Assembly (NCBI GenBank): GCA_026874595.1
Contig: CM049307.1
Location: 64,226,870 to 64,290,869 of the forward strand
Source of the DNA: Sipunculus nudus
Taxonomy: Eukaryota > Annelida > Sipuncula > Golfingiida > Sipunculidae
Length of the DNA: 64,000 bases
Reading direction: 5' to 3'
The notes below the pieces were generated by a model. That model had not been told where the DNA came from. It searched no databases and saw only the letters and a list, made by a program, of their open reading frames with translations. A program made the position numbers and the translations under genes. Of the stretch, positions 1-64,000 are shown in pieces. Every line of letters begins with the position of its first letter. The first letter of the stretch is position 1.

Positions 1-2926
1 TGTACTTATTCATTATAAAATATAACACTTATTGGTTGCTGCCACAAACTGTTAAAGCATAAACACATCAGCACCCATAGCCAAAAGTAGTGCAAAGTTA
101 TACTTAAACCCATGCTTGATGATCACAGAGTCAAAACAGTCATGCTTTCATCTGAAAGGTACAGGCAACCGTGTCGTACATACTGTGATAGATACACTCC
201 ACTGACAGATTTATATGAAATTCATTATAAATAAGAATATATAATTGTACCTTCAGTCCAGACTGTAACAAATCATGGAGTATAAGGTCTAATATAAAAG
301 GTTATACCTCGTTCAACATTGACTACAATATGAATGATAAGAATTATCAAATAAACAAGGATGTAAATTTATGAATAAATAAACATGCTTTGGTACCCTG
401 TAATATCAGTTCTTTTACTCAAGTTACATCATTTTATACAGACAGTTTAATAAGCAGTCCTACATTCCTGTATTCCTAGACTGGTTACCTGCTACAATTA
501 CAGTTCACATAACAAATGGAGTAAATACATATATAAATGCCAGCTTCCTTTATCTTAATGTGAGAGAACATTGAACTAAACTTTCCAAATGTTTAAATAA
601 AACATAATATACCAAACATAATATACCCATACATACATGTAAATATTATTTTAAAGCAATAAAGCCGCAACAAATATGTTCTACACAATATCTATTCCTC
701 TCTTTCATGGATCAATAATAAATTTTGGTGAATGAAACATAAAGGCCTGGTTATCATCATAACTATTTGTCACTTTTGCATCCCAACATAGAAACCATGA
801 CATGTATTAAAAACAAAATAATCAGTCATATAGACATCATGTAATGAAACAAAGTTTACATTTCTCAAGTGGGCCTTTTCAAGAATTGTAGCACAATTTT
901 ATTATCTCTCTTGCCAGTTTGCAAAGCTTCATGCATTTTATCTTGAAGAGTAAATAAGATGCAAGAACTTAATTTGCCTGCCTGCCCCCTATTTTTGGTC
1001 CCCCGAGTCCACAAAATGATTTAATATTTTGCTGTGGCCTAAATGTAAAGACTTGTGCATATATAATTTAATGCAATGCATAACAAATAAGCAACCTTAA
1101 AATGTTTAGCTGTTGTATTTTCTCTTGTTTTATTGATCCTGATAAAGCTAGTTTTCACTCTGAGACAACGGCAGCAGACTGAGCCTATAGAAGTTTCTGA
1201 ACTTTTCTAATCCTGTATTTATCTATTAACTGATGATGTGCTAAACATTTCTATTAGTGATTATGTTTTTGTAGTATCATTAACAAAATTATATCAACAA
1301 ACACAATAGTTCAACATCACCTTATAAATAAGTTTACAATACACAATTACATCACAACTACTTACATGCATTTCCTATTATGTTTTTTTTTTGTTTATAA
1401 TGTTTTTTTTTTGTTTATAATATAACTAGTGCATACTGCACTTACACACACAGTCACACTTAACACTTAAAACAGAAACAGCTACCAGGAACTGACTGAA
1501 AACCAACAAATATTCACACCTCATACGTACTGTAGAAGTCTCAGTCTTAAAAGAAAATAAATTATGAGTATAAGATGGGGTCAAGCAGTGTGGCCTTATC
1601 CACACTAGTTCATAAATAGAAATTTCAGGTCCAAAAAAGGCCAACTAATGTGCCATCAGTAGTTCACTTCCTTTTCAGTTTGGCTGGCCAAGGGTTACTG
1701 AAAGCTGCTCATAAAGCATGTGCAACTTTAACGCAATGTCTTCAAACCATGCACACCCATCTGATACACTGTTTAATTTTGTTTTGGCTCTTGGTGGTTT
1801 AAGACAACTGATATATGTACCAATTCTTTCTGTGGGTGAGGTCATTGCTACTTCCCCAAGGTTTTTCTGGGACAGGCTTTCCATGGGCTGAGTCACACAC
1901 TTTATTTACTGGCATTGGTTCTTATAGATGGGCTGCCTTTGCCAATCATGTCAAATTCCTCAGGACTATATCAAAAATATTGAAAATGACAAAAGCTTCA
2001 AGACCAAAAATGAGCATTTGTGAGGTGTGGCACCAGAGAAGTTGCATGACAACAGTTTAGTGCCACTTTCAGTTTAGTAAAGATGTATGTAACCCTGGAT
2101 CCACATCACTGTACCAAGAACATTCCAAAATAAGATTGGATTCAATTCTTGTTTTTGTCAGAATATATCTGTGGATCTTATTAAGAGATAGTGATACAGC
2201 TGTTATCTATATAACAGCTTTGGTAAATACCACAGGCAAAACTGGTGACATCATTTTGGTTAACATCACTTGTTTCACAGCTTGTGGTTGTTTCACATAT
2301 TACTACATGCCATGATGCCAAAAGAACTGTTACAAAATCTGTTACATGTGACCACCAAATAATGAGTTTCAATCTCACTAGCATTTATGGTTACTAGCAC
2401 CAGTAAGGAGGTTTGAGCTCAAGTGTACGCCCAAGTGATCTGGAACCCAAGTCCAAATCAGAGTCAAAAAGTCCAATTAAAAATCTCAAAATTAAAAGAA
2501 ATTTAAAAAACAAAATTTGAAATAGCCGTAATTATTTTTATGTTGGTTTACACATGCTCTTCCTTTAATGCTGAGCTTCATTTAGCTCCCGAGGCAAAGC
2601 TGAAGCTTTTCTTTGCACTCCACCTGATTTGTTGAGTCCTTACTTCCAAGTACAAGTCCAAGACCCTTGAGTCTTAGTCTGAGTTAGAGTCCCTATAAAA
2701 AGTGGACTCGATTTGGGGCTTGAGTCCTCCATCACTGACTAGCAGTATGATTAAACAAATACCTAAATATCATGCTCTATTACCTGCATACAAATTAAAA
2801 TTTTCCTACATTTTGTACTCCTGTCACTTCTCATACCTTTGCCCCCTACTTATGAACTCCTTAATAATGACTGAGATCACACACTATCACATGGTAACTT
2901 GGCCTTCCTCTGAATGAACCAGGGCC
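1..2926. other. DGKE 3' flank / probable 3' UTR and downstream DNA
   Basis: AT-rich DNA downstream (on the minus strand) of the DGKE stop. I recognise no domain-bearing gene. It holds a small perfect tandem duplication of a T-rich ~21-bp unit near 1380-1421. A minus-strand open frame at 1675-1908 looks somewhat protein-like and is treated as a finding. Part of the stretch is probably DGKE 3' UTR, but many AATAAA-like signals occur on the minus strand and the polyadenylation site cannot be chosen from sequence alone. Confidence 0.5.
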
Positions 2927-3049
2927 CTAGGTGCTCAGGTTAGCCAGGAGTGTAGCTTGATTATGGTGAGTGATCATTATGGTTGCTGCATGCTGCTCCC
3001 ACGGTTCACCATCCACCTGCATGGGGGCGCTACCTCTCTCCAGTTTTAT
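2927..3049 (-). CDS. DGKE: DGKE terminal coding exon 8
   Basis: 41 codons including TAG; acceptor TTCACATTCAG|ATAAAA. Found by the conserved [10 protein letters not shown] motif. Only 23 residues follow that motif, ending LLANLST, so the acidic C-terminal tail of some relatives is absent. The exon is about 6 kb from exon 7 because a DIRS element lies between them. It was missed by ATG-based ORF calling. Confidence 0.92.
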   Translation of the reverse strand: MKLERGSAPMQVDGEPWEQHAATIMITHHNQATLLANLST

Positions 3050-6000
3050 CTGAATGTGAAATGCAGTCATTATCAATTGTGAGAATTCAGATGCCCCATG
3101 TGTTCATCTGTGCTAGCAAAATATACAACCATATTTCAACTGCATAATTACATATTCTATTGAAGGAAAATCTTTTTTTCTAAAAACAGATATGACAGTT
3201 TATTGAACCCCCCATTCCCCTCCCCGTGAATGGTGGTTTTGTTAGTAAAAGGATGTGAGCTTTTCTGTATTAATGAGAATATTCTCTGATAGTATTCACA
3301 CGCCAGAAGCTCCACTTACAAAAATATCCCTGAGTAGGCCTATCATCGCCCACTTCCGCCTCATTCTCAGTATCTAGGTCATGCCTCGCTTTGGTAGAGC
3401 CACTTATTCGAGGGCGAAGTAGGAAGTATCGGGGGAGGGAGAGATGATTGTAATACAGAAAAGCTCACATCCGTTTACTAACAAAACCACCATTCATGGG
3501 GAGGGGAATGGGGGTTTTATTACATAAACATCGATGTGAGCGTTTTCTGTATTAATGAGAAGAAACAGATAAACCATAGGGAGGGAGATACTGACCTGGA
3601 ACGACGAGGATGAAGAAAAGGACATCAGCAAGTAGTAGAAATTACAGCAGAAGACGACGTCTGCAGGCAGGCAGCGGGTCGAACATGAGTAGACGTCGAG
3701 GAAGCTGTGCTGGTGACGTTAACGATAGTGCCTGCGGCAACCACGGGACCCATGGCATATAGGCCTGAGTCCTGCAGGCGGACGCCCTTGAGGTAAAATT
3801 TGAGTAAACGTGGAAGGGGACTTCCAGATACCCATTTTGACCAGCGCAGCAGGAGACACGCCCGAAAGGTGAGCGAAGGATGAGGCGATAGCTCTGACCT
3901 CATGAGCTGTGACATGGAAGGACTGTAGTTCAGCCGGACGTAAAGAGTCATGATCGGCGATGATAGCAGCCTTTATCCAGTTACTGATAGTAATAGGACT
4001 GATTTCTTTATCGGCTGCACCCAATTTTGAAGAAATAAAAAGTTTCTTATGGCCCCCCCGGAGTGATTTTGTAGCCTTAAGATAGTATCTTAAGGCCTGG
4101 ACGGGGCAATTCGTGGCGCCGAACCGTACCGGCCGTTAGGCAGGGCAGGAACGTGCCATGAATTCGTGGGGTCATCGTAAGACTGCGATTTACAATAATA
4201 GTCCGGAGGAAAGTGAAAGTCCGCAGACAAACCGTCAGCCGCAATTTGAGAAAATTTAGGATCGGCCATAAGAGCATGAAGCTCAGCTCGACGGCCAGCA
4301 GTGGCGAGTGCCAGGAGGAAGGCCGTCTTACGTGACAGATGGAGCAGGTGCGCGGAGAGGAGTGGCTCATAAGGAGCGCCGCGGAGGTGCCGGAGTACCA
4401 CGTCAAGGCGCCAAGAAGGAACTACGTACTGCGGGCGGGACGAACGAGCGCGGACCCCCTGGAGAAAATCTGAAATGACGGGATGACGGAGAACCGAATC
4501 CCTACGGAGGGGGCGAAGCACGGAAAGAAGAGCCGCCCGATAGCCGCGAAAAGTGGGGAAGTATAAACGTTTATCCTGTAATAAATGCAGTAGGAAATCA
4601 AGGATTGACTGGACCGGAAGATCCAGTGGATCTATATGACGCTCCCGGGCCCATCAAGAGAAGATGAGCCAGCAGGAGTCATACACACAGTCGGAAGATC
4701 GTCGACGGGGAGCCGCTGCAAGAGCCGCACCTGGCGTTGAAAACCCCTGATCTTTGAGCGATCGGACGACAGTAAGAAAGCGCTCAGAGGGTATGACCGA
4801 GCAGTGCGAAGATGGAGCGGCAGATCGACCGACAGCGGCAGGAGAATGGGCAGACAGACGAGAAATGAACGGCACCGAGGAAACCACAGAGTCGCTAGAT
4901 GAAATGGTACGATCAGGATGAGGTCCGTGAGAAGCGCCGCTGAGAGACGGAGGAGTAACCGCGGGATCAGGGCCGGGGCCGGGAATCTGTACAAGAACCA
5001 GCCGGTCCAGGCGGAGGGGGGCGTGTCCGGGAGCAGGACGCGAGGGTGACGTAGCCATGGACCGGACGGAACGAGGGGCGGAGGGTTCGGGAAATCGAAC
5101 AGGTCGAAATCCTGATTCCCCCAAGCACCGAAGATCCCCCGGAGAACCGGCGGAGGGAGAGAAATGGCTGTAAGGGTACCGAGGTGATCCCGGGAGAGGG
5201 CATCGGCGAGGACGTTCACGGCGTCACGGACATGACGAGCCTGAAGTGTAATACCGAGAGGGATACACAGATCGAATAGGTGATAAGTGTCTCGCAGAAG
5301 CGAGGGTGACCAGGTGCCGCCCTGCCTGTTGATATATGCAAGAACCGTCGTGTTGTCTGTCATGACTAGAACATGACTGCTGAAGAAGCGAGGAGACCAG
5401 TGTTCGAGCGCACGACGGACTGCTCTGAGCTCTAGAACATTGATATGGTGTAGACGCTCCCCAGGAGACCAGAGGCCGGAAATATGGAGATCGGCCAGGT
5501 GGGCACCCCAGCCCATCTGAGACGCGTCGGTAAAGATTGTAAAGGCGACGGTCTGCAAGAACGGAATGCCGCGAAGGAGAAAAGACAGCCGGAGCCAGGG
5601 GCGGAGGGCCCGCCAGGCCTGGTGGGCAGGCAGAATATCCGTACTCTGAGATCCCGAACCCAGGAGACGCGCAGAGCGGAGTAGCGACTGCACCGGGCGG
5701 AGGAACAGGCGGCCAGAGGGTCGAACGTGGCCGCCCAGTTGAGAGATCCGTGTAAGGAAGCTGAGACGGGAGCTGACATGACGAGCCGACAGAAGGGATC
5801 AGATCCGCCGGCGCAGATTGACCGCAAAGTCGAGCGGAAGAGATACACGACCGGCCTGAAAATCCAGGATCATGCCCAGAAACTGAATGGTCTGGGTAGG
5901 AACCAGATGAACCTTCTGGACATTGACCAGAAAGCCTATATCGCGAAGAAGGGAAAGCACGAGGGCACGGTTGTGGAGAAGTAGATCGCGAGAAGGGGCG

Positions 6001-9000
6001 TGAACGAGCCAGTCGTCCAAGTACGGGAGGACTGATACCCCGACTGACCGGAGGTAAATGGTTACAGCATGAACAAGGATCGTAAAGATCCAGGGCCCAA
6101 TATTGATCCCGAACGGGAGGGCTCTGAATTGAAACACGCGAGTGCGTTAGGCGAACCGAAGGCACGGCTGAGACACAGGGTGAATAGGTACATGGAAATA
6201 CGTGTCTGTTAAATCAATCTTGAACGTCCAATCACCTTGGCGGACGGTGCGGAGCACGGCGGGAATATTGAACATTCGAAAATGGGGAGGTCGAATAAAG
6301 GCATTGAGGCGCTTCAGATCTATAATCGGGCGCCACTGTCCGTGTGGCTTGGGGACAAGAAAAATGCGGGAATAAAACCTGGGAGTATCGGGATCGACCG
6401 GGAGAATGGCGCCCTTCAAGAGAAGGGACCGAATGGCATTTTCTAGCGCAAGACGCTTGGCCAGATCCTGGGGTGGGGAGTAACGAACGGAAACGCCGTG
6501 CGGGGCGGAGGGGTGAAAAACGAAATTCGGAAACCGAAACGAACCGTGCTTAAAACTAGTGGATGCGAGGTGACACGCCTCCAGGCCGGATAACAGGTCT
6601 GAAGGCGGCCGCCTACCGGACCTGGAGTGTCACTCACGGCCGCGACCCCTCCAAGCGGATTTACCGCGAAAGGAGGAGGCCTGGCGAGACCCGGACGTCC
6701 GAGCAGACAGGCGGGCAGGAGCCACCGAGCGGCTAGCAGCCGGAGCCCGTACCGGAGCAGTACGGGACCTGTAAGGGTGAGACACCAGGGAGGTCGGAGG
6801 AGGCGCCGACCGGAGGCGGGCCTGATGATCTGAACGATCCAGGGCAGCCTCATAAACGCGGGATAGATGACCCCCGAAGAGGAGAGATCCCGTGAACGGC
6901 TGAGTATATAGATCCGAGAGCTCCGCAGGAGATAGCGAGGGGCTGGACGGAGCGAAGAGAGTGGAGACACCCGGCGCGGCGGAGCAAGATACAATCCTCC
7001 ACCAGGCGCCAGGCCAAGTGTTGTAACTCGGCACATGCATGAGCGTAAGCCTGCCATATATTATTTAATATGGCAGGATATGGAGATATAGACAACAGGC
7101 TGGTAACGGCCTGAAAGTCGTTGACAACGCAGGCGGTCTGGCGGGCGAGAGCCTGCATATCCGAGAGCTGAGAATCGGATACATGCGCAGCTGGGGAATA
7201 AAGCAACCAACCGTCAGAGAAGGGTTGATCAAGCCCTGTTTCGGCCCGCATCGGTTCCGATGGAACCGCGGGAAAGGCGGGAGACGGGACAAGCCTGTCA
7301 AGGCAGGTCGCCCGATACGCCTTAGGGGACCACAAGGTACCGATCTGCCAAGGGCGCCGCACGCCAGGTGACACCGGCGACCCAGATGACGAGGATATAG
7401 CGCCGGTGACGGCGGCTTGATGATTGTCAAGCAGCCCAGCCGTCTCATCGGTAAATTCCATGCAGACCTGAGGTCCAGAAGTCGGCGCCGAGAGCGTGGA
7501 CAGGTTCAGATAGAACCTGGCCTATGCGGTAGAGGAGGGCAGTGGCCTGAGGCGCTGGAAGGTCGGCCCATCCGGGCGAGACGCCTGCATGGTGTGGGCC
7601 ACCTGATCAAGTAGGTCAGACTTCATGGTACGCCACGCCTGCCTCTGCGTATTGAGAGCAGTCCACTAATCCGTACCGGCCGGAGGAGCCTGATCTGTAA
7701 ATACAAGCGGAGAATGGACGGATGGAGAACCAAGAGCGGACGAGGCGGCAGGAGCGGCCGGGGCACAGACAGGGTCTGTATCAGGAACCGCAGGGCAGGC
7801 GTCTGGAGACCCGGACGGGAGGGGAACCGCATCAGCGGAAGGACCATCCCTAAGGGGACAAAGGGACAGAAGGCTGGGAAGGGGCGGATCAAGCAGGGGG
7901 GGAGCACTTACCTGCACTGGAGCCGGTGGGGAACGAGTGACATCATCCGAGCGGGACGCTGCGGGGACAACACAGGAGGAACGGACAAAGACACCTGCCC
8001 AGGAGCCGTGGCCTGGGGCGCGGACTCCGACTCAAGGTTGAAATCCGCCCTTAAGGATTCACAAAAACTGGAGAGACGGTGAATGAGGGAAACGGCAAGA
8101 GCCTTCTCGGGGGGCCCGGGCAGGGCAGGGGCCGGACGCTCCTGGAGGGGGCGACTAGAGCTCTAGCCATAGCCCCAACAAGGGTCTGGAAGACAGAGCC
8201 CTGGGAGGGAGGGACAGGATCTGGAACAAGAAGGGGATCCGCAGAGGGGGAGGGTAATGCCACCTGACTAGACACATGGGAGTGGCGGCCCCCCTGCTCA
8301 CCGTCACTGGAAGACAGCACAGGAGAGGGCTCAATGGGATCAAGGGCAGTCGACCATGCATGAAGTCGAGCCCATTGAGAGGGCGGCCATGTATGACAAT
8401 AATAACATGGGTCTGCCTCACCAAGGCACATGCCCTCACTGGAGCAACAGCCCGAGACAAGAGTGGTGTGTATCCCAGGAAGGTAGAGACACTCCACAAG
8501 AGGAACAAGTCCGAGAGACTTCCATAGTGGCCAAGGGAAAATGAAAGCGTACTTACAATAAGTGAAGCAACCAGCATGGGAAAACAAACAGCGGATGGAC
8601 GGTAGTAGCCCGTCGACACGTCCATCTAGCACAAACGCCAGAAGAATAAGTGGCTCTACCAAAGTGAGGCATGACCTAGATACCGAGAATGAGGCGGAAG
8701 TGGGCGATGATAGGCCTACTCAGGGAAATTTTTGTAAGTGGAGCTTCTGGCATGTGAATACTAACAGAGAATATTCTCATTAATACAGAAAACGCTCACA
8801 TCGATGTTAACGTAATAAAAACAGATGACCTATGGCTTGTAAACAATATAGCAGAGAACTTTATATTTTTTTCCACATGGCTGTAAGTCAACTGTTTAAA
8901 ATATCTGTGTTTAGATAAGCATGAGGTCGAGATTGCTGGATTGACTTAGTATACAGCATTCCTACATTTAAATTCCAAAATTAAAATGGTCACAATAATA

Positions 9001-12000
9001 ATCTGGTAGACACAGACCTAGGGTGAAAGTACATTATATATGCTGAGGTCTGTGTATAAATTTGTGTACCAAATTAATTTATTAAAACTAACAAATCAGA
9101 AACTGAAATTCACCATGACTTTCTTTGCTTGTCCAAGGCGCAGTGGTTCAGCAAGTCCAACCTGCATTTGTGCTATATGAAAGGATGAATAGAGCGCAAA
9201 CACCTCCATCAGTCCATCATCATACCTGTAGAAGAAATAGTAAATATCTGCATTTTCATACCTATAAAAGAAAAAGTTTACACCTCCATTAGTCCAACAT
9301 TGTTCCTGTAGAAGACATTAAACAGCTCCATCAGTACATAATCATACCTGTAGAAGAAATAGTAAACACCTGCATCATTACACCTGTAAAAGAGACACAG
9401 TTAACACCTGGAATATCATACCTGTAGAATAAATGGTAAACACCTGCATCTGTTCATTATCATACCTGTAGAATAAATAGTAAATGCCTGCATCAGTCCA
9501 TTATCATACCTGTTGAATAAATAGTAAATACCTGCATAATCATACTTGTAGAATAAATAGTAATCACCTGCATCATCATACCTGTGGAAGACACAGTAAA
9601 CACCTGGAATATCATACCTGTAGAATAAATAGTAAACACCTGCATAATCATACTTGTAGAAGAAATAGTAAACACCTGCATCATCATACCTGTAGAATAC
9701 ATAGTAAACGCCTGCATCAGTCCATTATCATACCTGTAGAATAAATAGAAAACACCTGCATAATCATACTTGTAGAATAAATAGTAATAACCTGCATCAT
9801 CATACCTGTAGAAAACACAGTAAACACCTGGAATATCATACCTGTAGAATAAATAGTAAACACCTGCATAATCATACTTGTAGAAGAAATAGTAAACACC
9901 TTCATCATCATACCTGAAGAAGACACAGTGAACACCTGGAATATCATACCTGTAGAATAAATAGTGAACACCTGCATAATCATACTTGTAGAAGAAATAG
10001 TAAACACCTGCATCATCATACCTGTAGATAATATAGTAAACGCCTGAATCATAATACCTGTAGGTGAAATAGTAAACTCCTGCATCTTCATACCTGTCAA
10101 TTAAATAGTAAACACCTCCATTAGTCCATCATCACACCTGTAGGAACCCAGTAAATACCTACATCAGGGGGTAAAACCTAGAATAAATGTATTTCACCCA
10201 GGTTTAACCAGTGTTTTGCAAGGGGTTTGCCCAGTTTGAAACCCAAGCTTTTACCCCATGATTATTTACTTTTATCAAATGAGACCTTTGCTAAAGCTAA
10301 GATTCCTTATGTACGGCATGCAGCATATGGCTTGCGGCATGCGGAATGCTAAGATTTCTTATGTACAGAATGTAGCATGCAGCATGCGTGAACTTCTGAG
10401 AAATTTTATGTGGCATACATACTAAATATTTTCTTTTCTCATGCTTCCAGCTTGCACAATGGATCACATAACATTTATATTTGGTGAAGCCTAAATACTT
10501 TAATAGGCCCATACTAGGCTATATGCATGCTCACTGTTCATCCCGTCAACCCTCATCTTCCTGGCGATACTGCTCCCTATATTGATACAGAGGTCATGAT
10601 CTTGCATGACCCACTGCTCTTGGGTCATACAGAACTTGATTTTGTCTAACCAGTTCCATCAAAATTTCTTGTGTGGCTGTCAAAAACTTGGAACTTGGCA
10701 TTGTTGTGTTTGAATCTCGCGCCACACTCTGACTGGTGAATATCCACAGACTGATGGCAGTTTCCAGAATCCCCAGTCATGTATACCATGCGGGACCTTC
10801 AGAAATCGCTACCTGTAGCGATTCATAGTATATACTGATTTTATACGCATTCCGCATACTGCATGCCGATACCACATGCCATACATAAGGAATATTAGCT
10901 TTAGTTTCTTTCTGATTGGTCACACACATTTTTCTATGCTTGCAGCAAGCCAAGTGGCTCTGACTACGTTACCCCTGTCAAAAAGAAGCCTATTTGACTG
11001 ACACTTAAACTCATGTTCAAATATGCAGAACACATCACTCCAATCAATAGGAATTAAGGTAAACCAAGGAATCTGGGGTAATACCTGGATAAAACCTACA
11101 TTTTACCCAGGTGCTTTGTAAAACTTGCCAACCCATGCTATCACTATTATTAAATCAAACAAGTATTCGATATGACTAACCTTGATTCAGGACAATCCTT
11201 TCCACCAATGGCCCAAGGTCTACATCCTCCTCCCCAGCTGGCAATGTTTAACACAACTATTCCCTCGATCTCAGGTAGTGTGATCGCCTTACCATCAAGC
11301 TCAACCTGTCATACAGTCATGTATATCATAATTCATTAACATGTTGTTTAACACAACAATTTCCTTAACCTCATTTAGTGTGATCGCCTTACCATCAAGC
11401 TCAACCTGTCATCACACAGTCATGTATATCATAATTCATTAACATGTTGTTTAACACAACAATTTCCTCAATCTCAGGTAGTGTGATCGCCTTACCATCA
11501 AGCTCAACCTGTCATCACACAGTCATGTATATCATAATTCATTAACATGTTGTTTAACACAACAATTTCCTCAATCTCAGGTAGTGTAATCGCCTTACCA
11601 TCAAGCTCAACCTGTCATCACACAGTCATGTATATCATAATTCATAAACATGTTGTTTAACACAACAATTTCCTCAATCTCAGGTAGTGTAATCGCCTTA
11701 CCATCAAGCTCAACCTGTCATCACACAGTCATGTATATCATAATTCATTAACATGTTGTTTAACACAACAATTTCCTCAATCTCAGGTAGTGTGATCGCC
11801 TTACCATCAAGCTCAACCTGTCATCACACAGTCATGTATATCATAATTCATAAACATGTTGTTTAACACAACAATTACCTCAATCTCAGGTAGTGTAATC
11901 GCCTTACCATCAAGCTCAACCTGTCATCACACAGTCATGTATATCATAATTCATTAACATGTTGTTTAACACAACAATTTCCTCAATCTCAGGTAGTGTG

Positions 12001-15000
12001 ATCGCCTTACCATCAAGCTCAACCTGTCATCACACAGTCATGTATATCATAATTCATTAACATGTTGTTTAACACAACAATTTCCTCAATCTCAGGTAGT
12101 GTAATAGCCTTACCATCAAGCTCAACCTGTCATCACACAGTCATGTATATCATAATTCATTAACATGTTGTTTAACACAACAATTTCCTCAATCTCAGGT
12201 AGTGTAATGGCCTTACCATCAAGCTCAACCTGTCATCACACAGTCATGTATATCATAATTCATAAACATGTTGTTTAACACAACAATTTCCTCAATCTCA
12301 GGTAGTGTGATCGCCTTACTATCAAGCTCAACCTGTCATCACACAGTCATGTATATCATAATTCATAAACATGTTGTTTTACACAACAATTTCCTCAATC
12401 TCAGGTAGTGTAATAGCCTTACCATCAAGCTCAACCTGTCATCACACAGTCATGTATATCATAATTCATAAACATGTTGTTTAACACAACAATTTCCTCA
12501 ATCTCAGGTAGTGTGATCGCCTTACCATCAAGCTCAACCTGTCATCACACAGTCATGTATATCATAATTCATTAACATGTTGTTTAACACAACAATTTCC
12601 TCAATCTCAGGTAGTGTGATCGCCTTACCATCAAGCTCAACCTGTCATCACACAGTCATGTATATCATAATTCATAAACATGTTGTTTAACACAACAATT
12701 TCCTCAATCTCAGGTAGTGTAATCGCCTTACCATCAAGCTCAACCTGTCATCACACAGTCATGTATATCATAATTCATAAACATGTTGTTTAACACAACA
12801 ATTTCCTCAATCTCAGGTAGTGTAATCGCCTTACCATCAAGCTCAACCTGTCATCACACAGTCATGTATATCATAATTCATTAACATGTTGTTTAACACA
12901 ACAATTTCCTCAATCTCAGGTAGTGTGATCGCCTTACCATCAAGCTCAACCTGTCATCACACAGTCATGTATATCATAATTCATTAACATGTTGTTTAAC
13001 ACAACAATTTCCTCAATCTCAGGTAGTGTAATCGCCTTACCATCAAGCTCAACCTGTCATCACACAGTCATGTATATCATAATTCATAAACATGTTGTTT
13101 AACACAAAAATTTCCTCAATCTCAGGTAGTGTAATCGCCTTACCATCAAGCTCAACCTGTCACCACACAGTCATGTATATCATAATTCATTAACATGTTG
13201 TTTAACACAACAATTTCCTCAATCTCAGGTAGTGTGATCGCCTTACCATCAAGCTCAACCTGTCATCACACAGTCATGTATATCATAATTCATAAACATG
13301 TTGTTTAACACAACAATTTCCTCAATCTCAGGTAGTGTAATCGCCTTACCATCAAGCTCAACCTGTCATCACACAGTCATGTATATCATAATTCATAAAC
13401 ATGTTGTTTAACACAACAATTTCCTCAATCTCAGGTAGTGTAATCACTTTACCATCAAGCTCAACCTGTCATCACACAGTCATGTATATATCATGAAAAT
13501 GTTCAACCCACATTTAACTTTAAAATTTGACTGTTGTGGGAGTGATCAAACAATTATTGCTTAATTTCTAAAAATTCAGTGTCATACAAGACTGTCTTGT
13601 ATAAAAAAATATTTTCCATACTGATTCCATTTAAAAGTAGATAAAATTAAGTCTCAGCAGGTGAAGAAAACTGATATTTGCAAAGACTTCACATACCTTG
13701 ACCTTTTTTTCAAGGTGCTTGCATTCTCTCTCCAGAGTGTCTTTGGTTCCATAAATGAAATACCAGAACTGAAATTGCAAAATTGACACCAAGCATGATA
13801 ATACTGACTTCTCATAACTAGGGCATGATATCGCCTGAAATTTTGTATTGCGATATACTGCAATATATGGTGGCGTATTGTGATACATATTGCGGTATTT
13901 TCATTGTATTAAGCATGTAATACATAGTATATTATACTTTGTTGACAATGCCCAAAGAAATCTTCAAAATAAAACTTTTCTTGATGCCTTAGATCATGTG
14001 CAAATAACTCAGCAATTTAAGACTTCTGGACTGTGGTTTAGCACAGAGAGGTATTGGTGATGTGTACAATGTACCACATTTGGCTACGAAAAAGAAGTTG
14101 TAGTAAAATTATATTTATTAATATGCCTTTATGGTTAACAAAGAGTTACACACCACTGTTTGCACAAAAGGCAGTGCAAAATACAACATAACATTTAAAT
14201 AAAACTTGAATATAGTTATGAAAGATTTTGTCAGGGAATGAAATACACCAGATGGATGGACAGACAGACAGGAAAGACAAATAGGTTGTCATGGCAAAAT
14301 TGATCCCCCCCCCCTCCATTTCAAAGTCAGAAGTTAGGAAACTAGGGATAACATTGTATCCATTATGAATGAAACTATATAATGTTATGAAAATACAGAG
14401 AAATTAGCTACTTAGCATGGCAAGAGACTTTTTCCATCACTTACTTTACACGAAAAGGGTTTCTAGCTTTGATGGATGTGAAATGTTGCCGTTTCTTGGA
14501 CATCCAGACGTACGGCTGATGGAGGGTCATGACACACCAACAGCAGAAGTAAAAACACTGACGGTTAATCTAAGTGCAGATAAAACTACACAATTCATGA
14601 CCTCCATGTTCATTTTATTTACTTACTTTGTTTACAACTCTGCTACCAAACAAGGCAGGTCTGGATTCCCTGTGCTTGTGGAAGTTTAACGTCACCAGGG
14701 CGTCCACACCTATAGAGCAGTAGTTGTTCATCACCATGGTTTTACGTGGCATACGGATACCAAAGTGCACAGCTGGAGTCACCTGCACCTTCCATCTGAA
14801 ATGTAAGGATATAGAAACTCACTGCCAGAGAATTCTCTTGTAGGTACTTTTGATAAATACATGATAATGCAGACAGGTTGTGATTTCTATAAATATTCTT
14901 ACAAAATTTCTTTAACATGTAGAAATTCTTTCAAACAAATTAAAATCATACAGGGAAGTTTACTCTCATCCAATCTCACAGGATTCTTCAAAAGAGAGAG

Positions 15001-18000
15001 GGCGAAAGAGAGAGAGAGGGAGAGTAAGAGAAAGAGTGAGAGATGTGCATGTACATGCACAGAGGTCATCTTTGCGTTGGCCTGCACTACCAGGTCACAA
15101 CCTGTTTCATCAAGGAAATTCACTTTCTCATACACAACTTTGTATTTTTAGTCACAATAAATGAGTTGTTTCCTCATACTGCTTTGTTGTGTTCATGTCA
15201 GCTTGGAAGTCTTGAAAATTCCTGTGAGACTGGATGAGACTAAAATTACTAAACAAAACAAGAAATACCTGTAAATTGAAGTTTGACTGTAATTTAACTC
15301 TCATCTGGATCACTAGGGATTATAAGCCCAACCTTTGTGTGATCCCATTCTTCTTGACATTAACATCCAACTTTGAAGTATGACCTTTGGGCATACGCAC
15401 CCATATATCTTGTATTATCCCTAGTGATCCAGATGAGAGTAAAATTCCAATCAAACTTCTACTTTTACAGGTAACTCTCATTAAATTTAGTAATAAAGAA
15501 TCCACAGTAAAGTCCCCTTGCAGTTAGTTTCTGTCAAGGCCAAGGTATCCAATCAATATTCAAAGAAGTCATTAGCCATGAACACCCTCCATTAGAATGA
15601 GATTTCTGAGAGTTCATGACCTCAGCTGGCAGATAAAGAAAGCTCCAGTACTCAATGTACATGAACAGCATGTGATAGTCAGTACTCAATGTACAGCATG
15701 TGATAGCCAGTACTCAATGTACAGCATGTGATAGCCAGTACTCAATGTACATGTACAGCATATAATAGCCAGTACTCAATGTACAGCATGTGACAGCCAG
15801 TACTCAATGTACATGTACAGCATATGATAGCCAGTTCTCAATGTACATGTACAGCATGTGATAGCCAGTACTCAATGTACAGCATGTGATAGCCAGTACT
15901 CAATGTACAGCATGTGACAGCCAGTACTCAATGTACAGCATGTGATAGCCAGTACTCAATGTACAGCATGTGACAGCCAGTACTCAATGTACAGCATGTG
16001 ATAGCCAGTACTCAATGTACAGCATGTGACAGCCAGTACTCAATGTACATGTACAGCATATGATAGCCAGTGCTCAATGTACATGTACAGCATGTGATAG
16101 CCAGTACTCAATGTACAGCATGTGATAGCCAGTACTTAATGTACAGCATGTGACAGCCAGTACTCAATGTACAGCATGTGATAGCCAGTACTCAATGTAC
16201 AGCATGTGGCAACCAGTGCTCAATGTACAGCATGTGATAGCCAGTACTCAATGTACAGCATGTGACAGCCCATTCTGAGGAAATCTAGAAGGTGTAGATA
16301 CTTGTTAATCTGTAAATAATTAATGGAATATAAGTGCTGTGTTGACAAAGAACAACATCAAATTTCTATATTAGAGAGAAGCCCATAAAATAGAGGAGCC
16401 CTGAGGGAAAGGTTTCCCTCAAGATGTCCAAAGATATATGTTAAATATCACAGAACCAGAATGTGACCTGCTAATGACCTACATGAATATTAATAGGACT
16501 TCATACCTTTAAATGTCTGTCCCAGAATCAGGATAATTTCTTCTGGTTAACATATTGCTATGTAAAAGATGTAGATACCTATCAAGCTGGACGGGGGTGG
16601 CCGCTGTGAGCTCTGTCAGGACCTCGGAGACATCCACTGCTCCAGTTTTACCTTCACCCCATCCGAGTACCTGTGACAAATCATTACCGGTCCCAAGGGG
16701 CACCAGGCACACCTCTGGCACTGGCTGAAAATTTAAATAACCCAAAATCATACAGAAAAGTACAAAGGTGACCCAACATTCCTGATAGTAAAGTGGTTAT
16801 GTTGTATATGCACATACATTGTTTATTAAGAAAATAACTTCACAAAAATGCTTTTGTCAGTTTCCAATGAGGCTTCATTTTCAATTTCTTACTTTTTATC
16901 CCTCAGAAATATACCATTAAACCTCTTTAATTTTTCTCTGGTACTTTAAATTATATTCATCAACTGACATACAGTGAAACCTGTGTTATGAGACCACCAA
17001 AGGGACTGGTCAAAAGTGGTCTTTACTCACAGGTGGTCTTATTAGACAGGTCAGTTATAACCTATGTAATTGCTTTCAATTCACCCAAGGTGGTCTTAAT
17101 AGACATGTGGTCTTATAAGGAGAGTTCCACTTAATGAGAAATACAATGATAAAAAAAAAATTATCATATGATTCAACATACAGGACAGAGTTGAAAAGAT
17201 CAAAACCTACATCTAGCTTCAGTTTGTCAATGGCACCAAGCACCCAGCCTATAGTCCCATCACCCCCGGCAACAAGCACCCGGCACTTGGTGCCTGGCAA
17301 CAGGTGGCACCATTCCAGTCCGCATTCTGGTGGAATGTCACATAGGTCAATGACCTGAAAAAATAAAACACACTTATCATAGCAACTGTATATTAATGTT
17401 TTAAACTTTTATCAAGTATTAATATCTTAGATTCTAGCATTTCTTTTTTAACTGTGTAATGTACTTATCACCTGTCGCTCTGGACAGTGGATTACATCAA
17501 ACTTGTCATTTATTTAAAGTAAAATGTATGTACCGGATGGGTAAATCAGTGCCACCTAGTGGCCTGTTTATGAAACATCATGTCTCTAAGTAGAACTTTA
17601 AGGATTCCTGAAGTCCTGGTAATACTAATCAAGAAGTCAAGTCCTGGTAATACTAACCAAGCAATCAGGTCCTGGTAATACTAAACAGGAAGTCAGGTCC
17701 TGGTAATACTAACCAAGTACTTACTTGCAGTCCATATTTATTCATTACCTTAGGGCATTTTTTATATGTATCTATTAGTGTCTGGCCCAGAGACACTGCA
17801 GATTTTGGATTCGTGAAAAATTTACATGGCACAGTTCCAATCCTTGTGCATTGTACTTACCTGTGCTGGGTTGAGCATCTGACAGAATGCTTGGAGTACA
17901 TGCAGACCATCACCATTCCCACTCTTCCTGTTGGCTACGACGATCAGCGGTGACCAACCTTCTATCATGGGACGTCTGACAGATTCTACCACCAGGTGGC

Positions 18001-18535
18001 GCCTTCCCTTCAGACCGACTTTTTTCAGAGAAACACAGTTCGGTGGAATGATCAGAGAGCTGTACTGACCTAGATCACAAGTTGGCTGGATTTCACTGGC
18101 ACAGTGTTCATGCACTGTCCTGTTACACCAACAACAACGGAAATCACAAAGCTGAGGCAGGTTCCCACATTCCTCCTCACAAACGTAACACTTACTGCAC
18201 AAGGGCAGGTTACCTTGGACCCAGTGATGTTTGTGCAGTGCTGAGTTTGTTGCTAATGCCTTACATGGTAATACGTTATTGGCTTGTTTTATGTTCTGAT
18301 CCTCCACGCAGATCCCACACGAGTCACAGAAGGCTCCCTGTATGATCAGATTCTGACTGATGTTACAGTATGTGGGTCTAGGAAACATGTTGGTCATGGT
18401 CCAGCGGTGGCCCTTCCTGACGTCTCTGGCTGGAATATCATAATGTCGCTGACGGAATCTCTGACACACCTTGGTGATGACATATGTGACCATAAAAATC
18501 ACTGTCACATACATGCTGATCAATAACCATTCCAT
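2927..18535 (-). CDS. DGKE: Diacylglycerol kinase epsilon (eight coding exons)
   Basis: The product phosphorylates diacylglycerol to phosphatidic acid at membranes; the epsilon type is known for preferring arachidonoyl-DAG in the phosphatidylinositol cycle. Exons (minus strand): 18535-17861, 17354-17211, 16724-16579, 14795-14627, 13768-13697, 11305-11181, 9225-9114, 3049-2927. They total 1566 nt (521 aa plus stop) with consistent phases. Residues 3-21 form one hydrophobic segment, as in epsilon isoforms. A degenerate first C1 finger spans about 43-91 and a complete second C1 about 103-153 (ligands H103, C116, C119, C134, C137, H142, C145, C153). The kinase core has GGDGT (255-259) and GTGNDL (284-289), the accessory domain starts near [11 protein letters not shown] (343-353), and MQVDGEPW is at 491-498. 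EF-hands, PH and ankyrin repeats are absent, which fits epsilon. The ATG directly follows a strong acceptor (TTTCTTATTTCTAG), so an upstream 5' UTR exon is likely. Introns 5, 6 and 7 carry two junction arrays and a DIRS insertion. Confidence 0.93.
3252..3409. repeat. DIRS inverted terminal repeat (3' end of element)
   Basis: Pairs with 8644-8802 in reverse complement. By eye I count about five substitutions and one indel over 158 bp (roughly 96% identity), so the insertion is fairly young compared with its damaged coding region. About 45 bp of element-specific end sequence (3206-3251) lies outside it. Confidence 0.9.
3451..3560. repeat. DIRS internal complementary region
   Basis: The first part (3451-3515) is the reverse complement of the left outer end (about 3206-3277). 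The second part (3516-3560) is the reverse complement of the right outer end (about 8776-8820). The two ends are therefore fused head to tail here, which is the template expected for joining termini into a circular DIRS intermediate. Confidence 0.85.
3650..4800 (-). pseudogene. DIRS tyrosine recombinase, broken
   Basis: The N-terminal core-binding part ([15 protein letters not shown] ... [10 protein letters not shown]) and the catalytic part lie on the minus strand. Catalytic features visible are Arg in [12 protein letters not shown], the [19 protein letters not shown] block, the H-x-x-R box in [15 protein letters not shown], and the terminal Tyr in FYLKG followed by [14 protein letters not shown]. 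They lie in two frames. An in-frame TGA sits at 4654-4656, a frameshift at about 4105-4130 and another near 3800, which separates the box-II residues from the Tyr. Without repair no active recombinase can be made. Confidence 0.85.
4632..6629 (-). pseudogene. DIRS reverse transcriptase - RNase H, broken
   Basis: One reading frame runs from just after the TGA at 6630 to 4632. RT blocks include [51 protein letters not shown] and the active-site YLDDW (about 6006-6023). RNase H follows with [44 protein letters not shown] and DALSRD. Next comes a DIRS-typical linker ([16 protein letters not shown] and a proline-rich stretch). Two in-frame stops interrupt it: TAA at 6147-6149 inside RT and TGA at 5799-5801 between RT and RNase H. 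No methyltransferase domain was recognised. Confidence 0.85.
6630..7461 (-). pseudogene. DIRS gag-like ORF, probably frameshifted
   Basis: A minus-strand frame starting [13 protein letters not shown] (from 7461) runs to about 6950-7000. The more plausible continuation ([20 protein letters not shown] ... [10 protein letters not shown]) is in another frame and ends at the TGA at 6630, directly before the RT frame. Assignment as gag rests on position; no zinc knuckle was seen. Further sequence to 8640 is GC-rich and belongs to the element, but I could not identify a protein in it. A CAGGTAAGT at 7909-7917 on the minus strand looks like a splice donor, and introns are reported for some DIRS elements. 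Confidence 0.55.
8644..8802. repeat. DIRS inverted terminal repeat (5' end of element)
   Basis: Reverse complement of 3252-3409. It is followed by about 18 bp (8803-8820) that recur, inverted, in the internal complementary region at about 3516-3533. Transcription of the element would start near this end on the minus strand. Confidence 0.9.
9114..9225 (-). CDS. DGKE: DGKE coding exon 7: source of the 36-bp array
   Basis: 112 nt; acceptor TTCTACAG|GTATGATG, donor GTCATG|GTGAAT, ending in phase 0. Encodes [20 protein letters not shown] and the rest of residues 445-481. The exon start and acceptor are copied about 24 times in the upstream intron. The first upstream copy (acceptor giving an exon start at 9261) would lengthen the exon by 12 codons in frame without a stop. 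Confidence 0.92.
9226..10165 (-). repeat. 36-bp tandem array copied from the DGKE exon 7 acceptor
   Basis: About 25 units including the exon copy. The period is 36 bp in most units, with some 44-bp units that retain an exon-derived 8-bp block. On the minus strand each unit holds a pyrimidine stretch and CTACAG|GTATGAT, i.e. the intron end plus the first bases of exon 7. Because 36 is divisible by 3, long open frames cross the array on the minus strand; they are by-products of the repeat. It fills the 5'-proximal part of exon 7's upstream intron and ends in non-repeat DNA near 10165. Confidence 0.92.
10291..10904. mobile_element. Inverted-repeat (foldback/MITE-like) element in DGKE intron 6
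   Basis: The left arm (10291-10350) and right arm (about 10845-10904) are imperfect reverse complements sharing CTAAAGCTAA, ATTCCTTATGTA and several GGCATGC-type blocks. The arms are themselves rich in short GCATGC repeats. No coding capacity was seen between them. Family and target-site duplication are undetermined. Confidence 0.55.
11181..11305 (-). CDS. DGKE: DGKE coding exon 6: source of the 103-bp array
   Basis: 125 nt; acceptor TATGACAG|GTTGAG, donor TCAAG|GTTAGT, ending in phase 2. Encodes [20 protein letters not shown] then [11 protein letters not shown], an accessory-domain core strand and loop. The first ~64 nt of this exon and the preceding ~39 nt of intron are copied 21 more times upstream (see 11306-13495). 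This gene-proximal copy is the only one followed by the rest of the exon and a donor. Confidence 0.92.
11306..13495 (-). repeat. 103-bp tandem array copied from the DGKE exon 6 acceptor
   Basis: Twenty-one units at exact 103-bp spacing (a marker recurs from 11358 to 13418), plus the exon itself as copy 22. Each unit contains about 39 nt of intron ending GATGACAG and about 64 nt equivalent to the start of exon 6. The exon-like part still encodes [14 protein letters not shown]. Unit differences are few (for example TGTGATCGCC/TGTAATCGCC and ATTAAC/ATAAAC), so the array is young or homogenised. A decoy acceptor would lead to an in-frame TGA formed in the next unit. Confidence 0.95.
13496..14626. 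other. DGKE introns 4-5, unique AT-rich DNA
   Basis: Apart from exon 5 (13697-13768) I see no gene, array or recognisable element. There is a short C-run near 14308. Confidence 0.5.
13697..13768 (-). CDS. DGKE: DGKE coding exon 5: short accessory-domain exon
   Basis: 72 nt (24 codons, phase 0 both ends); acceptor CAATTTCAG|TTCTGG, donor GTCAAG|GTATGT. Encodes [20 protein letters not shown] and the following lysine-rich end, which matches the family's YGTKD block. Confidence 0.92.
14627..14795 (-). CDS. DGKE: DGKE coding exon 4: start of accessory domain
   Basis: 169 nt; acceptor ATTTCAG|ATGGAAG, donor AACAAA|GTAAGT, ending in phase 0. Encodes WKVQV followed by the conserved [21 protein letters not shown] block that opens the DAGK accessory domain. 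Codes for residues 323-378. Confidence 0.93.
15266..15473. mobile_element. Hairpin MITE-like element in DGKE intron 3
   Basis: A 208-bp element whose ends (about 15266-15320 and 15415-15473) are ~55-bp inverted repeats sharing TTACCTGTAAA, GAAGTTTGA and a CTCATCTGGATCACTAGGGAT-type block. The short central spacer has no coding potential. The structure fits a non-autonomous DNA transposon. Confidence 0.7.
15646..16270. repeat. 28-bp minisatellite in DGKE intron 3
   Basis: About 22 units built from CAGTACTCAATGTACAGCATG plus TGATAGC, some lengthened by an extra ATGTAC that makes a GTACATGTAC palindrome. It lies between exons 3 and 4 but about 300 bp from exon 3 and more than 800 bp from exon 4, so unlike the other DGKE arrays it does not cross a junction. 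Confidence 0.9.
16579..16724 (-). CDS. DGKE: DGKE coding exon 3: GTGNDL motif
   Basis: 146 nt; acceptor TTTTCAG|CCAGTG, donor ATAG|GTATCT, ending in phase 2. Encodes the [19 protein letters not shown] segment of the kinase core (281-299 region). Its split codon joins AG to A of exon 4 to give Arg322. Confidence 0.93.
16971..17132. mobile_element. MITE-like element, family copy 1 (DGKE intron 2)
   Basis: Starts ACAGTGAAACC, ends in a diverged GTTCCACT, and contains several TGGTCTTA-type repeats. The same family occurs at 34725-34904 and, in part, at 57765-57889. Small non-autonomous element; no protein. Confidence 0.6.
17211..17354 (-). CDS. DGKE: DGKE coding exon 2: kinase glycine-rich loop
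   Basis: 48 codons, phase 0 at both ends; acceptor TTTTCAG|GTCATT, donor GAT|GTAGGT. Carries the ATP-binding signature [18 protein letters not shown] (252-268). The donor has T at the last exon base, so it is non-consensus, but the join to exon 3 restores the family pattern. Confidence 0.92.
17604..17717. repeat. Short 28-bp tandem repeat in DGKE intron 1
   Basis: Four units sharing TCCTGGTAATACTAA, spaced 28-29 bp, about 145 bp inside the intron from the exon 1 donor. The unit is unrelated to the 28-bp array in intron 3. Confidence 0.8.
17861..18535 (-). CDS. DGKE: DGKE coding exon 1: membrane segment, two C1 domains, start of kinase domain
   Basis: 225 codons, ending in phase 0 at CAG|GTAAGTAC. 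Encodes the N-terminal hydrophobic helix, a basic stretch (about 25-42), the C1 pair and the first kinase strand with [10 protein letters not shown] (201-210). Compared with the C1 zinc consensus, the first finger has Ser at residue 60 and Asn at 81 where Cys ligands are expected, so it is probably structurally weak. The second finger keeps every ligand. In-frame TAG lies immediately upstream of the ATG. Confidence 0.93.
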
Positions 18536-20330
18536 CTAGAAATAAGAAAAAGCATACGCCATTGACAAAATACCATGAAACCAGTAACAGACCTGCTAAC
18601 TTGAAATAAATGTATTTATAAGCAGTTCTGACAAAAAACAAGTGACAATTGGGTCATGGCGCTCAGCCAACTGACATGTTGACAATACGTCCTTGCACAT
18701 GTTGGCAAGTAATTAAGATGGTGTAGTTGGGATCATCATTTATGCATATTAGCTAAACTTCATCCAGACCTATAAGCACACCAAATTTAATAACAAGCCA
18801 TCCAGCATTTCCTGGTAAATCTCGTAATTTGTATATACTTGTTACAATATTTCTGGGGTGCTCAAACATGCCCTGTAACTCAAAGAATATAGGTCACAGT
18901 GACCTAATTTCAGGTTTTGTAGAAGAACTTTTGAGGAACTCTCAGGATGCAGAGGTTCATGATTCTAGCCTTTACAGGTATGATTTGTGCCTTGTTAACA
19001 GACCAAGTGTTCTGAAAAATGCAGGTAAAAAATTAAAAAAATTAAGAAAATGCAGGTAGCACCACCATTCAAGCCCAGTAGCTAAGGTTCATTAAGACCC
19101 ATAAGCACACAAATTCTAATGACAATTCATCAAGCTGTTGTTGAGGAATCTTGAAATTAGTGTGCATTTTTTAATTATTCTGGGGGGGTGGGGGTTAAAA
19201 GGCTCCGTAACTCCTAATTTCACTTTCAGTCAGCTGAGCTAAAAAGGCAGGATCATCCCCTCAACTTTGGTTTCAACATCTTAACTTATTTGATCCCATA
19301 TAAGGAATTTAGCTTCAAATAAAATGCTTTCCTTCTGCTGTTAATAAATATTTATCTATGAACATTCATAAATTTACAGAATGTAACTATTCAACCTATT
19401 TTAAATAAAACCCCGCCAGAACATTTTTATTCTACTAATAACTACAGATACCATACAAAGAGTATTGTTAGATGTATACTGTAAGTCGATCATAATTCAT
19501 ATCCATTAAATTGTTGTTTATCTCACCATTAAGGACCCCAACCTAAAATAATATAAGGGGGGGGGGGGGGTTGGGGCAGTCTGGCTAATCTCAATGAAGG
19601 CAGCTATCGAGAACATCTGGGGGATGAGCCACACTGGATTAAAGGTACAACAGTTGAAGTGATTTATAATCAAAGGAGTAGGGTTCAGGGAAGCATTGCA
19701 CTGAAGTGGGAGCATAGGGGCAGCAGCCCGCCCATACGTGTAAAATATTCATGCAAAAGGCTATGGACTAATACTTATGGTCTTGGGTCTTCACATTAAG
19801 GCAAGCTTTTCAGACTGATCTATTCATCCATGGAAATTCACCTCACTGAACTCATATTGGGCAAAAAAAAAGTTCTTTGTTTCAGATTACATAAAAAAAA
19901 AAAAATGGAACGATCATAAACTGCACAAATATGTGATGGTGGAAAGATTGATCGACAGTTACAAGCACAATGTCCTCTAGTTCTGTTACACCCTATCTTG
20001 GTGAACAGTTCCTGTTTGTTTAATTTGTCTATTCCAGTGTATGATCTATACTCTTAAGTACCGGCATGTCATTGTCAGTACATGTATATCCTTCTGTATT
20101 CCACAGCTGCATGGTTACCTTTGTCTACAACCATGCAACCCCTAATATTTAAACATTTCATCATGAACTTGTTTAAAACACCATATGTAGTAACAGCATC
20201 CACATGTCCTCACTGGCAGGTCTGTATTCTCCGGTATAGAGAATCATTGGCAAAGTGGAATATTGCAGATAAATTAATCATGATTAATATCCTGCCCTGC
20301 TTGATGTTAACCTTAAGACTTTAACCTTTT
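18536..20330. other. DGKE upstream region with a pair of diverged dispersed repeats
   Basis: Upstream of the DGKE start codon. Two related segments (about 18755-18930 and 19080-19230) share ATAAGCACAC and TGTAACTC-type blocks; they look like copies of one old dispersed repeat. A 14-base G run is at 19557-19570. No coding exon was recognised. Since the DGKE ATG follows an acceptor, part of this stretch is probably a 5' UTR intron. Confidence 0.45.
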
Positions 20331-21600
20331 AGTGGTCAAAGGAGCAGGGTGTCAGTCAACCGGCTATCAGCCAATCACAGGGTACTAGTTACTCCGCCCA
20401 CTGCCCCTCTGGAGCAATAGTCACTGGACAGGGTAGCCTGGCCTTTTGGTTTAGAGCAGTGGGCCCTGTAGGCTGCCTCAGCCCTCTGTGGCAGCCATGC
20501 TGCCTCAGCCCTCACCGGAGTCTGCTTTAGACTGTCTATCATCAGGTGTACAGCAACCCACTTTTAAAACATTCATTCTTCCTAGCCCGGCATGTACCTT
20601 TGATTTAATTTTAACTTAAGCAATAATATTGCAGTTTTGATTATATGAAGGTTTTGGAATATGAATTTTATTCCAGTCTCTTTCTCGGAGCACTGTCCCT
20701 GAAAAATGAACTGTGAACCCAGTGCCAGGTTCATTGACATCAGTCAAACAGTGTTGCTTTATTCCTTTAAATTATGCAAGTGCATGTTGTCCAGGCCTTA
20801 TTTCCCGCAGAATTAGTATTAGCAAACTTCAATGAGATGAGAAAAATCTTTCCCCAATAAAACCAATTATACCTATAGACAGTATAATGCATATCATCAG
20901 AATCAGAATCTGTTCAGGAGAAAAGTGCTCTTCATTTTTTTAACCAAAAGTTGAAAAGGCTCATAATTATAGAACACTGAACAGATCTTTATTCATAAAA
21001 AATATCTGCATGGTATTTGTTAAAGTGTTACTAAGTTATATCACTTGAATTAACAATGGAATAAAAAAAAATATTGTATCAGCATAATACTCGCTCAGTT
21101 ATTATTCAGACCTAAAAATAAATCTACAGCCAACACTAGTCCCCAACTCTCCGTTGTGGCTCTGTTGTTTGCCATAACTGGGTCTACAGCCAACAGGTAC
21201 TAAATTTAAGATCATTTGACACACAGACTATCGGAACAATATATCACCTTCTCTATTCTGGACTCTTCTCTGTCGCACGCAGTAAGTTTCTGGTCTAATC
21301 ACGGCATTGCCTCATCTTTTATACCGACTACCGCACTGTAAAAATAGTGAATCATTTCCCCATTCAAAACATGACTTGGTCTTTGCCATGTTGGAAGCGG
21401 TCTGCTTGTCAGAATTGTCGGCCGCTTTTATTCTCGGGCTAGGAATCTCGTCCTCAGTAAAACTCGATCGGCCCAAGGAGTGTATCAAAGCTCAAAGCGA
21501 GTATTGGCGGCAGCGGGAATTAGACCTAAACTGTTTTGCCATGTGACGTCTCGTTTACTTGCAATCTTGTATGAGCAAGCGATTTGAGAGAAGGCCTACT
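20331..21600 (-). promoter_or_regulatory. Candidate DGKE promoter / 5' UTR region (weak)
   Basis: Two patches are richer in CpG or GC than their surroundings. 20380-20560 has GGGCGGAG on the minus strand and two CTGCCTCAGCCCTC copies, and 21230-21560 is the other. With a 5' UTR exon expected upstream of 18535 these are the best places to look for the DGKE start site. No TATA box or initiator can be assigned, so this is a positional inference. Confidence 0.2.
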
Positions 21601-22009
21601 CAGCGGAAACGCTGACATTTAAAAAAATATTTATATTTGACATTTTTTTTAGCGAACCTGTGACCTCGAGCTTATATATATGCGATGACGCGGGGTCATG
21701 CTGTCTCAAAATTAAGCCGTCGGAGATAGCAGCAACATATAATAATATATATGGAAGCATGAGTCACATGTCAAACTTGATCAGATAAGGCTATTTATTA
21801 TTATTATTATTTTTTTTTTTGCTATCTGCATTGACTTGTTTAGATTTTATAGGGGAAAAGGCTTAAAAAAACTTTAGGCCCAAAAATCTTCTTCTCCGAA
21901 ACTGTCCAGCCAAATTGTTCAATATTTCATAGTTATAATCCCTGAATAAATCTCTCTGAAGTTTGTATGAATATTGTTCCAGTTCGGTGAATATTGGACG
22001 AGTTACAGG

Positions 22010-22190
22010 AAACTTAACTTAGTCATTTGGTTAAAAAAAAGAAATTAAAATTTCAATCTCAGAAACGGCTGGAGCTATCATCACAAAATTTCAACTTAAC
22101 TTAGTCTTTTGGTAAAAAAAACCCCATTAAAATTACAATCTCAGAAACGGATGGAGCTATCATCACAAAATTTCAAGTCGTGCAAATGTT
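22010..22190. repeat. Two-copy tandem duplication
   Basis: Two ~88-bp copies sharing CTTAACTTAGTC, AATCTCAGAAACGG and GGAGCTATCATCACAAAATTTC. They are diverged by a few substitutions. Intergenic, no gene. Confidence 0.8.
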
Positions 22191-22789
22191 GCATGGTCAT
22201 ATGAGTCACACAGGCTCGGACCGATTCTTTTTATAATATATACAACTCTTCGGGAAAATTCAAGAAGTTGAGAAGTGTGTTCGCCAATGGATGAACCTCA
22301 AGAATTTAAAAATGAATGATAAAAATCAGATGTTCTGTAAATATCTTCTAAGCATATCTCAAACAGGCTCAGCTGTCCTGTTTTACATATTTTAGCGACC
22401 ATGACGTTAAAGCAAGTACTGGACTCAGGAACATCGGCGTGGTTATGGACTCAAGTGCCAGTATGGAGGCTCATATCAATAGTGTGTGTCGTACGGCGTT
22501 TTTTTCATATGTATAACATCTGTAAGATCAGAAGGTATCTGAATCAAGATGTTGCAGAGAAGTTGGTTCATGCCTTAAACACTTCTTTTGTGATACGAAT
22601 TGAGCTTTCTTTACCGTTTTTTATTTTTTTTAACTTGAGCGTATTTTTTATATATACTTTTATTCATTGCTAATTTAACTAATATCATTGTCGCCTTTTA
22701 GTCATGTACAGCTTTTAGGGCACCATTTCTGGTGGATTTTACGCTTTATAAAATAAATTATTATTATTATTATAAAATTATTATTACAT

Positions 22790-24010
22790 TTGAAATTGTG
22801 GTATTTGTGGCGCCACCTGCATCGAACTTTTTTGTTCGGGGGTTATGGGTCAGCTATACATAAACCCATAATTTCTCAGGAACAGTAGGAGCTCGTACCC
22901 CCAAATTTTATGTAAGCATCAGTCACATATGTCAAATTTTGTTTGATTAAGCTTTTTTTTGTGGCACCACCTGCATTTTTCTCAGGTGGCCTTTTGTCCA
23001 AGATTACTTAAATGATTTTGGCTGAATTATTGGACCTTTAACAGTGAAAGGACTGTGAGGTACTTTGGTAAACAAAGCTCGTAGATTTATTGTAGTAATT
23101 ACTGAGTTGTGTGGGTATATAAGCAGATCTGTACGGGAAACATAAATAATTGGTGTCCATAACCAGTTACTGTGTAAGAGAAAACCACGAATAAAATATA
23201 TCTCTATTCTGATTTTGCTTTAAATAGACGTCTGTTATTATTCTAAACATTGTTGATAAAAAATCTAATGAATATGTCAGCACGAAGAAAACATTGTAGC
23301 CAAAGTCTTTCAGTTTGTATAAACGGATTGGGCAACATGGCAAGATTTTGTCCGTGTCTATAAATAGCTTGGCAGACAGCCAACTGTTTCTGATTTTGCA
23401 ACAGGTCAAGTTTCAGTCTGGATCTATTTATATCTTTGCCAGATTGTCAACTGTATCAGATAAGGCAACAGGTCAAGAGTTCAGTGAGTGCAGCCAGGTA
23501 CAGGTCAAGAGTTCATTAAGTGTAGTAGCTGCACCTGCACATTAGTTTCGGTTCACTTGGGAGCAACTGCCTTCCTCAACTGAGCTAGGTCATTTGAGTG
23601 GACCCAACTCAAGAGGAGTTTGAAGTATGACTATCGGCCTGAAATTTTACCATGCCCATGCACCTTTGATGGCTTTCTCGTACACAAGACTGGTGTCGTT
23701 ACCTACAATGATTTTTGCAAAGGTTATGTCCATACATATTTCTCAGGAGGGATTTGATAAATCAGCCTGAAACTGTGCATATCTGTACATCTTGGATAGC
23801 TTTGTAGTATACAAGACTTATGGCGCCTCCTACAATTGTTTCTGGGTTTTATGAATCTATATGCACCTAGCTCAGAGTTGTTTGAAGTAGGTGCCTGAAA
23901 TTTTGCATGTTCATACATCGTCGATGGCTTTCTTATACACAAAACGGGTAGTGCCACCTATAATCTTTTTTGTGTTGTGTACATCCATGCAAGTATTTTA
24001 GGAATGAAGT
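22790..24010. repeat. Fragments of the GGTGGCGCCACC repeat family
   Basis: Contains GTGGCGCCACCTGCAT near 22808, GTGGCACCACCTGCAT near 22972, and at 23600-24000 several segments with 'CTGAAATTTTGCATG' and 'ATACACAAGAC' wording like the 280-bp array at 31960. Interpreted as old copies of the same non-coding dispersed family. Confidence 0.55.
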
Positions 24011-24151
24011 GTTTGTAAATGGTGCTTGTACTTCGAAATGCTTAGTACTTGCATTGTACATGTACGTGTCACACATGTACTTGAAAAGTAATGAAGTACT
24101 TTTCCAATAATGGTCAAGCATGTTATCATGGAAGCATTATAACTGATGTAT

Positions 24152-24776
24152 TGTAACAGGGAGTGGAAAGTAAGACGTTGCCGGTTTAGTTTGCCGGTAC
24201 CTGTCAGGCCTGCTTCCGTCTGTCGATCAGACGAGCTTCCTCCTGTCATACGGTCTTCGCCGGGTAGACAGCCTTCCGTCCGTCAAAGGGGCTTCCGGCT
24301 AGACAGCTCAACGTGTGCACATCGCCCAGACAGCTCCATCCCACACATGAATCGAAATGAGACAACGGCGATCAGCGTCTGACCCTCTCAATAAGCGCAG
24401 CGAGATCCCATGACCACTCCGCTAAATATTGTGTAAATCTTCTTCAGGTAATTCAGGGTACTCTGTGTTCAGCTCTACGATATTTCTGGCGTTATTTAAA
24501 TTCTTTTGTGATCTTTAGGAGGTCATCCTTAGCGCTTCCTTTAACTTATCTGATTTGTATTTAAGTACTTTATTGTGGAACGGTCCTTCATCATATGTAA
24601 TTGCTACATCGTAAATATAATCAGAAATTGATTGTTGTTTTAATAAATAGTATTTTAGTTTAATTGAATCTTTATTAACTTCATTCCAATAGTGTGATGT
24701 GTAAGTAATTTGTAAGTGACCAGCTTGAACTTTACTTCGGTACGCCCTCTAACCTTCAAGGTCACGGCTACGTTAC
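24152..24776. mobile_element. Candidate solo LTR
   Basis: The segment begins TGTAAC and ends GTTACA, the TG...CA termini expected for an LTR, and is about 625 bp long. The right end, read in reverse (TGTAACGTAGCCGTGACC), resembles LTR starts seen in invertebrate gypsy-like elements. A clear 4-5 bp target-site duplication was not found and no internal region flanks it, so the call is tentative. Confidence 0.3.
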
Positions 24777-25199
24777 ATTATATCCCATTGCACAGGTTCG
24801 CATTAGGCCTGTAGGCCTTGTTTTAAAATTAGATACAACTACATAGATGATCTATCGGCCTATAATTCACATTAATTTAATTCCTCATAGCTTTTCTGGA
24901 CCTAGCTTGATAAATGACTGAAACATTAATCCAGTTGACCGAATGTCACAGTTTTATTGAGTTTTGCTGATATACAGATGTTAATTCTGAAAATAACCCA
25001 TAATTTTAAATAATTATTTCAGGTAGGCCTATCCTGTTGAAGGACAACTTTAAAGGAAGAAAAACACAGGTTACAAGTCACTGAACAACCTGAAATCCGC
25101 TTTTCTGATGGAAACAAACCTCCGCAAGGTGTGTGAGTGTGTGTGTGTGTGTGTGTGGTGGGGGGGGGGGGGGTAGAGAGGGTTGCGGTCCCTTTTGTT

Positions 25200-25500
25200 G
25201 GATGCCTCCCGACCCTTGTGTGCATTCACTTATACAGTCCATAGTTCCAAGTTCATTCGTACATAAGTCACTGTACATTTTTGAATATTACTTGATGACT
25301 TTCTTAAACCCAAATCATATGCCGGATCCACACCAAAAGCTATAATCGTTTCTTCATTGGCCCTTTTCCGAGATGGCCTGAACATTTCATGAGATTCCAT
25401 TCATGACTGTGTGAGTTATGTTGTGAACCATCATATAGATACAAACAAACATGTACACACACGAACGGAGATGAATGCATACCCTCCTGACGGTGGCAAT
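25200..25500. repeat. Dispersed repeat, copy A
   Basis: Shares long blocks with 53595-53800, including CACTGTACATTT, GGATCCACACCAAAA and GAGTT(A/G)TGTTGTGAA, in the same order and orientation. Probably a truncated non-coding end of an interspersed element. A (GT)n tract followed by a 14-base G run sits just before it (about 25125-25173). Confidence 0.65.
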
Positions 25501-26460
25501 AATAAGAATCGCGTAACATTTGATAGGAAAGCTAGGTCTCAGATAAATTCTACGAAATATGTTAAACTGAGAATATGAATAATATCACATTTTAAAATGA
25601 AGTTTCTGTTTTCCGGACAGGAGACATACGTCTATATATAGATCTTTAATCAATGGTATATATGCAGAGTCAGTCCCTACTGTACATTGCACGTAAAAAT
25701 GCTGTGCACAATATTTGTCACCTATAAAAAAATGTTTTGTACCATCAAAGAATTAGTTTTGCGCCTTTTTTTAAATGAAACATTCCTTCGGGTATTTTGA
25801 TAAAATTATCATTTGTTATTCACCCTTTGCTCTCGCCGCTGGATGACAAGAACAAAAAAAACACTGAAGTTAAACGGTGCCACTTTGTCAGGGATTATTA
25901 GAAAATTTAGAAGTAATTTACGAGGATGTACTAAATGAGATATTTTAATGCATAGAGATATTTGGGACTACAAATGCGTTCATTTTATCTCAGTTAAAGG
26001 GAAAGCATATACAGGTTCTTATTAATTTAGCCGCTTATGAATTGAACGTTAATATAAATCTGCATGAACGCTAAACTGAAACTTCATTTAATTAAAAACT
26101 TCAGAGAAATCACATGTGCCTTAGAGGATTATAATAGAAAACAATTAGGCTTATGGCTGTCTTTCAAGGTTATAACAACCATCCTGAAATGTTCATTTTA
26201 GTATCGCGAAGTTACGTCTCCTAACATAAATTTGTGATATCTAAATTTGCTTGTATTATATGGTTGTGTTACAAACTCATAAAAGTGAAACAAGTACTGT
26301 TAATACGCGTCTCTTGCGCACGCGTCATTTCTCTCATGCATTTACGTACAGAATTAAATTTACTATATTTCAAGGTTGAAAGGTACTGCAATATTTATAT
26401 TTTTGTTGATGCAATTCCAAGCATAGCGCAAATGTATCCATAACGCATTCCTATATAGCA
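25501..26460. other. AT-rich intergenic DNA
   Basis: No gene, array or recognisable mobile element seen here. Confidence 0.5.
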
Positions 26461-27066
26461 TTATAGGTTTTCCAGATCATCCGATACCGCGTATACCGAG
26501 AAGTCGGACGTGCTAGCAGCAGCAACCACGCCCACTCCACTACGCTCTTTGCATGAATTTCAATAAGCTAATGACTCCATCTTCCGGCAAAACATTTGAG
26601 GGAACTTCTCAAGAATATCATACACAGGGAATATTCGAACCAGTTCCAAATGGTTTTTATTTTTATTTAAAAAATTGATAATTTCACATCATTTCTGTGT
26701 ATTTTAACCAATGGTAAAATAAAACTTTTTATTGAAATGTACGTTTATTTCTTATTTAATTATTTATTATTCAATTATAAATATATGATTTTTATTATTA
26801 AATTTACCCACTTAGTCTGCAAGTGCCCCTCTCGGTCCCCCTTTCCTGGAGACGAACGTCTTTCAGCAGGAGAATATTAATAGATACCGATGGTCTCCCT
26901 AGTCAAACACGGACGTGCGGTAGACATTGTCCATCGGAAGCGGAACTGGACCGGAAGTGAGAGGGGCAGCACCTGAGTTGTTTTGGTGTCTGTGCCAGTG
27001 CTGGCCGGGGTTCCCTCGCTGATTTCGGGCTTGCATCACAGCAGCCGCCACTGACAACGCCCCAAG
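26461..27066 (+). promoter_or_regulatory. WDR45B promoter and 5' UTR region
   Basis: The last ~240 bp before the ATG (26820-27066) are CpG-richer than the flanks, as in housekeeping promoters. A perfect ETS/GABP-type site, ACCGGAAGTG, lies at 26950-26959, with ATCGGAAGCGGAACT just upstream. A second patch at 26480-26600 carries CACGCCCACTC and an octamer-like TTTGCAT. No TATA box at a suitable distance, so a dispersed, TATA-less start is inferred. Confidence 0.45.
26950..26959 (+). promoter_or_regulatory. ETS-family binding site (ACCGGAAGTG)
   Basis: Exact match to the ETS/GABPA core commonly found within about 150 bp of housekeeping gene start sites. It lies 108-117 bp upstream of the WDR45B ATG. 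Function is inferred from motif and position only. Confidence 0.4.
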
Positions 27067-27139
27067 ATGAGCATGCATCTTGGTGCCACAGGTCCCCATA
27101 ACAACGGGCTCCTGTTTGTCGGCTGGAACCAAGATCAAG
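27067..27139 (+). CDS. WDR45B: WDR45B exon 1
   Basis: 24 codons plus one base; donor TCAAG|GTAACG. The ATG is chosen because it opens the frame running into [11 protein letters not shown], and it lies about 110 bp past an ETS site. It is the first of two closely spaced ATGs (MSM). Confidence 0.92.
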
Positions 27140-30100
27140 GTAACGAAACACTTCCCACAAACTTCATCCTACAAGTACAACAGATTGTAGTCAGATAATC
27201 GTCAGAGGTTTATGTTGATGGTTATTGTTCATGGTATAACGGCCAGTGTACCAGATTTAAGTATATTCACTTTAATATTTAATGTGATTGCTTAAACTTT
27301 GATAAAAATTGAATTCTCGGTATTTTTATAAGTAGTTACTAATTAGTGTTTTATTTTTGTATTGTTTTTCTATATAGTAATTAAATGAAAACTTAATCTG
27401 ATAGTGATACCTTCTGATCAATAAAGATGAGACATTCAGCATATAATATATAACATTTAGGGTTGTCAGGTGTTTGACAGTACCATATTTTTTTTATAAT
27501 TTTGCATTTTTGCAGCCTTCCCTTCAACACTGCTTTTGTTGGACCCCAGGTTTCTTAAACCACTAATGGCATTCTGAAATAAGTTTATCTACATTTTTAA
27601 CTGTCAACTAAGGTGTATTTCAGGATGAATCTGGTTGTTGTTTTGAGCTATTTAGCTATTCATCAGCCTTAGCTGTAGAACTGATGTGATTTTTGCCTAC
27701 ACTGCATACATATTGATGAACTTGTAGGTAATTTATGGAAAGAAGCTTCCTATATCAGTAAAGCCCCTATGACAGATGTGCGACTTTATCTGTCTTCAAC
27801 CTTTTTGTAATCAAGTTACATACATCAGTGATGACAAACATAAAAATCCAGATAACTGATGCCGGTTTATGTATATATACAGAAGCTGAAGGGTCACTTG
27901 ACACTAGTAGCAAAATGACATGATCAAATCTCTTGATTGTCTGAATTGCTGCCATATGTCCTTGTTGACTACTTTTGGATTATTTTGAAGTGCCCCCCTC
28001 CCCAGCTATGTTAAAAACATGTGGATATAAAATGTACAGCCTGTATACAATGAGATCAGTTGTTTTCTAGCTTAAGTTTATGAAAGGTACAAGGGATTTT
28101 CTTTTGTTAATAGATATCAGATATTCATGATATTGGCATTGGCTCATTTAAAAGTATATGTATATACTATATATGTACTGACTGATTTGCAAAATAAATG
28201 AATTTGCAAGTCATACTGGTAAGTTTTTGATAAATTAATGAAAACTGAATAAAAATTGAAAATATAATTTCTTACTGTCCATGATATGTTAATTCTTGTC
28301 ATTTCAAAAAGTAATGTTCACTTCAGTAATAAACATCAGATAGCAAAAAAAAAAAACATCAGATAGCCAGATTTCAGTTATATGAATTAATACCTGAAAT
28401 ATAATCTTTCGGTTTAGATCGAGATCTGAACTTAATAACTAAATATAGTCCATAATGATTAAAACATTGCTCCTTGTGAATTCTGCCTGAGAATGTTAAT
28501 CATTAAATGATTTTTCCTATGTCACAATGTGCTCTTGATCAGCACTATACACCTGTGTTAATCTTATTGTTTTGAGGGAGTTATTTCAACTTATTTGGTC
28601 ATTTGTTGAAGTCTGTTTAAGCCATCAGATGAAAACTTCATAAATCATTGTATACATACAGATTACAACACAACTCCTTGTGGAATGTGGTTTTGACACT
28701 GATAAGATACCTTATAATATAGGATTACTATATGTCAGTCACATGTGTAATAATACACATATTATCTGCATGGTTTGTGTGGCAGGGTAGCAGGTTTTTC
28801 AGGGAATCCATGGTGTTTAAAATCAAAATAAGTCAGTTTAGACAAAGTTTGTTTTATAGCTTAGTACATCCCAGTGCTCTTGTAGATATCCAGGAGTTGT
28901 GTCACATGCATGATATCAGTACATGTTAGTGTTGATGTGACAGATATCATTGGCTGACCACTAAATCTCTGCATGTTTAAACAAGTTCTGTCCAGTGCTC
29001 GTAGGTGTCCACTTTTAGGCAGTGGGTAACTAGTATAATGATAAAACAGCACCTTAATATTAAAACGCAAAGATTGAGATGATATTTGTCGCTCAGTAAT
29101 ATATAAAAAAAATAAATTTGTTCAGTAAAAATGCATTTTACTCAGAATGCTAGACAGTTAAGTTTTGAACAATAGCAAGATAATAAATATTGGTCAAGTC
29201 AAAATGAATCAATTTGATCTATACCTAGTGGGAGTGTTACTGTTTCTAAGTATCTAGTTGTTTTGTTCTTAGGGTATTCACTGAGTACAAATTTTTTGTT
29301 TTGGGGAATTTCTACTCTTTACATCAATGTATATGATTTGGGAATATTTATTGTAACAATGCATTGTTTCTACAATATCAGAATATTTGATGAGAGGGGG
29401 TGTGTGTGTCCAGTTTTGGTTCAGGAAAACAAAATGGGGCCATGGCACTTGATAGTCTGAGTGACTTAAGCTTGAATTGGTCCATGGAAATCGTCACAAC
29501 TCAAGACATACACCATGTATTGTTTCTTACTAAGTCCATTCAATAAACATCTAGTGTTGTAACTTGGATTTATTGCCTCCACCAGGGGGGTATGTGAGCA
29601 TTCCCATTCGTTTGTGTTGTTAATTTCCCAGGAAATAAGTATATTTACCAGGGCCATGGGAATTCCTGGGATTTCTTAGGGAAATACTAGGAATTACCAG
29701 GAATTTATGGGAATTATAGGATTAATGTCACACCTTTCTACAGTTATTGTAGTATATTTCACAGATTGTCTTAAAGTTATTATTACTCTGCAATCAACTC
29801 CTCCTGCCTTTTTTCTGAATTTATCTTACTCAACAGTCTTATTCACATCTTATATATCTGTAAATTATGTCGAAGAAATCAACATTTAACTTATGTGGGC
29901 AATACAGAGATCTGAGACAGCTTATTATATAAGGGGTCAGTATCAGGTGAAGAGGTACCGGTAATCATGAATAATTCCCCTACATGCAGGTGTGATTATA
30001 TATACAAGTCAGTGTGATTGTGGCACTGGACTACAGCTATCAAAATCCTTTAATAGCATGCTTGAAAGAAACGGTTGGCAGTATCTAGAAGTATATATGA

Positions 30101-33100
30101 TGAGCCACATAACCATACAAATATGATAGCTGGTCTCCTCCAAATACAATTACAAATACAAGCGAGTAAAGATAAATATGAATTCAAATACAGAATATCA
30201 AATACAAATATGCAAATGTAGGTTATGCAGAATATTTATTAATTTCCAGCACGGTAAATTTTCATAATTTCTACTCATGAACTGCTTGTGTTTATTTGGA
30301 GATCATAGTCCTTCTTTATTCTACAAAGTCACTACAAGAAAAACTTTACTTGATGCAGTCTTTTTGGTTGTTCAGAAGTTAGGTAGTAGTTAAATATTTA
30401 GAAATTATTGCAGATATGGATATGTATTTATACATCTGTTTTTGTACAGTATTTGACCAAATACATCAAATATTGAGATCAAATACAAATATTATCATTT
30501 TGCACAACACAAATACTAATATAAATACAAATACATCACTGTATTTAAAATTTTAAATACAGAATGTATTTGACCCCAACCATTGCTTTCTCTATCAAGA
30601 ATTATTTAGGAATTATTTTTAGCTTTTTTAGCTTTTCTTTAAAAGAGGAATTGACATGCATGTTATAAACTGTCTATATTATATGCAGACAGCTCACATG
30701 CTTTTAGATTTATGATATTGAATGGGTTGAAACTGCTTGAGCATTAATGAACTAGTTAAAGCTTTGTTAACCATTTCTTGTTGATTAAGTGCACAATATA
30801 CAGATTTTATTTTATTTCCCAGTCATATGAGTATATTCCAAGGTGTGATTTCCTAGTAATTGCCAGAAAGGTGTATTTCCCAGGGCGGGAATTCCTGGGA
30901 ATTACCAACCGGGAATTCCCCCTCTGGTAATTCCCACACAACCTGATATCAGCGGATCATCAAGATGTAACACAACTGAAACTTAGTAGCCATTGGGGGG
31001 GGGGGGGTTGGTTATAAAAAAATCCATCTTGAGAGTGCCCGGGGTGCTCATTACAATGATTTATGATCATAATTTATATTATATACAAATAATCAACAAG
31101 ATTACCACTTATTCAGTGTTCTCTTTGCTTCTCATCAAATTTATAAGATACTGCACATATTGAAAAATTCATATGATGTCGATGTACGCTTGTGTATATA
31201 ATCAGTAGTGTATGATGAGATCAGGATGAGGGAACCCTTGTGAAACGCTAAAATATGAATATCAAGAAACTTAACCCCCCATATATGAAGCCAACCACAG
31301 TATTCCAGTTAATCTGATATTTCAATAAAAAGTACCTCTTAATCACTGTCCACCAGTCAACCCCTGCCTTGGATCACATAACACCATAAACGCTTGCCCT
31401 ACAGTCAGTTTCACAGTTACAATATGTCAGAACATCTGTTTGCCTTCCGATGCCTTTCTACACAACTTCATACATTGCTTAGAGTGAACTAACAACTAAG
31501 ACAACCCTGGTGGTCCCCCAAAACAGCTATACAGAACTCCTTGGGTTCATTGCCACAACAACCCTTCTCTGGAACAAAACTGAACTACCAGTACTGGTTC
31601 CTCACACTCCCCCCCCCCCCCCCCCACCCACCCCCCTCCCGGATAGCACCATGATTTGGGATTGGAATGACTTAAAATGTTTTCCCCCTTTAGATACTGT
31701 AATATTACTGTCCAAAGTGTGTACTCAGTTAAGAAATGCCTCTGATTGCTCCTAGGAAGTATAATTGTATCCGCCAAAACAGAGTTTTGCGGATACTATG
31801 TTTTCAGCTGCACGCCGCCGCTGCCGCGGCGTAGGTGTCCGGAGAACTACTCTGTAACCGCTGGGCGGAATTTTCCGAAACCCGGGATTATGTTCGGGTC
31901 ACATGTGAACTGCTGCGCCCCGATTTTGTTTTGACCTCTGACCTTTCCTCTCCCTCTGCGTCCATTTGTGCGTCTGTTTCCACACATAAACCCACATATC
32001 TCGGGAACCGTTTGACCGATCAGGAAAATTTTTTTGCACAAATGTAGCCCTCGGAGAGCTTTATAACATACACCAAAAATGGTGGCGCCACCTGCAACCA
32101 TGTTTGCACAGTGTCCATCTGTTTGTCTGCCTTGGGTTAAAATCACTCATATCTCTGCAGTGACTTGACTAATTCACCTGAAATTCGGCATGCGTAAACA
32201 TCCTGGATAGCTTTTCTGATTTTGTGATAGGTGGCGCCACCTACATTCACGTTTACGCTGCAGACATCTAAGCTCATATCTCAGGAACCGTTTGACCGAT
32301 CAGGAAAATTCTTTTGCACAAATGTAGCCCTTGGAGAGCTTTATAACATACACCAAAAATGGTGGCGCCACCTGCAACCATGTTTGCACAGTGTCCATCT
32401 GTTCGTCTGCTTGGGTTAAAATCACTCATATCTCTGCAGTGACTTGACTAATTCACCTGAAATTTGGCATGCGTATACATCCTGGATAGCTTATCTGATT
32501 TTATGACAGGTGGCGCCACCTACATTCACGTTTACGCTGCAGACATCCAAGCTCATATCTCGGGAACCGTTTGACCGATCAGGAAAATTCTTTTGCACAA
32601 ATGTAGCCCTTGGAGAGCTTTATAACATACACCAAAAATGGTGGCGCTACCTGCAACCATGTTTGCACAGTGTCCATCTGTTTGTCTGCCTTGGGTTAAA
32701 ATCACTCATATCTCTGCAGTGACTTGACTAATTCACCTGAAATTTGGCATGCGTATACATCCTGGATAGCTTTTCTGATTTTATGAGAGGTGGCGCCACC
32801 CACATTCACGTTTACGCTGCAGACATCCAAGCTCATATCTCAGGAACCGTTTGACCGATCAGGAAAATTTTTTTGCACAAATGTAGCCCTTGGAGAGCTT
32901 TATAACATACACCAAAAATGGTGGCGCCACCTGCAACCATGTTTGCACAGTGTCCATCTGTTCGTCTGCCTTGGGTTAAAATCAGTCATATATCTGCAGT
33001 GGTTTGACTAATTCACCTGAAATTCGGCATGCTTATACATCCTGGATAGCTTTTCTGATTTTATGACAGGTGGCGCCACCTGCATTCTAGTTTATGCAGC

Positions 33101-36100
33101 AGATATCCAAGCTCATATCTTGGGAACCGTTTGACCGATTGGGCCAAAGTTTTGCATGTGTATAGTTCTCACGAAGCTCTTTATCATACGCTAAACTGGT
33201 GGCGCCACCTGCAACCCTTTTTTGCACAGCGTCCATCTGTTTGGTGTCACCAGCAATAAATATTCCCATTACAGTCAATTAAGCACATGTGACTATTGTG
33301 AGCAATATAACTAAAAACCTTAGCAACAACTTTGTGCAGTTTACCTCTCAGTCACTGCCTCTTATGGTCAAGCAAACATATTCCAAAATCTCATTATATT
33401 ATCATATACCACAATTGCCTATGAAAAAAAAATCATTTAGATTTTACATTAAATGAATCCAATTGCTGGAGTAAAACATTTTTTTATTTATTTTTCCACA
33501 AAAAAAACATGAGGTTGTGTGATTTGTTCAAAAACTATTGGCACATCTATGAGCACAGTCAACTCGGCAGTGACATCTCACTCAAGGAAACCCCTGTGAC
33601 TAAAAATTCTAGATCTCATCAAAAGCTTAGTATTTCTGATACTGTCAGCCACAAATTTTTTGGGAAAAATAAATACAACATGTATTGCTAGATTTAAGTC
33701 ATTTCAAAATTTTGCCTGTGGCATCACACTTTGCACCAGCCAATCACATCAGGGCCCGGTCTCTGTTCTGGATGAAATCTATCATGCACATAACATCACC
33801 ACCTGCTATTACATTTACCTAACCTTATATGACTAAGAAAGTCTTAGTAATAGAAAATAAAGGTAAAGTTATGGGATACTATTGCATTGATGCTAACATT
33901 TCCGTTATTTATATTGTGTGTTATATTTGCAGGATGCTTTGCTTGCGGCATGGAAAATGGCTTCCGAGTTTTTAATTCAGACCCAATCAAAGAAAAGGAA
34001 AGACAAGGTAGGATTACTGAGAGGTCCTGGCTGTTTGCCATTTTTAGTTTTATTTTTTTTTTATATGCTGGTCTATGACAGGACGTATTATGGTATACCC
34101 ATGGTCCGTCTGTCCGTTAACTTTTATTGTCGCTGCAAAAACTTACCCGGGCATTGATGGATTTTCACGAAATTCACCATAACTACTTACCAATAGATTA
34201 TCTCACCCAAGCTCAATAATGGGCAAAATCAGTTCTAATTCAATAAGGTCAGAGGTCACAAGCCTACTTTGTGGTGTTGCTGCAATAATTTATGAGGAAT
34301 AAGATGGATTTTGCTAAACTCTACAGAAATATTAATCAGTATAATATTTCACCGAATTTCCATTTCCAGCAAAATCCACACATTGAATGAGGTCAGAGGT
34401 CACCAGACTTTGATGGCACCATAGTGACTTACCAAAGATCTTATGGATTTTGATGACACTTATTATAAATATTTACCAGTAGAGTTTCTCACCTGAATTA
34501 CATTATCAGCAAAATTGGTGCATATTTAATGAGGGCAGAGGTCACCAGATAAACTTCAAGTGTATAAAGCACCATTTGCGGTGCTCTTGTTATCGTTAAA
34601 GAACCACAAATATTATCCTGTAGTTTTAACAAATTGGAAATATGAAGCTTTTGGGAGAAAAGGGAACTTTAATTGATGAATTTGATTTGAATGGCAGGGA
34701 CATTAAATATAAATCCTAATCAAATACAGTGAAACCCCACAATTGGACCACCTTAGGGACTGACCAAAGTGGTCGTAATTTGGGAGTGGTCATATTTGTG
34801 AAACTCAGAGTTACCTGGATTGTATAAACGGGACCATGAAAAGTGGTTGTAATTGTGGGGGTGGTCGCAATTGCGGGGTGGTCGCAAGGTGGGGTTCCAC
34901 TGTATAATGAAGCGCACAATAATGCAATCAGCACAACGCAAGTGTGGTTCTAGAGGCGGCAGGTAAAAAAAAGACCTGCATGGTAGATACATGTGAATTG
35001 ATAAATAAACATTAGTTATGATGAATGTTATATTAATGAGTTAAAGTTCAGATGAAATGTTCAGAGAAAATTTGACTAAGAGAGGTGGTTTAGAACTTAT
35101 TCCTCTATCTGTGCTGAATTCCTGTTTGTATTTGGAATCCCAGATGACCACATTCTTCTTGTCAGAACTCTTTGTGAAGTTTTGATGTTTTTCATGTTAT
35201 GGAAAAGAGACTGCTAGTCCCTTATATGGATTCCTTTGGGATTAGGACATAGATGATATTTATTTCAAGTGTTTTTATGTTAATTTTGTATGATGTCAAT
35301 ATTGATCATTTACTGGAGGGAGAAGGTGAAAAATGTCAAAACTGCCACATTTCACCATGATACAAACTCTGATTGGATTGATTAACTTGGAAAAAAACTT
35401 CTGCTTCTTTGGAAAAGTCTGCCACTCCAGAGGCTTTATGTTTTGTTACCAGTAGTTTTAAACACTTAAACTGAAAACTTGTTAATTTTAGTTCAAAATA
35501 GGTTTTCAGATTGAAAACATTTGAATGATTTTATTGTGTTCCACATCCCCTTTCAACCTGATATTCCTTGATCAGCTCTGGGTGAGACAAACTTGCCAAA
35601 CAAAATTTACACCAATTGCAGAAAGAGGAACATGCATAATTGTTTGTAGCATATCTGCTTATAATATAAATAGTATTCACTTTACGACCTACTTGACATG
35701 GTTCATGGCGTCCCTAGCAAGTGACCATTGTTTAACCTCCTTTCATATCGATATAAAGTTATGTGAAATAACAGTCGACCGCGTAAATGAGATGAATACA
35801 AGCCTCACTGTAAACAGGGGTCCGCACAGCTCTTGATCATTGGTCCCATGGTGATGTGTGCCTCTTTTGTGCATAACATTTTTTATGATGATCACTGCCA
35901 CGCCTGTTTTATAGATTGGTTGAAGATGTGGCTAGAGAATAGACTACATCTTTTTATAGTTTCTCATAAAATGATTTTACAGGAAAATGACATAAGGTAG
36001 GCTTTTGTTTCTAACAAAAGTTAATTACGCATTTTCCTCTTTCTGCCTTAGAGGCACAAAGTTTTGGCTTTCTAATGACTAGCAAAAATTAATTGCAACA

Positions 36101-39100
36101 TAACAGGTGGACAGGAGTTGTGGAATGGACTGTAGTATTTGATAAAATAGCATTTTATCCAGATATAATTTAAGTGTTTAGCTGGTATTTACTTTATGTG
36201 TACATTGACTTGATATTGATATATTAAAGAAGCTATGATGTAATCTGTCTTTACAGTGTTCTCAGAAGGCGGTATCAACCAAGTTGAAATGTTGTTCAGA
36301 TGTAATTACCTAGCACTTGTTGGTGGAGGAAAGTCCCCAAAATACCCACCAAACAAAGGTAAGGATTCCACAGCAATACTTCTCAGCTGGTTATGTAAAA
36401 ATAGCCTCCAAACAACAGTAAGGATTTCACAGCAATACTACTAGGCTGGTTATGTAAAAATACCCACCAAACAACAGTTAGGATTCCACAGCAATACTAC
36501 TAGGCAGGTTATGTAAAAATAGCCACCAAACAACAGTAAGGATTCCACAGCAATACTACTAGGCTCGTTATGTAAAAATAGCCTCCAAACAACAGTAAGG
36601 ATTTCACAGCAATACTACTAGGCTGGTTATGTAAAAATAGCCACCAAACAACAGTTAGGATTCCACAGCAATACTACTAGGCAGGTTATGTAAAAATAGC
36701 CACCAAACAACAGTAAGGATTCCATAGCAATACTACTAGGCTGGTTATGTAAAAATAGCCACCAAACAACAGTAAGGATTCCACAGCAATACTACTAGGC
36801 TGGTTATGTAAAAATAGCCACCAAACAACAGTAAGGATTCCACAGCAATACTACTAGGCTGGTTATGTAAAAATAGCCACCAAACAACAGTAAGGATTCC
36901 ACAGCAATACTACTAGGCAGGTTATGTAAAAATAGCCACCAAACAACAGTAAGGATTCCATAGCAATACTACTAGGCTGGTTATGTAAAAATAGCCACCA
37001 AACAACAGTTAGGATTCCACAGCAATACTACTAGGCAGGTTATGTAAAAATAGCCACCAAACAACAGTAAGGATTCCATAGCAATACTACTAGGCTGGTT
37101 ATGTAAAAATAGCCACCAAACAACAGTAAGGATTCCACAGCAATACTAATAGGCAGGTTATGTAAAAATAGCCACCAAACAACAGTAAGGATTCCACAGC
37201 AATACTACTAGGCTGGTTATGTAAAAATAGCCACCAAACAACAGTAAGGATTCCACAGCAATACTACTAGGCTGGTTATGTAAAAATAGCCACCAAACAA
37301 CAGTAAGGATTCCACAGCAATACTACTAGGCTGGTTATGTAAAAATAGCCACCAAACAACAGTAAGGATTCCACAGCAATACTACTAGGCTGGTTATGTA
37401 AAAATAGCCACCAAACAACAGTAAGGATTCCACAGCAATACTACTAGGCTGGTTATGTAAAAATAGCCACCAAACAACAGTAAGGATTCCACAGCAATAC
37501 TACTAGGCAGGTTATGTAAAAATAGCCACCAAACAACAGTAAGGATTCCACAGCAATACTACTAGGCTGGTTATGTAAAAATAGCCACCAAACAACAGTA
37601 AGGATTCCACAGCAATACTACTAGGCTGGTTATGTAAAAATAGCCACCAAACAACAGTAAGGATTCCACAGCAATACTACTAGGCAGGTTATGTAAAAAT
37701 AGCCACCAAACAACAGTAAGGATTCCACAGCAATACTACTAGGCTGGTTATGTAAAAATAGCCACCAAACAACAGTAAGGATTCCACAGCAATACTACTA
37801 GGCAGGTTATGTAAAAATACCCACCAAACAACAGTAAGGATTCCACAGCAATACTACTAGGCAGGTTATGTAAAAATAGCCACCAAGCAACAGTAAGGAT
37901 TCCACAGCAATACTACTAGGCTGGTTATGTAAAAATAGCCACCAAACAACAGTAAGGATTCCACAGCAATACTACTAGGCAGGTTATGTAAAAATAGCCA
38001 CCAAACAACAGTAAGGATTCCACAGCAATACTACTAGGCAGGTTATGTAAAAATAGCCACCAAACAACAGTAAGGATTCCACAGCAATACTACTAGGCTT
38101 GTTATGTAAAAATAGCCACCAAACAACAGTTAGGATTCCACAGCAATACTAATAGGCTGGTTATGTAAAAATAGCCACCAAACAACAGTAAGGATTCCAC
38201 AGCAATACTAATAGGCAGGTTATGTAAAAATAGCCACCAAACAACAGTAAGGATTCCATAGCAATACTACTAGGCTGGTTATGTAAAAATAGCCACCAAA
38301 CAACAGTAAGGATTCCACAGCAATACTACTAGGCGGGTTATGTAAAAATAGCCACCACACAAGAGTAAGGATTCCACAGCAATACTACTGGGCGGGTTAT
38401 GTAAAAATAGCCACCAAACAACAGTAAGGATTCCACAGCAATACTACTAGGCTGGTTATGTAAAAATAGCCACCAAACAACAGTAAGGATTCCACAGCAA
38501 TACTACTAGGCTGGTTATGTAAAAATAGCCACCAAACAACAGTAAGGATTCCACAGCAATACTACTAGGCAGGTTATGTTAAAAAAGCCACCAAACAACA
38601 GTAAGGATTCCATAGCAATACTACTAGGCTGGTTATGTAAAAATAGCCACCAAACAACAGTTAGGATTCCACAGCAATACTACTAGGCAGGTTATGTAAA
38701 AATAGCCACCAAACAACAGTAAGGATTCCATAGCAATACTACTAGGCTGGTTATGTAAAAATAGCCACCAAACAACAGTAAGGATTCCACAGCAATACTA
38801 CTAGGCAGGTTATGTAAAAATAGCCACCAAACAACAGTAAGGATTCCACAGCAATACTACTAGGCTGGTTATGTAAAAATAGCCACCAAACAACAGTAAG
38901 GATTCCACAGCAATACTACTAGGCAGGTTATGTAAAAATAGCCACCAAACAACAGTAACGATTCCACAGCAATACTACTAGGCTGGTTATGTAAAAATAG
39001 CCACCAAACAACAGTAAGGATTCCACAGCAATACTACTAGGCTGGTTATGTAAAAATAGCCACCAAACAACAGTAAGGATTCCACAGCAATACTACTAGG

Positions 39101-42100
39101 CTTGTTATGTAAAAATAGCCACCAAACAACAGTAAGGATTCCACAGCAATACTACTAGGCTGGTTATGTAAAAATAGCCACCAAACAACAGTAAGGATTC
39201 CACAGCAATACTACTAGGCAGGTTATGTAAAAATAGCCACCAAACAACAGTAAGGATTCCACAGCAATACTACTAGGCAGGTTATGTAAAAATAGCCACC
39301 AAACAACAGTTAGGATTCCACAGCAATACTACTAGGCTGGTTATGTAAAAATAGCCACCAAACAACAGTAAGGATTCCACAGCAATACTACTAGGCAGGT
39401 TATGTAAAAATACCCACCAAACAACAGTAAGGATTCCACAGCAATACTACTAGGCTGGTTATGTAAAAATAGCCACCAAACAACAGTAAGGATTCCACAG
39501 CAATACTACTAGGCTGGTTATGTAAAAATAGCCACCAAACAACAGTAAGGATTCCACAGCAATACTACTAGGCAGGTTATGTAAAAATAGCCACCAAACA
39601 ACAGTAAGGATTCCACAGCAATACTACTAGGCAGGTTATGTAAAAATAGCCACCAAACAACAGTTAGGATTCCACAGCAATACTACTAGGCTGGTTATGT
39701 AAAAATAGCCACCAAACAACAGTAAGGATTCCACAGCAATACTAATAGGCAGGTTATGTAAAAATAGCCACCAAACAACAGTAAGGATTACAAAGCAATA
39801 CTACTAGGCAGGTTATGTAAAAATAGCCACCAAACAACAGTTAGGATTCCACAGCAATACTAATAGGCTGGTTATGTAAAAATAGCCACCAAACAACAGT
39901 TAGGATTCCACAGCAATACTACTAGGCTGGTTATGTAAAAATAGCCACCAAACAACAGTAAGGATTCCACAGCAATACTACTAGGCTGGTTATGTAAAAA
40001 TAGCCACCAAACAACAGTAAGGATTCCACAGCAATACTACTAGGCTGGTTATGTAAAAATAGCCACCAAACAACAGTAAGGATTCCACAGCAATACTAAT
40101 AGGCTGGTTATGTAAAAATAGCCACCAAACAACAGTAAGGATTCCACAGCAATACTACTAGGCAGGTTATGTAAAAATAGCCACCAAACAACAGTTAGGA
40201 TTCCACAGCAATACTAATAGGCTGGTTATGTAAAAATAGCCACCAAACAACAGTTAGGATTCCATAGCAATACTACTAGGCTGGTTATGTAAAAATAGCC
40301 ACCAAACAACAGTAACGATTCCACAGCAATACTACTAGGCTGGTTATGTAAAAATAGCCACCAAACAACAGTAAGGATTCCACAGCAATACTACTAGGCT
40401 GGTTATGTAAAAATAGCCACCAAACAACAGTAAGGATTCCACAGCAATACTACTAGGCAGGTTATGTAAAAATAGCCACCAAACAACAGTAAGGATTCCA
40501 CAGCAATACTACTAGACTGGTTATGTAAAAATAGCCACCAAACAACAGTAACGATTCCACAGCAATACTACTAGGCTGGTTATGTAAAAATAGCCACCAA
40601 ACAACAGTAAGGATTCCACAGCAATACTACTAGGCTGGTTATGTAAAAATAGCCACCAAACAACAGTAAGGATTCCACAGCAATACTACTAGGCTTGTTA
40701 TGTAAAAATAGCCACCAAACAACAGTAAGGATTCCACAGCAATACTACTAGGCTGGTTATGTAAAAATAGCCACCAAACAACAGTAAGGATTCCACAGCA
40801 ATACTACTAGGCAGGTTATGTAAAAATAGCCACCAAACAACAGTAAGGATTCCACAGCAATACTAATAGGCTGGTTATGTAAAAATAGCCACCAAACAAC
40901 AGTTAGGATTCCACAGCAATACTACTAGGCAGGTTATGTAAAAATAGCCACCAAACAACAGTAAGGATTCCACAGCAATACTACTAGGCTGGTTATGTTA
41001 AAATAGCCACCAAACAACAGTAAGGATTCCACAGCAATACTACTAGGCTGGTTATGTAAAAATAGCCACCACACAACAGTAAGGATTCCACAACAATACT
41101 AATAGGCTGGTTATGTAAAAATAGCCACCAAACAACAGTAAGGATTCCACAGCAATACTACTAGGCTGGTTATGTAAAAATAGCCACCAAACAACAGTAA
41201 CGATTCCACAGCAATACTACTAGGCTGGTTATGTAAAAATAGCCACCAAACAACAGTTAGGATTCCACAGCAATACTAATAGGCTGGTTATGTAAAAATA
41301 GCCACCAAACAACAGTTAGGATTCCACAGCAATACTACTAGGCTGGTTATGTAAAAATAGCCACCAAACAACAGTAAGGATTCCACAGCAATACTACTAG
41401 GCTGGTTATGTAAAAATAGCCACCAAACAACAGTAAGGATTCCAAAGCAATACTACTAGGCAGGTTATGTAAAAATAGCCACCAAACAACAGTTAGGATT
41501 CCACAGCAATACTAATAGGCTGGTTATGTAAAAATAGCCACCAAACAACAGTTAGGATTCCACAGCAATACTACTAGGCTGGTTATGTAAAAATAGCCAC
41601 CAAACAACAGTAAGGATTCCACAGCAATACTACTAGGCTGGTTATGTAAAAATAGCCACCAAACAACAGTAAGGATTCCACAGCAATACTACTAGGCTGG
41701 TTATGTAAAAATAGCCACCACACAACAGTAAGGATTCCACAGCAATACTAATAGGCTGGTTATGTAAAAATAGCCACCAAACAACAGTAAGGATTCCACA
41801 GCAATACTACTAGGCAGGTTATGTAAAAATAGCCACCAAACAACAGTTAGGATTCCACAGCAATACTAATAGGCTGGTTATGTAAAAATAGCCACCAAAC
41901 AACAGTTAGGATTCCATAGCAATACTACTAGGCAGGTTATGTAAAAATAGCCACCAAACAACAGTTAGGATTCCACAGCAATACTACTAGGCTGGTTATG
42001 TAAAAATAGCCACCAAACAACAGTTAGGATTCCACAGCAATACTACTAGGCAGGTTATGTAAAAATAGCCACCAAACAACAGTAAGGATTCCACAGCAAT

Positions 42101-45100
42101 ACTACTAGGCTGGTTATGTAAAAATAGCCACCAAACAACAGTAAGGATTCCACAGCAATACTACTAGGCTGGTTATGTAAAAATAGCCACCACACAACAG
42201 TAAGGATTCCACAGCAATACTAATAGGCTGGTTATGTAAAAATAGCCACCAAACAACAGTAACGATTCCACAGCAATACTACTAGGCTGGTTATGTAAAA
42301 ATAGCCACCAAACAACAGTAAGGATTCCACAGCAATACTACTAGGCTGGTTATGTAAAAATAGCCACCAAACAACAGTAAGGATTCCACAGCAATACTAC
42401 TAGGCTTGTTATGTAAAAATAGCCACCAAACAACAGTAAGGATTCCACAGCAATACTACTAGGCTGGTTATGTAAAAATAGCCACCAAACAACAGTAAGG
42501 ATTCCACAGCAATACTACTAGGCAGGTTATGTAAAAATAGCCACCAAACAACAGTAAGGATTCCACAGCAATACTAATAGGCTGGTTATGTAAAAATAGC
42601 CACCAAACAACAGTTAGGATTCCACAGCAATACTACTAGGCAGGTTATGTAAAAATAGCCACCAAACAACAGTAAGGATTCCACAGCAATACTACTAGGC
42701 TGGTTATGTAAAAATAGCCACCAAACAACAGTAAGGATTCCACAGCAATACTACTAGGCTGGTTATGTAAAAATAGCCACCACACAACAGTAAGGATTCC
42801 ACAGCAATACTAATAGGCTGGTTATGTAAAAATAGCCACCAAACAACAGTAAGGATTCCACAGCAATACTACTAGGCTGGTTATGTAAAAATAGCCACCA
42901 AACAACAGTAACGATTCCACAGCAATACTACTAGGCTGGTTATGTAAAAATAGCCACCAAACAACAGTTAGGATTCCACAGCAATACTAATAGGCTGGTT
43001 ATGTAAAAATAGCCACCAAACAACAGTTAGGATTCCACAGCAATACTACTAGGCTGGTTATGTAAAAATAGCCACCAAACAACAGTAAGGATTCCACAGC
43101 AATACTACTAGGCTGGTTATGTAAAAATAGCCACCAAACAACAGTAAGGATTCCAAAGCAATACTACTAGGCAGGTTATGTAAAAATAGCCACCAAACAA
43201 CAGTTAGGATTCCACAGCAATACTAATAGGCTGGTTATGTAAAAATAGCCACCAAACAACAGTTAGGATTCCACAGCAATACTACTAGGCTGGTTATGTA
43301 AAAATAGCCACCAAACAACAGTAAGGATTCCACAGCAATACTACTAGGCTGGTTATGTAAAAATAGCCACCAAACAACAGTAAGGATTCCACAGCAATAC
43401 TACTAGGCTGGTTATGTAAAAATAGCCACCACACAACAGTAAGGATTCCACAGCAATACTAATAGGCTGGTTATGTAAAAATAGCCACCAAACAACAGTA
43501 AGGATTCCACAGCAATACTACTAGGCAGGTTATGTAAAAATAGCCACCAAACAACAGTTAGGATTCCACAGCAATACTAATAGGCTGGTTATGTAAAAAT
43601 AGCCACCAAACAACAGTTAGGATTCCATAGCAATACTACTAGGCAGGTTATGTAAAAATAGCCACCAAACAACAGTTAGGATTCCACAGCAATACTACTA
43701 GGCTGGTTATGTAAAAATAGCCACCAAACAACAGTTAGGATTCCACAGCAATACTACTAGGCAGGTTATGTAAAAATAGCCACCAAACAACAGTAAGGAT
43801 TCCACAGCAATACTACTAGGCAGGTTATGTAAAAATAGCCACCAAACAACAGTAAGGATTCCACAGCAATACTACTAGGCTGGTTATGTAAAAATAGCCA
43901 CCAAACAACAGTAAGGATTCCACAGCAATACTACTAGGCAGGTTATGTAAAAATAGCCACCAAACAACAGTAAGGATTCCACAGCAATACTACTAGGCAG
44001 GTTATGTAAAAATAGCCACCAAACAACAGTAACGATTCCACAGCAATACTACTAGGCTGGTTATGTAAAAATAGCCACCAAACAACAGTAAGGATTCCAC
44101 AGCAATACTACTAGGCAGGTTATGTAAAAATAGCCACCAAACAACAGTAAGGATTCCACAGCAATACTACTAGGCTGGTTATGTAAAAATAGCCACCAAA
44201 CAACAGTAAGGATTCCACAGCAATACTACTAGGCAGGTTATGTAAAAATAGCCACCAAACAACAGTAAGGATTCCACAGCAATACTACTAGGCAGGTTAT
44301 GTAAAAATAGCCACCAAACAACAGTAAGGATTCCACAGAAATACTACTAGGCAGGTTATGTAAAAATAGCCACCAAACAACAGTAAGGATTCCACAGAAA
44401 TACTACTAGGCTGGTTATGTAAAATAGCCACCAAACAACAGTAATGATTTCACTGCAATACTACTAGGCTGGTTATGTAAAAATACCCACCAAACAACAA
44501 TTAGGATTCCATAGCAATACTACTAGGCTGGTTATGTAAAAATAGCCACCAAACAACAGTAAGGATTCCACAGCAATACTACTAGGCAGGTTATGTAAAA
44601 ATAGCCACCACACAAGAGTAAGGATTCCACAGCAATACTACTAGGCTGGTTATGTAAAAATAGCCACCAAACAACAGTAAGGATTCCACAGCAATACTAC
44701 TAGGCAGGTTATGTAAAAATAGCCACCAAACAACAGTAAGGATTCCACAGCAATACTACTAGGCAGGTTATGTAAAAATAGCCACCAAACAACAGTTAGG
44801 ATTCCACAGCAATACTAATAGGCTGGTTATGTAAAAATAGCCACCAAACAACAGTAAGGATTCCACAGCAATACTACTAGGCTTGTTATGTAAAAATAGC
44901 CACCAAACAACAGTAAGGATTCCATAGCAATACTACTAGGCAGGTTATGTAAAAATAGCCACCAAACAACAGTAAGGATTCCACAGCAATACTACTAGGC
45001 AGGTTATGTAAAAATAGCCACCAAACAACAGTAAGGATTCCACAGCAATACTACTAGGCTTGTTATGTAAAAATAGCCACCAAACAACAGTAAGGATTCC

Positions 45101-48100
45101 ACAGCAATACTACTAGGCAGGTTATGTAAAAATAGCCACCAAACAACAGTTAGGATTCCAAAGCAATACTACTAGGCTTGTTATGTAAAAATAGCCACCA
45201 AACAAACGGTAAGGATTCCACAACAATACTACTAGGCTGGTTATGTAAAAATAGCCACCAAACAACAGTAAGGATTCCACAGCAATACTACTAGGCTGGT
45301 TATGTAAAAATAGCCACCAAACAACAGTAAGGATTCCACAGCAATACTACTAGGCAGGTTATGTAAAAATAGCCACCAAACAACAGTTAGGATTCCACAG
45401 CAATACTACTAGGCAGGTTATGTAAAAATAGCCACCACACAAGAATAAGGATTCCACAGCAATACTACTAGGCAGGTTATGTAAAAATAGCCACCACACA
45501 AGAGTAAGGATTCCACAGCAATACTACTGGGCGGGTTATGTAAAAATAGCCACCAAACAACAGTAAGGATTCCACAGCAATACTACTAGGCAGGTTATGT
45601 AAAAATAGCCACCACACAAGAGTAAGGATTCCACAGCAATACTACTGGGCGGGTTATGTAAAAATAGCCACCAAACAACAGTAAGGATTCCACAGCAATA
45701 CTACAGGGCGGGTTATGTAAAAATAGCCACCAAACAACAGTAAGGATTCCACAGCAATACTACTAGGCTTGTTATGTAAAAATAGCCACCAAACAACAGT
45801 AAGGATTCCACAGCAATACTACTAGGCTGGTTATGTAAAAATAGCCACCAAACAACAGTAAGGATTCCACAGCAATACTACTAGGCAGGTTATGTAAAAA
45901 ATGGCCACCAAACAACAGTAAGGATTCCACAGCAATACTACTAGGCAGGTTATGTAAAAATAGCCACCAAACAACAGTAAGGATTCCACAGAAATACTAC
46001 TAGGCAGGTTATGTAAAAATAGCCACCAAACAACAGTAAGGATTCCACAGCAATACTACTAGGCAGGTTATGTAAAAATAGCCACCAAACAACAGTTAGG
46101 ATTCCACAGCAATACTACTAGGCAGGTTATGTAAAAATAGCCACCAAACAACAGTAAGGATTCCACAGCAATACTACTAGGCTGGTTATGTAAAAATAGC
46201 CACCAAACAACAGTAAGGATTCCAAAGCAATACTACTAGGCAGGTTATGTAAAAATAGCCACCAAACAACAGTTAGGATTCCACAGCAATACTAATAGGC
46301 TGGTTATGTAAAAATAGCCACCAAACAACAGTTAGGATTCCACAGCAATACTACTAGGCTGGTTATGTAAAAATAGCCACCAAACAACAGTAAGGATTCC
46401 ACAGCAATACTACTAGGCTGGTTATGTAAAAATAGCCACCAAACAACAGTAAGGATTCCACAGCAATACTACTAGGCTGGTTATGTAAAAATAGCCACCA
46501 CACAACAGTAAGGATTCCACAGCAATACTAATAGGCTGGTTATGTAAAAATAGCCACCAAACAACAGTAAGGATTCCACAGCAATACTACTAGGCAGGTT
46601 ATGTAAAAATAGCCACCAAACAACAGTTAGGATTCCACAGCAATACTAATAGGCTGGTTATGTAAAAATAGCCACCAAACAACAGTTAGGATTCCATAGC
46701 AATACTACTAGGCAGGTTATGTAAAAATAGCCACCAAACAACAGTTAGGATTCCACAGCAATACTACTAGGCTGGTTATGTAAAAATAGCCACCAAACAA
46801 CAGTTAGGATTCCACAGCAATACTACTAGGCAGGTTATGTAAAAATAGCCACCAAACAACAGTAAGGATTCCACAGCAATACTACTAGGCAGGTTATGTA
46901 AAAATAGCCACCAAACAACAGTAAGGATTCCACAGCAATACTACTAGGCTGGTTATGTAAAAATAGCCACCAAACAACAGTAAGGATTCCACAGCAATAC
47001 TACTAGGCAGGTTATGTAAAAATAGCCACCAAACAACAGTAAGGATTCCACAGCAATACTACTAGGCAGGTTATGTAAAAATAGCCACCAAACAACAGTA
47101 ACGATTCCACAGCAATACTACTGGGCTGGTTATGTAAAAATAGCCACCAAACAACAGTAAGGATTCCACAGCAATACTACTAGGCAGGTTATGTAAAAAT
47201 AGCCACCAAACAACAGTAAGGATTCCACAGCAATACTACTAGGCTGGTTATGTAAAAATAGCCACCAAACAACAGTAAGGATTCCACAGCAATACTACTA
47301 GGCAGGTTATGTAAAAATAGCCACCAAACAACAGTAAGGATTCCACAGCAATACTACTAGGCAGGTTATGTAAAAATAGCCACCAAACAACAGTAAGGAT
47401 TCCACAGAAATACTACTAGGCAGGTTATGTAAAAATAGCCACCAAACAACAGTAAGGATTCCACAGAAATACTACTAGGCTGGTTATGTAAAATAGCCAC
47501 CAAACAACAGTAATGATTTCACTGCAATACTACTAGGCTGGTTATGTAAAAATACCCACCAAACAACAATTAGGATTCCATAGCAATACTACTAGGCTGG
47601 TTATGTAAAAATAGCCACCAAACAACAGTAAGGATTCCACAGCAATACTACTAGGCAGGTTATGTAAAAATAGCCACCACACAAGAGTAAGGATTCCACA
47701 GCAATACTACTAGGCTGGTTATGTAAAAATAGCCACCAAACAACAGTAAGGATTCCACAGCAATACTACTAGGCAGGTTATGTAAAAATAGCCACCAAAC
47801 AACAGTAAGGATTCCACAGCAATACTACTAGGCAGGTTATGTAAAAATAGCCACCAAACAACAGTTAGGATTCCACAGCAATACTAATAGGCTGGTTATG
47901 TAAAAATAGCCACCAAACAACAGTAAGGATTCCACAGCAATACTACTAGGCTTGTTATGTAAAAATAGCCACCAAACAACAGTAAGGATTCCATAGCAAT
48001 ACTACTAGGCAGGTTATGTAAAAATAGCCACCAAACAACAGTAAGGATTCCACAGCAATACTACTAGGCAGGTTATGTAAAAATAGCCACCAAACAACAG

Positions 48101-51100
48101 TAAGGATTCCACAGCAATACTACTAGGCTTGTTATGTAAAAATAGCCACCAAACAACAGTAAGGATTCCACAGCAATACTACTAGGCAGGTTATGTAAAA
48201 ATAGCCACCAAACAACAGTTAGGATTCCAAAGCAATACTACTAGGCTTGTTATGTAAAAATAGCCACCAAACAAACGGTAAGGATTCCACAACAATACTA
48301 CTAGGCTGGTTATGTAAAAATAGCCACCAAACAACAGTAAGGATTCCACAGCAATACTACTAGGCTGGTTATGTAAAAATAGCCACCAAACAACAGTAAG
48401 GATTCCACAGCAATACTACTAGGCAGGTTATGTAAAAATAGCCACCAAACAACAGTTAGGATTCCACAGCAATACTACTAGGCAGGTTATGTAAAAATAG
48501 CCACCACACAAGAATAAGGATTCCACAGCAATACTACTAGGCAGGTTATGTAAAAATAGCCACCACACAAGAGTAAGGATTCCACAGCAATACTACTGGG
48601 CGGGTTATGTAAAAATAGCCACCAAACAACAGTAAGGATTCCACAGCAATACTACTAGGCAGGTTATGTAAAAATAGCCACCACACAAGAGTAAGGATTC
48701 CACAGCAATACTACTGGGCGGGTTATGTAAAAATAGCCACCAAACAACAGTAAGGATTCCACAGCAATACTACAGGGCGGGTTATGTAAAAATAGCCACC
48801 AAACAACAGTAAGGATTCCACAGCAATACTACTAGGCTTGTTATGTAAAAATAGCCACCAAACAACAGTAAGGATTCCACAGCAATACTACTAGGCTGGT
48901 TATGTAAAAATAGCCACCAAACAACAGTAAGGATTCCACAGCAATACTACTAGGCAGGTTATGTAAAAATAGCCACCAAACAACAGTAAGGATTCCACAG
49001 CAATACTACTAGGCAGGTTATGTAAAAATAGCCACCAAACAACAGTAAGGATTCCACAGAAATACTACTAGGCAGGTTATGTAAAAATAGCCACCAAACA
49101 ACAGTAAGGATTCCACAGCAATACTACTAGGCAGGTTATGTAAAAATAGCCACCAAAGAACAGTTAGGATTCCACAGCAATACTACTAGGCAGGTTATGT
49201 AAAAATAGCCACCAAACAACACTAAGGATTCCACAGCAATACTACTAAGCTGGTTATGCAAAATATACCCACCAAAAAAACTTAAAAGATACAACAGCAG
49301 TACTACTTGGCTGGTTATGTAAAAGTACCCACCAAATGAATTTAAAGATAACACAGCAATACTGAGTCGATTATGCAAACATGAGATTTATCATTTTATA
49401 TGATATAATTACGCTCTTTACACAGCGCTTTAACTATAGGCCTACTCCCTATATCATAAGTGCTGTTTGTTATGACCTCATATCCTGAATTGCTACACCA
49501 GGGGGGAGCACTGTATTCTCGTCCAATCAGATGAGACCTTGTGCTGGAAGACAAGGCCAAGCGAGGAATACATGGAGCCAATCATGTTCATTTCATTTTG
49601 AGTGACAGCTCATTGCCCCGGTAACCATCTGAATAGGCCACAGGCTCAAAGAGAATTGCCCCAAACATGGATTGCTTAGGGCCTTGGGCACATAGGATGC
49701 CCGGCCGGTGAATTGTAATTCAAACGAAACATAACAACAAAGGCTGCGTGCACACCTCGCTGGCTGGTTTTGTACTGCAGACAACAGATACATGGCTACA
49801 CTAACACAGTCATAATGTCATAATCGAATCGGTCAATAATGTGAGAATACAGAGGGAGCAATTAAAATTCAACCGTGAACTCTCATCAAGCGGCACTTGA
49901 AGGGCAGCTATCAGCTGAGCCAGGATGCCTGTTAAGTGTTTGTTTATTGGCATCTGGTTGGCTGCTTGTCACATCATACGCATGTTTTTTTCAGTGGACA
50001 ACGAACAGCCATCTGGTGTTTAAATATATCATAAACGGTCAAAGCTGGCAGCGTGAAAATCAGTTGCTTCTTTAGAAGCGCAAGATTTCCACTGCCTCGG
50101 GAGCGTATGATGTAATATGATTAATATGAGTGATGAATTACAAATATATTAGTTTCTTAATAAAATCCGAAGAGATTTGATAGTTCAAAATACAGAAAAC
50201 TCCCAGTCCATCCCCACTTCTACAATTCCTGGGCATTGCACTGCTGTACATACAGCTTCTGGAAATTAGTTTTGCTTTTGACAGTTATGGTATGGGATGA
50301 CCTGAAGAAAAAGCATGTGATAGAACTAGAGTTCAGCAGTGAAGTCAGAGGGGTCCGATTACGACGAGATCGGTAAGTGTATTATGTACTGGGAATGTGT
50401 ACCTTAAATGTCTTAAACACTTGTTTAGTCTCGATCTCTTTTAAAATAATGGTTTATTGCATATCATCAACTGTACTGTTAAAGTGTTACCAGTGTTTTA
50501 TATATAGAAATTCTGCTTTGCAGTAATGAAAAGTCTGTGTATCAAGTATACATAAATACACCAACCAGTTTATCAGAGAAATTAAACATTACAGATATTT
50601 AGAAATATCTGAGACAATCTTGTAGGTTGTAACCATGGAAACATGAGATGTTTGTTTCAATTCCTAATTTTCTGATATGTTAATCATACTTTTCATTACT
50701 GGCCACCCATTTGGTGGTCCCTTTTTTGGATGTTTCATTGATAGGAATAGGGTTGGGTATTTTTTTTAAATTTGTATACCATATCTAACTCAAGGATTGA
50801 CAGTATGCTTGTTTTTTTTTCAGGATAGTTGTGGTGCTAGATTCCATGATCAAGGTGTATACATTCACACAGAATCCTCAGCAGTTACATGTATTTGAAA
50901 CATGTCCTAACACTAAAGGTGAGCAGATGTTGTGGCATCACACATGCATTTGTTAGATGTTTGTATACCTAGGCATTGCATCATCCCCATCACAGACATT
51001 ATTTGATGATTCCCACTGTATTTATTTAGATAGGTCCATGGCCACCTGATGGCACTGTCTGTTGAATAAGAGTTGTGGTAACTGTACAATAAGCTTGAGT

Positions 51101-54100
51101 ATTGTCTTTATTAAGACTGCTTGATTTCAGGCATTAAATGTATGGGGCCAGGAATAATACAGAAGTCCTTTCCTGTGATTGAGACCAAGGAGATTACAGA
51201 CTGGAGTATCAAGTGAGAGTCTGGCCGTGTCGAATGTTGCTGATGGGGGGTCATAAAACTCCCTGCTCAAAGGCACACAGAGATGTGGCTGATAAGCCTG
51301 GCGCTAATTGATACCGAGAGATCCCCCTTCAGCTTGACTTCGGAACATCTCGGTAATTCCCAGCTGCGGTAAACATGGGCGATAATGCGAGAACAACGCC
51401 GTCAGTGACTGAGCGGGCGATGGCTCACTGTTATCCATCAAAATGAAAGTCATCTGGTCATAAACGTTAAAATATTTAGTTATCAAGGGAATACTATAAT
51501 AAAAGGCTAATTATTAACATGTCAGAAGTATGGGGACTGATGTAAATTTTAATAATTCTGAAGTTTTTCAGGGAAAGAAAGGTTTACTTTTACCAGTCGT
51601 CCGTCATGAGTCACAGTAGAAGTTGATGCAGAGTGACAGCATCTATCCCAAAATCCATCCAGTGATTCTTCAACACAAGACCTCTCTAGATATATTTGTA
51701 ACACATAATTCTTGACAAAACAAACCATTTGCACATTAATAATTCCGGTCAATGTTATTCCAGTGATTTACTGCTCAGTTACTGGATATATTGCTGTCTG
51801 CTTCAGCGAGCTACAGCGGACAGCGAAAGTAACATCTAACAAACTCGCTTTATCAAAGGCCGTGCCGCCGCTGCGTCTGATACCACGGCACAATAGGTGC
51901 ACAAAAGAGGGCTTATCAGGTCTTAATTGCAATTAGCGCACAACTGACACTCAAGGCTTCTGACAGTTGATACTCCAGTCTGTAATCTCCTTGTTAAGAC
52001 ATCAGAAAGAATCTCAAAGGTTCCGGTGAGCTTTTGTAACATTGTGTTCTTGAGGCGCCGGCAGGGATTTTACCAGGGACCTTCAGTCCCATAACCCAAC
52101 GCTGTACTATCCTTGACAAACAGAAAACTCGTGTAAACTTAGGTGTTTGGTTGCATATTTATGGAGGGTGGACAGTCACTATATGCAAAGTGCCCTTTGC
52201 AAAAACTCTGGCTGTCTGACTTGCCATTAGATGTTCTTGTTGAATGTTATTGGATTATTTTGGCAGGTACCCCAAATGATATAAGCAAGTGGATATAACT
52301 AAAATGAACAGCCTTTGTCCTCTGGGATTGCAGTTTTCTGGCCTATTTTAACAAAAGGTTCAGGGGATTATCTTCATTTAACAGACATTGAATATCAGAA
52401 TAGGCCACTTTAAGTGATAGTTATTAAGTGTGAGAAAATATTGTGATTTTATATTACATCTTCATTCTTTTCATAAAACTTCACAGTACAGGCTCCATGT
52501 TTAATGATTTCCATGCTGTTTGTATGATGATATTATGTGTTGACATCCATGCTCAGTGTATAACATTATAATATGCTGATATCTATTGTGTTGTAGGTTT
52601 ATGTGTATTATGTCCAAACAGCAACAACTCCTTGTTAGCTTTCCCGGGAAGGAAGGTGGGCCATGTACAGATAGTGGACCTTGCTAACACAGAAAAGCCA
52701 CCGTTAGACATTGCTGCGCATGAAGCAATGCTATGTTGTATATCGCTAAACCTGCAGGGTACAAGACTAGCCACAGCGTCTGAAAAGGTGAGAATGCGGA
52801 AACAGTCAAAGGAAATTATCGACAATACGTCATTTTTACCAGTTTCATTTCTTTATATCATGTTCCTATTTAGCTCTTTGACAGTTGAAAGTATTTTATT
52901 TTAGAATCTTGGTTCAGCCAGGTTGTTATTGTGTGTGGATTATTTACACATTTCTAACAGCTTAACCTTAATATAATTCAAGACCATGTAAGTATATACA
53001 GTCATAATATTAAAGTTGAGTTAATTTTTCCTCTGAAGATTATAAAAACAGGGTCTGAAACTCATTGTTGCTGTTGTTACAGTATTTTAATTCTGTGTCA
53101 CTAAATAAGAACAATGTAACGGTCTGTATAGGATCTCATAAAAAAACTGACACAAAATGAGAAAACTGCAAGTGAATGATACAAAAATCTTTATGTATGA
53201 ATGATAACTGCTGTTGGTACAATCCTGCTGTACATTTTGTTTTTTAGGGCACTTTGATACGGGTGTTTGACACAGCAAGTGGTTCTCAGTTACAGGAGCT
53301 CAGGAGAGGTGCTAATAATGCTGTTATATACTGGTCAGTGACACACTCTCATGGTCAAATTACTCACTTGATAAGACCTCTTGTTCAGTTTTAAATCATA
53401 TATTCACTTGTTCAGACCAGTGTTGCCCCAGATGAGAGTAGGGATAGTTTATCACAGCTCTGAGTATTATGCTGAAGCACATTAACTGCCAGTATAGTTC
53501 ACTTATTCATATGTCTATCAGAAACCTGCACTCTAAGGAATGCAAACCCCTGCAAATGGGTCGTCCCTGTTGTGGGTTGTTCCCAAAACCATTTTGCATT
53601 CACTTGTTATGCCCATATTCCCTAGTTCATTAGTGCTTAAGTGACTGTACATTTGTTAATATTCCTTAATGACGTTCCTGAATGCAGATCATGTTCTGGA
53701 TCCACACCAAAATCTAACCCATTCTTCAATGCATTGAAAATTTAATGAGATTTGATGGAGTTGTGTTGTGAAAAAAGTCAGAGACACATACAAACCTGAC
53801 TCCTCCTGGTGAAGAGTTTCATTCTCAGTAGTCCGACCTGCAGTACATTTTGTAATTTGCTGGTATTTTTTTTTACTGTATAGCTGTATATTTTGCAGAA
53901 CTATTAATCTAAGAAATGTATTACAGTACATTAAAGTTGTTGTGAAGTAAGATGACCCCTTATAGCTCAGTCAAGACAGTTATTCTATATTTTCTGTTGT
54001 GTCAAGCTGTAAATTACTTTTTAGTCACAGTCGAAATTCAGAGTAAGCTGCCTGGTATGAAAAGTGCCTATGTACACAGTTGACATTAGATTTTGTTATT

Positions 54101-57100
54101 TATGCTTTCACGCTGAGGATTGCATATTTTTGTCCAGCTGGGAAAGTGTGAGTCATTCTAAAACCTCTCATGTTTACTATTAGTAATTCAGACTTTTTGT
54201 TAAATTACTTAGCTGGTATTGTTGTTATTCATAAATATGTCTTTCCTCAGCATCAGTTTCAACCAGGATTCCACGTTGCTCTGTGTATCCAGTGACCATG
54301 GAACAGTTCATATTTTTGCTGTGGATGATCAGAAGAAAAATAAACAGTCCAGGTCAGTTCATTAAGTTTGAAAAAATAAAAACAATTCATGATGGTTTAT
54401 TAAGATCAAAAGTAAATAATCAAGGTCAGTGTATTTAGATGGAAAGTAAACAGTCCAGGTCAGTTCAGTTTATTAAGATTGAAATTAAAAGTCCAGGTCA
54501 GTTCATTAAGACTGAAAATAAACAGGCCAGGTCAGTTTATAATATTGTAAATGAACTATCCACGCCAGTTGATTAAGATGAAAAAAAAACTGTCAAGGCC
54601 AGTTCAGTTTATAAATCTTGAAAATAAATAGACCAGGTCAGTTTCTTAAGATTGAAAATAACAGTCCAGGTCTATTAATTTTATCAATGAGAATTGTCTC
54701 CATCAATATGTCAACCAAGTTCAAACATTTGTGTCCTTGACCCTGGTAGCCTGGGCCTTGTCAGGTGTTAGTATATGCTTCTGAAGAAGGGGGCCTGTTT
54801 TAGAATGTGGTATGCTTTAATTGTCTTGGGATATTATGGCATCTCCAGTGCTAAGAAATTTCTAGTTAATTGCATTTAAAAGATATTAATAGTCCAGGTC
54901 AGTTTATTAAGATAGAAAATAAAGGCATATTTTCTCTCTTTAATAGTACAGGTCTCAAAACTCCAAGTCAGTAGACTGTGACAATTTGCATGCAGTGGTA
55001 ATGACACCCTGCCACATAACAAGCTGTACCTTAATAAATAAAGATTGTGTTATCTGCTGTACTTTGCCCAAGTAACTTTCATCGATTATTAAAAAAGAGG
55101 CCTTTTGTTCATTTCAGCCTAGCATCAGCCAGCTTCCTGCCAAAATATTTCAGTTCCAAGTGGAGTTTTTCCAAGTTCCAGGTGCCCGGTAATTCCCAGT
55201 GTATCTGTGCCTTTGGTTCGCAGTCCCCACCTGATGTGAATTCTGTGATAGGTAAGTAGCTGGGTGGATTACCTGTTCTTTATTGGTGTTCTTAACAGAT
55301 GAGCACCTGTTCCATGTTTAGCTCAGCTGACTGAAAAATAACAGAGATATAATGATGGGTCTTTGTCCATCGGCCGTCCATCAGTAGGGCAGAAGTTGTA
55401 AGTGTAAGGGCTAGGATCATGAAACTCTGTATTATCAGAGATTCTATAAGGATCACCTTGGAAACCTGAATTGAGTTCTCTGTGGCCTATATTCTGTGAG
55501 TTACAAGGTGTGTTTCAGCATACCAGAAATAATATAAATACATACAAATGGCCTGATGTTTCAAGTTAGCCATGATCAGTTGTTCCTGAAATCAGGTTGC
55601 CAGAAGATCTTGGATAGCTTTTTCTTGTACTGAAGACCAGTAATGCCACCTGTGATCCTGAAAATTTGTGCTTATACCACAGTTACTGCCACAAATATGT
55701 GTATTATAAGCTTTTTTAGCTCAGCTGACTTTCAGTCATGCTGAGCTATAGCGATCACTTTTAGTCCGTCATCCGTCTGTCCGTCTGTCTGTCCGTTAAC
55801 CAGGCACAAATCGTAACAGCTGGACCTAGAATCTTGTAACTTGACATTCTGAGAGGTCCATGAAAAATATCCTTGGAATCAGAAATTAGGTCTCTGTTAC
55901 CCATATCCTTCGAGCTATGGGGCCCCAAAGTACCCCCCAGAGTAGTGAAAAATTTCATACAAAAACTTCAATATTTCATTAACTACATCAGTGATGGTCA
56001 TGATTTTTGGCATGCATATTGATCATGAAATGTTCCATCAGTTCCTGCAGACTGGTGGCGCCACCTGTATTTTTCGATTTTTTACGAATTTTTTTCTCTA
56101 TTTTTGAGACCTTTAAAAATGTGGACATCTGTTAACAGGGCACAAATCGTAAAGACTGGACCTAGAATCTTGTTACTTGACATTCTGAGAGACCTATGAA
56201 AAGTCTCCATGGAAACCAGAAATTAGGTCTCTGTTACCCATATCCTTTGAGCTATGGGGCCCCAAGTACCCCCCAGAATAATGAAAAATTTCATGCAAAA
56301 ACTTCAATATCTCATTAACTACATCACTGATGGTCATGATTATTGGCATACATATTGATCATGGGATGTTTCATCAGTTTCTACAGACTGGTGGTGCCAC
56401 CTGTATTTTTCACATTTTTACAATTTTTTTCATGCAAAAACTTCAATATCTCATTAACTACATCACTGATGGTCATGATTATTGGCATACATATTGATCA
56501 TGAGATGTTTCATCAGTTTCTGCAGACTGGTGGCGCCACCTATATTTTTAGATTTTTTATGAATTTTTTTCTTTATTTTTGAGACCTTTAAAGATATGAA
56601 CATCTGTTAAAAGGGCACAAATCATAACAACTGGACATAGAATCTTTATTCTTTCACACAGGGAGATCCATGAAAAATCTCCATGGAAACCTGAAATTAG
56701 GTCTCTGTTACCCATATCCATAAAGTTGTATGGCTCCAAAATACCCCCCAGAATAATGAAAAATTTGATACAAAAACTCCAGTATCTCAATAACTACAAC
56801 ACTGATGCTCATGATTTTTGGCATACATATTGATCATGACATGTTCCATCAGTTTCAGCAGACTGGTGGAGCCACCTGTATTTTTTTTTATGGGGCTTCA
56901 GCTGAATGGTTATATACTACCATTCAGATGATAAAATTTCCTTTTGCAATTCTCTTCCCAGTCAGCTGAGTGTCATGACCCATGGGTGACTTGTTTTTTA
57001 TTTGCATCTGTTTCACAAGACATCTTTTGATCCTGAATCATCCTTTTTCAGCCAACCCGAATTGAAAGCATATCACATAAAACACTACACCTTTGAGTTA

Positions 57101-57525
57101 TGCATGGGGTGGGGGACTATTTGTTCCTCTGGGCCCTTGTTTCATCTTTAGTTTTGGTGATATATTAACGTTATACATATTCTTAACTTGATGAAAATAA
57201 GCTAAGCTATTTATATGTTTATATTTAATATAGTCTCATATTGAAGAAAGGATATATTTTATAATGCGTTTCTTGTATAATGTCTTTTAATAAATGTTAG
57301 AAGGCAGCTGAATATAAAAAGTACCAGGAAATTAAACATTATCTTAGAATGATCATTATATCTGTTGATTACATTTTTACTGCTTACTTATTTTCACAAC
57401 CCACATATTTGTTTGTAGTAGTATGTGCAGATGGGAGCTACTACAAGTTCCAGTTCAGCGCCAAGGGAGAGTGCACAAGAGACCGTTATGAACGCTTCCT
57501 CGAGCTGTCTGATGACAAGGTGTAG
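27067..57525 (+). CDS. WDR45B: WDR45B / WIPI3, PROPPIN beta-propeller (ten coding exons)
   Basis: The protein is a seven-bladed beta-propeller that binds PI3P/PI(3,5)P2 on forming autophagosomes and acts with AMPK-TSC and ATG2 proteins. Exons: 27067-27139, 33933-34007, 36257-36358, 50285-50372, 50824-50918, 52597-52787, 53248-53333, 54251-54352, 55118-55251, 57419-57525. They total 1053 nt (350 aa plus stop) with consistent phases. Family marks include [64 protein letters not shown], the phosphoinositide-binding LRRG (226-229; FRRG in other PROPPINs), [10 protein letters not shown] and [12 protein letters not shown]. Length and wording fit WIPI3/WDR45B better than WIPI1/2 or WDR45. The N-terminus ([12 protein letters not shown]) is lineage-specific. 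Intron 3 is 13.9 kb, almost all a 59-bp array; intron 8 has a second junction array. Confidence 0.96.
27140..31950 (+). other. WDR45B intron 1, first part
   Basis: AT-rich intron. I see no exon or intact element. It contains AATACAAATA-rich low-complexity DNA (about 30130-30560), two patches sharing GGGAATTCCTGGGA (29640-29720 and 30830-30940), a 13-base G run at 30995-31007 and a 17-base C run at 31609-31625. Confidence 0.6.
31950..33245. repeat. 280-bp tandem array, about 4.6 units, in WDR45B intron 1
   Basis: A marker (CAGGAAAATT) recurs at 32021, 32301, 32580 and 32860, so the period is 279-280 bp; a diverged fifth copy follows near 33140. Each unit holds two GGTGGCGCCACC palindromes about 130-150 bp apart. 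Open frames of ~62-73 codons starting [11 protein letters not shown] are by-products of the repeat. Related sequence occurs at 22790-24010 and 55690-57000. Confidence 0.9.
33933..34007 (+). CDS. WDR45B: WDR45B exon 2
   Basis: 75 nt, phase 1 to phase 1; acceptor ATATTTGCAG|GATGC, donor ACAAG|GTAGGA. Encodes [20 protein letters not shown] and EKERQ, blade 1. Confidence 0.95.
34056..34610. mobile_element. Non-coding dispersed element fragment
   Basis: Begins with a GTCCGTCTGTCCGTTAAC block also seen at 55770-55800, has internal near-repeats ('GGTCAGAGGTCACCAG' types at about 34250, 34392 and 34536), and ends near GCGGTGCTCTTGTTATCG. No coding capacity. Interpreted as an interspersed repeat in WDR45B intron 2. 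Confidence 0.45.
34725..34904. mobile_element. MITE-like element, family copy 2 (WDR45B intron 2)
   Basis: 180 bp with clean 16-bp terminal inverted repeats: TACAGTGAAACCCCAC at the left and GTGGGGTTCCACTGTA at the right (one mismatch). Internal TGGTCG(T/C)AA repeats. The TA at both ends would fit a TA target site (Tc1/mariner-like). Best preserved of three family copies. Confidence 0.75.
34905..36256 (+). other. WDR45B intron 2, remainder
   Basis: Unique AT-rich DNA. The 103-codon plus-strand open frame at 35525-35836 has no recognisable domain and no splice context, so I do not call it a gene. Confidence 0.5.
36257..36358 (+). CDS. WDR45B: WDR45B exon 3: source of the 59-bp array
   Basis: 102 nt, phase 1 to phase 1; acceptor CTTTACAG|TGTTC, donor CAAAG|GTAAGG. 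Encodes [20 protein letters not shown] then [13 protein letters not shown]. The last ~14 exon bases and the donor are the template for the 59-bp array that starts at once in the intron. Confidence 0.95.
36359..49375 (+). repeat. 59-bp tandem array, about 220 units (13 kb), copied from the WDR45B exon 3 donor
   Basis: The unit runs GCCACCAAACAACAGTAAGG, then ATTCCACAGCAATACTACTA, then GGCTGGTTATGTAAAAATA. The marker AAGGATT occurs at 36361 in the first copy and at 49224 in the last good one, i.e. 218 periods; two or three diverged units follow to 49375. The block CCACCAAACAA(A/C)(G/A)GTAAGG equals the end of exon 3 plus its donor. Common variants are CTGGT/CAGGT, GTAAGG/GTTAGG, CTACTA/CTAATA and CACAGC/CATAGC. 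Rare markers reveal higher-order duplications of 1,711 and 3,069 bp. Its length in the assembly should be treated as approximate. Confidence 0.96.
49376..50284 (+). other. WDR45B intron 3 end: complex non-repetitive island
   Basis: After the array ends, about 49440-50110 is sequence of balanced composition with no tandem or dispersed repeat. It carries many transcription-factor-like words (CCAATCA, TGACAG, CAGATGAG, AACAAAGG, CATCTGG, ATAAACGG). It might be a conserved intronic enhancer; only alignment to relatives could tell. No open frame of note. Confidence 0.25.
50285..50372 (+). CDS. WDR45B: WDR45B exon 4
   Basis: 88 nt, ends in phase 2; acceptor GCTTTTGACAG|TTATGG, donor ATCG|GTAAGT. 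Encodes [20 protein letters not shown] and RGVRLRRD. It lies 13.9 kb from exon 3. Confidence 0.95.
50824..50918 (+). CDS. WDR45B: WDR45B exon 5
   Basis: 95 nt, ends in phase 1; acceptor TTTTTTTTCAG|GATAG, donor TAAAG|GTGAGC. Encodes [20 protein letters not shown] and the following [11 protein letters not shown]. Confidence 0.95.
51186..51993. repeat. Perfect 27-bp inverted repeat enclosing 754 bp in WDR45B intron 5
   Basis: Arms 51186-51212 and 51967-51993 are exact reverse complements. Further in, GCGCTAATTG (near 51301) and its complement CAATTAGCGC (near 51930), and CTGATAAGCC and its complement, also occur inverted, so the arms may be longer but diverged. The interior is less AT-rich than the rest of the intron and contains a TAATTGCAATTA palindrome and a TGAGTCA (AP-1-like) site. 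No protein. It could be a foldback element or an inverted regulatory segment. Confidence 0.6.
52597..52787 (+). CDS. WDR45B: WDR45B exon 6
   Basis: 191 nt, ends in phase 0; acceptor GTTGTAG|GTTTATG, donor GAAAAG|GTGAGA. Encodes [32 protein letters not shown] and [14 protein letters not shown], the conserved central blades. Confidence 0.96.
52788..53247 (+). other. WDR45B intron 6
   Basis: Unique AT-rich intron; nothing recognised. Confidence 0.5.
53248..53333 (+). CDS. WDR45B: WDR45B exon 7 with LRRG lipid-binding motif
   Basis: 86 nt, ends in phase 2; acceptor TTTTTTAG|GGCACT, donor TACTG|GTCAGT. Encodes [20 protein letters not shown] followed by G. The two arginines (227, 228) form the twin phosphoinositide pockets in PROPPINs. 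Confidence 0.96.
53595..53800. repeat. Dispersed repeat, copy B (WDR45B intron 7)
   Basis: Related to 25200-25500 in the same orientation, sharing GACTGTACATTTGT-type, GGATCCACACCAAAA and GAGTTGTGTTGTGAA blocks. Truncated; no coding capacity. Confidence 0.65.
54251..54352 (+). CDS. WDR45B: WDR45B exon 8: source of a donor-copy array
   Basis: 102 nt, ends in phase 2; acceptor CTTTCCTCAG|CATCAG, donor TCCAG|GTCAGT. Encodes [20 protein letters not shown] and [14 protein letters not shown]. The last ~20 exon bases and the donor recur through the next 350 bp of intron. Confidence 0.95.
54353..54925 (+). repeat. Diverged ~38-bp array copied from the WDR45B exon 8 donor
   Basis: About nine imperfect units up to about 54700 and one outlier at 54887-54925. 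Each has the order GAAAATAAACAGTCCAG|GTCAGTT followed by CA(..)TTAAGATTG. The part before the bar is the last bases of exon 8 and the part after it is the real donor. Several units keep CCAG|GTCAGT exactly, so they are splice donors as good by sequence as the true one. Unit length varies (about 36-46 bp) and divergence is much higher than in the 59-bp and 103-bp arrays, so this array is older. Confidence 0.8.
55118..55251 (+). CDS. WDR45B: WDR45B exon 9
   Basis: 134 nt, ends in phase 1; acceptor CATTTCAG|CCTAGC, donor GATAG|GTAAGT. Encodes [35 protein letters not shown] and PPDVNSVI. Confidence 0.96.
55690..57000. mobile_element. Non-autonomous element with GGTGGCGCCACC and internal ~240-bp repeats (WDR45B intron 9)
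   Basis: The ends are weakly inverted (TTAGCTCAGCTGACTTTCAG near 55713; CCCAGTCAGCTGAGTGTCAT near 56958). In between, the sequence around 'CATTAACTACATCA(G/C)TGATGGTCATGATT' recurs near 55977, 56313, 56453 and 56790, each followed about 75 bp later by a GGTGGCGCCACC-like palindrome (56055, 56391, 56531, 56866). Non-coding. Shares its palindrome with the 280-bp array. Confidence 0.6.
57419..57525 (+). CDS. WDR45B: WDR45B exon 10 (terminal)
   Basis: 107 nt including TAG; acceptor TTTGTAG|TAGTATG. Encodes [20 protein letters not shown] then [15 protein letters not shown] second AG three bases later (NAGNAG) would remove one Val codon. Confidence 0.94.
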
Positions 57526-60500
57526 CTTATAAAATGTTTTAAACAGTGATTTTAATAAGACTTAATTAGATACCACAAATAATCGAAAGTGTAAGTGATT
57601 ATGGTGTAGCCGCTCAACGCACATGCTCAAAGTTTTATCATGCACATTTATATATATACATACCTGAAGAAAAGCAGGACATAAATTAATACTTTCCCAT
57701 TGCAAATAACAGGGACTGCAGAAATTTGTTGAGAGTTAAATTTATAAGTGAAGGATACATTCTGAGACTTAAAGTGGTCTTAATTTGTAGGTGGTTTCAT
57801 TTGATGTATCAGTTATGATTCACGAAGGGTGTTCTTAATAGAGAGGTGGTTTTACTAGACAGGTGGTCTTTCAGACAGGTTCAACTGTACCTGCACCAGC
57901 AAATTTTGATTTTGCTGTTTATGCCACTTTTTAATTAATTTGAATATAAGTAACAAAGACACATTTATACACCAGGCAGGATATGACTATGAGTGACATA
58001 GCGCAGTTTATCCACATATACTCATTCCTGATGATGGTGAGAGTCTCGTCAGGGCGGTTGGAGCCGGTGAACCTGTTAATCTTACTCAGCAAGTTTGTGA
58101 TATCTCACCAATGAGGCACTGTGTACCTCTATTTTGTCCGTCTTTAATGAATTAAATACTCCCGGTAATAGGAGGTGACAGTCTGCTTAAATCTTTAATA
58201 ATTAAGTTCAATTTGCATTGATTAAGATACAACTGAGGTATCTTTATAATTTGCCTATTTTTATCATAGGCGTTAATATTATTCAAGAGAAGAAAATATA
58301 TAAATTCAGCTGAACTGCTTAATTTTTGCTTTCATGAACTAGAGAGTAATAATTTACTGTTGTCTTGAACAGTTCATTAATATTGTCTTTAGTCTTTATA
58401 TTGTACATTATCATACTTTGAGTTACATCTTAAAGTTTTTGTTTTGGATTTTGTTGTGATTGCAAAAAACATGCCGTGTCATGAAATGGACTACATAATA
58501 ATGTGGTGTTATAATGATTATTCCAGGTTTCATTTTTGTATCTTTAAATGTTAAGACATGTATACCTAATAAGTGGAATAAGTAGGTATGTTAATGCCTG
58601 TATGCCTAAGTGTAAACAGTGGTCACATTACATTCCTGATGATTTATTCCACTTGCCCACTGCTTGCAAAAACTACCTTAACTGTGTAGAACTGCCAGGG
58701 GCACCATAAGTTAAGATTTTCCTGCTGTAGACATTTAGGCAAGCCCTTTACAATTGATTACATGCAAAAAGTACAGTCCTTTCTTTGGACAATAAGAGTC
58801 AGCAGCTATCTCTCTGTTCAATCCATCAATCCTCCCAACAGACCTGATTATGTTAAGAATGGGCTAAGACCAGGGTTCTCAATTCCTTCAAACAGCAGCT
58901 GCAGTTTTTTAAAAGAGATTGCTGCCTGCAAAAAATAATGCAAAAAAAAACTATGGATTGATGCAAAACACGTTAAAAATTTGCAAATTTAAGCTTGTCA
59001 GTCACTCATTGTACCTCACTGTTATTTGTGTTAGTGGAGAACTCTGGAAGATAACTAGAACTCTACAGCCGCCGTATTCCTCAAATAAATTGTCACTAAC
59101 AGGATATATAAGAATGAATGAGAGGAAACTTGGTGATAACCTGCAGTTTCTGTCTGTCATTGGTCTGAAAATGCCTGGCTCTGTGCCTGGCAAACATGCT
59201 TGGCTCTGTGCCAGGCACCCTAGTAGCCTTATACAGAAATTTGGCCTTTGCAAGCAGTTGGTAAATAGAATGAGTTAGACAAATGTAACATGACCACTGT
59301 GTAATATGTTATATGTAAGTGTCTTTCTATAAGTCACAGCTTACTTTAGGCAAGTTTCATTTGTCTAGGTTGCATTGTGTCCTTTTTGTATTTTTTTAGT
59401 TGGATATGTTAGAGAGTCAGTGTAGGGACCACACGTTGTTGTAATGATTTGTTGATAATTGGGGATGAGATGTAAATGTATAAGTTGGAGGAGAGAGCAC
59501 AAAATTAAATGCACCAGGTCTGCATTTTGTGTTCATTTTGTGTTATTGTTACTGTACCAGTGACATTGTGAGTAGTAACTGGTAGTAACATTACAGCTGC
59601 CTGGTACCTGTTCATTTTGTATCATACCATTCCCAACAGACTAAATATGCAGAAACTGAACAGACTGAACATAAGTCAGACGCAAAGTTTTTTTTTTAGA
59701 TTCAGTAGAGTCGCCGAGTATTGCTAATTGGTACCAGTCACTGAAAACAATTATTTTTCATTTTGTCAAAGGTTAATTGTTTTTGACCAAGCATGAACAA
59801 ATAAGTAAAAAATCAAATCTGCAGTGTAAATTATGTTGATTTCTTTGGAGTTTTTGAAATGGTCAGTCATGAATATATTTGCAAAATTTGTTATGTTAAT
59901 ACCCAAGAATTAGATATTGCTTCTTGTGGGTAACATATTTAATAAGAAAAAAACAGTAGATCTTATCAGCAAGCATGCATAGTGCATAGCACAATGGTCT
60001 GCTGTGTTCTGGTATAATAAAATTTGTTACAGAGTTTGTCATATTAAATTGAATATAAACTAGAACTCCCTGTAAAACATAGGGTAGAAATTTTATATTA
60101 ATCTTTTGAAATATAGCAAAATATGATATTTCTTGTAAGTATAACAGACGCAAGACTGAAATGTCTATCATTGCCAGCAGGTGGCGCCGATGAAGTGGAA
60201 ACAGTCTGTTGTTTGACCTATATCATCTTTACATGCAATATCGCGTTCAGCTGTGGCTTGTGATACAAAGGTTTGATTGTAGTAATTACACAGTGCATGT
60301 TGTGTACAGAATGTATAAATATGTAAATAGTTGTATCCAAAGAATGTTTGTGTGTGAGTATTTTAAGGTAATAATGTGTTGATAAACCAACTTTTGTAAA
60401 ACATATCCTGTGTAGGAGCTTCATTTGCCCTGTTCACAAACAAATTCATTGAAGCATAGTTAAAATGAGCATAAAAATGTGATCCCACTGCAAATTTATT

Positions 60501-62350
60501 ATAAGCCTATGAAATTTTTATTGATTGTTTATAATTCCACATTATGCACAGGGGTTATGTTATTGTATGTAGTGTATTACATCGTTTATCCGGGATGATT
60601 ATACCCCTGTACCCTACTTGCTTACAGAAGTACAGTTTTAACTGCTGACATAGCAAGTAGTTTTGACTAATGTTTTAATCATTAACATTCTGTAATAAAG
60701 TATGCACTTTGAAGTTTGATTAAGAAAGGCCTGTCCAATGAGGGTAGGGTATATATGGATAACATTGGAACTGCTGACTAGAAGTTGTCGGCAAACCACA
60801 GCCAATCACCACTGCTGCTGTAGTCAGTATTTGGTATATCACTTCAAACACAAACTGGTTTCATGTGTTCACCAATTTGTTGTTTGGTTGTTAACTGCCT
60901 TAGTCATGTGACAGAATTTGATTGGATGTTGAAAGTGAGGCAGCAAACTACAGGTTACATCTAACTCTAATAATTATATCTCATAAAAAAATTGTAATTG
61001 ATACACTGTTAACATTAGTAATAACATTATACATAATATTTTTCTTTAGATTTATTAGGACTGTTCTGAATTTGCCTGAGCCCTGTGGGGAAACATAGCA
61101 AAGTTTGTTGCTTCAGTAAAATACGAATGTGGCATTATGAACGCACCTTGTGTCTTACTCCTGGTTGAGCCCAGTATTCTGCATGGAATCACAAATTTTT
61201 TTTTTGGTATCATGAGAATATCTAATATATTACTTGGAACAAATCTGTTGTGGTTAATCTTTGTAAGATCAGAAACAGGTTGTGAATAAGTATATGATGT
61301 ACAGCTGTGCTCAGGCTGGGCAATGTCAGTTTGGAGCATTATCATGAAAATTTATTCATCTAAACTCGTCATTTGTGGTCATTATGAAACATGTAACTGT
61401 GAGAATGGGAATGACAAGTTTGAGTATTAATGTGTTTCTTACAGTCGTCAGGTAAATGTTAAACAGGAGATATGAATCGCAGTTGTGGCTTGATATCTGA
61501 TGTGCATGAACATAGATATTTTTGATTTGTTAATGGATCTTTTAAACTCCCTGTAAGAATGTATTTTTTTCCCCTCTGTCTATACATTATCTTCACCCAT
61601 ACCACCATGATAGTGTGGTGAAGTATATCATGAACATTGTGTTGTCTGAAAACAAAATTTTGGTTCATAAATGTCAGATACCTGTTTAATATTGCAGATG
61701 ACGATTTTGTTTTACATTTTAATATGATGTGTATTTCAATGGATGTTGCTTCGTTTATCCAGGTCTTCCGTCTTCAAGACAGACAGTATTGACTGTCTGT
61801 TTGTTTTATTGGATATAGTGTGCCAGGAATATTGATATTCTTTAGAAAAATAAGAGGGGGGGGGGGGGTCACTTAAATTATTACTAGGCAGAGGAATTTT
61901 ACAAAATACATTAGGACTAACCTGATCACAAATATAACTCCTACATTCTTTCATTGCAGTAATAATGGAAGAAATATTCATGCGACTTCCTATATCCTTG
62001 AAAATTCATGCTACCTTAATAATACAAGAATGTTAGAACATTTATCCTAGCACAAGAATATGTACAATTATAAAAGTTATTTGGTGATGTATTGTTGAGT
62101 ATGACTTCTTGTGAATTATGGGAAAAGGCAGTGAAAACTGTAACTGGTCAACCGAGGTTCTGAAAAGTCTTGATTGCCTGTTTTAGATAGTGTAGTTAAG
62201 TTCCTACATATTGGTATGTTTCATATTTCATAACATTTACTGTATCCAGTACCTGCCCGTTATTGTATTGACACATATTGATGACATATTGTGCATAGGC
62301 TTCATGTTTTACTATGCATCAGTAATAAGGTTCATCATGAGAAATAAAAT
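57526..62350. other. WDR45B 3' UTR/downstream and intergenic DNA
   Basis: Begins with the WDR45B 3' UTR. A diverged third copy of the MITE family lies at about 57765-57889. A complex patch at about 57960-58200 could be regulatory. GGTGGCGCC near 60182 is a single relic of the palindrome family, and a 13-base G run is at 61856-61868. No gene was recognised; the 119-codon open frame at 58919-59278 lacks any recognisable domain. Confidence 0.5.
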
Positions 62351-62785
62351 ATGTACATGTCTAGCCTTGTGTTTTCGCTCTTTGTACGCCTCCATGCCAC
62401 GTGCGGTAATATGAACATGTACATGTCTATCCTGTCATCTCTCTTTGTAGCCCCCCCCCCCCCCCCCCATGCCATATGCGGTAATATAAACATGTACATG
62501 TCTAGCCTTATGTTTTCACTCTTTGAACCCCCCCCCCCCCCCCCAGTGCCACATGCGGTAATGTGAACATGTACATGTCTAGCCTTATGTTTTCACTCTT
62601 TGAACCCCCCCCCCCCCCCCAGTGCCACATGCGGTAATGTGAACATGTACATGTCTAGCCTTGTCTCCACTCTTTATACGCCCCCCCCCCCCCCCCCCCA
62701 TACCACGTGCGGTAATATGTACATGTCTAGCCTTATGTCGTCACACTTGTACGCTCCAATGCCACGTGCGGTAATATGTTTTTGC
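62351..62785. repeat. 77-bp tandem array with poly-C expansions
   Basis: Six units sharing GCCACRTGCGGTAATATG, ACATGTACATGTCTAGCC and TTCACTCTTTG. The four inner units carry C runs of 16-19 bases (62451-62468, 62528-62544, 62605-62620, 62681-62699). The first and last units have the mixed sequence ACGCCTCCATGCC or ACGCTCCAATGCC at that spot. The runs therefore appear to have grown from a short CCTCC-like seed. Confidence 0.9.
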
Positions 62786-63402
62786 AGTTCCGTCTGATTT
62801 ATCCAGCCGACTTGCACTTTTATTATAACATTGCACAATTTTATTTCAATGAGGGAAATGAGTCCTAACATCGTATTCCGGATTTTTGTCAGTGTAATAG
62901 AACATAGCTCCGTTTTATTGTCACATGATTTCAGCTCAGTCTTTGATTTACCCCACAAGGAACAACGATAGGTCAGATAAAAAAAACTCGCTTTTCTGCA
63001 AATTGACTTTATATAAATTTATATGACATGGTTAAGCTGTGGAAACATATCGGCAAATATTTTCCGTTCGTCTTAATTTCATAGCTAAATATCCTCCAAA
63101 ATACACAAGTTTACATCAAATATTGAAATCAAAATAGCGCTTTCCTGTGTGTATGAAAACGTCCAGTACGTACTGTTCACTGTTACCGACAAACCGTATA
63201 TGTAGAAGAAAATGACTCTGTTAAAATTACGGTAATTGGGAAAAGAACTGGATCTCTGAATATATCTTTAAAGGATAAAATGTTATTTCGATAAATGTTT
63301 GTGTTAATATTAAGTTCAAAGTCCGGTTTCTATAGTATAATAATAATAATTATTTTCATTATTATTGTATTTAACATATGTGAAACCCATCAGCTTTCAC
63401 GG

Positions 63403-63615
63403 CTACTCTTCAACTGCAGCACTTTGTTCAGAGGAGACTCCAGAATCAGAACACTGGGAGACTTCCGTGTCGTCATGGTTCCCGTCATCCCCATCCTTTA
63501 GATCGTCATAAAATACATCGTCGTCGTCAGCATAATCATCATATTCACGGTCAACAACATCTTCATCATCACCATCCTCGTCATCACCTTCATGTCCACT
63601 AATAGTCGCGGGACG
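63403..63615 (-). CDS. Probable terminal exon of an unidentified minus-strand gene (acidic C-terminus)
   Basis: On the minus strand, a good acceptor (TAATTTTCTCCACAG|CGTCCC) is followed by 70 codons and a TAG at 63403-63405. The product starts RPATISGHEGDDEDGDDEDV, is dominated by Asp and Glu for about 50 residues, and ends in a Ser-rich tail (VSQCSDSGVSSEQSAAVEE). Phase 0 at the acceptor is the only frame that stays open. The GAT-rich composition could be a trinucleotide-derived expansion. I do not recognise the family; the rest of the gene lies beyond 64000. It is convergent with WDR45B. Confidence 0.55.
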   Translation of the reverse strand, partial: RPATISGHEGDDEDGDDEDVVDREYDDYADDDDVFYDDLKDGDDGNHDDTEVSQCSDSGVSSEQSAAVEE

Positions 63616-64000
63616 CTGTGGAGAAAATTACAGTAATATATCATATTTTACCAGGATGACTCCGTGAAGACACTGCATGCTGCATCATTTGTTGTGTATA
63701 TATATATTTATACGGACATGTCCAGGGAAATGAATGTGTATTATTGAAGTAAACTAAACTATAAGTTATTGAATTGCCAGGAAATCACTGAGGATTTTAG
63801 ATAAGTATCACCGCATAAATAATCATCACTTGACATTATACTCCTCACTCAGCTTGAGAGCCAACAAGATGTGTGATGCCTGTAGTGTAGGCCTATACTG
63901 CTGCGTGAGAAGCGAATTTGACATTGAACTGCTGCACAGAATCCATACAAATTCTTCCTCAGCGATCAAAGCAAAGGGCCATGGAAAACCCTCACAGTTC
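63616..64000 (-). other. Intron of the right-edge gene, possibly with part of an upstream exon
   Basis: The minus strand from the window edge has an open frame of 57 codons (63999-63829) beginning NCEGFPWPFALIAEEEFVWI and ending LALKLSEEYNVK. It reads like protein, but a run this long is not rare by chance. The only donor that would join it in phase to the acidic exon (AAT|GTCAAG near 63834) is weak. Confidence 0.2.

Follow-up and report, generated by a model that had tools for sequence, protein, structure and literature searches.

The 64,000-nucleotide stretch of Sipunculus nudus DNA analysed here (the window) raises the question of why four tandem arrays, spread over two genes, are built from units that contain an exon edge together with its splice site, and whether such arrays are placed at junctions more often than chance allows. 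The preliminary description had named the genes as DGKE and WDR45B, and both identities stand, the first by Pfam DAGK_acc, DAGK_cat and C1 matches and the second by matches to structures of WIPI3 (=WDR45B). TRF, direct reading of the sequence and placement of the junctions likewise bear out the four arrays as real, with the exon edge inside the unit in 4/4.

Four arrays in DGKE and WDR45B

The features concerned are the following:

9198..10121, minus strand: DGKE exon 7 acceptor array, 36/44-bp unit (TRF and sequence reading)
11245..13489, minus strand: DGKE exon 6 acceptor array, 103-bp unit (TRF and sequence reading)
36339..49336, plus strand: WDR45B exon 3 donor array, 59-bp unit (TRF and sequence reading)
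54337..54672, plus strand: WDR45B exon 8 donor array, 34-39-bp unit (TRF and sequence reading)
54880..54925, plus strand: lone detached WDR45B exon 8 unit, deeper in the intron (direct reading)

The working acceptor of DGKE exon 7 lies at 9226|9225 (-), and its unit joins about 16 nt of intron end to 20-28 nt of exon start (minus strand: ...CTACAG|GTATGATGATG...). TRF reports 21 copies of 36 bp at 9337-10121, diverged units occupy 9226-9336 beyond the TRF row, and the AG is intact in 19 of 24 junction-core copies. For DGKE exon 6, with its working acceptor at 11306|11305 (-), there are 21.8 copies of 103 bp (TRF), each composed on the minus strand of 43 nt of intron (...GACAG|) followed by 60 nt of exon, and every one of the 21 junction-core copies retains the AG. 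The WDR45B exon 3 array comprises 220 copies of 59 bp over 13 kb (TRF); the unit takes in about 20 nt of exon and 39 nt of intron, through ...AAAG|GTAAGG..., and the working donor is 36358|36359 (+). Its GT is intact in 213 of 220 junction-core copies, all 213 of which score lower as donors than the working site. The WDR45B exon 8 array has about 10 copies of 34-39 bp (TRF), a working donor at 54352|54353 (+), a unit holding ...CCAG|GTCAGT... and an intact GT in 6 of 9 junction-core copies.

Reading frame and conserved protein are satisfied by the copy adjoining the exon. The protein was rebuilt with this exon-proximal site, for instance PPN-K-VM.WDD over WDR45B exons 3 and 4. The claim that AG|GT is present in all four seeds holds for the four working junctions but not for most WDR45B exon 3 copies: the majority of the 220 read ACA|GTAAGG, so that AGGT is not kept in this array. 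The earlier figure of about nine window arrays of at least three units is right after exclusion of low-complexity and very short runs (TRF). Among the small-unit arrays of the window, 4 of 7 cross a junction against 0.20-0.31 expected (P 6e-5 to 3e-4), an expectation that assumes 30-45 junctions in a post hoc test on the discovery set itself. Between DGKE exons 4 and 5, an open stretch with acceptor and donor signals lies at 14445-14515 (-); the conserved DGKE protein is complete without it.

Junction arrays in other genes of the assembly

Beyond the window, 54 other gene pieces (289,000 bases) were sampled from the same 1.43-Gb assembly, in which the window lies on contig C2. The pieces were chosen by exon density from protein-hit tables for myosin, kinesin, ubiquitin hydrolase and tyrosine phosphatase domains, and their sequence was fetched afterwards, in two batches. 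Batch 1 took 29 of the 31 clusters in the PF00063 and PF00225 tables that held at least three hits within 10 kb; the remaining two were moved to batch 2 (C2:52602754 as a whole, C1:22911932 in part). Once batch 1 had been analysed, batch 2 was hand-picked from the PF00102, PF00443 and PF00225 tables, its own sequence still unseen; it omitted at least four three-hit PF00102 clusters among the PF00102 matches listed.

TRF rows with a period below 20, a score below 100, fewer than 1.9 copies or an overlap were dropped before the main count, L035 1950 was merged into L035 2100, and six base units were reset by eye, three of the six slightly too low. The small-unit class (unit 17-120 bp, at least 2.4 copies) has a size cut chosen once the data were known. 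Whether an array crosses was judged by eye from printed sequence with exon placement and splice models, and junctions and copies were later located by script; L006 1962 and L024 1078 are junction-related in appearance, yet were scored as non-crossing. The crossing arrays (piece and position, gene strand) are:

L004 1769, L005 3188, L006 1176, L018 2701, L024 3974, L024 4915, L026 2228
L030 1844, L035 2100, L035 4320, L037 1512, L041 2318, L042 1, L051 3223

Over the 54 pieces, 14 of 27 small-unit arrays thus cross an exon-intron junction against 2.55 expected (Poisson P 5e-7), given about 225 kb of non-coding sequence and 618 junctions, a total that is itself an estimate and includes 126 exons assumed absent from the tables. 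Corrected unit lengths change the expectation to 2.59 (P 6e-7), and 1000 assumed junctions instead of 618 raise it to 4.1 (P 1e-4). Both batches contribute, with 7/18 crossing in batch 1 (1.60 expected) and 7/9 in batch 2 (0.95 expected). The crossing rate among small-unit arrays is apparently about half, some five times expectation, and window and sample together give 10 arrays at donors and 8 at acceptors. When all 39 arrays of any unit size are counted, 14 cross against 9.4 expected (P 0.09), an excess that is weak because units above 120 bp never cross (0/9, with 6.2 expected). Leaving out the four of these large-unit arrays whose units recur elsewhere gives 14 against 5.8 (P 0.003); the units of L021, L037 5564 and L039 match many other places and that of L003 two others (40 of 8396 candidates scored).

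Applied per position to 62 complete introns, an echo test gave no excess: at 26/30 identity, echoes stood at 3 of 124 junctions and at 13 of 372 intron positions drawn at random. None of the three two-copy duplications in the count crosses a junction. We hold that the echo test is inflated by copy number on the intron side, yet it still counts as a result against. The founder-based count is preferred since a many-copy array fills many intron positions but represents one birth, and since only 2 of the 14 crossing arrays sit at junctions covered by the echo test. For small-unit arrays, the excess at junctions suspected from the window therefore recurs in further genes of this genome, but it is weak over all sizes and absent in the echo test. 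In the same test, the acceptor echo at about L040 1842-1883 (gene strand) exists in two copies 41 bp apart, a possible newborn case.

The sample gives no role to AG|GT seeds. The motif stands at the working junction of 5/8 donor and 1/6 acceptor arrays (6/14), or of 10/18 arrays with the window's four included, which is about the background of 44/62 donors and 15/62 acceptors in 62 modelled introns. As AG|GT is no commoner at array junctions than in the background, it was rejected as the array seed.

Apparent local birth and relation to amphioxus mirages

Units from 16 of the 18 junction arrays match their own loci only, in a search that skips common words; the 16 queried are all but those of DGKE exon 6 and WDR45B exon 3, and each match listed falls within or beside the unit's own locus. 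The arrays consequently look like separate local births, in agreement with the preliminary description, which had taken them as separate events. A shared mobile element behind them was rejected on the same ground. Introners are dispersed intron-making elements; related copies at the junctions of many genes were not seen here, the queried units occurring only at their own loci. The units of non-junction small-unit arrays (13 in the sample, 2 in the window) also match only their own loci. Within one gene, L004 4635-4713 and 6670-7023 are two separate intronic arrays with similar 31-32-bp units. The 13 non-crossing arrays were considered as exon-edge relics and this was rejected: L047 and L020 stand out in the relic test only via units beside, not across, a junction, and L015 does so weakly (2/200 shuffles).

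Repeated expansion at existing junctions had been presented as not known to be a described genome-wide process. Such arrays already have a name in amphioxus, 'mirages', given to minisatellite-like tandem duplications over 5' or 3' exon-intron boundaries in Adh3 and the globins BflGb6 and BflGb9 (PMC3087553), with further cases in PGBD5 and TnC (PMC3902484). The amphioxus unit measures about 10-160 bp, many but not all copies carry AG/GT signals, the authentic junction lies at the exon edge, and the mechanism is called unclear, the structure being perhaps general in cephalochordates (PMC3087553). The arrays described here agree with these in boundary-spanning minisatellite units at both 5' and 3' sides and in an authentic junction at the exon edge. 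The unit spans the boundary in 4 window and 14 sample arrays, both boundary types are represented (10 donors, 8 acceptors), units measure about 30-103 bp, and all 16 queried units of the 18 junction arrays are local to their own gene. Unlike the amphioxus cases, they occur in many sampled genes, reach 220 copies and 13 kb, and come with a frequency estimate. In amphioxus the mRNA is spliced without disturbance and array length is unstable, between haplotypes or in the soma; the arrays here are known from the DNA of one assembly and from frame continuity across the exon-proximal site. The original mirage paper is said to be that of Canestro and others from 2002.

Two other systems share part of this structure. 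Human genes in segmental duplications contain internal tandem repeats at exon-intron boundaries, with 27 intron modifications (PMC2812944); the likeness is in the position of the repeats. In those young paralogues the repeats alter boundaries or create introns (PMC2812944); the arrays described here leave a conserved junction, with their copies inside an intron that already exists. Among the papers listed by literature searches, none reports mirages outside cephalochordates, molluscs included, bar these human boundary repeats. Rogers, as cited in PMC3087553, reportedly described intron gain via tandem duplication of AGGT segments, which resembles the present case as a tandem duplication of a segment with splice signals. 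It differs in that no new intron is seen here and AG|GT is not enriched at array junctions; the duplicated seed holds it in 6 of 14 sampled cases.

We read the arrays, with a probability of roughly 70%, as mirages: minisatellites founded on a segment that by chance lay across an exon-intron boundary, with subsequent growth into the intron. Birth may occur by slippage or end-joining between short imperfect repeats, and growth by unequal exchange. The spliceosome would pick the exon-proximal copy through exon definition, which is established knowledge, and the other copies would stay silent in the intron; the same duplication within an exon would be removed by selection. Since the in-frame copy adjoins the exon and fits exon definition, the tolerance of the arrays is explained, but not their excess.

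Explanations of the excess

Tolerance, offered earlier as a possible cause, fails on its own to account for the excess because wholly intronic arrays are tolerated too. For the same reason it is unlikely that minisatellites simply arise anywhere and are purged from coding sequence, the junction arrays being the tolerated ones and the window a lucky draw. The all-size count (only P 0.09) and the echo test without excess fit such a lack of positional bias, but the crossing of 14 among 27 small-unit arrays where 2.55 were expected, in pieces picked without sight of their sequence, does not, and wholly intronic arrays, equally tolerated, have far more room. An artefact of annotation or assembly, through dispersed repeats or wrong junctions, is very improbable. 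The junctions were set from DNA alone, which leaves some opening for it; against this, conserved domains guided the placement of exons, tested units match their own loci only, substitutions distinguish the copies, and no large-unit array crosses (0/9), some of these at least being dispersed.

It is distinctly unlikely that the arrays are kept for a role in splicing, as reserve or competing splice sites, or persist longer via one constrained copy. GT/AG is kept in 342 of 358 junction-core copies, plus 19/24 for DGKE exon 7, the copies having been picked by core similarity, and its diversity over 12 arrays is 0.030 versus 0.095 for whole units (permutation P 0.003); a cruder comparison finds GT/AG better kept than other columns in 14 of 16 arrays. 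These figures favour retention, but two equally central mirror columns, with a diversity of 0.083, differ less clearly (GT/AG lower in 7 arrays, higher in 2 and equal in 3), and selection of copies by junction-core similarity weighs on the comparison. Moreover, all four junction-core copies of L041 2318-2600 (gene strand) lack the donor GT, every WDR45B exon 3 copy that carries GT is weaker than the working site, and exon parts have no consistent codon pattern. Three printed L041 copies ending in AAG read GC at the donor. Coding use of the copies was rejected, the codon-position pattern being inconsistent over six arrays; DGKE exon 6 has a third-position excess (13/420 vs 9/861). Longer persistence is still a live rival because the difference in age amounts only to P 0.10 when single-unit periods are used (median copy match 87 percent in crossing versus 82 percent in other arrays). 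A comparison mixing single and multiple unit periods gave P 0.039 for crossing arrays being younger; no clear age difference in either direction separates them from the rest. At L024 3974-5170 (gene strand), two consecutive kinesin exons carry arrays, the first at its acceptor and the following one at its donor; the copies of the second array are 99 percent alike and thus very young.

We consider it rather unlikely that junctions are hot spots of slippage because of breakage linked to transcription or splicing, whether through R-loops, as the preliminary description had suggested, or through U1 or U2 particles bound there. An excess at donors and acceptors alike would suit it and nothing specific speaks against it, apart from the AG|GT motif not being enriched. 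Our preferred cause of the excess, at low confidence, is recombination that high heterozygosity would restrict to exons and that would stop at their edges. In a very heterozygous genome, allelic homology might be high in exons and drop at their edges; template switching and unequal exchange would thus concentrate there and could produce the excess. Amphioxus is also very heterozygous. The wider proposition, that exon edges in this lophotrochozoan are genome-wide hot spots of minisatellite birth and expansion, affecting about 2% of junctions (14 of an estimated 618) since highly diverged haplotypes would recombine only within exons, recombination failing at the borders, is conceivable but doubtful. 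If true, mirages would be a general signature of hyper-diverse genomes, and the splice sites they duplicate would steadily feed the growth and gain of introns. Should the excess prove genome-wide, a structure described gene by gene in lancelets would be a common, measurable product of genome change in another phylum, and many ongoing splice-site duplications would make the question of intron growth and origin directly testable. Gene annotators would also have to be cautious about arrays of decoy splice sites.

Several other features were seen in the window and the sample. Downstream of the final DGKE exon found, long overlapping open frames at 3625-8719 (-) resemble a retroelement that has a reverse transcriptase and perhaps a tyrosine recombinase, presumably DIRS-like. 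Large-unit tandem repeats containing GGTGGCGCCACC lie at 31995-33139 and 55795-56885; the 280-bp unit of the former is nearly the same as that of L039 6186, which matches many contigs. The segment at 51188-51995, in a WDR45B intron, is bounded on either side by inverted repeats of about 26 bp and by these letters resembles a small DNA transposon. A genome search yielded no GFP and no haemocyanin beta-sandwich match, neither search having a positive control. One muscle myosin exon (NPVLEA.GNAKT.RNNNSSRF) is present in four versions at L001 2752-5663 (gene strand), an arrangement like that of mutually exclusive splicing. In comparisons with the muscle myosin exons of L001, 3i5f ranks first and 1dfk/1b7t next, above Myosin-7 chains by 6-25 bits; we take these to be the squid and bay scallop myosin structures, respectively.
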